A stretch of 64,000 nucleotides of DNA. Origin: Plumapathes pennacea (taxonomy: Eukaryota; Cnidaria; Anthozoa; Antipatharia; Myriopathidae). A program made the position numbers and the translations under genes. The notes beneath the pieces are model-generated. The model did no database searches, was not told the origin of the DNA, and saw only the letters and a program-made list of their open reading frames with translations. Where the stretch lies: positions 33,185,295-33,249,294 of the forward strand of contig OZ038463.1 in the NCBI GenBank assembly GCA_964036295.1, read 5' to 3'. This document shows, piece after piece, positions 1 to 64,000 of the stretch; position 1 is the stretch's first letter, and each line of letters starts with the position of its first letter.

Positions 1-3000
1 CCGCCGCGCAGACGCCCTGCCGATGGTCGAGAATGGGCCTGGGCCTGAGCTCGTTTCAGAGTACCGACGAGGGAGGCCTGGTTCCAACTGCCGAGAGATC
101 TTATGCAGTTCTTCTTCAGTGTGAATTTCTTGTTCCGTGAGGTATTGATGCACTTCAGGAACCTGGTGACAAGAGAATATGTTTTATCGAAGGGGGCTTA
201 ATTTGACTACTTGAACAAGCAGTACACGAGTAAAACCTAGGGGGTTAGTGGGCTGTACGAGAACTGAACGGTCCGATCTTTTGAATAAGGTTTGGACCGC
301 GGTTAACCCTTTCACTACCAAGCTCAAAATGCAAATTCTCCCAACCTTTTATAAGTAAATTGTATGAGTGATGTAGTGAGAATTGACAGCTGAATCAACA
401 TTCATCTTAGCAAACTATCAAGTGACAAATTCTCCCTACTGTATGATATATTTCTGGTGAGATCCTGAAGGAGAAAATTGAAGTTGATCACTCTTGGGAG
501 TGAAAGGGTTAAGAAAGTCCTGGTCTCAAGCTTGTCGGACCACGGCTAAACGCGGTCTTTATAAACCGCCGCCAACCCTGGTTTACGGAGTTCAATCTAA
601 ACTTCAATTTAGTGACACACCAGGTCTAAGTTTTTCTTTAAGCTTTGTTTAAAACTCGAAGAAATGAGTCAAATTTACTCACCTCTTGGAAGTTGTAAAG
701 TTTCTTCTGAAATCGGCGCACTTGGTCAATAACGAGGTAAACCTGAAATAAGGAGCGGAAAATCGAACAAGCTGCACATTAGACCTGTACCACTGAAATG
801 ACAGCTTATTATAAAGCTTAGCCAAAGACAAACAACAGAAAGACAACCAGGAGGAGCATAGCAAAATCAGTCAATGTACGAATTTTCAGAGTCATATAAA
901 CCAAAATGTCGCGAAGCACCGCTATTTTCAAAACTGTAATTTTTGTTCGGTTTTGTATGGCAGGACTGACTTCACGGGCAACCTTGCACGTCCACTTGAC
1001 AAAACTAGTAAGTTTTCGGCCGGGGCCCCTAAACACGGACCGTGGTTGAGACCCGGGGCCCCTTCAAACAATACAAAGCTCACAACAAGCTTACCTGGCG
1101 CCGTTTGGTCAAGTTTATCAGCCCTCCTTTGAGGTAGTCAGGATTCCCTTCTGCGATGAAGGTCAGATCCCTCATAAAGATTCCTAAGCGGATTAACAAA
1201 ATAAAAACTCGCATTATACATGCTGGCATGGAGTCAAGAGGGGAGAAAACACGTATAACTTGGTTGTCTACACCACAGCGCGCAGAGGAGTTCGCTCGCC
1301 TTCCATTATGTAAAACCCTATATACTGACTTACATGAAGGATACCGCAGGACGATTACATCGCGGGCGAGCAAAGGCAGTACGCGCATATGCCTTCGCGC
1401 GCCCGAGATGTAATCGTCTTGCGGTATCATTCATGCGCCACGTGTCTGCACCACCGGGAACACAATCCTTGGCACGGCGTCGCCACTGCAGACCTAGTTT
1501 GGCTAATTCGCTTTATATATTATGCGGTGGCCATATTTGCACTGGGTCTACAGTACTCACCAAAATAGGGCACAGTAGGCGTAGGCGAAGAGCGAAGAGT
1601 TTCCCTGTAGCGTTTGTAGTTATTCTACAATAAGAAAGAAACAACAGAAACGAGTCAGAGATGAAAACATGGGGAGTACGTGTTCCGTATTATCAACGTT
1701 ATTAATCCTTTCAATCCCAAGTTGCAATTTTTGATACAGCAGGGCGCGAGAAATGAGCAAATCATCAAATGGACACATCGCATTTTTCGAACAATTAGTC
1801 CGAAGCCACGAAAGTAGCGATTGCGTTTTCTCGCACTGCTGATTGGTTTCAGCTTTAACCCTTCCACTCCCAAGAGTGATCAACTTCAATTTTCTCCTTC
1901 AGTCTCTCACAGAGATATATCATACAGTATGGAGAATTTGCTACTTGATAGTTTGCTTCGATAAAACTTGATTGGCCTATCAATTCTCACTACATTGTTC
2001 ATACACTTTCTTCTTGAATGGTTGGGAGAATTTGTATTTTGAGCTCAGGAGTGAAAGGGTTAAAACAGATGCAAATAACGTAAGACGAGGTAGAACTGAT
2101 TCACACGGTAAAGCAAGCGCAAGAACTATTTCATTCTCTAGCTATTGCGTTTTGCGTTTGCTTTACTCGTGTGGACTATCAAGTTAAAATTTTTCTTTCA
2201 GTTTCTCACCAGAAACATATACAGTAGAGAGAACTTGGCTTTTGATATCTTGTTCAGATGAAAACTGATTAAACTATCAATTCTCACTACGTCACTTGTA
2301 CATTTTCTTCTTAAACGGTTGAGAGAATTTGCATTTTGAGCATGAAAGTGAAAGCATGAAAGTGTCACAGCGAGGGACAGTAATGTTTAACTAGAGCCTC
2401 GATATCATGTCGTACCCTCGTGTCCATGAGAATCTCCATCTTGGCAAACTGTTCCAGGAATTCTTTGGGAATGAGCTGCAACCAAGTGCAAAATAAGCAC
2501 GTATTAGGAATTTCAAACGATGGGTGAGTCACGTGAGCAGTTTTGGCACGAGGCCGATTAAGCCAATAAACTGGATACCGAGCCAGCTTTGACGCGAGCG
2601 ACATTCTTAGTCTTAAAAGACAAAATCACAATCCACAAGACAAAATCCGGAAAAAAACCTTCAGGTAAAGTCGAGGCACTAACTGCTTGTGTGGCAGGGG
2701 ACTTCTTTTCAAGCACGCGAAAGATCGGAGGAAGCATGGGCCGAGAGCGGCTTCCGCGGCTCCGCGCGCGCTGAACAAGTTAGTCACCAGCTCACCTCTT
2801 TCGTTCGATACAATCTCCTGATTGGCGCACTGCCCAGCGCACCCACCACGATTGCCATGACAGCGTTGAAATTCCGCAGCTCTAGACACAGCTAATTGAA
2901 AACAGAAACGAGGTCAGTTCAACACCCAGCTAACAAAAACAGTTAGGATTTTTTGAACAGTCGAACCTCTCTGGGCGGACACTCTTGTCAGCGGACAACT

Positions 3001-4327
3001 CTACTTACGGACGCCTCTACGAACCCTGTTTAAATTAGCTCAGTCAAATTCTGTATTTGCAAATTCTCGTTAGCGGACAGTTCCAGTTACGGACACTTTA
3101 TCTTTTCCCAAGATATCCGCTTACGGAAGCTTCAACTGTAATTCCTAATCAATTGAGTTTTAGTCATTTTCTGAAGAAACGTATATCGAAGTCCTTTTTA
3201 CCTTCGCAGTTTCGATGAAGTTGATGAACATTTGCGCTCGTCTCTCGACCGAGTCCTCCGTTAAAATGCTCGCTACAACCCAGGTACTCAGCTGAAGGAA
3301 AAACAAAAACACCTCAAAATCATTAAAAAATAAATAAAACTATTGATTAATTAAAATTAATAATAAATAAAAACAACAAACAAAGCTTGACTAAGAAGAA
3401 GTAAATTTGAATAGTATCAGATCAAGTCGCGGAAGAAGTCACTGGATAAGGTTTCATACGTCAGCCCCTTGAGAAGCAGTTGCTAAACCTTGGTTTTCTC
3501 TACCTGGTTGAATCTGTCCGCCACTTTCTCCACCGACAGCTTTCCTCCCGTCCCTGTTTTCCTCTTTTTGCCGGTTCCGAGGGCAATTTTCTTCTGAATG
3601 TCTTCTGCTGTCACCGCACAGTAATATTCTGGCGAGAAGACAAATGCAAAGATTTAGCTATGACGGAGAAATACGAGAGGCTTTCAAATGACCGTCAAGA
3701 GTATTCTGACCAATAAGAGTAAAGCATTTCCGCGACCAATCAAAATAATGCAATTCTGTGACCAATTACATTCTAAAGAGGCTCTTCACCCACGACCAAT
3801 CAGGTGCACAACATCAACCAATGATGATCGCCAAGGAAACAACCACTGCTGCCTACTCTCCCTGCATTATTCTGATTGGTCGGAGTTGCTTTACTTTAAT
3901 TGGACAAAGAACTACCTTACTCTAACAGAAGTCTTTTGCTTTAGGAGGTGGAATCTGAAACTACCTTCTTTATACTAATACAAGCAAACCTTTCGAAAGG
4001 TTAAAATTGTGAGCAGCACATATTCACCTTGGAACGTGACTACCTTGTTACTGAACGCAATGGCGCTTTTAATAGATGGATTTAAGAAACCATCTTGTAC
4101 AGTTTTGGAACTGGATTAGAAACCAGTTTAGGAACCGGTTCTATCAGATAAATCCAAGAAATTAGAAGGGAAACTAACAATACGGTGGGAAACACAAACG
4201 CTTCTAAAATGAATGGGATGTAAACGTCTTTATAACTGTGTGTTCTATTTGTCCACTCACCGTGGTCAATCAGCGTGAGTTGCCGCGCCAGTTCTTTCGG
4301 ATGCTGCAGTAAATCAAACGCCCTACG

Positions 4328-4380
<53 letters not shown>

Positions 4381-7300
4381 TTACTTCACTTCAAATTGTT
4401 GGTCACGATAAACATACATTCAAGGACTGCAGTACAACGCTACTGTTCGACCTTCTACTAATACGGATCCGGCAAACTTTCAAGTCAACAAGTCACAACA
4501 TTTCCTTTGTTTCGTAATCGCTAAAGCGTAGCCCAACATTGTTGGGTGCATTTGAACCGTTTTCCCAAAAATGTTGGGCTCGCGCGCGAACTATCGAAAA
4601 ACGTCATTTATTTGAAGCATTTGAAGTATTTATATCAATTACTCCGAATAGGGCCCCGCCAGCCATAAGGTTTCGATCGTTTTGTACGCGTCTCAATGTT
4701 GCAAGGAAGAAAATGGCGGGAAAATCACACTTCTGCAAGTTTACAAAGTCTTGTGGGTACGCCGAGAACGAGGGGCTAGCGCTCAAAACGTGAGCTTCAA
4801 ACTGTTTCACGGCGTCTAGCTTTCATATATCGACCCTCAGTCGATCCAACTTATACGTATTTCTCCACGCCGACGCAGTCAATCTAGCTCTCTTTAGAGT
4901 TAGTTTTCCATTGCAGTCTAAACCACTCAACTTACGTGAAGTTCCTGCGATCGAATCCAGGCATGTCCGCGTCAGGGGGACAGTGACACACCAACAGCTG
5001 TCCGGCGGGACTCAGTAAGAACAGTCGGTTAATGTTCTCGATATCCGCATGTGGCACTACACCGCTGAACTGAGCCTTCTGACACAGCCCTGCTATGTCT
5101 CGCTCAGCCTCGCTTCCAAACGCCGCGTCGCCCTGGGGCGAATATTGATTATGTTTCGACGCCTGCGCACTCGTTGGGTAGAGGGAGTGTGACTCCGTTG
5201 GGAATCCTTGTCCTTCGACATTCGCATCGATGTCTTCTGTAAATAATAATAATAAAAAAACTGTTCTAAGCATACCGTCCGCAAAAACCTCGTTCCCAGG
5301 CATGGCTCGGCTATGGAAGAGCCTGGAATCTAAAATCGACCAAGAGCAATTTTCTCCTCACAGCGGGTGGAGATGGGGTACGGAGAAGTTGACAGACAAA
5401 TTTCACAACCACCAAGAATGGAATGTGTGAGTGATGTAGTGAGAATTGATAGTTAGATCAGCTTTAATCTGTGCAAACTATCAAATGGCAAGTCCTCCAA
5501 ACTGTTGATATTTCCCAGGAAATTCGAAGTTAAACATTCAGGAGTTCAAGGATCAGAGTGAACCAATGTTATTACGTCAGGGTGAAAGTGTTATTAAGTC
5601 AGAATGAACCATTGTTATTTTAATACGTCAGAGATAAACGGTGTTATTACGTCAGAGTGAACCAGTGTGCCAGAGTAAAAGTTCTATTACGTCAGGGTGA
5701 AAGTGTTCTTACGTCAGAGTGAATGTATTCTTACATCAGAGTGAGTGTTGTTACGTCAGAGTGAAGTGTTACGCATAACGTATAAACACTGGTTCACGTC
5801 AGGGTGAACCAGTGTTTATACGTCCGAGTAAACCAGTGTTATTATCTAAACTTGCTACATAAACACACTCACTTGCAGGCCACGAAAGAACCGAGGCACT
5901 TGGAGGGGAGCTCGCTTCCCACAGTCTGGGACTGGCAGGAGTGCTCTGTAATGACCCTAAAAGATGTTCCTCTGAGTTGTGCGTTCCTGAAAGTGAGCCT
6001 TGACCAGTAGGTGTACTGCCTGCATGAAAAAAAAAAATCAAAAAATCAAAAAATCAAAAAATCAAAAAATCAAAAATCAAAAAAATCAAAATCAACAAAA
6101 ATCTTGAATTAAATGCAGGGGCCGGATTTTCACCAAACTTTTCCCCAATATATCAACCTCAACAGCTGCGTACGAGTGTGAAAGTGACTTATGGCAAAGT
6201 AAACACAAGTGCAACCACAACGTTTTTTTTCCCTTGTGCTTGCGTCCTGGTCCCGTTGACACTTGATTATATTTCTGCTTATACAATAAGTACTCTGTAT
6301 GGTCTGTATCATACACGCACCACGTCATTCACATTCTTGTATGATTATCTCCACTTCCTACCTCTGGCACCAGGAGCACCAAACTCCGCCTCTGAGCCAA
6401 TCAAATTGTTCGGCCCCACAGCTCCCATGGTGCCTTGCTGGTAGGGCGCCGAGGTTGACAACTTGGCCGCTACCGAAGACTGCCGCTGGAACTTCCGTTG
6501 TGATAAGCCTGGGATCGAGGATGCCACACAAGAAATGGCGCGTTCTCGGGGGCCTGTGATCGAGTCACTGTCGTAATTCAATCCCAGGCCTGGCCTGTGA
6601 GCCTCTTTGTCCAGGGCCCTGGGACCCCAGATCCCCTTATTATCTTCGGCATACTTGCTCCACGGAGAAAAATCCTGCTTCGCCAATACCTTGAGGTAGA
6701 ACAGACATTTTAACCATTTTAATATATTCAACTTGGACGGGAATATATCCAAAACCCCGATAACTCACAAGCTAAGAAACCGCTCGTCTCTTTCGCAACA
6801 ATAAAAACAAGGTACAAAAAAAAAGAAGACAAATATCCACGTCAACTCACGCCATTGTGTGCGCCCGCGCGTGGGCAGCGGCAATTACTATCGAACGATG
6901 AAAGCATGCCGATAAAGGACAAATACAACGATCGTTCCGAAATATCTAACAACCATCATTTTTACGAACGTTCACAACAAAAAGAATCGACAGTATCAGA
7001 GGAATGTCATGCACCAGCGACCGCCCTGACTGCTTGATAAACGCGTACAGTGAACTCTCTCTAAGGCCCGTTTCAAACGTCGCGCCAATGCCGTGCCGAA
7101 CTCAATGCAAATGAGCTCAAACAATGGATTTCGCTTATTTGCAGTGAGTTCGGCACGGCAGTGGCGTGACGTTTCAAACGGGCCTAAGCGAACACCCTCG
7201 GGACTAGCGTTCAGTGTCCGGCCTTAGAAAGGTGAATGCCTTTGAGAGAGTTCAGTTACAAAGAAACAAGTGAAAATCGGCAAAGAGCAAATCTGCATGC

Positions 7301-10300
7301 TGTCCGCTTTAGAGAGAGTTGACTGTGTTACAAGCGCATGTTACGTAGTTTGGACATTGGAGCTTGATTTTCATGCAAGGAGTTCAAACGTGACGCACTT
7401 ACCTTAAAGTTAGCTCGCGTGCAGTTAAACATGACGTCTGTTATTTCCTTGAATATCCTAAAAGTAAACAACAACAATGAAAACAAAACAAACATACAAA
7501 CAAATAACAACAACGATCATGACTAAAGGCACTTCACGAAGGAGGAGTGCATGTCCGAGTCATTGAATGAATAGAGAGCTTAAGCAGCAGGACGGGAGAG
7601 GACGACGGCAACGTCGGTGAAGCAGTAGAACTCATTGCAGAAGACAAAAGGCGCACGTGAATATGTGAAATTGACATGATCTCGGGTCGTCGTGCTCTCG
7701 CGTGCGACTCCAACTTCTTCTTTTTTATGCTGTTGTCAGGACGTTGACGACACTTTGAGAAATTACGACAATCGTTTTTCTTATTTGGAGACGATGAAAG
7801 CAGTAGAACTTCGGCAAAAACGGAACAAATTTGAACAAATTAAGAATTGGCAAAGTTAGGATACAAAGACATAAGGAATACGGAGACACTCTTTTCCTGG
7901 TTCCTCGTGTTGCCGTCGCCGTCCTAGTTTGCTTAAGCTCCCTAATGTCAACGTGCAGTGCGTAGTGTGTGAGGACACCGCTGAAATACGTTTTGCGGGC
8001 GTGCGGTCACCTTGCTTTTGAGCCAGCGGTTATTGCACAAAACCGTGAATTCAAGTGCAGATTGTGGAGTTAAATGTAATGCTCGTAAAACCTCAAGACA
8101 ATAAACTTAATAGTAGGACTTGATACTCAACTATAAGTTAGTTCAATGCATTTTCTATAACATAAGTTGTGTAGAGGAAAAACGAGGCTTGCTCACAAAG
8201 TGAAACTTTACCTCAAATTATGAGAAGTTATATAGCCATGGTGACAAACGCCGACCAGCGGAAGTGACGTCAAGAAAGCATTTCCGCGGTGCCGCGTGAG
8301 TAAGTTAAAGTGCGCGAGAAAAGACAGAAAATAGTACTACACAAATACACTTCAAGGTACACGAACTCTGTTCTGAGACATACCCCTTCCTCTCGAGCAA
8401 AAACTCAAAAGTCAACTTCACGAACTCCACTCTTAATTTGGTGTCGTTTTCAACCAAAGTCCACCGCTTTAACTCCTTGAACGGCCAAACGCCAACGGTA
8501 CTCTAACGAAAAAAACAAACAAACAAACAAACAAACAAACAAAGAAAAACAACAACAAAACGCAACAAAATCAACTTAATTCTACAGAAAGTATTTTCAT
8601 GTGGAGTCATGGAACATTTCATTCCTGAAAATGATCAACTTCCGTTTTATCTTGAAGTCTCTTATCAAAACTATATCACGCAGGATATAGAACTTGGCAC
8701 TTCACAACCTCGTTCCCAGGCTCTTGAGGCCGGGAGAGGAAGAGCCTGAAAACAAGCTTGCTCAGATGAAACTACCGTATTAATTCTCTTTCGAGCACTC
8801 GTACATTTCCGGATAATTTGTATAGTCAACTATAGGCTTCAGTGAGACTCAGTGACCAAACTGAATATTTGGTGATGATGCACGGGGAGCCGTTTTGGGA
8901 GAAGAAAATTGAATTAAAGGTTCATGTCTGAAGTACCGACCTTTGTCTTCTCATCCAATATGACTATGTTCTTGGGACTGATACCAAACAAACGTCTGAT
9001 GGTCCCGGATTTTGCGCTGATAGTACCCTTGCACTCCTGTGAGGAGGACAACAAATACGTCAGTGTAACCCACGAAAAATGCAGACAAAGAGGAGGAGAA
9101 GGACAGAGAGGGAGAGGGAAAGGGAAAGGGAAAGGGAGAGGGGGAGGGGGGGGAGGGAAAGGGGTAGGGAGAGGGGGACCCCCCGGGCGTGTGTAGCGGC
9201 TGTATCCGCACGCTAAAAGGTTGAGAGCGCGATGGTAATTTATTCGAAGACGCTTACACAACTATTTCGCTCCAGTACATCAAACGAGGCGATCTACTCG
9301 TACCAGGCTCGCGGTTTTTACCTTCAGATGGAAGAACTGACAGCCGTAACTTGGAAAGCTCTGGCAACAGTCGATGTAAGTGTGCTTTGCAGTGCGCTCA
9401 GACATCCCTCCAAGCACTAAACTCTCGTGTTGCGCTCTAATTCTGTAAAAAGCAACAGCCGACAACAACAACAATAAGTTCATATTTTACAAGCATACCG
9501 CAAGCCCTCGGTGATTAAACTATCAATTATCGCTAACATCACTCGTACATGTTCTTCCTAAAACGTTGGAAGAATCCATATTTTAACAGCAGAACGTACC
9601 TCCTGGCGATGTTCTTCTCTCTGTACAGAGAAGGGCTGAGACTCTGTTTAATCCGAGATGCGCTTATCCTGCAAGAAATAACTGCATGTTACAGTAGCAC
9701 CGAGTCTTGCATCCTCGTTCCCATGCTCTTTATCTGAAGCATTAATGAACAGTTGCCTGCCTCACTCAAAGTACAATGGACACCTGACAACAATAACAAC
9801 AACAACAACAACAACAACAACAACTACAATATTGAAAACACTGAATTCCTACTTGTCTCGAGCACCACTTTGGAACCACTGTCGGCTTCTGGACTCTGAT
9901 GGAGACAAGTCCTGGAAAAGAAGCCATAAAAAAGTAATAATAATAAATCAATAAAAAATAAAAAACAAGCGAGCCAAGGTAAAATGCAATATTGATTTTA
10001 CTTTCAAAAAGAGATCAAGTAAACGTAACAACATTTCACGTGCTTGTTTACAGATCTACCAATTTGTGTGGAACAACAAAAACCAGCAGCAAACGCAAAA
10101 ATAAAAGGCATTCACACACTATCATTCGACGGTCAACTCTCAACAAGAATGAGAAACAGACAGACAGACAGACAAACAAACAAGTTTACAATATGCAGCA
10201 ACAGAAAAAAAAACAAAAACAAAAACAAACAACTGGATGAGAAATATGAAAAAATGGCCAGAAAACACAGGAAGGAATGTTTTTTTATAGCCATTCTTAA

Positions 10301-13300
10301 TCAGAGGAAAGTGGGCAAAAATTGGGTTCGCGCGCCATTTTGTTTTACCGGAAGCCGCCAGGAGGTGAATAGTACTTGATATTCCGAGATTGAGGAGCCA
10401 ATCAGAGCGCGCGAAAAGCACTATTCACTTGTGTGGTATATACTAAAGCTATGTATTCATTCATACCTCAATGTACAGTTGAAGTGCAGACAAATGCACA
10501 GCATCATCCACAGAGCAAAACACACGTTCTTCAACGACAGCTTTCTGACACTGCAAAGAGTTCAAGACAGAATCCAATATTGTGAATACGACAATTCGAC
10601 TGCAACAATAACGACAGGCCGAGACAATTTGGACGTTGAGTGGGTTGGAGTTGAGCGGCTTCAAGCGATTGCGTGAGACTGAGGCCCAAAGAATTTCACC
10701 AGCACTTGCACAGGGAGTGTAAAAGTGAAAAAGAAAGAAAATGTGATAACAAGCTGGGCGGCAGATTGCAATCTATGCGAGTGAAAACAAAGCACTGCTG
10801 AAAACTGGGTGCAGAGAAGTGTGCAGGATACCGCAGGACGACGTAACCGCAGGCGCCAGTCAGGCTATCCTTTCTCAGCAGATATTGCCCTTAATGCGAC
10901 CGCTGTTCAAATGACTGCGGGCATAGAATTATGAGAAGAGACTGAAACGAAACGCTCGTGAACTACAACGAGTGAATTTCTTTCCTCTCAGTGCTTTTGT
11001 TCAGCCACATTACCTGAGCGTACAAGATGCTGTGGTGGAAGTGATTTTCTTGACAGTGGTTTGAACGCTTCTCCGATACCCTCTCCTATTTAAACAACAC
11101 AATGAGAATTAAGAGAAGACGAATACAGTCGAACACTGCTATTTCGAACTCGGTTAATTCGAAGTCCCCGTTATTTCGAAGTCGAACCGAATCCCCTTGG
11201 ATTAGCTTCACTAGCTTGACTAGCTTGGTTATTTCGAAACCCTGCTATTTCGAACTCTTTTTCATGTCCCGTGGGACTTAGCGAGCTTCGGCTGGTAGTA
11301 GTGCTACAACGTGCTGGTCATTGCATCGCCTTATTATAGCATATCCTTTCATATTTTCGTCTCCTCTGTCGTACCGTGTCGTGTCGTGTCCTACAGTTTC
11401 GTGTCGTACCGTGTCGTTAGTGTAAAGGCGTGGTGTTGACGTGTCGATTTGTTTTGTGGTAAAAAGTCACGACTGTAATTATTTTACGAGATGTCCCCCC
11501 GCCCCCCAAGTGGAACGAGGATGATATGTATTTTAAGCTCAGGGCCCGGTTTTTCAAAGCACGATTAGGCTAATCCTGGATTAGGTATAAACTTTCTGGC
11601 CTTATGTAAGCCTGAAAACGTGAAAGTTTTGTCCACAACGACTTTCTTGGTAACGTTTTAAGCTGGAACGAGCTTTTAATCCATCTTTGAACAAAACCCT
11701 GCAGTTTATTGGCAGAGACGTCGAGAGAAAGAATTTCGTTAATCCTGGATTAGCTTAGTCGACTTTCGAAAAACCGGGCCCAGGAGTGAAAGGGGTAAAC
11801 TGACCAACAGATGGCTGACGAGGTCCTCCAGGCTATCAGCACAAGGAAGATAAGGGCCACCGGCCCGGCGCATAGGAATAATCAATTCACTCAGCTCAGA
11901 CTGTGCGAAAAAAAAAAAAAAAAAGAACAACAAAGATAAAACACAGGCCAACCAACTCAAAGACGACTCATCTGCAACATATCAGGAAGCACTCTGGAAG
12001 AACTGGAAGCGAAAGTCTCATTACCGAGCAGATTCCGAGCAGTTTTAGGTCATACTTTTTGTGTTAGTTCAAGGGACTAACCAAACACAGAATGCTAGGA
12101 ACAAAGAGGTTGGTCGCTGGGCTCTCATCTCGGAATTCAACGTTTTTATTGACATCTAGAAATGTGTAAAAATCCCAGGATGAATTTGGTTCCCAACAAG
12201 AAAAAAACTTCTACTAAATCGATGATAAAATACGTAAGTAGCACCTTTAGGCTAAAAGAAGTTAACCTTCCTCTCAAACGTATCGGATGGAAATGGCTTG
12301 TTAATATTGTTCTCGATTTTCAGGGGCTCTAAAAACGGCAGATCAAGGGTTGAGAGGGCGACCCCTTTAAAGCCAGGTTTCTGTGCTTGGTGTACTCACA
12401 GCTATTCCCTCGTTGTTGACAAAGTGCTCGGGGTATTTGTCCAGCCAGGCTTTCCACAGTCTCATCAGGTGCATGTGCGGGAGGGGGAGCGGGCTGTCCT
12501 GCTGCATTTGACCTGTCGACGGGTCCCCATCAAAGTACTTGTCAAACTCAGGGATATGGAACCTGCCAGATGAATAAAGACCATGTCTCAGGTGAAAAAA
12601 CAAACAAACAAACAAACAAACACAAAAAAACATGTGGCAATTTTCCCTGAAATTGTCTCGTAACACTGACGGCAGCATTGCGAGACCAGTTGCAAAGTAC
12701 ATGTCACACGTTGCAACAAGACCAATGTTGCGAAAGGAAAAAGACGGTTCAACTTTCCCTGCAAAGTGTCTCGTAATTTTTGCTGCATTGTGAGTTGCAA
12801 AGAGGGGGTAATTTCGTCTGCAACTTGTGTCGCAACGGCGTTGCATTGCAAACAAATTAATTAAATGTTCTCGTTTAGTTTTTCACATCGCAGAACAATG
12901 TGAACAATTTGTGGCGCAAAAAATTTGGCACGTTCAGTATTAATATCGAAAGCCACAGAAGCATACCTGTGTATGAGAAGCCTGCAAAGGATGACGGGAT
13001 GGACGAAACTCTGGTAGACCGTCAGCAGGAAGTCAATGATTTGCTCTTCCGTCGCTGACTGACGCGCGCTGGGGCTGCTAGTTCGCCCCAGGCTCCTCCT
13101 GTCTCGGCCCTGAGGGGACGGTGCGGGCAGACTCACCCCACCCCACAGTATACGGGGATCGTTGCACAATATTTCGACGATCTTTTCCACTGTAGCACCT
13201 CTGCACAAGCAAAAGCAAGGATTTAACGTTACAAAGGAATACACTAGAAGATTGGTTTCAGTTTATCAAACAAGTTTCATGCCTAAACGCCCCCCCCCCC

Positions 13301-16300
13301 CTTTCCAACCCCCACCCCACCCCTAATTCAGTGTTGCAACATTGTAAGGAAGGGGGTGCGGAAGGGAGTGGACAGGAAAGTGATGATTTTAATTCTCCCA
13401 GTGGTTAATCTCCCATTCTTTTTGCGTGTTTTTGTATCCAACTAAAAACGTGAAAAAATTCCTTAGCTGAATTTGGTTAGATCTGTAAATTATGTGCTTG
13501 AATAAAGTTGTTGTTGTTGTTGTTGTACCAACCCAAGGCTGACGTGGTTTGATGCTGGGTTCCTTACCTGACATACGTTCCATCCTCAGCAAATACAATG
13601 TCAAGTTTCCCATTTCCTAAGTCCAACAAGAATGAAGCATTGTTATATTGTAGACGTCGGTAGCTCAGTGTGAAGGACCTCCGTCCCTGGATGGAGACTT
13701 TAAGCTGTTGACCATGTCTCGGGTCGTTAAAGAAATCGTGCACTTCTCGAAAAGAGTAGGAAAATCTGTGAACTGTGCCTGTGGACCTATGATCTGTCTA
13801 CCAGTACAATATCACTAATAGGAGATCATCGGCTTGAACCGACTTTAGCGGCAGCAAGGAGCGCCTCCAAAGCTTCGGTTCGATCTCATACATGCAACTC
13901 TTGTAGCTTCTTTTTTTGTGCATAATCCACAGGTCATTGGTTCAATGATTCTCGCGAGATGAGCAACTCGTCTCGCGAGGAACGAGACGCGACTGGTAAC
14001 TTACATTTGACCGGTACTGTATAGAGCATTTGATCATATCTGCACGGAATTTGCGGGCAGTGTCATGAGATGCGCACGCGTTTGGTCGAATCTTGAAAAC
14101 ATTCGCCCAATGTTTCCAAGCTGGCGTCCACAACGGTGGCGAGCGATCGAGCGGCAGATCCACCGCCGTTGTGGAAGCCATCTTGGATTTCAAACTTGAA
14201 AACATTAGTCGAATGTTTTTAAGATTCTACCAAACGCGCGCGCATGCGCACCTCATAACACTGCCCCTTTAACTGCAACTTAACTACTTACCTGGTATAA
14301 GCTTGAACAGGTAGAATTTGCCCACATTCACCTGTCCCAGGTAAATAAGCCCACGTGTTGCGTGGTAACAAACCCTGCAGACCCAAACAACCAAACATAA
14401 GTTTCCGCTCATTGCATGGTGCCACTATGTTGGGTTCAAAGCGATGCTAACCTGGTACGAAATTCACCAGCTTAACATCAATTTTCTCCTTCCGTTTCTC
14501 ACCAGAGATAAATCATACAGTAAGGAGAACTTGCCTTTTGATAGCTTGCTTATATAAAAGCTGATTAAACTATCGGTTCTCACTACATCCCTCGTACATC
14601 TTCTTCTTAAAAGGTTATGAAAATCTGCACTTTGAATTTGGGAAGTGAAAAGATTCAGGAGAAAATCTACCAGGGATCACTATGATTTAACAGCTGCTTG
14701 AAGGCCCCAGCACAACCAGCAGCGACCACCTAAAGAGAACACACAACAAAGCCCATGTTAGAACCAACCCTCAGAAACTACAAAATGCCGAAATACGCTT
14801 CCGACCGTGTGATCATCTTTAGTTTTATTCAGCTGTCATCGTACAGAACTGTGGAAACGACAGCAAATTCAAGTGCAAGTGCAATAAAGTCTAAATCCAA
14901 ATTCGCGGAAATTGTTCCCGCAAAACCCAAAAAGAAAAAAGAAAGAAAGAAGAAAAAAAAAAAAAAAAAAAAAAAAAATCGGCAATCCGCGAAAATAAAC
15001 TTAAAATTTCATGCCAAACGGTAGGTCTCTAAAGAGTGCCGCTTTAATGCTCACCTGCCCCTGAACTTCGACACCTGCTGCAATATTGGCCAGAGCAGCT
15101 GTAGCATAGATGGCAATCTCCGCATTCCTGTCAGTGGACGCTTCCAATAATAACGACAGAGGTCTATTGAGGAAAAAAATGTTTAACCTTACAGTACAGT
15201 CCACACGTAAGGTAACCGTGAGCTACTCGCGACTACCCATTGGACTGACTCCTACCCAGTCGTCTCTCTATCCGCGCGGGGGGGGGGGGGGCTCGCGGGG
15301 AGTGACGGAAAGGAGGCGCTGGGGACGACGGGAAGGAGAGACGACCGGGGACGAGTCAGCCCATTGCGGGTCAATTTCAACACCCGCGAGTAACTCTACA
15401 GCTTACCCCACATTCATGAGCGTGAATGTGCACTCGCAAATACGCGTAAAGTTTTAACGCGTAGGCTCGTGTATTAAACGAGCAATCGTATACAGTACTA
15501 CATACTTATTCGGTCAGGGGAAATAATGCAAATGTAGGACACATCTCCTGACATAACGTTTTAAAATTAGCTCTAGGCAATGCCCCGATAAAGTTAGCGG
15601 CCTACTTCTCTTTCTCTATCTCGCTGTCTTTAACCGCTCCTGATCTTCAACATGAGTGAAAATAAAGTACAGCGGATTCCCTTTTAACAGACACCGCTCT
15701 AAGACGGACGCCAGGAGCGGTCCCTTTAGTTTCTTCAATTATTTACTCTAATGGGACTCTCTTTTAGACGGACATCTCACTAAAACGGACAATTAGAGCT
15801 GGTCCTGAGAGTCAGTGCTCGACATTAAGGTTTAGGTTGGTTGCCCTTCAGACTGTAGATTGACTTCAAGCAATAGAAAGTTTCATAATTTCTAGTTGCC
15901 CAGTCCAGAATTTACCTGCCCGACCAAAAGTTTTGGTTGCCCCGGGCAAGCGGGCAACCGTTAATGTCGAGCGCTGAGAGTGTCCGTCTTGAAGGGAGAT
16001 GACTGTATTGCGACAACAAAATCTTGCAGTAGCACCTTGAACTCCACGTCAAATTGACCGTTTTATTTACAAACCTGATTTTCCCAAGCTCAATCCTCAT
16101 CTTCGGGTGAACGCTGGTTGCGGCTAGCATCTTGCTGGCTACCAACCTGGGCAGGGCCCTGGCGTGGAGGTCTGGACCGAGACCAACGACTGGTCCGAGG
16201 CCCGGCAGGTGGGTGTGACCAATCCCAGGGCTATTAACAGGAGAAGAGAACTGTTCAGTGCAAAAATGGCAGTGCGAGGGGATCTCTCAAGACCGACAGA

Positions 16301-19300
16301 CTTCTCAAATGCGACCACTTCCTTAAGCGACCCGTAACCAAAGTGCCGATTGCTTTCTCAGGCAACAGGTTCCAGGGAGCCTCCCCCCCCGGGGCGGACG
16401 GACTATCTAAGGTGGGGGGGGGGGGGAGTTATGAAGGAGGAATATCTCACGGGACTATCTCAGGGATGATATAGCAAGGAGATTATCTCTTGGGTCCGAT
16501 GGGAGATGCCCCATAGGATGGGTATTTGACTACAGTCAACTCTCTCTAAGGTGACACCTCTTTAAGGCGGACAGCATTCAGATTTGGTCCTTGCCGATTT
16601 TCACTTGTTTCTCTGTAACTGAACTCTCTCTAAGCGGACACCTCTCTAAGGCGGACAGCATTCAGATTTGGTCCTTGCCGATTTTCACTTGTTTCTCTGT
16701 AACTGAACTCTCTTTAAGGCGGACACTGAATCTAGTCCCGAGGGTGTCCACTTTAGAGTGAGTTCACTGTATATCAAGGGGACTGTCCCAGGGAAACGAC
16801 TGTCAGTTGGACTTTCCAGGAAATTTTATGAAATACGCAACAATTGCAAGAAATGCCTGACTGTACCTGTAAAATAGGAAGGAGTGATCTTCTACTGAGC
16901 TGGCCATGCTACACATGCTGTTCCTCTTCTGGGACCGGCCGTCAGACGCCCCTGAGTTGTTCCTCTGCACTGACGGCGCTGACCGCTGACCTACAGACAC
17001 CGGGGACATCTCTCGGTGTTTCTCGTCAAACGAGCTCTGGCTACAAGAGCTCCTCTTTCGGCGTCGCTGTCGATCGCGTCCGGACGAGGTCGGCGGAGGA
17101 GGGGACTCTGGCGGGCGGAGGTCGCACGCACCGCTGTCGGCATCGCTGGCTTGGAGAAGGTTCAGTAAGGGGTCCAGAGGGATGTTGTTCAGTGCTGTTG
17201 AATATTCCCGGTCATTGTCGAAATCCAGGATGTTGTGAAGGATGGACAAGCAAGTGCTCTAGAAATGAAAACACGAGTCTGTGATTGTCTATTTTGTACG
17301 AAAAGACGAAACTGTCCCAAAACCCACAGACATGCGGTAACGTTTTATCTGACTCTTAACCCTTCCACTCCCAAGCTCAAAATACACATTCTCTCAACCT
17401 CTTAAGAAGAAAGTGCATAAGTGATGTAGCGAGAATTGACAGTTTAATCAGCTTTTATCTGAGCAAGGTATCAAAAGTCAAGTTCTCCTTACTGTATTAT
17501 GTATTACTGCTAAGAAACTGAAGGAGAAGATTGAAGTTGATCACTCTTGAGAGTGAAAGTGTTAAGCTGTCAAGCATGTCAACAATTTGGCCTTCCTAAA
17601 CAATACAACACCACGCGTAAACGTACGACGCAACTGGTGCCGCCCCGTTTTCTTTCTCCTTGTTTAACGTTTTCACTCCAAGAGTGATCAACTTCAATTT
17701 TCTCCTTCAGTCTCTCAACAAATATATATCATACAGTAAGGATAACTTGGCTTTTCATAACTTGCTCAGATGACAGTTGATTAAATTATCAGTTCTCCAT
17801 ACATCACCCATACATTTTCTTCTTAAAAAGGTTAAGAGAATCTGCCTTTTGAGCTTGAGAGTTAAACACATTCACAGCGACTGAAACGGTGACACTGAAA
17901 AGTTTCTTTGCTCAAGAACAACTCTTCAAGATGAACATTAACTAACTTCAACCAAATTTGTTGCATGCGCAGCTGATCAATGCAAGTAATGACTCGTTAC
18001 GTTCGCACTCTATTAAGCGTCGCGCTCTCGTTACTCGCACGCCGCAGGAACTTTCATTTGGGCGGTTGTGTACACAAGATCGCTGATGGGGGAGGAGTGG
18101 GGTTCCACTTTACTTTACCTGCACTGGTTCTATGCTGTTCACTAACTTCAACACCGTCTTGATCAGCCCTGCCTCTACGGATCTCTTACGGCTGTCTGGG
18201 CCCTCAAGCTGGAACCGAAAATAACAAAAAAACAAAAAAACAAATGATTTTTTCAGATGACTTTCACAAAACCAAAACTTTAAGGGGCCCTCTTAACCAC
18301 AGTCCTTTGCGCGCCGAAATCCTTGGTTCCGCCATTTTTGGGCCCCGAAAGTCGAAAGATGAATAGCAATCCACTTCCATCCGACTCGTTTGAGGAGGAG
18401 ATTTCTTTCTTTTGATCTAAAAGTGCTACTAACCTTTTTTTTTCTTTTTTTTGATTAATTACGTTCTTTCGTGTTGGGAACCAAATTCAGCATTGGATTT
18501 TCCAAATGTAAACAAAAACATTACAGCGTATTCGCCCCAGTCTTACACTCGGGTCGAACTTGGCTTGAAAAGGAACGGAAACGCGGGCTAGCGCTTGTGC
18601 CGCTCGTAAAAAAAAACAGGCTTCACTCACATTAAACAGGTTTCCAATAAGCAGTGCGATGTGATTGGCCACGAAGGACGCCTCCTCGTGTTGGTGTCCC
18701 AGGGCAACGAGCTGAGAGGAAGACTTAGGTAAACAAAGATGCGCCAGTAGGCTTGGGTGGCACTCCGGATTACCAGAGAGAAGAACGATAGACTTGAGTG
18801 CATCGATCACTGAATCTTCATCGTGCATGACATGAGATCCAGTGCTCATGAAAGAGTTGTCCTCACACTCAGACGCCCCTGAATGGGTAAGCTGAGGAAG
18901 AAAACACAGGCAATATTTGACGTCACTTCCGTTCGTCAGCGCCGCGTCTGTCGCCGTATTTCCGGTGTATAAAGTTAGCCTGCGTAGCTTGGCCCTCCGG
19001 GGGAAGGGGAGGGGGAGAAATGAACGAGTGAACGCAGACGCAGGTTATGTATAAGTGGACCCCGGTTTTTTGGACCAAACATTTTCTTGCAATACTCCGT
19101 GTATACTCGACACTAAAGTTTTGTGAAAGTCTAACAAAATGTTTGTAGACATCATGTAATGTGAAATGAGAGTCTGAACGAAAACATCGAAACTCCGCCA
19201 CGTTTGATTGGCTGAGTAACCGAGTATATTGCCATGTTCCTTAAGCAATGCGTAACGAAAACTGCACTTGAACTTGCTGTTGGTTCCACAGTAATGACCG

Positions 19301-22300
19301 CCATTAAAAAAGTGTAATGTAAAAAAGCTTTTAAAGCGAAGTAAATGGCTAGATCAAACAAATCCAAAAGCGCTAAACGAAAAGTTTGACAGGACGAATT
19401 TTTTGAATCGGTTGTCAAAATGAAAAGGAAAATCGAGGTTGATAATTTAGGGTTAATTTTGTCATAACACTTCATCAAATATGGCACGGCTTTCACTTGC
19501 ACTTTAAGAGACAACAACCTATACAATACATACTTGTACATGTCCCACTCTTGTAGGGTTATCCGGCTCCACGTTCGGCAGGACAACACTTTGCTTTTCT
19601 CCTGTTGCTTTCTGCAGCATCGCTGGTTCAACCGAGACCTCCACATTTGCATCACCATCACTCTCAACAGTTGACACTGTTTGTGTCACGTGTTGCGATG
19701 TCAACTGTGTATTTTCGTTAGGCTGTTCGGCATCCACCGAATCTGACGTCACACCCGTTGCTATGGCAGCAGCAGCTCCACGTGACTTTCCTTGTTCAGG
19801 TGTAGTCTTTTCTTTGTGCGTGCGCTCTGGCAGATCAAACTCTCGCCTCACCTCCCTGGCAGGACGCTGCAGACTGCGCGATCGCATGAGGGAGGCCTTC
19901 CTGACATTACCTGTCAGGAATGGTAATAATGAGCAAGTTTCACTAGTCGGCACTAATTTGGTCGGTGGTCGGTATGTGTTTGGCACATGGTCGGTAAGTG
20001 GTCGGTATGTGGTCAAAATGTGGTCGGTACCTGGTCGGTAGATGGTCGGTACACGGTCGGTAACGGGTTGGTATGTGGATGGGTAAGGGTCGGTACGTGG
20101 TCAGAATGTGGTCGGTAACGTGGTTGGTATGTGGTCGGTATGTGATCGGAATGTGGTTGGTAGTGTTTTCACACCGCACGTATGTCTAGTATACCTAGAA
20201 ATAATGTTTACTTGTGACTAGTCATAAATACAGGAATCACAGATAAACAAGGAAACTGAACTTGTTCTGGCACAGACTTTTTGTGTACTTGAGTTTAAAG
20301 AGACCCTCTCACCGTAGATGCTTTGCGTGCCGATTCTCGTATTTTTCTACGTTTTATCGCGAAATATACAAGCACAAACTCAGAAAGTGTATTGAATACG
20401 GCAAACAGCGACAGTCAGATCGATCAGCCATAACGTGGGCACCTCAGGAAAGTTAAGCTCCGGATGTAAATATAAACATGGGCGCGCAAAGCATCTACGG
20501 TGAGAGGGTCTCTTTAACCCTTTCACTCCCAAGGGTGATCAAGTTCAATTTTCTCCTTCAGTTTCTGCAGCACAAATATATCATACAGTAAGGAGAACTT
20601 GGCTTTTGATACCTTGCTTACATGATAGCTGATTAAACTATAAATTCTCACTACATCACTGATATAAAGAGGTTATTACATGGGAAGGAGTGCAATACGG
20701 CGGAGTATTTTTACGAGTCGGTTTCATTTTTTCGAGCCTGTTTCAGGCGAGAAAAAATAAAACTGACGAGTAAAAATACAGACGTATTGCACGACTTCCC
20801 GTGTAATAAATTGTTTATTATACGACAAACGAAGCAGGGAAAACGTTCTCGCCGCGCGCAAAATGGAACAAAAAAACGACGCGTTCGTAAACTTTGCTTG
20901 CGAAAAATGATCACGTAAGCAAATAAACCAGTTGTTCTGGTTCCTGACGAGTGCAATACGCTCCTATCTTTGCACTCGTTTTGGCCTGTATTTGCACTCG
21001 AAAATGTAAAGTCGTATAATAAAATTTCTTCTTAAAAGGTTGGGAGAATCTGAATTTTGAGCTTGGGAGTGAAAGGGTTAAACCTCTTACTCACCTAAAA
21101 GAGGGCTCAGAGTCCTTGACAAGTGAATACTCTCTGACCGTTGTATGGCACCTTTGCCTCGACCAGATCCTCCTTTGCTACTTGCAATTGAACACAGGCT
21201 CGATGATCGTCTTTGCAGTGAGGATCCCTGTCGAAAAGACCCTGCACTTGACTTGGACCTAAAGCTGCTGTTACCCGACCACTGCATGTTTGAGGAAGCA
21301 TTTGAGCTTGACCTCGATTTAGACACATCTGCAGCAGCAAATGCTTCACACGCTGACTGTACAAGCAGTCTCTGCATTTCCTTGAGCTCCTATCAGAAAC
21401 GTGAAGACATGAATTACGATAGTCAGTAACATAACTAATTCCTTTTGCGGTAAAAAGTATCTGATTGATATATACTGAGGAGTGAGCTGATAAAAGAAAC
21501 GTTACACCAGTAAATTAGTCAAATATTTTTATCATTTCCAATAAAAATTCAGCAAACATTTCTTGCCATTCCCCAATTGACTTGAGTGTGATTTTTGCCA
21601 TATACACTTTTTGATATGTACCTGAAACCAATAAAATTTAGACATATAACATAGTTTCCAAACTATTAGTGTTGTTTGTCCTTGAAGGGTAACTGTTGGT
21701 TATAAATGATCATTATATTACATGGTACACTTCTTATACCAATGTTGATCTTGCCTGTGCTACATCAGAACTAAACACTGATACAGTCTGTAAGTGAAAT
21801 AGCAACAGAATCCTCATTCTGGACCTCCACCCCCCCCCCCCCCCCCCCCCCCCCAAAAAAAATAACAATAAAATAATAAATAAATAAATAAAAAATAAAA
21901 ATAAGGAAGTAGCAGAATTCCTTATGATACTGCCTGTGATTGCCACTGCCTGTATGATTCTCTGAAGTCTTGTGATTCATTGAGTTCTGGAGTTAGTTGT
22001 GGCCAATCACAGCCAATTAAAGCACTATGCTACTTCACTGTGCATTCTGGCGCTGTTTCTCTAAAGTGATCCCTTTCAGCTGATAATTTATCATATATAA
22101 ACAGGTACACTGGGTTAATATGTGTTTGTACATAATTAATTTGGCTGTGTTCACAGGATAATTTGTTGGAACTGTGTCTAAATGTTGAAAGTAAACCCAT
22201 GCAGGGACAGTAGCAAGATAATGACAAGTAATATATTGCTTGATCCCCACGAGTCAATCCAATATCTTTCAAAGCATTATACAATCATATAGGTTGCAGT

Positions 22301-25300
22301 ATATTGATACATCATTCAGCTGTTTGTAGCATTATCACCGAGTTATCTTCGTCGAATTCAAATAAGTTTTTTATTGCCTAGTGAATGCATGCACAAGAAG
22401 GGATCAAAATTAGATTTATTAATACTTACTGAGTCTAAATCCACTGGTCTTTCACCCTGGATGGTGTTTTCATAAATACGAGCTCCATGTTCAATAAGCA
22501 AGTACGACACTTCGAGGTTGCTCAGGAGTCTGGCCGACATGTGCAATGGAGTGCGGCTGAAATGGCACATCAAGAGGAGTAAATGACAAGTTACAGTAAG
22601 TACTGACTTCAAGCTTAACTGTTCTCTCACACACTCAGAAGGACAGCATTCAGAAATTCAACATCCATTGTACTGTACCTCAACTACATGTATTATGGCA
22701 TGTACATGAATAAACATGAGGTCATTATTACGGCACAATGAAATAAAAGTTCGGTAGATCGCCTAAAGGCAAGCTGCAACCATGACTCACTAGCCTGGAT
22801 AGTTTAACCAGCTTTCTCCTTAGCAGGTTTGTAAGGAAAATGTACTAGCCCTGGCAGAAAAATGTGGTAGTGGACACAGCTTTTTTCTCATGCCATGGCA
22901 TGCCAACATGTTCTTTAATTTCTATCTATATTGGACTATAGCACCAGTTCAATCAGGATGTACTTACAAGGTGATGTCCTTTGCTCTCACATTGGCACCA
23001 TTTGCTAGCAACAACTGTGTAACAGCTCGGTTTCCCTCTGCAGCTGCAATGTGCAATGGAGTCTTGTCCTCAGGTCCCTCCCAGTTCACTTCAGCTCCTC
23101 TGGTGAGGCATAAAGACTTTCAGTTAGAAACTGCTTCCAAGTGTTAGTACAAAAATTGTGCCAAGTGACACATTGAGATTTGGTAGTTTAATCTTACTCA
23201 TATTAAAGCTGATAAACAATCAGTTCTCTCTACATTACTCATACAGTACTTCTACTTAAATGGTTGGGAGAATTTGTATGGTGAGCTTAGGTGTTAACAA
23301 GCCCACCTTCTCAGTAACATCTGCACCATATCTGCTTTCCCCACTGCAACAGCATGATGCAGCAATGTCCTACGGGAACGGTCACTAGCGTTCACAGAGA
23401 GTCCGTCATCCAGACACCTCTCAACAAGTACTCTGTCATTCTTCACAATGGCATCCATGCACGACTGAATCTCCTCATTCTCAGTGGGCAATAATTCTTG
23501 TTCTGGCACAGCAACAGAATCTGAAATTGTGTCTTTATGGAAGGAAGGAACATAGCATGATTGAGCTGGAAGTTTCGGTATTGACACATTACTCTTCTCA
23601 ACTTCTAATTCCCCCTGTTGTTGCTGCTGCTGACTAGAAGCAGTTCCCTCTAGGAATATGGAAGACGATTCCAAATTGGTTTTTCTTTCTGGCGTTGCTT
23701 CAGCATTCTCCAACACTTTTGCATACCCAACTGCTGATGGTACCGGATGAACTTCAACCTCTACAAATCTCTGTTCACTGGGTAATGGCACAACCTGCGC
23801 TGGCACCAGACCTTCTGCCTCTTGTCTCACCGCTTGTTCCTTGCCATCACTATCGCTACCATCTGAAGGCACAGGCGATAAAGCCGAGAACTCTACATGT
23901 CTACCACTAGTGTGTAAGCTTGCTGGATGACGAAGAATTGATTGACTTGTGGAAGCTTTGGTAAAGTGCTTTGATCCAAGCTTAGCATGAGATATCTTTC
24001 CACTGATGCCATCAATACCAACTTTCCGTCGTCTGGATTCTCGGGCGTATACATCAACTGTTGATGAAGTTGATACTTCTGAATTGGTACACGTCCTTTC
24101 TGAGCTACTGTTGGAGACCGAACTCCTTTGTCGGCGTGCATGCCTCTGCTTTTTCTCTCGGATCATTTTCCCAATAGTTTTGAATGAAAACGCCAAGGTC
24201 CTAACGATGCTTGCAGCCTGATGGGAGAAGAGGTAACACAAAACCAGATTTCAGAGATGTCAAACTCAAAATCATTTTCAATTTAGGGAGCCCCCAGCCA
24301 AAAATTAGCAGGGAAAATAATATTTTAGTGGGGTAGTATGGAGTATACTGAGGGTGGCTGACAAATGATACCTTAAAATTCGTGGGTCTCGCAAACTTTT
24401 GATCTGGTCTCGGAATCTCGGAAGCCTTTTTGATTAGTATCGAAATCTCGTTTTTTGTGTGTTCATTTCGGTCTCGGAGTCTCAGATTTTTTCCGTGCGG
24501 TCAGGATCGTTGGAGTCTTGGGCTCGGATTTTGAAACGTGCGTCTCTGCATCTCGGCGAGTCTCGGATTTTACCATTCGCCACCCCTTATTGAGGGTGGC
24601 TGGGGAAGGGAATAAACTGTATGATAGTTGTGCTGGTTGTCTACTGTATAGCCAGTCTTGATGTTGTTTTCAAACAGCAGAGTCAGATAAACTAGATGAT
24701 AGTTCTACCAACTACATCCACCTCCCACAAACACCCCTCTAAGACAAACACCTATCTAAGATGGACACCTAGTAGTAGTGGTGTCTGCCGTTTCATTAGT
24801 CATTTACACTCTCTTAAATGGACAGTTGTAGCTGGTCCTGAAAGTGTCTGTTGCAATATAGAAAGATGACTGTACATTAAAGATGATAATGTACAAGTGC
24901 TATATTGAGAAAATAAAATAATTCTATTTTATTATTGTCTTTCCTGTGATAGACTGAAAGCATTTTTTTCACTTCAATAAAAGATTCTCAGCAGTTATGA
25001 TATTTGTGCAGCCTGAAAAAACAGACAGATTTTTCTACTTGTTACATTGCAAGGCCGAAAAACACTGTCTGCAAAACCAATTTGACAAACAACTTCCCCA
25101 ACATCACGGCTATCTCAACAAAGACCAGGCAGAAATCACGAAAGAATGGTAATTCCTTTGTCTTCCTTATTGTGTTTTGTTTTAGAGCTAAATTTCAATT
25201 GGACAAATTATGTAAAGTCACTGAAGTAATTAATTTGTTGTCTGTAAGCTCGGTTTTACAGATCGTAGTTTTCCATTTCGCAAAGCAGCAGGCAGCAAAT

Positions 25301-27001
25301 CTGCGTTTCTTTGCAGGCTACTGAGTACACTGCAGTGCACAAAATTTCATAAACATGTTTAAATAACTGTGCATTCACAAGAGCATATGGGGGTAGATGA
25401 TTTTAAAACATCTGTACGTGCATGGCAGTCTGCCGAACAAGGAAAGTGATGTCAAGGAACATATATTTCCACATGCCTCCTCCTCTATTCAGCTACCATT
25501 AGAACGGCCATTTAGAATTCCAATAAAGCATTCAAGCCTTTCAATTTCCTTTTGCTTGTGCTTTTTTGGAAGGGTGGTTGATCAAATAGGCTGAATGAAT
25601 GAAGTTTAATTGCCTGAAATATGAATTAAAGCGGGTCAGAGCTTAATAGGAAAACACAAGTTTCACAACGACACAGCTGACTTAATTGGTTTGTGTTTAT
25701 GAAATGTTCACGAGGCTTAACACGTGAACAGTTTTCAGCCATTGTGTTGCGCGTGAATTCATTATGGCAAAAAGAAAAACAAGTTATGAAGTACCAGCCC
25801 CGACGATCAGCTTGGTGAATTGCAAACTCTTAGCTTACTGTAGCATAGAAGAAAAGAGAGAAATGAAAATGGGACCACCCAAACAGAAAAGGTCAAGAAA
25901 ATTCAATATATGCTGTCGCTTCTAGCGTGTCAAGAAATTTGATATGTCGTAAACATCGGTGAGCGGTCAAGGAAATAATTCTGAATACAAAAAATACAGT
26001 TATCTGTGTTTATGGATAGAGTAATTCACAAGAAAAACCAGACTGAAACGAATTACAGAAACATAAACTTGAACAATTGTGAAAATCTCTCGATAAATAT
26101 TCCCGGAAATTAAGATTTTTGTTTTGATGGTTGCAGCTCACAGACGTGATCGAGCGATAAATGTATCCTTTTTCCTGTGAAAGGCTTGTATCTTGCTTGC
26201 GTATGAAGGTGTGTGTGTGTGCCAAAATTCCGATATATCTAAATGTGTAGCTTTCAAAATTGTCATAGATAAATTGCGCGCGATATATCTGAAGGGACCT
26301 GAAGAGATTTGTAGTAAGATTTCGCCTGACCTCCGGCACATGTCTACGAGTACTGTACAATATATTCGCCAAACACGTTTATAAACAGATAAAAATCGTG
26401 TTCTTTAAGTATTTTAGTGGTGAAAACGACCCACAAAAACAGGCGCATTCAGTCAACAATTTTGAGTGCTGGCCTCTTGTAAACAAAGAGGACTACCCAC
26501 CTCGTATTGAGATCCCGCTTGAAAGACATGGCTCATATGAGTGCCTTTCCTCGTAATGTTACACCCAAAAGTCGATTCAAATCCTCGGAGTTGTTCGTGG
26601 GCACATAACGCCACAGCATACAGCGGTGCTGTGAGAACCAGAGAGTTCGAATTCACACAACTGACTTTCAGAACGCCGTCCCGAATCGTGAAATCAACCC
26701 GTATGACCTTCCGACGAGCTTGTGCTTGTTGCTTTTTCACTCTCTTCATGGTCTCTAACAGAAGTGTCACAGACTGAGCTTCGGATATTTGGGCTGACCC
26801 AACAAAGTCAACAATGAAGTGTAATTCCTCGGAGCTGTAATCTTCAACGAGGCGCCCTTCCGTTACCCAAGAAGGGCCCGACGAAGCATTCACGCTCGCT
26901 TCGCCGTCCCCATCCGGTTGCTCCTGTGTAGTGTCCGAGACTGTTGGAGCTTCCCTGCCAGGCTTGAGCCATCTTTCATTTAAACGTCTTAGAGAGAACA
27001 T
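1..27001 (-). CDS. Giant multidomain Ras-family GEF: PTB-ANK-ARM-REM-FERM-RasGEF (37 exons, 3' end off the window)
   Basis: I read 37 exons: 26501-27001, 23307-24217, 22968-23099, 22430-22556, 21095-21389, 19534-19910, 18631-18891, 18119-18208, 16867-17258, 16075-16230, 15055-15163, 14671-14729, 14292-14374, 13568-13616, 12967-13200, 12400-12562, 11805-11900, 11014-11085, 10467-10550, 9853-9911, 9600-9668, 9322-9358, 8941-9036, 8384-8502, 7403-7457, 6362-6689, 5873-6019, 4936-5236, 4261-4322, 3504-3628, 3202-3291, 2796-2879, 2416-2475, 1561-1624, 1095-1183, 683-742 and 1-162. Every junction is GT-AG and phase-consistent, giving about 2,066 codons without a stop. The start ATG at 27001 is preceded by an in-frame TAA near 27079 with no ATG between. 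Predicted role: a membrane- or receptor-associated activator that exchanges GDP for GTP on a Ras/Rap-type GTPase. Family knowledge supports each domain; the combined function is inferred. The terminal exon lies beyond base 1. Confidence 0.86.
305..512. mobile_element. MITE family 1, complete copy
   Basis: About 207 bp with inverted ends AACCCTTTCACT and AGTGAAAGGGTT and an AT-rich core. The same core motifs (CAACTTCAATTTTCTCC, ATCATACAGTAAGGAGAACT, CAATTCTCACTACATCAC) recur in at least ten places in this window. It has no coding capacity. Confidence 0.8.
1290..1435. repeat. Foldback repeat (family of 38138)
   Basis: GAAGGATACCGCAGGACGAT is mirrored by ATCGTCTTGCGGTATCATTC around CGCGGGCGAGCAAAGGC. 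It shares CATTATGTAAAACCCTATAT with the element at 38138. Confidence 0.7.
1857..2062. mobile_element. MITE family 1, complete copy
   Basis: Ends AACCCTTCCACTCCCAAGAG and AGGAGTGAAAGGGTT with the shared core. A second, end-trimmed copy follows at about 2184-2358. Both lie in a GEF intron. Confidence 0.8.
2184..2358. mobile_element. MITE family 1, trimmed copy
   Basis: The core motifs TTTCTTTCAGTTTCTCACCAG, GAGAACTTGGCTTTTGATA and TCAATTCTCACTACGTCAC are in the usual order but the terminal repeats are degraded. It ends close to the RasGEF exon at 2416-2475. Confidence 0.65.
2958..3141. mobile_element. Family-3 MITE with pogo/Tigger-like ends
   Basis: Begins CAGTCGAACCTCTCTGGGCG and ends CTTCAACTG, with internal GCGGACA repeats. 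These ends resemble those of Tc1/mariner-class pogo-like elements. Confidence 0.55.
3708..3905. promoter_or_regulatory. Cluster of CCAAT-box motifs in a GEF intron
   Basis: Seven CCAAT or ATTGG sites in about 200 bp (GACCAATAAG, GACCAATCAA, GACCAATTAC, GACCAATCAG, CAACCAATGA, GATTGGTCGG, TAATTGGACA). Spacing is about 25-40 bp at first. It could be a repeat or an internal NF-Y-bound enhancer; the sequence does not decide. Confidence 0.35.
4329..4378. repeat. Microsatellite (CA)n
   Basis: About 24 uninterrupted CA units within seven bases of the 4261-4322 RasGEF exon. Read on the gene strand it is (GT)n directly upstream of the acceptor, in the polypyrimidine position. Confidence 0.9.
5565..5840. 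repeat. Minisatellite with ACGTCAGAGTGAACCAGTGT units
   Basis: An irregular array of 20-45-bp units built from TTACGTCAGAGTGAA and CCAGTGTTATTA. It ends about 30 bp before the 5873-6019 GEF exon donor. Confidence 0.75.
6028..6103. repeat. Microsatellite (AAAAATC)n
   Basis: Eight or so near-perfect AAAAATC units. It begins ten bases past the acceptor of the 5873-6019 exon. Confidence 0.85.
7047..7328. mobile_element. Family-3 MITE carrying a nested palindromic element
   Basis: Outer ends CAGTGAACTCTCTCTAAGG and TTTAGAGAGAGTTGACTG. Within it, 7064-7190 is a separate element with long inverted ends AGGCCCGTTTCAAACG and CGTTTCAAACGGGCCT around TGCCGTGCCGAACTCA and its complement. Confidence 0.7.
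7573..7950. mobile_element. Relative of the element at 47486
   Basis: GAGAGCTTAAGCAGCAGGAC at the left and GCCGTCCTAGTTTGCTTAAG near the right; the internal sequence is diverged from the 47486 copy. Confidence 0.62.
9080..9180. repeat. Purine-rich (GGGAGA/GGGAAA)n tract
   Basis: About 100 bp of G/A only, ending in poly-G and a CCCCCCGGG step. On the gene strand it is the long polypyrimidine stretch of the intron before the 8941-9036 FERM exon. Confidence 0.85.
10306..10442. repeat. Dispersed repeat of about 135 bp, copy 1
   Basis: GTGGGCAAAAATTGGGTTCG through ACTTGTGTGGTATATACTAA is almost identical to 37846-37982, 27 kb away and in the same orientation. It is non-coding, in a GEF intron. 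Confidence 0.78.
11545..11781. mobile_element. MITE with GGGCCCGGTTTTTC ends inside a family-1 remnant
   Basis: Inverted ends GGGCCCGGTTTTTCAAAGC and CTTTCGAAAAACCGGGCCC with TAATCCTGGATTAG motifs near each end. The flanks (TTTTAAGCTCA and AGGAGTGAAAGGGGTAA) are the split right end of a family-1 MITE. A related copy lies at 32942-33178. Confidence 0.72.
12130..12350. repeat. Dispersed repeat family 4, copy
   Basis: ACATCTAGAAATGTGT, GAATTTGGTTCCCAACA, TAAGTAGCACCTTTAGG and GGATGGAAATGGCTTG recur in the same order at 62650-62830, and inverted at 18300-18510. There is no coding potential. Confidence 0.65.
12400..13616 (-). other. REM (RasGEF_N) domain of the giant GEF (exons 14-16)
   Basis: Residues about 1165-1313. 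The segment FAEDGTYVRGATVEKIVEIL is the usual entry to a RasGEF N-terminal (REM) domain. It continues with IIDFLLTVYQSFVHPVILC and, in exon 16, MRLWKAWLDKYPEHFVNN, which matches the REM rule of an R-x-L-x-W segment before a DF/HF end. A Ser/Arg/Pro-rich insert of about 30 residues (13080-13150) with RRSLGRTSSPS interrupts the domain between its first and second helices. In known GEFs REM packs on the catalytic hairpin and is needed for activity. Confidence 0.84.
14470..14655. mobile_element. MITE family 1, degraded copy
   Basis: Family-1 core from ATCAATTTTCTCCTTCC to GGGAAGTGAAAAGATT; the terminal repeats are weak. It ends about 15 bp from the 14671-14729 ARM exon. Confidence 0.65.
15670..16010. 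mobile_element. Family-3 MITE with a nested insertion
   Basis: Repeats of AGACGGACA and TAAAACGGACA with an end TTGAAGGGAGATGACTG. A second element, bounded by GCTCGACATTAA and TTAATGTCGAGC (about 15818-15977), is inserted in it. Confidence 0.62.
16533..16772. mobile_element. Family-3 MITE with an internal tandem duplication
   Basis: Starts CAGTCAACTCTCTCTAAGG and ends GAGTGAGTTCACTG. An 80-bp block (AGGCGGACAGCATTCAGATT and onward to TTTCTCTGTAACTGAACTCT) occurs twice in tandem, a likely unequal-exchange or nested event. Confidence 0.68.
17358..17564. mobile_element. MITE family 1, complete copy
   Basis: Starts AACCCTTCCACTCCCAAGCT and ends GAGAGTGAAAGTGTT, in the opposite orientation to the copy at 17666. 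Confidence 0.75.
17666..17868. mobile_element. MITE family 1, copy
   Basis: Starts AACGTTTTCACTCCAAGAGT with the family core and ends near TTGAGAGTTAAA. With the copy 100 bp upstream it forms an inverted pair in the same intron. Confidence 0.7.
18290..18512. repeat. Dispersed repeat family 4, inverted copy
   Basis: Reverse-complement order of the family seen at 12130: CCACTTCCATCCGACTCG, AAAGTGCTACTAACC, TCGTGTTGGGAACCAAATTC and GATTTTCCAAATGTAAAC. Confidence 0.65.
19945..20165. repeat. Minisatellite of TGGTCGGTA units
   Basis: About 20 units of 8-14 bp (GTGGTCGGTATG and variants). It starts about 35 bp upstream of the 19534-19910 exon acceptor on the gene strand. Confidence 0.85.
20290..20514. 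mobile_element. Palindromic MITE abutting a family-1 copy
   Basis: Ends AAAGAGACCCTCTCACCGTA and TACGGTGAGAGGGTCTCTTT are perfect complements. The internal GATGCTTTGCG / CGCAAAGCATC extends the pairing. Confidence 0.78.
20516..21080. mobile_element. MITE family 1 copy interrupted by a family-2 element
   Basis: The left part (20516-20663) and right part (21018-21080) together make one family-1 MITE with AACCCTTTCACTCCCAAG and CTTGGGAGTGAAAGGGTT ends. The middle is an unrelated element of about 350 bp (see 20664-21017). The nesting shows family 1 was already present when the second element inserted. Confidence 0.78.
20664..21017 (-). mobile_element. Family-2 element of about 350 bp, nested copy
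   Basis: Marked by AGGAGTGCAATACGGCGGAG, TTTTTACGAGTCGG, TTTTATTTTTTC near a sharp inverted repeat, CTTCGTTTGTCG (read in reverse) and CGAGTGCAATACGCTCC. Copies in the other orientation lie at about 51395-51735 and 57027-57375. It has no coding capacity. Confidence 0.72.
21829..21854. repeat. Poly-C run followed by A-rich sequence
   Basis: About 25 C in a row followed by (AAAT)n-like sequence. Similar G or C runs lie near 13289, 15279, 16408, 37118, 41410, 49988, 52305, 52520, 54205, 54617 and 62586. Confidence 0.85.
22430..23560 (-). other. Ankyrin repeats of the giant GEF (end of exon 2, exons 3-4)
   Basis: Residues about 400-560. Four ankyrin units are visible. A degenerate one comes first (CMDAIVKNDRVLVERCLDD). 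The next begins RRTLLHHAVAVGKADMVQML, exon 3 has KTPLHIAAAEGNRAVTQLLL, and exon 4 has RTPLHMSARLLSNLEVSYLL. The TPLH-A and LLL-GA signatures are intact, and the repeats run across phase-2 splice sites. A partial fifth unit follows in exon 5 (ELKEMQRLLVQSACEAF). Ankyrin stacks bind protein partners; the partner is unknown. Confidence 0.86.
23950..27001 (-). other. PTB/PID domain of the giant GEF (exons 1-2)
   Basis: Residues about 55-190. The first exon carries the beta-sheet core: HFIVDFVGSAQISEAQS is the first strand and helix, VIRVDFTIRDGVLKV the middle strands, and GTHMSHVFQAGSQYE the last strand. The second exon opens with AASIVRTLAFSFK, the typical long C-terminal PTB helix, so the fold is completed exactly across the 26501/24217 splice. 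PTB domains bind NPxY peptides or phosphoinositides, so the protein is probably recruited to a receptor tail or membrane. Ligand choice cannot be read from sequence. A basic Arg/Ser stretch and a run of six Gln follow in exon 2. Confidence 0.78.
24360..24600. repeat. Dispersed GTCTCGGAATCTCGG repeat, copy 1
   Basis: GGTCTCGGAATCTCGG, TCGGAGTCTCAGATTTT and TACCATTCGCCACCCCTTA recur, inverted, at 59730-59925. It lies in intron 1 of the GEF. Confidence 0.65.
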
Positions 27002-29379
27002 CTCCCCTTCGAAATTTCTCCACGAGGCTGTTTTCTGCCGAGTGAAAAGTGTCTTGCCATGCTTTTGGTTAATACATTAGCCCGTGGTAAACAACTACAT
27101 GAACTGTGCATCCCAACTGATCCCGCCTTTTCGGAGCAACCCCTCTGGACTGACGCCCAACCATGTGTTTACCGTCGCCGCTCTACATGTCTGAGGTTAA
27201 TTTCTGCCAGTCCAAACTGATCGATCCCTCAGGAAATAGCATTCAAGGTTCTCATTCTTCACACAAATCACGCTCATTCATAAGCCATGCTGCTGAACGG
27301 AGAAAACACGCTACTCACGTCATTGGTCCGCTGTCATCACGTGACCACCTCTGATTTTCTTGCGAAAATCGTGTAAACAACAACGACGAGTGTAACTTCT
27401 ACGGCGAAGACTGTTGTACACACAAAGCCTAAAATAGGCCTGTAAGCTGCTAGAATCGCCATAGTTGTGCAGTTTGAGGGCGGGCAAACCAGTTCATAAA
27501 CAGCTGCTGAACGATCAATATTTACAAGACTTCGGTAGCGCAAACACTCAGTTGTCAGAACAAATACTGATGTGATGATGTGCGCCAAAATATGTGAAGA
27601 CTTCGCGCACGCTGGATAAAACTAGCACAAAACCTCAACTCTTGTGAGAGAGTACATTCTTTTAAACCTGAACATTCAGTGACATTTTTATATTGTTTTA
27701 TCCAGCAGATTCGATCATCGTTCTTGGCCGAACGGTGTGTTTTTCGCCTTTGGCAAACACTAAATTCAGTAATTCACGCGACCCGACGGTTTGTTTCTGG
27801 AAAAAAAGAAAAAAAAAAAGAAATGAAAATGAAAATGAAAATGAAAAAATGCGGTTCGCGTGTTGTGGCGGCCTGGAAGTCGGAAGGCATGTATTGGACA
27901 GGAAAGCGTTTCCCGAGCGCCCTTGTGTCCGTTCGTCCGGGGTGGGGTGGGGGAACGGTATCGTCCGCGGTTTGACCTGTAGCTGACCTTCGCGGTAAAC
28001 TTTATCATACCGATGGTGTGTCATACGGCCTCCTTGTTTTCTTAGTCAGCCTAATGCGTGAGTGCGAATAACAGATTGTCAGTCGGCACTTTTTTAAGCA
28101 GCAGTTTACCGGCATAAATGTTAGACAAAGAACGGAAACACGCTCAACATGTGACGTGAGCGGGGCCGTGCGGTTGAGTGATAGTCACAACAACATGGAA
28201 TAGCCATATCCAAAACATTTTCGGTTTGGCGAATTTGGGGCTGCCGTGTGATTGCCTGAACTGTTTAGTATCTGAGCAAAATCTAATGCCTGTGGTTTGC
28301 CTAGTGAGAGGGGACATCGGCCGGGCTTTCACCTGCGAGCTTCTATCAGGTTCGCATAAAAACAACCTTTGAATGTATAAAAAAAAAGAAAAGAAAAAAA
28401 AAAGTTTATTGATGGGAACTATTAAAGTGGAACAGCCGGATAAATAAGAGCATTCTCTAGTGTCACCAGTGTCACGGTTTTTTGATTATGAAAAACAGAT
28501 GTTGCGGTGGAAACTTGAAGTGTTTTGGTACTGCTGCATGAGCCACATAGATATAACTCGATTTCAGTGCAAAAAGAAATGCACTCTGTCCCCATATGAA
28601 TTATAGCAAATTTGAACTCACGAAGTTCATCAAAGTTCATGGCCGGCAATTAATTCGGAAAACGTGCCTGCGGCCCAACTTTGAGACTGAAAATGGCACT
28701 ACTGTCACAGCGCATGATAAATTGGAATTAGCTGAATATTTTACACACCTACTATGTTAATACTCAGTTTCCAATATAGTGTCCCAAACTACAGAAACTT
28801 AACCTCGTTCCCAGGCTCTTTTAACGTGTACGTGTTCAGAATTTCAAATTCACCTGTTAGTGCTCCATTGATCCGTTGCGACCAATTTGGAGGACGGAAG
28901 AGTAAATATTAAGACCATTACAACAATTAGCAATATTCCCAGTGTAAAAGTGACCGACGTTTTTTAGCGATACAGTGGCTATATGCGTCATAAGAACTCC
29001 CGGACTGTGATCACGAGAACAATTAAGAGCTTGTCGAAAACGGCACACACTTCCATCGGCAAGACTATAAAGCGCGCAGTTGGCTTGTTTTCAATTGAAT
29101 TTTCGTCATTTCGCTGCGTACGTTTACTCTGAAACTTGGCTGCATTGTAATTTCGAACTGCTGTTTCTTACGGACAATTTCATTTGTTTGTTTAACCTAT
29201 AACTTTGAAACTAAAATTATTTGTTTCACTAGTATTAACTAGCTTTGAAACTAAAGTTGTTTGTCTCACCTTTTACCCTAAACTTGATTAGTTGCGCATG
29301 ATTAATGGACCAACTGCGTTTTGCCTCAGTAGCTTTGGCACTCGTTCACGCGGTCGACACGGGTCAGAAGGAAATCTTG

Positions 29380-29460
29380 TATGTACATATCCTAAACCTA
29401 ACCCGGTTAACCTATAAGCCTAACCCTATAATCCTAAACCTAACCGGTAACCCCGGGCGT
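29380..29460. repeat. Degenerate telomere-like CCTAAACCTAACC tract
   Basis: CCTAAACCTAACC, CCTATAAGCCTAACCCTATA and TAAACCTAACC occur in about 80 bp. It resembles decayed CCCTAA repeats but is short and imperfect. Confidence 0.45.
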
Positions 29461-29477
29461 CCCATGTGAATATTTGG

Positions 29478-29905
29478 GTTGGATGGAAAATGTGGAGTGC
29501 GGAGTATGCAAAATGCGGTGTGACGTAACCTTTATTGAAAATGTGGAGTGTGGAAAATGTGGAGCCTTGCGTAACTTTAAGGAAAAAGCGGAGTGTGGAG
29601 AATACGAAGTCTTACGTAACTTTTATGGAAATGCGGAGTGTGGAAAATGTGGAGCCTTACGTAACTTATGGAAATGCGGAGTGTGGAAAATGTGGAGTCT
29701 TACGTAATTTTTATGGAAAATAAAGTGTGGAAAATGTGGAGCCTTACGTAATTTTTATGGAAAATAAAGTGTGGAAAATGTGGAGTCTTACGTAATTTTT
29801 ATGGAAATGCGGAGTGTGGAAAATGTGGAGCCTTACGTAACTTTTATGGAAATGCGGAGTCTTACTCAACTTTATGGATAATGTGGAGTGCGGAAAATGC
29901 AGAGT
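29478..29905. repeat. Minisatellite of about 43-bp units
   Basis: Ten or so units of the form GGAGTGTGGAAAATGTGGAG followed by CCTTACGTAACTTTTATGG. Copies are slightly diverged. It lies in the spacer between the GEF and the carboxypeptidase, and it reads open in several frames only because of its regularity. Confidence 0.85.
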
Positions 29906-31249
29906 GTTGGATGCGTCGCATACAGTTAATGTTTTTGAAAATCGGCCACTTGCTGCCCACATGATCGGTTGAAATGTGTTCCTACGAGTACGGAGTGTGG
30001 AGAATGGGAAAAGACCATTTGCAGCGTTGTTGTTGATCTGTGGTTGTTGAAGTACATACAAGGGCTCTTGGCTAATCAAGTATGAACTAAAATGCTAAAT
30101 TTCTTGGTTGATACCCAAGCCGCGCCATTTTTTGACGCTGCAAAGCAAAAGCGCGCGCACTTCTGACGTCACTTCCGGCGAGACTTGAAACGCGCAACTC
30201 CAGTTGTGCTTTATTTTACGCGTTAATAAAATAGTTTGTATTTCGATTGCTACACCAGTAAAACACTCAATATTAGTCCTATTCACACCAGAGAAATAAA
30301 TGATGTTTTATCGTCACGCATAGGGCGGTCAAATGTCGTCTTCAGACTATTAAATTGCTTTGCTAAATGCTCCATTGGTTGATGCGAACATTAGGAATTT
30401 CCTGAGCTCTTTAAATTGATATTTTTTTTATTGCCGTGTTGAAGTTTGACGGCCACTCGCTACAAAACCGAGGTCAAAAACGAGCTACAAAACCTTCCAC
30501 AAGATCGCATAATAAATAAAGTTTTTCATAAAACTCCTACTTTCTTGACAAGCAGAAGAAACACCGAAATCCTATGTACAAATATTTAGCTTCAGGCAGT
30601 TTCACTGACAAAAGTACTCGTGATTGTTTCGTGACGAGCACGGGGCACAAATAAAAATAAACAATGCGCATACCCTGGGAATGAGCGGCCCACTGTTTAG
30701 TCTGCGTGGTAGGCGTTCCTTTTCGAACGCGCGTAAAAAATCGAAAGGGGTTTGGGTTTGAGCGCGCGCGAAAAGTCGGAGGGGCCTTGGGTCGCGCGCG
30801 CACGAACTTAAGCTTCCTCCGACTTTTCACGGAGGATTTCGCATGCTTCCCCTTAATACACGCAGGCTACTCACTGTTACGCTCATTTTCAAAAGGATAG
30901 GCTTATTCCAAGTCGTAAAATAATAGATTCAAGCTTGTTAAATCACTCTGAAAATAAATAAATAAATAAATATGCCTCTCTTTGTAACACTGCCCATGAA
31001 AAACATTAACAGCACCGACGAAATACTTATTAGATGACGTCACTTCCGTTGACGTCAGCTCCGTTCTTCCTTTACACAACTTGAGTATCAAACCACGAAT
31101 TTGCTATCGTTTGCAAGTTTTTGCGCAACGATCGCTGACACGAAAAATGAGGGTCGATATTTCCACGGTGTCGGGCAGGCGTCAATGACGTCCGCAGATG
31201 TTTGCAAAAGGCAATATCAGGTTCAGGAATGGAGGCCAAACTCGCGTGC

Positions 31250-34200
31250 TATTTGTGGTGCGGCGGCCGGTAGAAGTGCTTCAACTGAGGCGGGAAAACC
31301 GACGCGCGTGGTCCGTTCTGCTGCGAAGGCGGGTCACGTGACGAGGTGCCGTCGAATTGGAATGTGAGAGATATCGTGGACGGCGCAGCTCCTGTAAAGA
31401 AACGTGAAAAAAAAAAAACAAGGTCCTTGAGCGAAGCCAAAGATATTAAGTGTGCACGCAGGCTTGAGTTTAGTATTGTACACAAGTGCCCGGTAAACCC
31501 CACAGATTAGATCAAGTCCAATATTTGATAACATCTTTGTGTCGACATCTAAAATATCCTTGCAAGCGTATATAAATAGGCTCTTCGCAGACCTGGTCAC
31601 ACAACGACTCATGACTGAAAATTTATCACTTCAGGCTTTTTGAGCGCCGGAATAAGCATGAAAAAAAAAATGTAGAAATGCAAAATTTCAGCAATTATAG
31701 GTCAAGTTACGACATTTGTATGGGAAAAGTTGCTGGTGGGCAAGCAATCCGATTGTTTCGTCGAAATGCGAACATGCACGAACTCGCGCGTGCAACCCGA
31801 TTGTTTTGTCAGAATGGGAACATGCAGAAACGCGCGCGTGCAACCCAATTGTTTTGTCAGAATGCGAACATGCACGAACACGCGCGTGCAACCCGATTGT
31901 TTTGTCAGAATGCGAACACGCACGAACGCGCGCGTGCAACCCAATTATTTTGTCACAATGGGAACGTGTACGAACGCGCGCGTGGAACCCAACTGATTTG
32001 CCCTTCTTGACGACTTTCTCAAATAATGCGTGACCTGTATTGCGTCACACGTACCGGGGTCTTGATTCCTCTGTTCGTTCAACTTCGACCCTGAACCTCC
32101 TGAAGACTCTCTGTCTTGATTGAGCCCAATTCGTACGATTCCTAAAACAGCGCAAACGAGTCTTTAAACACAGGAAACTTGACCATGAAGGCAATATACC
32201 ATTTTCTCAAGGTTGCGCGTGCATACAAGTTTGACGGACCACAACCTTCGATATGAGAATTGTTTAGCGAGCACTCATGTGTGAACGTTGTAGAAAGTGA
32301 CTTTAAAACTCAAGATAGCCGTTTTAACTCAAATAAGAGCGCAACATGAAGCATTTACATCGAGGCCGAACAAAGTCCGCCGTTAAAGAAAGCTAAAAGT
32401 TGAATTTGAAAGTCTTGGCCCGTCAAACTTGGATGCGCGCGCAACCTTGAAAATGGCCTATCGCCATCTGAGACACTTTCACAGTCATGCGCAGTTCGCG
32501 AGGTTGAGATACGTGATGATAAAACTTGGCGAACAAAGCGGAGAACTGTTACTTTGGTGCAAATGCAATTATGTAGAAACAAAACCTTTACTCTTGACAG
32601 ACAATCGTATATAGAGGGCCACTAGTTTATCAGTTTCGACTGTAAAGTGTTTTTACCCTCTTAAAATAAAGTAAGTAAACTCCAATTCACCCCCACCCCC
32701 TTCGCCACTTTAGAGTCTAATTCCCATCCCTTCTATGTAACAAAACCAATACCTGGTGCAATTGGAGACTGGGACGCATTTCGTAATGACGTCACGCCCT
32801 CGGCTTCAAGTCCACTGAGTCCAGCATTCCCAGAAGACAACGGTTTATCGCAGATGGCGCGGTTTTCCCTTTTGTTGCCGTTATCACTGTCGCTCGAGTC
32901 GTCCACCTAAAATACGAGATGAAAACAAGAGCTAAAAACCAGAGGGCCCTGTTGTTAAAAGCCCGATTAAGCTAATCTGTCTTTTCCTTGTTTTCTTGTC
33001 CCACGAACTGCAAAGTTTTCAGAAAAGACTAACTAAAAACCTTGTTTTAGTTCAAAACATATCCAGGAAGTCGAGTCGTAAGCGAAATTTTCTCATTTCC
33101 AGGCCATAAATTGTCAGAAAAAATTTGGAATTAATCCAGGATTAGCGTGACCACTGTTTCAACAACTGGACCCTGGGCAATATATCAAACCGGCGCGGCT
33201 GTGACGTTACGTGACATAAGTGAGGTTGACGTTGACAAGAATGTGTTCGCTGCACACTGTTTTTACAACTCGAAAATAGAACTGATATCTTCGCGCCGCC
33301 GTGTAATATCCTCTCTATATATTTATCAATATACATTTGGAATACAAGTAAAGCAATGTGAATTATTTCTATCCCCTTGTTGACCATTACCTGGGTGTTT
33401 CGCTTCTCCTTTTGAATGTCTGAAGAGCAAGTTGCGGAATTCCTGAAAATACGAGTAAAACATTTTAAGCCCTCGTGGTGCGGGTTAGAAACAATATGTT
33501 GTCACGTTTAGTACCTCGAAGGGCTCGGGGATAAATAGACGCCAAAATACAATACTCTTGGCGAAATCAAAGCTAGCTTCGTTCAACGAGACGAATGGAA
33601 ATTTTCAGGGGCCCGGCGCGCAAAGGACTGTGGTTAAGATGCGGTTCGTACTCACCCCGACTCCTCCATGCTCATTAGTTTGTCCCTCAGTTCGTTAATC
33701 GTAGAAATAGCCGAGTAGCTTTCGTTCAAACTCGTCTCTTGCTTGGACTGCGGCGGCTGAACGTTCGCACGGGCCACGCCGACATTAGCGTAGGAGGCCT
33801 GGGCACCAAGGGGCTTCACGTAGCTGCTCAGTTGCCATGGAGATAAGTTGGACTTTGGTTGGTCGGCTGCCTTGCCGTGGGATGGCGGGGAGTTCATAGG
33901 AGCTACGCGACTTGGTACAGGCGATAAAAACTGTCACGAAACAAAGAAAGAAGGAGTTAGCAGTGGCATCTCAACATGCACCTTGAGTAACCCGGGACTG
34001 GACACATAAAAAATATCTAACACTTGACGTCACTTTCCGTTGGTCAGCATTTGTTGCCATTACTGTCTAACTTCTCATTATTCGAGGTAAAATATCACCT
34101 CGTGTGCAAGCCTCGTTTTTCTTGTGCACAACTTATGTTATAGAAAACGCATTGAATGAACTTATAGTTTTTACCACAACACACTAGTTTCTCGCTCTCT

Positions 34201-37200
34201 GATTGGTCGATTTACCGTGGTAAATAAGAGTCCAGACAACGAAGCTGACGCCAGCTGACGCAAGCATGTCACGTTTTGCAGCGAAATACAACGAAACTTT
34301 CCTGTATATGTCTAAATGTTGTGGTAAAAAACAAATTTCCACTGGTTTGCCGTGGTGTGGACTCTTATTTACCACGATTTACGTCATCACATGGTCCAAA
34401 TTAGTTGCGGACTCACTCGGCGAAGCGCCTCGTGAGTCCACAACATTTTGACCATGTGATGACGTAAATCGTGGTAAATAAGAGTCCACACCACGGCAAA
34501 CCAGTGGAAATTTATTAAATCGAGTCCTAGTATTGGTTTCTTGGTTAAGTCCTGAGGTTTTAAGAGCGTTACACTGAATTACAAAATCTGCATTTGAATC
34601 CACAGTTTTGTGCAATGACCGCTGACTAAATCAAAGCAGCGGTGCCGCTCAAAGCTCGCCCATTCTTGTTGGTCGATAGGGCTCACATGGTTTTTGTTTA
34701 AAATTTTATTTTGCTTTTATAGTTAGTGAGACATTATTCATATAACAGAATCTGCTCAAAATTGTGCAGAAAGCACTCTTTAGTTGAACCCAGAAACTTC
34801 CAAAGAAGAATCTTTTTGTACATTGGACACCTAGATTAGGTTCACTATGTTTCAACTGTTCCATTGGTGACAAATAATTGTGTTCAAAGCCAGGATTGCA
34901 GTCATGATGCTGTAAATAGTGCAGTACAAAATAATATAAATCGAAATGATAATACTGTTTGTGCAGTTAGTTGCTCAAACAAGAAAGACTGTGATTCTTC
35001 AGCTGTTGAGGAATGAAAAGCTTATTTGAGAGATTATAAAAGAAAGCAAAGAATGGATCAACAATATCTTGCTAAAGATAAGCTAATGAGAATGCACATG
35101 AAACAGAAAAAGTAATCCCAAAGTAAAACAAAAAGACGATAAAGCTAAGAAAATATACAGAGAAGCAAACCCAGATTATGTGAAAGAAAAAGAGAGACAG
35201 GCCAAAAAAAGAAAAAGGGAAAAGGATCCTAATTTTGTTAAAGAAAAAGAGACAAGCCAAAAAAATACAAAGGCAAAAAAATCCACAATTAGTGAGACTA
35301 AAAGAAAAACAGACGAAGCAAAAACAAAGAGTAAACAAATTAAAAACCATTGAGGGTCTTATTAAGCAACTTCATGAAAATATTAAATGTGGACCTGAGT
35401 TATGTGTACTTGCTGTGATAAACTTTGGTACAAAGCTGGTGTGATTAGATGTCATGAACATTCATTCAACTCAGATCTTAATGCATCAGTCAAACTTTGT
35501 ATCTCTGGGGAAGAAAGTGTGAACAATTCTGAATGGATTTGTAGAACTTGTCATCAAAACATCAAAGCTGGTAAGATGATAAGTTGTGCAAAGGCCAATA
35601 AAATGACATTCCCACATAAGCCACATAAGCCTTAATTTTTATGTTTCGTATTTGGCCGCTGCTTACACAGATAAACATATTTGCGAACCTTAATCTTGCT
35701 CTTATTTACAAGCTTTACGTGCCTCGTTAGACAGTGATTGGCACGGGTTTCATGCCTTTTACAACATTCGGCAAGAGCAGACGACTTTGGAACAAATTTA
35801 CTTATGTAGCGACGTACCTTACGCCGCACGTGTTTGCTCTTTCGCAAAAGCCTTCGAACTTTGCGTAATGGAATACGCGACGGTTCTTTTCTCTCGCTTC
35901 CGATTAGTTTTACCCTTCCACGTAAAATGTTAACGCGACCGTCCGTCAAGCATTTCACGTTCAGATGTTTCTACCGCAACACAATCCTTGCCATTCGATC
36001 TGGCGACGTGATAGCTTGTGTCAATCACAGCTGTAGAAGCACCCTCGTTTAACGCCTGGTCTTTGTTTACAAAACAGCACAATGTCTGCGTTTCATGATC
36101 ACAGCATTTCATTAATTTCAGTGTCGCTCAATCGCGGTATATTTTCGTAATCACAGCACAATCCCTACATTCGTAGAAACACCCAGGCCTAATGGCCAAA
36201 CAAACTTCGAATGCTTGACAAACATGACAAACAAGAAATTCAACATGAAGCTTCGACGTCTTCTGTTTGAACGAACTGCGTAACACGACCATGCCCAAAT
36301 TTGGAAACTGACAAGTTCCTTCTTTGGAAATTCCTTATTTGGAAGTCCATTGTTGACACAGAAGCCTGGAAGGACACCGTGACAACTTCAAGCTCGCCTT
36401 CACTTCGTGAGGCGAGCTTAAAAATAACATGACCGCACCGCCGAAAAGCGTATTTCCGCGGTGTGCGGGAAGCACAATCAGACGTGAACTTCAACACGTT
36501 ACGTACACACACAACGCAGATACGCGGCGTGTACACAGACGTAAACACGAACACGGACATGGTAATAACAAACAAACACAACGGTAAGGGAGGGGAGTTG
36601 AATAGAGGTGCGTTCCATTGACCGTATTCTGGAATAGGAAAACGGCTCGGTAAATATCCACCGCTATTCACCTCCACTTCGGCGAATAATTGTTAACTAA
36701 CACAGGTCTGTACAGTACGCGTGTACGGCCGGTACCTGCACTTGTTCCTTGCTGCGCGCATCCGTCTCGATGCTGTGTGTAACCCGTTCATAACCCCCCG
36801 TGTACTTTTTCATGGATTTTAACTGTGTACTGGGTTTCTGTAACTGAGGTTCCAGCGTCCCTTGCAGCGTGGTCGTGCGAAGCTGCCACGTGATCTCCTC
36901 TTGCTTGGAACTCGTCGATGATTGGCCCTTCCTGCGCTGCGCTGTTTGTAAAGAAAGTCAGTAGGATATTACCAGGAGTTCATTGGCGCATTTACCCTTT
37001 CACTCCCAAGCTCAAAACGCAAATTCTCCCAGCTTTTCTTAGCCTGCATAGGAGGCGTTCCCATTTGTTTTCATACCAAGTTCGATCAGAGTGTAAGACT
37101 GGGACGAGTACAGACTTCGGAGGGGGGGGGGGGACTTTTTTCTCGCCTTAGTCTTATGAAGATGAGTTTTATTTGCATGAAATGCGAGTCAAACTATTTT

Positions 37201-40200
37201 CACAATACAGGTTTCATACCAGGCCTCGCTACAGACAACAGATATCTCGTTCTAGGCCCATAAGGTATTAGTCGAGATTAGGAATCATATTTGACAGTGG
37301 GAGTGCCGCGCGGATATTGGACGCATTTATACGTCTAAACTGATGGAATCCCCGAGAACGCGAAATACACAAAAGACCAAGACAAACAAACAAACAAACA
37401 GCTATGACTCAACTTTGAAAATGTGAAAGTGGCAATGTTTGACCGTGGGGGAATGGGTCTACCTTATGACGTCATACCCACCTGGCAGATCGGCAGAGGA
37501 AGTAGATTTTCCTCCAATCAAAAGGGAGTTTCCGTTTTCCGGATCAAAAGAGCTGCATTCCGTCATGGAGGTGGACACGAGTTTTTTCTTTCTGGCTTTC
37601 TTGGTTTTCTTCTCCTCTACGCTCAGCTGTGACAGACTCTTCTTCAGTTCCGCAAACTCTCTCTGAGGTCTCGGTTGCTCGTACAAGCGCGCCTGATAGG
37701 AAACAGAATAAAATGATTTATAACTTTCAATGCAATAGAACCTCAACGAATGAAAAAAATTGAGAAATCTAGGAATAATTGTTTTAGTATATACCACACA
37801 AGTTTAATAGCCAACTCCCAAATAGCTATTTTATTTCCGACAAAAGTGGGTAAAAGTTGGGTTCGCGCGCCATTTTGTTTTACCGGAAGCCGCCGGGAGG
37901 TGAATAGTACTTGATATTCCGAGATTGAGGAACCAATCAGAGCGCGCGAAAAGCACTATTCACTTGTGTGGTATATACTAAACGAGATTATAAAGACGTA
38001 AGGAATAAGGAGAGAAAGTTTTATTGGTTTCCGTGTTGCAGTCGCCGTCCAAGTGTTCTAAGTTCTCTTCTGTGTGTCCGTTGTCACTCATGCATAGGGC
38101 AAGAAGCACAGGGTGAAGAGGAGTTCGTTTGCTTTCCATTATGTAAAACCCTATATATTGACTTACATGAAAGATACCGCACAACGATTGCATCGCGGGC
38201 GCGTAAAGGCAAGTGCGCGCATTGCCTTCGCACGCCCGCGATGAAATCGTCTTGCGGTATCCTTTATATAGGTCAATATAGGGTTTTACATAATGGTAAG
38301 CAAGCGAACTCGGGTACGAGAGTCTCTCAAGATAGGTGTTCAACATTTTCTCCAGGATTACATACTTTTGTGCTCGATAAACACTCTCCCTTAGGCTGCC
38401 ACGGGTAATGTGGATAGGGTTGAACCGGAGTCCTGGGTCTGAGTGACGGGGTCTGGAGATCAGCCGGTAAATCCTGACCGGCCGCGAGGGCCTTGGCGCG
38501 ACTGCTGTAGACGGAGATTTTCCTGGCGAGATCCATCGCAGAGTTCACGTTCCTCTCATTGATCACCGGGGCAACCACGCTTTCTGACGGAAGAAAGAGC
38601 TCTGATGCGTGCAGGAAGGAGAAACCGAAAATTAGAAAATGAGCAGTTTTCAATTGACTGTCGAAAGTAATTATGGAATTGATATACACCGAATTCTATT
38701 TATTTTTTATAATGACGACACTGTAATTGTATTCAATACCTTGTTTCAAGCCCTGGCCAAACGAGACGCAAGTCAATGCAAGCTCATGCACGTTTCGTTG
38801 GACGTTTGCGCGAAAAACGAAACAAGTTCGTGTAAATGGGTGACCAAAACGAGACGCAGGTCCGCGCAAACTTACGTCGACTTGCCTCTCGTTTGGCCAG
38901 CGCTTCGGGCTGCACTTACTCGGGCTGTTTCTTTGCCGCAGTTGTTTCGACATGTACGACAACGTGAACTGTTCCTCGCCATCACTCGCCTCAGGAACCA
39001 CGGCAACTGGAGTGTCGCTTGACCACCGACTTATGCTGACAACAACAACAGCAACAGCAACAACAACAACAACAACAACAACAAATGCTAAGGCTGGTCC
39101 ACACGAGCGAAGAAAACACGCAAACGTAAGCGACCGGTTCACTAGGCAAAATCTGTAAAGGAAGCGCAAATGCACGTGCAAGGCAATGCAAATTTATCCA
39201 CTCCTTGCGCTTGCCGTTTACTAGTGTAAACCAGCCCTTAACAACGCTCGCAGACTCCGGTATATCACAAGCAAAGCTCCTGAATTTCTCACCTCCTGCT
39301 CGGGGACTGCCTTTCACGCAGATACGCACTTCCCGCGGTGTAACGGAACTGGGGAACTTCTGTAAGACCGACAGACAGACAGACACATTTAATTTATCCT
39401 GAGAAATGTGTGATAGCACACACAGCGTCAACTTGACTGAGCCTAAAAATCTCAACACTGGTATAAACCCCACAAGATTAAATCAGAAATAGTTACGACT
39501 CTGTCCCAATAGTGACAACTACTGTAAATCTATCTTGATCCGTTGAAAATCCAATTCTACACTGCAGTGTCAAGAAAACCGCGTGCGGGACGCATCCCTT
39601 AAATAGCATCCCACATGTAAAACACAGCGCAAGAAAAGTAGCACTCATTTTACTTACCCTTTGCTTCCGTCACAATGACACCGTTCATCATAAAGGCGGT
39701 TGTTACTGCTTCCAGATAGTCAATCTAGAACAGAGAAAACAAGCCGATGAGGCGACTAGATTCGTGAAGTTTACTTGTATTGATTAGTATTTTCCAGGCG
39801 AAATAAAATAATTCACCTTTGTTGTACATGGTTTTCCTGTTCAAAGGTGTAAAAAGGGTTGCTCCCCCCAACCCCTCCGCGGAATTTCTTACCCGCCTGG
39901 CAGCTTGATCATCTGGACGCGCATGACACGGTGTGCACGACCTGCTGCTGCTGTCCTTGTGCTCGTGTTTACGCGGGCGAGGATTCTCGAATTTGAATCT
40001 ACCAGGACTGGGTAGGCTTGAGCGCTGGAGAACAATGAACCACAACATTACAGAACGTACAGTGGAACTTCCCTAAGCGGCCGCCAATCGTAAGCAGCCA
40101 CCTCCCTTGGGCGACCAGTAACGAAACTACCGATTGGTTTCTCAGTCAAATTACTATTAGTGAAACCTCCTATGGTGAGAAATTTCTGTAAGCAACCACC

Positions 40201-43200
40201 TCCCGTATGCGAGTACTTAAAGTCGAACAAAGGATGATCGCTTGGGGAAATTCTGCTGTAAGTAAATACAGCAACTATTCATCACATTTGCCGTTTTTAT
40301 ACTACAGACGACTAATTCGTCTAGTATAAAAACGGAAAACAGGGCAGACGCACTTAAATTCTTATGCGTCTGTTAAGTGCGACTGAAAGACGCACTTAGT
40401 AGACGTCTAATTCGTCTCAGACGAAAAATGCGTCTAGCATAAAAACGAGACGAACTTAACTGGAGACCAGAAGCGTATGTTTCAGTATCAAATCGAGATA
40501 TTTGACAGTTTCAAGATGGCGGCACGAGGGAAGAAATCTCGGCAAAAAAGTAGCGTGCATGGAGTGAGTTCTCCGACTCGTTTTTATACCAGTCGAACTT
40601 AACAGTCAGACGACTAATGCGTCTGGACGAATTAGTCGTCTGTAGTATAAAAACGGCCATTCTAAAGCAGTTTGCGTACCTTGGGAGATTTGTGATACGT
40701 TAACTTGGCTTCTGTTGGCAACACAGCGTCCGTATGCCCCTGAAAACAAACAGCGTCAAAAAAGAGCATCTAGTGCCCGATGAAGCTTATTCAAACTGGA
40801 TATAAGAGAAAGTAAAACCGTCGCATCTAGAGCGCTTTTCGATGAGTGTCGAAAACCAATCAATCATACAGCCAATCAATGAGGCAAGCAAAACACGTCC
40901 CAATACTTAAGAAGTACGACCAAAACCAAAACCAACTAATTGCGATTGATTTTACTAATCAATCGCGACAACATGCCATCGCCACTTGCGTGAGAATATC
41001 GCAACCAGGTTTTGCTTCTGCTCTTGATTGGCCAAGGGTGTTGCTAACCTTGCTAGGACCGATCAGAAAGCGGAGCAAACGCAAAACCAAAGCAATCATA
41101 CGATTACTTTCGACAGTCATGCAAAAACGGCTCTTACCCTCAACTGAGACACACCCGATAATAAGTTAACAATAGAAATACAGTAAAACCCCGCTATCTC
41201 GAACTCTCAAGGGAAGCGAAAAATAGTTCGAGATAGTGGGGTTCTACAAAGGGAAATTTCTGCTAAGTTCTTTTCCAAGGGAAATCGAATTCTGCTCGAG
41301 ATAGCGTAGCCTGCGTAGCAAGCGTTTCCGTAGGTTTCTGAGCGCATACGACGACTTTTTCGATTTTGGCCGCGCGAAAATTGGGGCGAGCGCAAAAATT
41401 AGGACGAGGGGGGGGGGGGGGGGAGGAGGCGAAGGAAGAAACCCCCTCCCCCCCTCGTCCCAATTTTTGCGCTCGCCCCAATTTGCGCGCGGCTAAAATC
41501 GAAAAAGTCGTCGTATGCGCTCAGAAACCTACGGAAACGCTTGCTACGCAGGCTAGAGATAGCGGGGATTTCGAGATAACAGAGTTCGAGATAGCGGGGT
41601 TCTACTCCACTGGATGTTGAACGATATTTGACGAAAATCAGACTTTCACTGAGCATATTCCAACGGGGAACAGTAATGCGTAAAACTCACCAATCCAGAG
41701 CGTTGGACGACATCAGCGAGCACCACCTCCTTGACCTTCAGCGCCTTCGCCCTGCGCTTGTTTCGCTCTTTTCTGGTTTTCAACTTTTTCTTTCTGCACT
41801 AAAATAGAGTCAATCAAAATGCACGTTAAACGCGGGGCGCACTTTAAAAGGGCCTACACGGAGATCTTCCTAAGAAAGCTTTTGATAAGGCTTCGATTAG
41901 AAAAAAAATGGTTCCGGTTATAAAACAATAATGCGCAAGTCTGGGCGAACAACTCGCCAATTTTCTTGTATCCTTATTTATTACCAGAGTTGGTGGGGCT
42001 GTGTTTTAAACTCAACGCAAATTTGTAAAGAATCCCAACTGGTCGGAGGCTAACCAGTTGGCTTTTTTACATAACGTGGCCGAGGATTTGAACAGGGGCT
42101 ACCTAGTGGTCAAAGCGGGACCTGAACCTGGGACCTCCGGATTTCAAGCCCGGTGCCCTAACCACTCGGCCACGCCGCCTCCCTGAAACGCAAACGCAAA
42201 AAAACAAAGCAATAACGCGTACCTGATGGAGCTGAAGTGTTTCTGGAGCGTAAATCAGATGCATGGGAAGACCGTCAGATCCTGAGCTGTCTGATCCACC
42301 AGTGCTGTTCACAACAATGCGAATTGTACGTTTATGTTATTACATTCAGTGAAAAGGAAGGCATTTCTGAAACTGAATATTTTTTTATATTTAATCTCAT
42401 TAGCTGCATAATTTAGACTCGGTCTTTCCAATTATTGTTTTCTTGGGCCCGGCTGTTCAAAAAGGGTCGATTTATACCTCGTTCACACCAATGCTTAAAC
42501 CTGTTTAAAAGGTGTTTAATAAAACTTGTTTAGTTAGGTCGGCCGTTCACAATGCGCGCACGGCAAAACTAAAGTGGTCTAAACCAATTCAACTAAACAA
42601 CCTGTGCGAGGTGGTGTGAAATGTTGTGTAATTAACACAAATAAAAAGTCCTAAAAATGCCACGTTTTGAACGCCCTCTTCTTTAGACTTAAGACTACAA
42701 AATTGGATTTTAGCCTCTAATCGTGTCCGTGGTGATAAATTTCAGGGCGAGCAGGTCACCTGACCAATTGATGCAAATAGTCAATCACCACACAGTAGCA
42801 ACGTGATACATAGTAACGTGATACCTGGACTCGATGTCTGACGTGTAGTGGGTGTTAAAGTCAACGTCTGCTTCGGTCATGCTAATGGGCGCCAGTCCTT
42901 TCTTCTTCATTCTCTCCAGAATGTCTGCCTTCAGCTTCAGTTCAAGATCAAGCAGAATGGCCACGTACTAAAAGAAAAGCAAGGAAATGGAGGACAATAG
43001 CAGCGTCGCTCCCAGGCTTTCTCTCTCTTTAGCGACGGGGTGGGGTAGAGGGGTTAATATTGCAACCACTGAACGCTCTACTGTGGAGAGTCAAAGTGTT
43101 TACCTTGCTGTCATCAGGATCACAGTAATCCAACAAAGTGTCACACAGAAGGAACCCCATCGATTCAAAGTCTTTCGTGTTGAAATGAAGATCTGAGTTT

Positions 43201-46200
43201 TTGCCAAGTGATGAACCACAAAATGTCGCCTGGAAAGAAGCAAACCAAGACAGACGTATTTGAACTGCTTGTTTTTCGACGAGTTGCTCTGATATGTAAT
43301 GAAACAATGTATACGCAAATTACAAAATATCATCATCATTATCATCATCATCGTCGTCGTCGTCGTCATCTACTGTATGCCGTCCAGTTCGTAGACATCA
43401 CCATCGTCAACATTTTCGTCACCGTCATCATCATCGTTATTATCATCATCATCATGGTCGTAACCGTCATAATTGTTGTCGTCATCGTCTTCGTCGTCAT
43501 CTTCTTCGCCAATCATCACCGTCAACATTTTCATCATCATCATCGTTATTAGTCATCAATATCGTCACTGTCATAGTTGTAATCGCCATCATTGTCGTCA
43601 TCATAATCTTCTTTGCCATCATGTTCGTATTCATCATCATCATCGTCAACATTTTCATCATCATCATCTCACCTCCATCGTGTAGCTGTTCGTGATACCC
43701 ATGTGCCACATGACAATTCTGCCCGTGCCTTCCTGTAAATGATCAAGAACATCGTTTAATAAAAGAGTTTGCACTAAAACATCGCTCAACATCGCTTACT
43801 TTTTACGACCGTGCACAATTACCTTGCTCTTCTGAACTTTGAACTTGCAACCTTTATAAGAAAACTAAACAAAAAAGTGGAGTTAGAGCTGACTCGCAGA
43901 TAAATTACAAAGCAACGTGACGTGTCTTTTGTATTTCACTTTATCCTTATATCAAAAAAGAAATTCCTTGATAGGCGGGATGAGAGCACATACCGGTGAT
44001 AATAGTTAAAGAGTGCTATTAGCATTATGCTGAAGGGATTACCCAGTTTAAATATTATTTTATTTAAATATCTCATTCTCCCCTTCTGTTCTTTCTAATG
44101 TATAAGCGCAGCATGTGTTTGCGAGACAACGTGCACCCATGCGTCGTCTTTCACGTTCACGTTCTAACAAGCTACACAACTACCAGGTGACACGTGATTA
44201 AATAAAGTACTTCGGCCATGGTCACGTACAACGGTCACGTAAGGGGACAAAGGGGTCACGTACAACGGTCACGTAACGGGGTCTAGGGGGTCACGTAAGG
44301 GGTCTAGAGTGTCACGTATAACGGTCACGTAAGGGCGTCGAGGGGCCACGTACAACGGTCACGTAAGGGAGTCAAGAAGTGACGTACAACGGTCACGTGA
44401 AGGGGTCGAGTTGTACGTACCTTCGTTGGAGCGTTCTTGGACATCATCACAGGAAATATTCTCTCCCTGAGGCGCTTTAAAGGATCAAACCTATTCTCAC
44501 AGCCATAAATAAACACATTCTGTTTGCGACTGTGTCCATGTAGGTCACAGTACACAATCACTTCGCGTTCTTCCATTAATCTGTATGCAGAATAAAAAGA
44601 GAAAAAAACAGAATACAATATCAGTTAAAGATTGACTTCCATAAAACCAAAGTACAGTCAACTACCTCTTAACGGACACCCCTCTAAGACGGACACCTTT
44701 CTAAGACGGACACCTCGTAGGAGCGGTCCTTGCCTTTCTTCAGTCATTTACTCCAACTCAACTCTTTCTAAAGCAGTTGGAGCTGGTCCCGAGGGTGTCC
44801 GTCTTGATGGAGTTGACTGTAGTTGCAGCGCCAATTAGAGGGCGTCGCACTTTCGACAGGCAATCATTTAGGAACACTCGACTTACTTCCTGACCATATT
44901 CCTTATGTGCCAGATTGGAGGGAAGCTGTCCTTTAGCACAGTCTTGTAGTTGCGATTCAGATCTCTGCCCGACAGTGAGCACCGATAATTGCCGACAATC
45001 ACACCATCAGGGTTGATCATGGGAACAACTTTGAAGATGAACGTGTCCCGGAGAAGCTGAAAAAGTCAGTAAGAGGAAAATGGACTTAAACAAGCAGTGC
45101 TGTATTATTTTTCAGTAATTCTGTACACATGTTAGCCTGCGAAGCTCGGCCCTCCAGGGGCAAGGGGAAGGGAGGGGGAGGGGGAAAGGAACGCGCTCGT
45201 TCATTCGCGGATTTTTTCGAGCTGCATTTTGCAACAGTAAACTCTAAAAGGCAACCTGCTAATACCTTGCAACAACGTGGCCACAACCTAACAAGAACTA
45301 TTGGCAGCCTAATAACATCCCTCCGACAACAGCTTCCGGTACAAAATACTTCCGGTACAAAATACTGTAGCCTGCATTGCAGGCGTTCCCGTTCGTTTTT
45401 CAGGCAAAAGTCTTTTGGGAGTAGGACTGGCCGAGGCTGGCGAGGACTGGGGCGAGGGAAAAGCTACGGAGGGGGAGGGAGTTTCCTCCCCCTCCCCCTC
45501 ATCATTTTTCTCCTGCCCCCTCCCCCCTCCCTCTCCGCAGCTTTTGCCTCGCTCCAGTCCTACTCCGTAACGAAATTTGCCTGTAAAAGAACGGGAACGA
45601 ATGAATTTGCCTGAAAATACTGCAAAGTGAGTTGCTAACCTTGGCGTCTGGAGCGTTGCTTGTGAGAAAGTCTATCAATCCTTTCATCATCCAACTGGAG
45701 TTCGTCTCTCCTGGGTGAACACGCGCCGTCAACACAACAGCTCGTTTGGCCTGAAACAAAAAGGGCCAATCACGGTGCTTTAAAAATCACTTGAACCAAT
45801 CAGCAGCTCGAGAAAGACAACTAGCTTTGGGTATACTGCGTGACCAGGCGGCAAACTAGATCATAATTGGTTTGATCGTTTTGCGTGCGATTGGCCGAGA
45901 AAAAAAATAGCATGTGCTCTACTTGGTCGCAGCTTTCTTCCTCGAACACGTCAAATGCGTTTACACAGAAATACTTTCTTTTTACGTCATTTCCGTTGCC
46001 AGCGTTCATCACCAATACCACCAAACTGCAACAGGTAAATAGTCACATCGTGTGCAAGCCGTTGTTTTTGTTTTTTTGGTTGTTTGTTTGCTTTTTGTAC
46101 TGTACATCAACTTGTTGAAAAAATATACTGAGTTAAAACTTAAACCTAAGTATAAGTTCTGGCTAAATCTGAGGTGTTTTATTGACAAGCGTTGCACGAA

Positions 46201-49200
46201 GTACGAAAATTGCACTTGATTTTGTTGTCATCTCTAACTTTTGCGCAATGACCGCTGACTAGAGTTCTATTGTGATCGCAGGGTCAAAACGCATTTCCGC
46301 GGTGCCTGCATGGAATGAATAACTGGGGAGTAACGCGTGCGTTTCCTCACCTCGGCATCTGCAGGTCTGCGAGATGGATTGGTTATTGTCAGAGCGTATA
46401 CAAAGTTGCCAGCGAGAGTTCGGCACAGAACTCGTTGTTTACAAATCCGTGAGCGCATGGGGTCAGTCCTTATTTCTTGTAAATATTCCTGTTCACAGAG
46501 AAGGGATTGTTACTTTTGCCTTGACAAATACAAAAAACAAACAAAAATACGAATCAACACTTTTACAGAGAATATGGGGAGCTTTAATTTGAGTAGTTAC
46601 ACATGTTAGTAGTTCAAGGGTTGGACTAAGTGAACACTTCTTCTAGAATGTACTCACTGACAGCTTTTGTTTGAGCTTTTACACAAGTTTCGTTTGACGG
46701 TTCAGACGTTGGAAATGAACCCTGCTGTTAGGATGTACTCATTGAGAGCTTCAATTTGAGTGGTCACACCTTTAGGTTTCATTTGAAAGTTCGGGAGTTG
46801 GAGCTGTACACTGCTACAGTATTAGAATGTACTCACTGATTTGACAGATCGGAAGTTGGAAGTAATCACTGAAAGTTTTCCAGGTTAGTCAAAGTCGCCT
46901 CTAACAGTGAACACCGAGTTAGACTGCAAAACATTCCCTTCTTTGCGCTACGATAATCGAGCAAGCGCAAAGAGAACGCGCGCGGTCTGGAGAGAGAGAG
47001 AGAGAGAGCAAGCGTCACTCGAGAAGAATGGGTCCGAATCGCGGTCGCACCTTGCCTCGGGACCCAATCTCCTCGCACGCCGCTTGTTCTCCCCAGACCG
47101 CGCGCGTTCGCTTTGCACACATAGAGCCTGTGCATGCCTTTCTTTGCTTACCTGTAAGTCTGAGTAAGTGTATGGATAGCAGTGAGCAAAGTAGCAGGTG
47201 TCGTTGTCGTGTGGAAACTCAGTGGCCCAAGTGAGTGAGTAGTGGTACTTCTCCTTTATGGTATCCTCGCGCCTACAGAGAAGACAACGCACATCAACAG
47301 CAAACTAAATTAGGACGCGTGAAAGCTAAACGCCGTAAAATAATTCGATGCTGGCATTTCGAGCTCGCTAGTCCTTCGTCGTCACTTGCTCAGACGGAGG
47401 GCTAGCGCTCGAAAGGTCACTTCAAATTCTTTAATACGGCATCCAGCTTTCACACATCGACCCTTCAGTCGATCATTATACGCGTTATTAGAGACCTTAA
47501 GCAACAGGACGGGACAGCACGACGGCGACGGCAGATCCGCGAGAGGATTGGGCAGAGAACGCGGTCGTGTCATGCATGTTCCAAGTACTTAAGCAGTAGC
47601 ACGACGACTGAAGAGAACGCCGGATAAGCTGATTAGTTTTATTGTACCATTGTAAAATACTAGCGATTTATATGATCAAGGCTCATGACTATAGAACATT
47701 GGCTCCCATGAATTTGCTGGTTTTGTGCAAGTAAAACGTTTCTAAAAGGGACGGAGGAGCTATCATATTCGGGCATGCGCAATGATTGTCTGAGCGGGAA
47801 TTTTACTTCCGGAGACGTCGCCGTCCTCTCTCCCGTCCTGTTGCTTAAGATCTCTATTCTCTACGCCGACGCAGTCAAAATCTAGTTCTCTTTAGTTTTC
47901 CATTCTAAATTAGGATGCGTTCACTTTCTGTAAGTTAAATTATTGAAACCCTTTTTAACTTTTAGTACAATCCTGTCTTGAAATCTTCATTCGATCAGGG
48001 TTTTGTTTATCAGCAGAAATGGACGTGGGTGTTGTTCTAACCTGATTTCATTCTTGTAGTAGACAATATCTTCTCCTATTCTCGTCCATCCAACTTTATT
48101 CTTTGTAGCAGTGATTTCAGAATACATCAAAGGCCTCATCCCATCATTGTACAAGCTGCCAGACTAGAAAAACAACAAGTACAGTAGGATAACTTCAGAA
48201 TACACAAGTTAAGACAAATAAGATAGAGGAGGAAAAGGTGGCGGAGATGAATATTAAACGATGATGATAATGATATAAAGATGATGATGATGATGACAAT
48301 GGTGACGACGATGATGACATAATGAACGATAACGATGATGATAATGACGATAACAATGATAATGACGACAGTGATCATGAGGATAGTGATGACAATGATG
48401 ATGATAATGACGATAACGATGGTGATAATGATGATACTTACAATAATGATGACGATGATGACGATTATGATCATGATAATGACGACAACGATATTAAGGA
48501 AGATGATGACGATAAGCACAGCAACAAATAATAATTTTTAAGTGAAATATGGACCTACCTTTAGTAAGTTCATAATAGAGAACTTATACCTAACGCCAGA
48601 CCTAACATTCTGCACTCTGAAATAAAACCACTGTGTGTGCTTGTTGGTGTAGAGATCATTTCGCAACCACAGCTGGTACTCATTCTCCTTCCTGCCAACA
48701 TAAACAACAGTTACTGCTAAACCACTCGTAGCTTTTCAATTTATTAATCGTTTATATTTAAACGCCAAGGTTTGGTATCTGTCTTGCACCAAACCGGAAG
48801 CGGGGATTCCCTACTGTAGGTAAGTTATGTGAAGGAGGTCTCTAATTCGTAACTGTTTGAAGCATAGCGATGATCATAGATACCTTTTACGGTTGTTAGA
48901 TCTATTGGCTGTTAAAACTAGGAATTCTTTCGTTTAACGGTCGGCAAATGAAATTAGAATACCAAAACAAATGTTCGTAAACACGAACAGTTACCGCTAT
49001 AAAAAAGGTAAAAGATCAAGCAAAACATTGAAGAGAGAGTTCAAGAACAGGTCTTTATTATAAAGGGTCGTTGATAACCCAAAGATATTATTAATGCAGC
49101 CTTAGTTTAGAAGAGATATGTACACATTAGGCCCGCCAGCCATTTAGACTCTCTAATATGTATGAACCATTGGACTTTGTGATAAGATACAGTAAAGAGT

Positions 49201-52200
49201 CCTGATCTTGATGTGGTCCCCTCCCCTCTCCTCCCTGGTCAAAACAATATACGGTATGTAGACTGACTCACACTTTGATGGCTCTCTGTAGGTTTCCAGA
49301 CTCAAATCGAGATTCAAATATCAGTGTCTTGTCGCTTGATGAGCCCAACTTGTAAAAAGGTCTATTGGGAACCTGTGCACCTCCTGCCCGGGATCTCAAG
49401 AACTGCAGCAAAAATCCACACGTTCTAACATTACCACGGTAGAACTATGGTCGAACCCTACAAATGGGGCACCAGGGTTCGTACTCTTTTGGGCTTTAGA
49501 AATTCCATGACTTTCCATGACCTTTTCCACGGCCGTTTAAAGTTTTCCACGACCTAAAGTTGACCAGTTGTTTTCGAAAATTAACAAATTAAAGCTGTCC
49601 GTTTCCCGACTCATTTTCGCTTTTTTCATTCACAAGAAATTCATTTCGTACAATGAACGTCATTTTCCATGACTTTCCATGACCCACACTTAAATTCCAT
49701 GACTTTCAAGGCCTGGAAAATGAAATTCGAAAATTCCATGACTTTCCAGGTTTTCCATGACCCGTACGAACCCTGGGCACACTACAGGATCACACTCTCT
49801 TTTCTGCAATGCCTTTTTTTTTTCCCAAAATTTTACAAGAATTTTGAAACTAGCGTTCAGTTTCCAAAAAAATCTCAGGTTGGTTATGACCATTGTTTAT
49901 CACACATGTCCTAAAAGTTGCCTAAAGAAATGCCACACTGAAAAAATCAGCTTTATCAAAAAAATATTTTCAAAAACCCAAGAAGAAGAGGGGGGGGGGG
50001 GGGGGGGTATCTTTAGTTGACAACAAAGGGCTAATGCTCAAAACTTCAGCTTATGTACTATCTTTATGGCATTACACAATTATTATATTATATACATTGA
50101 TCAATCTTAGGTTTACACATCAGGTACTGTTACATTATGTCTTGTTGGAGTATAATAGTAATAGTACTACTTATACTGCAGTAGTTATATTTTATAGTAA
50201 TATTCTTAGCCTTGTGTTATATTTGTGATTACACTTACGTATTGTTCTGGCCCTGGTGGATTGTCGTACACCAGCTTGCCTTCCTCGTCTGGCAATCGGC
50301 AGAGTGAAATGGGCACCTCATTCTCTGAACACACAATTTTAAAAATAAAATATATTAAAATTGACAATGAAAAAAGAAAACAGTTCATGCTTGAGCCTTC
50401 AAAGAAATGTACTCGTGTACGTTCAGCTATTGTTGCAGTATAGCAGGGAAAAACCTGCATATTTTCCCCCATTTTGAATAATATTATAATATCACGATAA
50501 AGTAATTTATAATATTATAATTATAAAATTTATAATATAATATATAATATAATATATTAAATGATATATGGTGGCAAACTACACAACTGCAGTGTAAAAA
50601 TGTCTCACCTATCAACTCACAAGGCTCATTCTTCGGGACTGTTGTGATGTGTCTTATACGAGAATTTATGACTTTTATATGTGCTGGCCTGTGTAATATG
50701 AAAGCAAATAAAATAATATAAACATCAATTGTGAATAAATATCTAAGGTGAGATATATTTTAATAATACATGTATGTCTGTTTGTTTGCTTGCTTGAAAT
50801 GTTTGTTCAACATTTGTTGTTTGTTTGTCTGTTTGCATGCAGGCCCTGAAATATATTACTACAGGACAGTACAAATAAATCTATACTTTTTTCAGACAGA
50901 ATACATGGCTACAGAGAAAAACATACCATCTTGGAGCTGACTGAATTCCCCTTTCCTTGCAGAAAGCATACAAGCTACGGGGCTCTCGTAACTTGGGTAC
51001 CTGATGAAATGTTGCAATGTAAAAATCATGTAAAAACACTAGCTATAGAGTAGTGTTACTCCTATATGCTAACCATACAAAATATCCCATAAATATATTA
51101 CAGACAAGCTCTCCATGCAACCACTCTTGTAAGCAACCAGCAGCTCTAGTATCAACCAGCTCTAGTATCAACCACCACTATGAAACCTTGTTTGAATTGT
51201 CACACTCAAACTCTGCAATTAAAGCTCTCATAAGCAACTGTGACCACTTCTGGAAATTACCTTGACTGGTCTTTTCCTTTGTTAAGCTCTCGTAAGCAAC
51301 CATTCAAGGGTCTGACTCATATTAGTCAACACTTTACTAAAAGTAAACACTACTTGATCACATATTTTACAGTAATAATATGTCTTATTACACAAATTCA
51401 CATTTTCAAGTGCAAATACAGGCCAAAATGAGTGCAAAGATGGGAGCGTATTGCACTCGTCAGGAACCAGATCAACTGGTTTATTAGCTAACGTGATCAA
51501 TTTTCATAAGCAAAGTTTACGAACACGTCATTTTTTTGTTCCATTTTGCGTACGGTGAGAATGTTTGCCCTGCTTCGTTTGTTGTGTAATATTATAAACA
51601 ATTTATTACACAAAAAGTCGTGCAATTCGGCTGTATTTTTACTCATCAGTTTTATTTTTTCGAGCCTGCTTCAACCGACTCGTAAAAATACTCTGCCTTA
51701 TTGCACTCCTTCCCGTGTAATAACCTCTTTATATTGTGCTAATGGTTCGCTTGATAAGATCTTGAATTAAAAGTTCAAAGGAGTTTTGGGTGGAGCATCC
51801 AAGCGGCTTTTATTACTAAAGACTCTTGTAAGTGAGCAGCCTCTTTTGTTTCAGCATGTGGTTGCTCACGAGAGCCAGCATTCTTGTAAGCGACCAGCTC
51901 AAGTTATGACCACTTTTTCAAATTCCTGAGGAAGTCACCTACGATAGCTTCTAACTGTAGTTATGTGCCAATGAAGTCCGTCATTACACTCTTGATTTAG
52001 ATAATGCAGATACACCACAGTACCTGACCCCATTCTAGTAGGTTGAAATGTAGCATACCTTTCGACCTCCTTGATACTTGAACACTAGCTGAGTTGAACG
52101 AGTTTCTTTGTCACCAACTAAGAGGGATAAAGAAATTCAATCAGTTTGTTTGGAAGACCAGAAATGACTTCAATCAATAATTATTGTTAGTAGTGAAATA

Positions 52201-53100
52201 CAAAAATTAATTTCTGGCAGCTATTTTGAAGAACATTAGACTCACAGTAAAAATAGAATGTGTTGACATGCATGTGGATGGAGAATGGGGAGGTGTGAGG
52301 GGGAAGGGGGGGGGGGGGGGGTGGTTGAGGTGGAGCTCTGATCACAAATAGATGGGAATTTGTGTGGTTCAAAATATAAGCTGGAAGGACATACTGTACA
52401 CCCCCCTTATTTTGAACTGCCATGGGGGAGGGAGTTTGTTATATCGTTTGCTGCATTGATGGGATAGTTCACTGGGATGAAATTTGAACTGCAAGAATGG
52501 ATCATTTAGGAGGTGAGGAGAGGGGGGGGGGGGGGGGGGGGGTGGGAGGCTATGCAAGGAGACTCATTGATATCATATATTTTCAAAGTGTTAACAAAAT
52601 TTGCTCGAAAAACAATGAACATGCAGCTACGGAAAAAGTTACTGCAGCTTCCAAACAATTATGGCTTCAAATAAAATAGATTGCAATGTGGTAGGAGAGG
52701 GTGGTGGTATTGGGTTTCGAGTAAAGTCCGCACTTGTCAATGCATTTGTCTTTTTCTCTTGCCAGCTTGGAAAGTTTTTGTTCAGCAGATGGAAATGAAT
52801 CATGCAAAGTTAATATTTAACCTGCACTCAAGGAGTATTGTTGTTACAAATTAAAGCTAAAACACATTTTATGTGCATATTTTCCCTTCAGATTTAATTT
52901 ATAAGGTCTATACCATTACCTGCTGATCAACCATCCATAAACAATTTAATTTAAAGACAAGTACCACAAAGACCACGATAATTAACCGACATTAATTTCA
53001 GTGCACCCGTACCTGCAAGGTCAAAAGAATTCAGCTGTCCAACTTTCGATGAGTCGCAGTTGTCTTCACTGTAAGAGGTTTCTATTTCTTTATCTTTCAT
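31250..53100 (-). CDS. AGBL2: Cytosolic carboxypeptidase, CCP2/CCP3 type (about 32 exons)
   Basis: An M14D zinc carboxypeptidase that trims glutamate (or tyrosine-type) residues from tubulin tails. Exons run from the start ATG at 53100 (in-frame TGA two codons upstream) to a stop at 31250, near: 53013-53100, 52059-52117, 50927-51000, 50609-50688, 50239-50324, 49272-49402, 48560-48691, 48042-48163, 47155-47274, 46351-46489, 45642-45749, 44887-45057, 44422-44580, 43823-43865, 43672-43735, 43104-43230, 42827-42968, 42223-42300, 41690-41799, 40678-40740, 39893-40024, 39657-39725, 39291-39370, 38927-39036, 38408-38602, 37481-37693, 36735-36940, 33656-33933, 33391-33443, 32757-32905, 32052-32143 and 31250-31392. 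The CCP N-domain ([30 protein letters not shown]) and zinc site (HPGE; CDLHGH) are intact, as are the [10 protein letters not shown] motif and the catalytic Glu in SYTMEATF. About 650 disordered residues follow the catalytic domain. The symbol could equally be AGBL3. Confidence 0.88.
31755..32000. repeat. Minisatellite of about 46-bp units
   Basis: Five units of GCGCGTGCAACCCAATTGTT plus TTGTCAGAATGCGAACATGC. It is between the last two carboxypeptidase exons. Confidence 0.85.
32942..33178. mobile_element. MITE related to the copy at 11545
   Basis: GAGGGCCCTGTTGTTAAAAG at the left, TAATCCAGGATTAGCG and CAACAACTGGACCCTGG at the right. It lies in a carboxypeptidase intron. Confidence 0.55.
34334..34513. 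repeat. Near-perfect foldback of about 64-bp arms
   Basis: The left arm, starting AAATTTCCACTGGTTTGCCG, is the reverse complement of the right arm ending CGGCAAACCAGTGGAAATTT. The match runs through GTGGACTCTTATTTACCACG and CATCACATGGTC without a visible break. The spacer is about 50 bp. Confidence 0.82.
34840..35635 (+). pseudogene. Decayed Helitron-type protein fragment in an intron of the carboxypeptidase gene
   Basis: A Lys/Glu-rich stretch (35040-35370) contains repeats of the form [20 protein letters not shown]. It is followed, one frame away, by [14 protein letters not shown] and [14 protein letters not shown] with MTFPHKP (35402-35635). This Cys-x2-CC plus CRTCH pattern is the N-terminal region of Helitron Rep/helicase-type proteins. 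A frameshift at about 35400 and the loss of everything after the zinc-binding segment mark it as dead. It lies between the exons at 33933 and 36735 on the opposite strand to the host gene, so it is spliced out. Confidence 0.62.
35640..36240 (-). pseudogene. Cys/Arg-rich coding-like remnant, unassigned
   Basis: Reading on the minus strand gives [20 protein letters not shown], a stop, and then a stretch with [17 protein letters not shown] (36112-35930). After a frame change comes a very basic stretch, [19 protein letters not shown] (35958-35640). The Cys pairs suggest a zinc finger and the basic run a nucleic-acid-binding tail, which would fit a decayed transposon protein beside the Helitron fragment. 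I do not recognise the family. Confidence 0.3.
37846..37982. repeat. Dispersed repeat of about 135 bp, copy 2
   Basis: GTGGGTAAAAGTTGGGTTCG through ACTTGTGTGGTATATACTAA, differing from the copy at 10306 at only a few positions. The near identity suggests recent spread or exchange. Confidence 0.78.
38130..38305. mobile_element. Long palindromic MITE
   Basis: Arms start CATTATGTAAAACCCTATAT and end ATATAGGGTTTTACATAATG, complementary over the whole element, with the loop near GCAAGTGCGCGCATTGC. It lies in a carboxypeptidase intron and belongs with the foldback at 1290. Confidence 0.8.
39089..39241. mobile_element. Short MITE with AAGGCTGGT ends
   Basis: AAGGCTGGTCCACACGAG at the left and GTGTAAACCAGCCCTT at the right, 150 bp. 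It follows a (CAA)n tract. Confidence 0.6.
40287..40662. mobile_element. MITE with long terminal inverted repeats
   Basis: Left end GCCGTTTTTATACTACAGAC and right end GTCTGTAGTATAAAAACGGC are perfect complements of at least 30 bp, and the inner parts repeat AGACGACTAATTCGTC. It lies in a carboxypeptidase intron. Confidence 0.8.
41305..41556. repeat. Long foldback inside a family-3-like element
   Basis: The left arm from AGCGTAGCCTGCGTAGCAAG is complementary to the right arm ending CTTGCTACGCAGGCTAGAGA over about 120 bp, with a poly-G/poly-C loop near 41408-41450. The flanks (CAGTAAAACCCCGCTATCTC at 41181 and GAGATAGCGGGGTTCTACTC at 41588) belong to a separate older element. Confidence 0.8.
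41985..42182 (-). mobile_element. tRNA-Ser-like SINE
   Basis: On the minus strand from 42182 the sequence begins GGAGGCGGCGTGGCCGAGTG, which holds a perfect-looking A box (TGGCCGAGTGG). An anticodon-like CTTGAAATCC follows, then a B-box-like GGTTCAGGTCC. The unrelated tail that follows (CCAACTGGTTAGCCTCCGAC and onward) is not tRNA. The T-loop departs from consensus and no acceptor stem closes, so a tRNA-derived SINE is more likely than a working tRNA-Ser(UGA). It sits in an intron of the carboxypeptidase gene. Confidence 0.55.
43328..43672. repeat. Trinucleotide-rich (TCA/TCG)n tract filling an intron
   Basis: A long (TCA)n/(TCG)n array with GTCACCGTC variants. It fills nearly the whole intron between the two exons that share the catalytic SYTME/ATF junction, and starts right at the donor. 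Confidence 0.85.
44217..44418. repeat. CACGTA-rich minisatellite against a 5' splice site
   Basis: Five to six units of GGTCACGTACAACGGTCACG plus TAAGGGGTC. The array ends at the donor of the carboxypeptidase exon 44422-44580, so the splice site itself looks drawn from the repeat (GTACGTAC). Confidence 0.82.
44653..44822. mobile_element. Family-3 MITE, short complete copy
   Basis: CAGTCAACTACCTCTTAACG at the left and GATGGAGTTGACTG at the right, with three AGACGGACACC-type units inside. It lies in an intron of the carboxypeptidase gene. Confidence 0.7.
45366..45610. repeat. Foldback of the TAGCCTGC type
   Basis: TAGCCTGCATTGCAGGCGTT and GTAGGACTGG face CCAGTCCTACTCCG and GAACGGGAACGAATG, with a poly-G/poly-C centre. 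Related TAGCCTGCG elements start near 18975, 37037 and 45134. Confidence 0.65.
46555..46870. repeat. Degenerate tandem repeat of about 93-bp units
   Basis: Three diverged units, each with GAATGTACTCACTGA, AGCTTTAATTTGAG and TTCGGGAGTTGGA motifs. It lies between two carboxypeptidase exons. Confidence 0.6.
46960..47120. repeat. Foldback with GCAAAGAGAACGCGCGCGGT arms
   Basis: The arm GCAAAGAGAACGCGCGCGGT and its complement near 47095-47118 (ACCGCGCGCGTTCGCTTTGC, with one change) flank a (GA)n run and a central CTCGAGAAG region. Confidence 0.65.
47486..47860. mobile_element. Element with GAGACCTTAAGCAACAGGAC ends
   Basis: GAGACCTTAAGCAACAGGAC at the left and GTCCTGTTGCTTAAGATCTC at the right, about 370 bp. 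A relative with GAGAGCTTAAGCAGCAGGAC ends lies at 7573-7950. Confidence 0.72.
48255..48535. repeat. (GAT)n/(GAC)n tract in a carboxypeptidase intron
   Basis: About 280 bp of GATGATGATAATGACGATAA type units. It ends 25 bp before the 48560-48691 exon. It reads open as an Asp/Asn repeat but is intronic. Confidence 0.85.
49490..49770. repeat. TTCCATGACTTTCCATGACC repeat tract
   Basis: Seven or so TTCCATGACTTTCC-like units in direct and shifted order, intronic in the carboxypeptidase gene. Confidence 0.7.
51395..51735 (+). mobile_element. Family-2 element of about 340 bp
   Basis: Starts near CACATTTTCAAGTGCAAATA, passes GGAGCGTATTGCACTCGTCA and CCTGCTTCGTTTGTTG, and ends GCACTCCTTCCCGTGTAATA. 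Nearly colinear with the 57027 copy. It lies in intron 2 of the carboxypeptidase gene. Confidence 0.72.
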
Positions 53101-53667
53101 ACTTCAAATGCCCCACCAGAAGTGTTCTTCAACACCTACACAGCGAACTCATTTTGGGTCGCGCAAGTAACCAAGGTCCAGACGCGTAACTCAACGTCGT
53201 TTACTCGGCATTCAAACAGTGTTCACGAGCATACAAAATGCTACTCTCTGTAGAAATTCGGGATGATACCTCAAAGTTCCTCTGCTTAGCCATGATGTGA
53301 TGTTTGGATACACAGCTGCAGATTGAAATGAAAGCAATTCATCAGTCATAGCGATACATACAAACAACTCATTAGAAAACTATATACAGCCTATTGTTTT
53401 AGTTGATTCATCCAATTGCTCGAAACGAACTTTGAAGAAATTAAAACAAACTTGCCTTTTGTCTAGGTCCTCCCTCCTTCGGTTTTCAACATGTTTGTCT
53501 TCTAAATAGGGAATCGTATGAAGCTTTTCGACGACGCATTCGCCGCTTTCCTTGCCTACGGAGTCGAGTGAACCTGGGAGCCAGTGAGCCACATTTTTCC
53601 CAAGGGGGGGGGGGGCGAGTGGCTGAGACGAGACACTCGTTACCAGCTTATCTGGGCCGAGTAGAAA
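53101..53667. promoter_or_regulatory. Shared upstream region of carboxypeptidase and TSFM
   Basis: Only about 570 bp separate the two divergent start codons. No TATA box is evident. It holds no recognised repeat apart from a poly-G run at 53605-53614. Both untranslated leaders must start here, so it probably acts as a bidirectional promoter. Confidence 0.6.
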
Positions 53668-56600
53668 ATGGCGGCCCGTCTTGCTGGAGGCGGAACGTGC
53701 TTTCTGGCGAGGTTATTACCAATACGTGGTATTTCTCGAGTCAGAAGTTGTCACAGGATACCTTTGAATGAAAACAGTAAGTTGCATTTCTCCCGTGTTC
53801 ACAATCAGCTTAGTACCAGGCATGATGCCATAAAAAGTTCTTAGATAGAATTTGTAATTTGGAGTGGGTTTATAAAATATAGAGTATACATCTTTGATAC
53901 CTTTATCGTCGTAGGATGTACAGTCCCTTCCTTTACTTTCTTGATTTGACTTTCAATTCCCGAATTTAAAGAGGGAGAACTTGGAGGTGCTCTCATTCAC
54001 GTGTTCATGATAATTTTTAGACTGGGCATGCACGTTTTTGAATAACAAATTATTGCATGATGGCTGCCCAATGGGAGGTGGCTGTATTCGCAGGATAGAG
54101 TAAAGTAACTAGATTTTTATTGCAGGGGTGATGGTAGTTGGTAATGACAGGGAATGACTGGTGAAGACAGTGCTAGATAGTACGTTGATTTTGTTGTAAC
54201 CCCAGGGAGGGGGGGGGGGGGGGTACTCCCATATATTTCCTATATAGGGACGTTCCGCCCGATAGGGTATCCATATATTTCCTACATAGGGACGTTCCAC
54301 CCAATAGGGTATCATTTTCAGGGTCTTCTGCCTTAAACAGGGTATCAAATTTTTCATTTTTGTGTCTTAAACAGGGTTACTTTCCAAAGATTTTCTCCTC
54401 TTCCCCTCCCCTCTCACCATTTTCACGCGATTTCTTCGTATGCTCCAGTGGAAATGTGTAACGCAGGCTAACTTATCTAAACTTAGTCTTGAACAAGATA
54501 TCAAATTAGAGCACTTTGACTTAGACAGGGTAGCAAAATTTCCATTTTTGTGTCTTGAATAGGGTCAGGGTTTTATAGTCAGCGGAACCCCCCTACCCAA
54601 ATTCCTATTGAGAACCCCCCCCCCCCCCCTGGGGTTGTAACCCACAATTTTATCCCGTGGACTGTCTCAGTAACATATTTAATCTTCTGTAATCATGAAT
54701 CAGCAAATACAGATACAAAAATGGTTTACAAAAAAAAAAAAAGAAATAAAATAAGAAATCATGTACATGACATGTCATACCCCCCTTTTCATTTCTAGTT
54801 GGCTTTGTGTATGCAAGGCTTCCTGTCCAGGGGCAAAGGTTTCTATGCTCAACAACAGAAAATGTGAAAGTGGAGAAAAGCCTTCTGTCGAAGCTGAGAA
54901 GAGAAACTGGCTTCCCATTTTCCAAGTGCCGTGATGCCCTGCAGATGCATAAGAATGACTATGAAGCTGCGGTAAACTGGCTCCATGAACAGGCAGAGAA
55001 AGAAGGCTGGGCTAAAGCTACAAAACTGCAAGGTCGCTCCACATCAGAAGGTCTCATTGGTTTGAAAGTGGATGAAAATTTTGCAGCTATGGTGGAGGTA
55101 CGAGATTTCCTTTCCTTTAACCCAAGTTTGTAATACAAATTACTGTTTATACAATTCAATTTTGAGAGACTAATCAAGAGACAAAGGTTTAACCCTTTCA
55201 CTCCCAAGAGTGATCAAGTTCAATTTTCTCCTTTAGTTTCGGCAGCCCAAATATATCATATGGTAAGGAGAACTTGGCTTTTGATACCTTGCTCAGATGA
55301 CAGCTGATTAAGCTATCAATTCTCACTGCACCACTCATATAAGTCCTCTTAAAAGGTTGGGAGAATCTGCATTTTGAACTTGGGAGTGAAAGAGTTAACC
55401 CTATTACTCCCAAGCTCATAATGCAGTAGCTTGCACATACAGCAAAAGCTGCCCAACCGGAGACAGTTATATTTGCAGGCTAATAATGCAAATACTCTCA
55501 AACCTTCAAAAGAAAAATTTATTGGAAAAATAGTAAGATTTGACTGTTCAATCAGCTTTCATCTGAGCAAGGTATAGAATGCAAACAGCCCCTTCTTTTC
55601 CCTCCAATAAATTAGTGACTGGGCTCCCGCAATATGATTATTTGCAATCTCAACAATCAGGTTCATTTCACATGTACAGTTCAGTATTAAAAGCCAAGTT
55701 CTCCAAGTTTTCTGGTGAGAAGCTTTAAAACTTGAACTGGGAGTGGAAGGGATGCGTGGAAGAACTTGTGAGGTGAGGAACTGAACAGTGGCAATGTGTG
55801 AGGAGGATGAGAGTCTTTCTACTTGATACAGTGTGACTTAGCTACTGTAGGGCAGTTGCATGTTTTGAGCAAGGATCATAGAAATTTGCATTTTGCTCTT
55901 GTGATCTGATTCAAACAATAGTCAACTCTCTCTAAGACGGACACACTCCGGACCAGCTCCAACTGTCCATTTAAAGAGAGTTCAGTTTAGTAAAATACTG
56001 AAGAAATGGCAGGGACTGCTCCTTCCAGGTGTCTGTCTTAGAGGGGTGTCCGTTAAGAGGGCTTCACTGTATTTGAGAATTAAATTACAGTGTGTGTTGT
56101 ACAACTAACATGTCATAATGATTCTGGATTGTCTTTTCATTACCCAAAACCAAAGGTAAACTGTGAAACAGACTTTGTTGGGAGGAATGAGACATTCGTA
56201 GATTTGGTGTCCCAAGTTACTATCGCAGCACTGGAACATCGCAAAGCCATTGTGCATCAGAACCAGCAAGTAAATGCCTGGAGTGGGAACCAGCAAGAAC
56301 ATCTCCGCGAGATCATTCCAGAGCACAAGCTGCGAGTTCTACCTGTCGAAACTGGCATCATCACAGACCTCGTTGCCAAGGCAATAGGCAGACTTGGAGA
56401 AAACATGAAAATCAGCAGGGCTGTCACCATGACAACAGATCCAAGCAATGTGATTGGTTCATATGTGCACGGACCGTTCGTGACCAGTGGTAGTTGTATG
56501 CTTGGAAGGTATGGTGCTGTTGTTGTGTTGAAACCACAGCAGGAAGGATGTGGAGATGCCGCTCTGAGTTTAAGTTGCAAGTTGGCGCAGCATGTAGTTG

Positions 56601-56794
56601 GGATGAATCCAAAGATGATTGATAAAACAGGTGATGTGTTAGAAGAGACTTCAGACGATAGTATTAGTGATGTTCTCTTGGAGCAGGAGTATCTCTTGGA
56701 CAGTAGCATCACTGTTAGAGATTTGTGTGACAGAGAGCAAGTTGAGGTGGTCGATTTTGTGCGCTACGAATGTGGAGAAAAGTCTCTTCCCTGA
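53668..56794 (+). CDS. TSFM: Mitochondrial translation elongation factor Ts
   Basis: Three exons, 53668-53776, 54799-55097 and 56156-56794, joined in phase, give 348 residues, about the family length. EF-Ts recharges EF-Tu by exchanging its GDP. The N-terminus (MAARLAGGGTCFLARLLPIR) is Arg-rich and lacks acidic residues, as expected for a mitochondrial presequence. The UBA-like domain is LLSKLRRETGFPFSKCRDAL followed by NDYEAAVNWLHEQAEKEGW. The core has the hallmark VNCETDFVGRNETFVDLV at the start of exon 3 and NVIGSYVHGPFVTSGSCMLG in the dimerisation half. The gene ends YECGEKSLP. It is head to head with the carboxypeptidase gene. Two mobile-element copies and minor repeats occupy intron 2. 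Confidence 0.95.
54186..54648. mobile_element. Element bounded by TTGTAACCCC and poly-G/poly-C
   Basis: GTTGTAACCCCAGGGAGGGG at the left and CCCCTGGGGTTGTAACCC at the right, with ATATTTCCTATATAGGGACG twice inside. It lies in TSFM intron 1. Confidence 0.65.
55192..55397. mobile_element. MITE family 1, complete copy in TSFM intron 2
   Basis: Ends AACCCTTTCACTCCCAAGAG and CTTGGGAGTGAAAGAGTT. It is followed at once by a divergent second copy starting AACCCTATTACTCCCAAG (55397 to about 55760), whose middle carries unrelated sequence. Confidence 0.78.
55919..56073. mobile_element. Family-3 MITE, short copy in TSFM intron 2
   Basis: AGTCAACTCTCTCTAAGACG at the left and TAAGAGGGCTTCACTG at the right. 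It ends about 80 bp before TSFM exon 3. Confidence 0.7.
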
Positions 56795-57885
56795 AAGCAG
56801 TTTAGAATTTCTTTAACATCCTGTGTACTTGTTTGAATTTCTGCTAAACACAAAGATCAGTAAAATACTGATCAGTTTGTTTTATTACTTGAGAATTTGA
56901 GGTTCTTGTGCCACTTGACATGACGTTACAGGAAGCTATATATCAGATTAAAATGGGAAATCAACACTGATGCAAATGTGTTAACTTTATCTATAACCAG
57001 AAGGGAATATTTATCTTTATTACATGACTTCACATTTTCGAGTGCAAATACGGGCCAAAACGAGTGCAAAGATGGAAGCGTATTGCACTCGTCAGGAACC
57101 AGATCAACTGGTTTATTAGTTTATGTGATCAATTTTCGCAAGCAAAGTTTACGAACGCATCATTTTTGCTCCATTTTGCACCCGGCAAGAACATTTGCCC
57201 TGCTTCGTTTGTCATATGATAAACAATTTATTACACGAAAAGTCGAGCAATACGGCTGTATTTTTACTCGTTAGTTTTATTTTTTCTCGCTTGAAGCAGG
57301 CTCAAAAAAATAAAACCAACTCGTAAAAATACTTCACCGTATTGCACTCCTTCCCATGTGATAACCTCTTTATATACCACATTGACCCATGTACAGTATA
57401 AGCCAGACCCCAATTCAAAACTACAATACAGTGCCTGAAAAAGTAACTAATGGCATAACTGGTCTCAGTAAAAATCAAACTTTCTTTTTCTGGTTTTTGC
57501 TGCAAGTGTAACACATGAAAACATTAGCTTACAGTGGAAAACATTACTTTTCATTGGTTGAGAAAAGTTTACCTTTCAGTTTTGCTATTTTCACTGTATA
57601 CCATGTTCTGTAGCTCACAGCTCCTAGAAAAGCTGCAGGCTTCGAGACTACTGTTAGTTCAATATATTATCACTGTCATTCTCCGTCACACATACATGCG
57701 TATACTGTATATACAGTAGTATATCAGAATATCATACCCCATCACTGTGATGAGTATAAATTGAATCAGCTTCCATCACTGGCTACAGCATCACCACTGT
57801 CATGAAGTTCATGGGTTTAACTCCAATTGAAACCCGGATCATGGACTAACGGTTGGAAAAAGCTTTCTACTTCTCTGTAATATTT
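56795..57885. other. Intergenic spacer, TSFM 3' side to transporter 3' side
   Basis: The genes converge here, so it holds both 3' untranslated regions. The TSFM side has an ATTAAA near 56946. The rest is the family-2 element at 57027-57375 and AT-rich unique sequence. Confidence 0.6.
57027..57375 (+). mobile_element. Family-2 element of about 350 bp
   Basis: CACATTTTCGAGTGCAAATA at the left, GAAGCGTATTGCACTCGTCA within, and GCACTCCTTCCCATGTGATA at the right. It lies in the spacer between TSFM and the transporter. Confidence 0.72.
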
Positions 57886-59644
57886 TCATTTTTCAGGCAC
57901 ATAGTCCTCAAACTGCCCCACTTGTACATAACCATACGAAGAATCCAAAGAATCATTTTTCTCTGCTTCTTCTATGTAATTGGACCACACAACACCAAAC
58001 AAACCCAGAATAATCATCGCACCTCCGACATACTCCAGTGTGCTCATGACCTCTCCGAGAATGAAATACGATAAAATGGCACAAAACAGAACTTGTAGGG
58101 GCCATGTAGCCGTCACAAGGGAAGCAGATATCTGCATGTTGCACCAAGTGATGAGAAGATAACACAAAGCAGAGGCGATGAAAATGGAATACAGGATGGG
58201 ATAGACTTCTTCCTTTGGAATATTAGTGAATTTCTCTGGTTGATTCACATAATAGAGCGAGGCCAAAGCCATGAAAAGTACACCAAACATGTAGCTCCAT
58301 GCCGTGACCGTGATCGGTATGGTTCTCCATGCCGACTCTTCGTTATTGAAGATGAATCGTTTTTGGAGTAAAACATAGACTGACATACAGAGTGTGTTGC
58401 CCAGGAGGAAAATGTACCCAGCAAAGCTAATGCTTGAAGATTCCGTTCCATCCCCTGTGGCCTTGTGTATCATCATGACTGCTGCACCACCAGCAGCGAG
58501 GAGAATCCCCAGAATCTTGGCCCATCCATATAGTTTACAAAGTGGTGGCAGTTGCTCTATCCGCACCAACATGGCAAGTACCGCGGTCCACACAGGAATG
58601 GCGGGTTGGAAGATGGATGCAATGTTGGCATTAGTGTAGTACACTCCAAGGATGTATAGAAACTGATTTCCAAACATACCCACCAAGCCAAGGACTAGGA
58701 ATAGCGGCAGTTCTCTGGTATCAAAAAAATAATAAATAATAATAAAATTTTTTTGTTTGCTTGATGAATCAAATTTAAATTTTAAAAATTCCTGAAAAGG
58801 TTCAAAATTGTGAATGTTGCAACATTTCTTACGTACATGTACCAACAGTAATCTACTGAATGTAACAACATAAACCATCCTGAACAGCTTGGTAAGCCCC
58901 TCCCCTCCCCACCCCCTGAGAAACTGTATTTAGGTTCGTCCCTGGTACCTGTTTGAACGAAGACTAGCACGACGTTTAAAATTGATCCGCGGCTTCTGCC
59001 CAGCCTAAAAAGTCTATATTTTCACGGCGTAAACTATGTTATGAACAAGCATAGGAAGAACGAAGTGCAAATTTATGCATTTTGTAGCCTGGATTAGAGG
59101 GTTTGTAAATCGACTGCAATGTACCCGCACGGTGCGGGTACGACAATCGACCACCCGTTCACGTGGAGCGATCAACTGAAAATAATCGTATTGTCGGGAA
59201 TAGAGATGGTACAAACTCCAACTTTATAAGAGTGAAGTATGCTAAGGTATTTTAAAAGCCCCAGTTCAGGTTTCACGAGCGGACGCAAGTAATAACATTT
59301 GAAAGTAAAAGACTAATGTGCTCTATACACGCTTTCACTGCTCACTGTGACGAAACGACTCGATCTTTGGCGCTAATACTTGCGTTGCTCGTGAAAACCA
59401 GGCTGAACATATGCCAGGAAAAGCGGTGCCGAGTGATTCACCTGAGTTCCGGAACTTGGATTCTCTTCTCGGCGACGAAGGCTGCTAACATTAGAACTGG
59501 GAATGCACCAGCGTCGCGAATCAAGCTGAACACGAGTGGATCTGCCTTGTTGTTCTTCGCAAACTTGGAGACAATGACCCCATACGCTCCAAATCCAATC
59601 TGAACCGTCAGTAAAGCTAACCACACGAACCACTGGCCTGCCAT
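57886..59644 (-). CDS. EamA/DMT-superfamily transporter, WAT1-like
   Basis: Two exons, 59442-59644 and 57886-58714, join in phase (AG|A) to give 343 residues, the normal size for a ten-helix DMT transporter with two EamA units. The start ATG opens directly into a hydrophobic helix (WFVWLALLTVQIGFGAYGVI). Typical motifs are LIRDAGAFPVLMLAAF, the helix-3/4 region FGNQFLYILGVYYTNANIAS, PAIPVWTAVLAML, and in the second unit TWPLQVLFCAILSYFILGE with GGAMIILGLFGVVW before the polar C-tail. The proline after the FQ of helix 3 and the final glycine-rich helix resemble plant WAT1 exporters. The substrate is unknown. It is convergent with TSFM and in the same direction as the TPR gene. Confidence 0.85.
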
Positions 59645-60772
59645 CTTTTCCGGAAGGATTGTGTGATGTCGACTTCCGGTCAGCCCCAGTATCTCTCTGC
59701 CAGATCTTCAGCTGACAAAGGAGTGAAAGGGGTTTCGGCGAGTCTTGGTTTTTACCATTCGCCACCCTTGTTTGAAAATCCGAGATCAATTTCAACCACT
59801 CCGAGACGGAAACAAACAAAACAACGAGACTCCGAGACTCATATAAAGGGTTGCCGAGATTCCGAGATCGGACCAAAACTTTCCGAGCCCCACGATTTTC
59901 TAGGTACCATTCGCCACCCCTAGTTTAGGACACAAGAAATACTTTGTGTATCAAGAAATGAATTATTACGATTTCATCTTACTTAGCTATGTTTATTTTT
60001 TCTTTTACCTACAAGATGAACGTTACAATACCTACACCAGATATCACAAAAACTATAAAAGCCAGTAGTTCTTTCATCCGTCAGTAAAAAATGGCTGAGG
60101 ACGGTGACAGGAACCTCATTGAAACAAGGTGACAGAAAAGGGGCGAGATTACTTAGCCTTGTGACGGCATAGAGGCCATGTTGGGGAAAACCATCAATTT
60201 TCGAAAAAAATTAATGACGTCACTCAGACCCGGGATCTTATCATCACCGTGTGTTAAGGTTTTTTGTAAAAAATGGATTCGTGAATTACTCACATATTGC
60301 TATTTTAAGTCCAAAAATATCAGGAAAAATCGCAATTTTATAACGAGCTGTTTCCTATTGTATAAAATTTCTTAAAAATTACCCACCCCTACCCTCTCCC
60401 CCAGACAGCGGTGCTCCGGTCAACGTCAGAGCTGTCTTAGCCCTAATTCTTCCAGCCTGCCCTGAACACAGTTGGGAGAATTGATAGGATAATATGCTTT
60501 AACGCAAGTGCTAAACTCTCCGTATCGTACTTAGACGACAACCTATATGAGCAGAAGAGAGAATCTAGTCTTTGATCAATGTTAAAATGAAACTTATACT
60601 TGAAGCAGCAGATAATAGAGACAGACAGACTGACAGACAGACAAAACTTTTTCGATTTTCGACCACGCGAAAATTGGGGCGAGCGCAAAAATGAAACTAA
60701 GGGGGGAGGGGGAACGGAAAGAAGGAAATAGTTAGACGTTACCAGAGTTAAGACGTTAAGTGAGGCACAGTG
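59645..60772. other. Spacer between TPR gene and transporter
   Basis: Both genes point left, so it holds the transporter promoter and the TPR gene 3' end. It contains the dispersed repeat at 59730 and a (GACA)n tract with a TTTTTCGATTTTCGACCACG element at 60620-60700. There is no coding signal. Confidence 0.55.
59730..59925. repeat. Dispersed GTCTCGGAATCTCGG repeat, copy 2
   Basis: TACCATTCGCCACCC occurs at both ends, with GAGACTCCGAGACTC and CCGAGATTCCGAGATCGG inside. It lies upstream of the transporter gene. Confidence 0.65.
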
Positions 60773-61572
60773 TTAGTTGGTGGTGAGAAGTTTACGAAGT
60801 TCCTCTGCTTCTTTTTCTAGCTCTCTCTGTTGCAGCCACAGCACACATTGAATTATCTTGAGTCGCTCTATCGTTGGCGTGAAGCCTGGTTCTAACCGAA
60901 GGACCGTAAGATAGTGGTGAGTGGCCTGCGGGATCAGACCCTGGAAACGAACGTACAGAAAAGCAACTTTACTCAGAGTGGTCTTTGGAATACTTTCGTG
61001 AACAAAAGCCAAGATAATTACAACACCATTACCGTAAGACACTTTCAACCGACTACCAGCCAAAGTGTTTTAAAATATTGCTTTTACTTTCAAGCACAGA
61101 CCAATCAGCAGTGAGTGATACCAAATACAGGCCCAGGCTTGTGAGCCGTAATGTCTCAGACTCTAATACATTAGCTGTATCCTACCTTAGCACCGAGAAT
61201 ATTCCCAAGAACCAAATGTCCAACGACTAAACTGGGAGAAATCTAGAGAAATAACAAATAAATTAGCAGGATACACAGCATGGAACTAAAAGGGAACCGC
61301 TTTATTTCGTTCATGAATCGCCCAAGTTTATGCGTTCGCCTCGTTTTGCACATCACGTCATATTAGAAAGTCGCATCAATCATCAGATAAGTACAGAGTT
61401 ACTTTGGTCATCACGTGATATGGTGTAAAGTGAGTTTAACTATCACGTGACTGACATCACGTGACAGTGTACAGTTGATCTCACCTCTAACGCTGTTTTT
61501 ATTACTACTTCCGCGTCCTCGAGGAATCCTGCTCGCAATAAAACACTAGAAAGGCTGACTTGTGCTACATCC

Positions 61573-61606
<34 letters not shown>

Positions 61607-63829
61607 AAACAAGCTCAGAGTGAGAGGACTATTCATGCTAGCAAGAGACAAACGGTCAGTCTACTGTACAAGTTTATTCCTTGTATAGAGCCATTCGTGG
61701 ACTTGAGTTTCGTGAACTTGAGTGCATGATGGGTAATCAGGGCAAGAACAAAGAAACATGGCGACGACGCGTGCGAGAAGTCTCGTATCATAGCGAAATC
61801 ACAGTCAAGAACCACTGAAAGCTTGCAAATGACAATTTGGAGCGCTCCGAAGTTCCACCGATCAAAAAAACGAATGTATGTGCCGTGTATTTACCCTGAT
61901 TACCACCATGCATTCAAATTCGTGAAGGGGTCTGTTCCTCCAAGAGCAGCGCGGTAATACCGTACGATCAAGTAAAAGTTGTTCTATTTTCTATAACATA
62001 AATTTGTGTACAGTTACGCTTGGGACGCGAGGTGAAATTTTACCTAAAACTGAACTATTCACTTACCCTGGCGTTGGAAGGTGAGAAGTAAAGAGCCTGC
62101 TGTAAACAGCGGATAGCTTCAGCGGTATTCCCGACGACTCTCCAGTAGAGAGACGCAACGTTCAACAAAACCCAGGATGTAGAGTTCTGAAAAGAAAGGC
62201 GCGCAAAATAAAATAGGTGCACAGTTTTCCAGCGAAGTCATAAAGAACCTCGCGACCATTTCTTCCGTTAATCATGGAAATAGATCGCGAAAATCGTGGA
62301 AATAGATCAAACTATGTCTGACTGTATGTAAGTGGGTCGTTGTTTTCCCTATTAGTAGTCTATAAGTCAAATTTGAAGCTAGAAACAAACGGATTCCTTA
62401 ACTCGAAAGATAATGTCAGACTTAGTATCCACCAAAAAAAATTGAAAGCTATGCGTTGAATACTTTTTGAGAAATAACCTTATCAAAACTTCAAAAACTA
62501 GTAAGAATGTATGGCTTGCTGGCAAAAGTTTCAAGTGTAATTTGCCCGTTTGATTCAACTAATAAAAAAAAACCACCAAAACAACGGGGGGGGGGGGGGG
62601 GGAGAGAGAGAGAGAAGCTATAATTAACGTGGTCCTCTCAGCCAATTCTATACTTCTGTTTACATCTAGAAAATCCAAGGATAAATTTGGCTCCCAACAC
62701 GAAAGAACGTAAATAATCAAAAGAAAAATAGGTTAGTAGCACCTTTAGTTCAAAAGAAACTAATCTACTCCTCAAACGAGTCAAGTGGAAATGGATTGCT
62801 GTTCATCTTTCGGGGGCCAACAAAAATGGAGGATCAAAGTTCAGGGTTTATATGTGTGTTCCCTCGCGAAACAGCGCGGGAAGTTTCCAAAAATTGGGAC
62901 TGAGAGGAACGCTAAAGCCTCCGCTGCCACTCGGCCAGTTTAACTTCGTGGCCCGGAAGGATCCACCCCCGAAAGGGGTGAGGAACGTTTTCAGTCCAGC
63001 GCATCGATCCCCTCACTAGACGATCACGGGGCGATCAACCTCAGGACTAGGAACGAACGGTGAAATCAAAACTCACAGCTTTCACGAGCGACTATGTAAA
63101 GGAATGGCAAAACACTAACACTTATGGGATGATACTTTCGTGCTCATTAAAATTGGTTCTTCTATATTTTCCGAAGAAACATTTCTAAAAGTAAAGAAGG
63201 AATGAAATATATTCAAAAATGACCGTCAAAGTCTTCTTAGAGAAAATGAGGTCAGCCGTAAAAGTTCGAGTTACTACGCATGCGCAAAAGAGATAAATAA
63301 TGATCAGAGTTGGAGTGAGAGAATACGCCACAAATATTCTACTGTTCAAATAACAATTCTTAACCAATAATGTTGAAATTCAATAAGGTGAAAAACAATC
63401 AAATACACGAAAACCCGTGCACATTGATCCGGCAGTGTATAGATGGGTTGCACGGCGGCCATGTTGGATGGCAGGAACAATGAAATATTTTTCCATAAAA
63501 ATAGCATTTCTTTCCAAGAAGAATTGAAGAAGAATTCTTTCCAAGAAGAATTGAATTTTATTGTTCCTGCATGCCCTCCATACACGGATAAAAAGCAGAA
63601 AACGCCGGTTTCAATTCAAAAACGGAAATAATGCACTTTCTTCACGATTAGCTCTCGCAGCAATGCGATTTTATCAATCGTTGCCAAGTTTACAAGTTCT
63701 GAAATGAAAAACAAATCCGCACAAACGCACTCTGCAATTTAACACTCTTACCTTCTGCAGTGCTAGGTAGACTCGAGTTCCAATGTTTTCCAAACTAGAA
63801 TGGGTACTTTTCCAAGTTGATAAAAGAGT
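60773..63829 (-). CDS. TTC17: TPR protein resembling TTC17, C-terminal exons (5' part off the window)
   Basis: Five exons, 63752-63829, 62067-62186, 61485-61571, 61186-61242 and 60773-60940, all in phase 0, give about 170 C-terminal residues ending KLLTTN. The reading VLLNVASLYWRVVGNTAEAI, ALYFSPSNARDVAQVSLSSV, LEISPSLVVGHLVLGNI and THHYLTVLRLEPGFTPTIER is a run of TPR helices. The ASLYWRV-G-AI-C pattern and the IIQCVLWLQ end resemble the last repeats of TTC17, a protein tied to actin organisation and ciliogenesis. The assignment is from recalled family resemblance, not a search. Earlier exons are to the right of the window. Confidence 0.72.
61574..61609. repeat. Microsatellite (CAA)n
   Basis: Ten CAA units next to the 61485-61571 TPR exon. 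Other (CAA)n tracts occur at 9788-9824, 39040-39085 and, inverted, 13509-13525. Confidence 0.85.
62640..62835. repeat. Dispersed repeat family 4, copy
   Basis: GTTTACATCTAGAAAATCCA, TTTGGCTCCCAACACGAAAG, TTAGTAGCACCTTTAG and AAGTGGAAATGGATTGC. It lies in a TPR-gene intron just after a poly-G/GA run. Confidence 0.65.
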
Positions 63830-64000
63830 CTAAAGTCAAAACAAATACATCATTTTTAAAGAGATCAAGTTACAAGGATAGGCAAACCAGGCGGCTCACA
63901 AAGTCAAGCAAACTAGAATTACGTCACAGCACTACGTACCGGATAAAACTACGGGCAAAGTCACAGAGAACATGACGTTGAATTCCGGTTATGAACGCTT

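What the first reader, a model, noticed from the sequence alone, without database searches (positions are those of the whole stretch)
1..27001. A Ras-family GEF with PTB, ankyrin, armadillo, REM, FERM and RasGEF parts in one chain
Seen in the sequence: 37 exons joined in phase on one strand, with family motifs for each domain in that order. Known families: human RasGEF proteins (SOS, RASGRF, RASGRP, RAPGEF, RALGDS, RALGPS, KNDC1, PLCE1, RASGEF1) do not, as far as I know, combine a PTB, ankyrin and ARM module with a FERM. Inference: it may be a receptor-to-small-GTPase scaffold that binds an NPxY tail by PTB and the membrane by FERM. This is the best candidate for an undescribed system here.
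Basis: partly seen in the sequence, partly recalled or inferred. Interest (0 to 1): 0.8.

Follow-up and report, generated by a model that had tools for sequence, protein, structure and literature searches.

The report
RasGEF with built-in talin-like FERM
A real animal gene encodes one large protein that joins a Ras-family switch activator to a talin-like adhesion module and to PTB-like, ankyrin and armadillo-like parts, so it may link cell-surface receptors directly to small GTPases.

Summary
A minus-strand gene starts at the ATG at 27001 and reads through 37 in-phase GT-AG exons to window base 1; flanking DNA of the same genome shows a TAG 48 bases outside the window, giving 2171 aa without internal stop. 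In the full protein Pfam passes its cut-offs for RasGEF (2.4e-54), ankyrin (5.4e-24), FERM_M (3.5e-13), RasGEF_N (5.9e-8) and an F3-type PTB fold (7e-5). The N-terminal PTB is borderline and the ARM array stays below cut-off. PTB, ARM-REM and FERM pieces match the 290-Mb genome only here. Best mechanism: a receptor-proximal RasGEF whose talin-like F3 (perhaps with the PTB) docks an NPxY-type tail and releases the GEF; inferred, not shown. Ten paper searches found no description, but eukaryotic protein databases could not be searched, so novelty across species is open.

The parts
26501..27001 (-). exon 1: start codon, PTB/PID body (aa 1-167)
   Evidence: PID 62-182, 21.0 bits vs cut-off 20.9 as a fragment; 62-181, 16.2 bits in the full protein
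23307..24217 (-). exon 2: last helix of PTB, linker, first ankyrin repeat (aa 168-470)
   Evidence: ties PTB and ANK to one exon
22968..23099 (-). exon 3: ankyrin repeat 2
   Evidence: Ank_2 453-543, 5.4e-24
22430..22556 (-). exon 4: ankyrin repeat 3
21095..21389 (-). exon 5: Ser-rich linker
   Evidence: open frame and phase
19534..19910 (-). exon 6: linker
   Evidence: open frame and phase
18631..18891 (-). exon 7: start of ARM-like helical repeats (by eye)
   Evidence: open frame and phase
18119..18208 (-). exon 8: ARM-like repeat (by eye)
   Evidence: open frame and phase
16867..17258 (-). exon 9: ARM-like repeat (by eye) plus low-complexity loop
16075..16230 (-). exon 10: ARM-like repeat; 5' border uncertain
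15055..15163 (-). exon 11: ARM repeat
   Evidence: Pfam Arm 18.2 bits, below cut-off 20.6; designed ARM proteins 7.1e-7 summed over four repeats, single stretches 0.3-1.8
14671..14729 (-). exon 12: ARM repeat; weak donor
   Evidence: ARM alignment runs into it; donor score
14292..14374 (-). exon 13: last ARM-like helix (by eye)
   Evidence: phase and splice sites; not the best frame by codon score
13568..13793 (-). exon 14: region without family match; weak acceptor, an alternative in-phase acceptor at 13616 would make it 49 bases long
   Evidence: best of six frames but negative codon score; AF2 single-sequence pLDDT 62
12967..13200 (-). exon 15: REM (RasGEF_N)
   Evidence: RasGEF_N 1240-1376, 33.3 bits vs 28.3
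12400..12562 (-). exon 16: REM
11805..11900 (-). exon 17: end of the REM match and link
11014..11085 (-). exon 18: link and start of F2
10467..10544 (-). exon 19: FERM F2
   Evidence: FERM_M 1421-1534, 3.5e-13
9853..9911 (-). exon 20: FERM F2
9600..9668 (-). exon 21: FERM F2
9322..9442 (-). exon 22: end of F2, start of F3
8941..9036 (-). exon 23: F3 (PTB fold, talin type)
   Evidence: IRS 1544-1584, 23.2 bits vs 22; talin
8384..8502 (-). exon 24: F3 with KRW (within aa 1578-1585)
7403..7457 (-). exon 25: last helix of F3 (by eye)
   Evidence: not the best frame by codon score
6362..6689 (-). exon 26: linker; acceptor ambiguous by 15 bases
5873..6019 (-). exon 27: linker
4936..5236 (-). exon 28: linker and approach to CDC25
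4261..4322 (-). exon 29: RasGEF (CDC25) catalytic domain
   Evidence: RasGEF 1896-2080, 2.4e-54
3504..3628 (-). exon 30: RasGEF
3202..3291 (-). exon 31: RasGEF
2796..2891 (-). exon 32: RasGEF
2416..2475 (-). exon 33: RasGEF
1561..1624 (-). exon 34: RasGEF
1095..1183 (-). exon 35: RasGEF, helix H with the SOS1 E942 equivalent
683..742 (-). exon 36: C-terminal part of CDC25, beyond the Pfam match
   Evidence: PDB alignments
1..162 (-). exon 37: end of CDC25 and tail; coding continues 48 bases outside the window to a TAG

Best explanation
One gene without a close paralogue found in its genome encodes a 2171-aa guanine-nucleotide exchange factor of the CDC25/RasGEF kind: PTB - ankyrin - ARM-like repeats - a stretch without family match - REM - talin-type FERM F2-F3 - CDC25. 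Most likely it works as a receptor-proximal exchange factor. The talin-type F3, and perhaps the N-terminal PTB, docks on NPxY-type tails of adhesion or endocytic receptors. Ankyrin and ARM-like repeats hold partners. Docking of the F2-F3 block, which is wedged between REM and CDC25, changes the REM-CDC25 arrangement and switches on GDP release from a Ras-family GTPase. Shown: the gene model by computation, domain homologies and order, kept catalytic region. Inferred: the ligand, the gating, the GTPase (weakly Ras or Ral rather than Rap, from similarity ranking only).
For: 37 in-phase exons, complete frame. Pfam over cut-off in the full protein for RasGEF, ankyrin, FERM_M, RasGEF_N and IRS/F3. 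The best 19 of 60 PDB sequences listed for the F2-F3 piece are talins or talin fusions, then kindlin-2; 33 of 96 aligned residues are identical to talin-1, with the KRW that in talin holds the NPxY-binding Arg-Trp pair (role recalled). CDC25 piece: best PDB matches yeast Cdc25 8.2e-36, RASGRF1 (listed as guanine nucleotide-releasing protein, 2ije; name recalled) 4.6e-34, RALGPS1 2.9e-31, SOS1 5.9e-27, EPAC2 (listed as RAPGEF4) 5.7e-25. SOS1 E942, G943, N944, P945 equivalents are kept; F929 is Tyr as in RASGRF1 and L938 is Thr as in yeast Cdc25. Own-genome matches to three other pieces lie only here: 2 of 2, 6 of 6, 9 of 9.
Against: No transcript, no relative from another species (searches found none in collections of viruses and prokaryotes) and no binding or exchange data. 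PTB is below cut-off in the full protein. ARM is below Pfam's cut-off and its PDB E-value sums four repeats whose single stretches score 0.3-1.8. F1 was not found, so a classical FERM is not met. Exon 13 is not the best frame by codon score, exon 14 scores negative and its acceptor is weak. SOS1 R826, T829, N879 and L938 differ. The role of KRW and of the catalytic residues is recalled, not tested. The own-genome FERM search listed no match outside this locus, so not even this animal's talin, which must exist; it therefore excludes close copies only.
Confidence: 0.5

Rival explanations
1. Two genes: PTB-ANK-ARM ending at the in-frame TAG after exon 12 (about 14669), and a separate REM-F2F3-RasGEF gene starting between 14.6 and 13.2 kb.
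For: Read straight on, exon 12 ends ...LLNHSDPW and stops. Its donor is weak (0.7), the acceptor of exon 14 is weak (0.3), and exons 13 and 14 have poor codon scores.
Against: Exons 13 and 14 join 12 to 15 in phase and use the two strongest donors of the gap (14292, 6.0; 13568, 5.5). Exon 13 reads like the next ARM helix (by eye), and the REM match starts at the codon split by the 14/15 junction. I did not search for a start exon of a second gene.
Confidence: 0.1
2. A membrane-docked RasGEF in which F2-F3 binds phosphoinositides, not receptor tails, and the PTB acts as a protein or lipid dock without NPxY.
For: FERM and PTB folds often bind phosphoinositides (recalled). The PTB is divergent.
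Against: The talin-type KRW is kept. Not decisive.
Confidence: 0.25
3. A scaffold whose CDC25 domain is no longer an active exchanger.
For: No activity data; SOS1 positions R826, T829, N879 and L938 differ.
Against: RasGEF profile at 2.4e-54 over its full length, E942-G-N-P kept, REM present; L938 and F929 changes occur in yeast Cdc25 and RASGRF1.
Confidence: 0.12

Closest known systems
Talin (FERM F2-F3)
   Same: Best PDB sequence match of the F2-F3 piece, 1.6e-11, KRW kept
   Different: No F0/F1 or talin rod match; carries REM and CDC25
RASGRF1 / yeast Cdc25 / RALGPS1 (RasGEF catalytic domain)
   Same: Closest solved CDC25 domains
   Different: None has PTB, ankyrin, ARM or FERM parts (recalled)
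EPAC and PDZ-GEF (RAPGEF2/4/6)
   Same: A domain (RA) inserted between REM and CDC25 (recalled), the same slot as F2-F3 here
   Different: No FERM (recalled); EPAC2 CDC25 ranks lower
KRIT1
   Same: Ankyrin repeats and a FERM in one chain (recalled)
   Different: No GEF (recalled); KRIT1 ankyrin model scores 15.2 bits against a cut-off of 80; no KRIT1 chain among the 60 listed for F2-F3
Drosophila CG34393 (RasGEF gene)
   Same: Recalled, uncertainly, as a multi-domain invertebrate RasGEF that may be a relative
   Different: Could not be tested; 4 papers name it, and the passages seen in 2 of them only list it

Membership tests
RasGEF (CDC25-homology) exchange factors | RasGEF catalytic domain above Pfam cut-off | tested here: met
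   184.4 bits vs 23.1
RasGEF (CDC25-homology) exchange factors | REM / RasGEF_N domain before it | tested here: met
   33.3 bits vs 28.3; 40.2 bits as a fragment
RasGEF (CDC25-homology) exchange factors | Helix-H catalytic residues (SOS1 L938, E942; role recalled) | tested here: inconclusive
   E942-G943-N944-P945 kept; L938 is Thr, as in yeast Cdc25
RasGEF (CDC25-homology) exchange factors | GDP release from a Ras-family GTPase | not testable with these tools
   needs an assay
FERM domain proteins | F2 lobe | tested here: met
   FERM_M 50.4 bits vs 23.8
FERM domain proteins | F3 lobe of PTB/PH fold | tested here: met
   IRS 23.2 bits vs 22; talin F3 alignment
FERM domain proteins | F1 lobe (FERM_N) | tested here: not met
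   no FERM_N match; 44 residues lie between the REM and F2 matches
Talin | F0-F1 and rod domain | tested here: not met
   no such Pfam match up to E 0.1 in 2171 aa
PTB/PID proteins | PID above Pfam cut-off | tested here: inconclusive
   21.0 vs 20.9 as a fragment, 16.2 in the full protein; PDB Numb 0.029
Armadillo repeat proteins | Arm above Pfam cut-off | tested here: inconclusive
   18.2 vs 20.6 bits; designed ARM 7.1e-7 summed over four repeats, single stretches 0.3-1.8
KRIT1 | KRIT1-type ankyrin domain | tested here: not met
   15.2 bits vs 80

The most novel reading that the evidence does not exclude
An ancient animal exchange factor, lost from vertebrates, that couples integrin-type NPxY tails directly to Ras-family GTPases by a talin-derived F2-F3 block built into the GEF itself, so that adhesion gates GTP loading without adaptors such as Crk-C3G or Grb2-SOS.
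Probability: 0.2. Interest if true: 0.8.

Novelty: new variant of a known kind. Interest (0 to 1): 0.5.

Why it matters
Receptors usually reach Ras-family GTPases through separate adaptors. A GEF with a talin-like F2-F3 between REM and CDC25 would make a direct and testable link between adhesion receptors and Ras signalling, in an animal line that kept a part which, as far as I recall, humans lack. It also offers a clean test of how a domain wedged between REM and CDC25 controls exchange.

Tried and rejected
First automatic model: zero-length exons and spurious fillers, and three FERM exons missed; mended by phase and by eye. A 35-exon model with an ARM-REM junction at 14681/13198: rejected because it used a poor donor and lost the REM glycine; replaced by exons 13 and 14. 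For exon 14 a second in-phase acceptor at 13616 scores better than the one used (13793) and would remove 59 residues; I kept the longer form because its frame stays open, and cannot exclude the shorter. Fillers 16002-15916, 15644-15606, 15318-15256 and 5329-5276: phase-neutral and weak, left out. Relatives: a viral-contig scan with exon 1 (14 pattern matches, 0 relatives) and a genome-contig scan with the CDC25 piece (26, 0 relatives). NCBIfam on the F2-F3 piece: nothing. Structures: exon 14 pLDDT 62, low confidence; exon 1 pLDDT 39, not usable. A fold search of exon 14 could not be run. One review on Ras regulators, looked up by a recalled DOI, is not held. A RasGEF tree was not built: the PDB tool shows only five alignments per search.

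Full report
What was checked. The window is eukaryotic: 64 kb of a genome of 290 Mb in 24 contigs, at C2:33185295-33249294. Its species is not given; the repeats and style look cnidarian to me (recall only). I built an exon model on the minus strand with a small splice-aware programme and then by hand.

Gene model. The start codon is at 27001. The final model has 37 exons; 36 of 36 introns are GT-AG, 157 to 2283 bases long. The window's edge cuts exon 37. I fetched 20 kb to the left: coding runs 48 bases further to a TAG at -48 to -50, with ATTAAA at -111 and -199 (0 being the base left of base 1), so the protein is complete at 2171 aa. Control: codon scores trained on the other half of the gene favour the used frame over the five others in 26 of 37 exons; in the other 11, of 55 to 163 bases, another reading scores higher. 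Stops are penalised in that score, which favours exons chosen to be open. Weak points: exon 13 (not the best frame), exon 14 (best of six but negative score, weak acceptor at 13793, a better-scoring in-phase one at 13616 that would remove 59 residues), the weak donor of exon 12, the 5' border of exon 10 and the acceptor of exon 26.

One gene or two. The dangerous place is after exon 12, where the frame read straight on meets TAG. Exons 13 and 14 bridge it in phase with the two strongest donors of the gap; exon 13 reads like the next ARM helix (by eye) and the REM match begins at the codon split by the 14/15 junction. With the bridge the RasGEF_N match starts at profile position 3 instead of 22 or 25. 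PTB end and first ankyrin repeat share exon 2. I give two genes 0.1; I did not look for a separate start exon.

Domains. In the full protein Pfam passes its cut-offs for RasGEF 1896-2080 (2.4e-54), ankyrin 453-543 (5.4e-24), FERM_M 1421-1534 (3.5e-13), RasGEF_N 1240-1376 (5.9e-8) and IRS/F3 1544-1584 (7e-5); PID at 62-181 is 16.2 bits, below 20.9, but 21.0 as a fragment. PDB matches of the PTB piece are weak: Numb 0.029, GULP1 0.032, a PH-PTB adaptor 1. ARM is 18.2 bits against 20.6. Designed ARM proteins reach 7.1e-7, but this sums four repeats of the target that match the same stretch; single stretches score 0.3-1.8 (query with the loop left out). So ARM-like is fair, ARM proper is not proven.

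The FERM piece. By sequence it is talin-like: the first 19 of the 60 rows listed are talin chains or talin fusions, from 1.6e-11, then kindlin-2 from 4.3e-7; merlin and radixin score 0.02 or worse. Identity to talin-1 is 33 of 96 aligned residues and the KRW is kept. No F1 was found; only 44 residues separate the REM and F2 matches. So it is an F2-F3 pair, placed between REM and CDC25. In EPAC and PDZ-GEF the RA domain lies in this slot (recalled).

The GEF. The CDC25 domain is nearest to yeast Cdc25, RASGRF1 and RALGPS1, then SOS1, EPAC2 and RASGRP1. The SOS1 alignment has 68 of 200 identical positions in the part compared; E942, G943, N944 and P945 are kept, L938 is Thr as in yeast Cdc25 and F929 is Tyr as in RASGRF1, while R826, T829 and N879 differ. 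It is probably active. The GTPase cannot be named; the ranking weakly favours Ras or Ral over Rap.

A stretch without family match. Up to about 90 residues in exons 13 and 14 before REM match no Pfam family, and the PDB search with them found only SOS matches to the REM part. The single-sequence model of exon 14 is beta-rich with one helix at pLDDT 62, too weak for a fold name.

Copy number. The PTB piece gave 2 of 2, the ARM-REM piece 6 of 6 and the FERM piece 9 of 9 matches in this locus at E up to 1. This animal's talin was not listed, so the search excludes close copies only. The genome has 22 RasGEF matches by exon, 1 in this window; these are lower bounds.

Mechanism. I take it as a receptor-proximal RasGEF. 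F3 of talin type, possibly with the PTB, docks on an NPxY-type tail; the ankyrin and ARM-like parts hold partners; docking frees the CDC25 domain. Only the parts list and order are shown; docking, gating and substrate are inferred.

Known or new. Ten searches of the paper library showed no paper on such a protein (listings only, 25 of 66 listed, plus one passage in each of two papers). That library lacks most subscription papers. No eukaryotic protein database was available; I expect predicted orthologues to be on file in other invertebrates. Hence 'new variant of a known kind', interest 0.5.

Noticed in passing
window 54771-55130 and 56084-56791 (+): Open frames of a mitochondrial-type elongation factor Ts gene (EF-Ts_N 1.6e-20, EF_TS 1.7e-28).
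   Followed up: partly
window 57889-58929 (-): 347-aa open frame with an EamA-type transporter match (9.3e-19).
   Followed up: partly
window 42113-42179 (-): tRNA match just above Rfam's cut-off (29.4 vs 29 bits); ARAGORN finds none.
   Followed up: no
window 13568-14374 (-), exons 13-14: Up to about 90 residues between ARM and REM without any family match; possibly a small beta-rich domain.
   Followed up: partly
L009, about 4.4-5.4 kb and 6.6-9.1 kb left of the window (-): A 351-aa open frame that reads like a seven-helix receptor and an 855-aa one that reads like TELO2 (by eye, not searched).
   Followed up: no
L001 (G000 C4:1487726-1488241): A RasGEF match over the whole profile in one 918-aa open frame: an intron-poor RasGEF elsewhere in the genome.
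   Followed up: no
L004 and near (G000 C2:32788572-32790164): Three RasGEF exon matches about 0.4 Mb from the window on the same contig, opposite strand.
   Followed up: no
window 29498-29860 and 31744-31990: Tandem arrays with 45-base and 48-base units.
   Followed up: no
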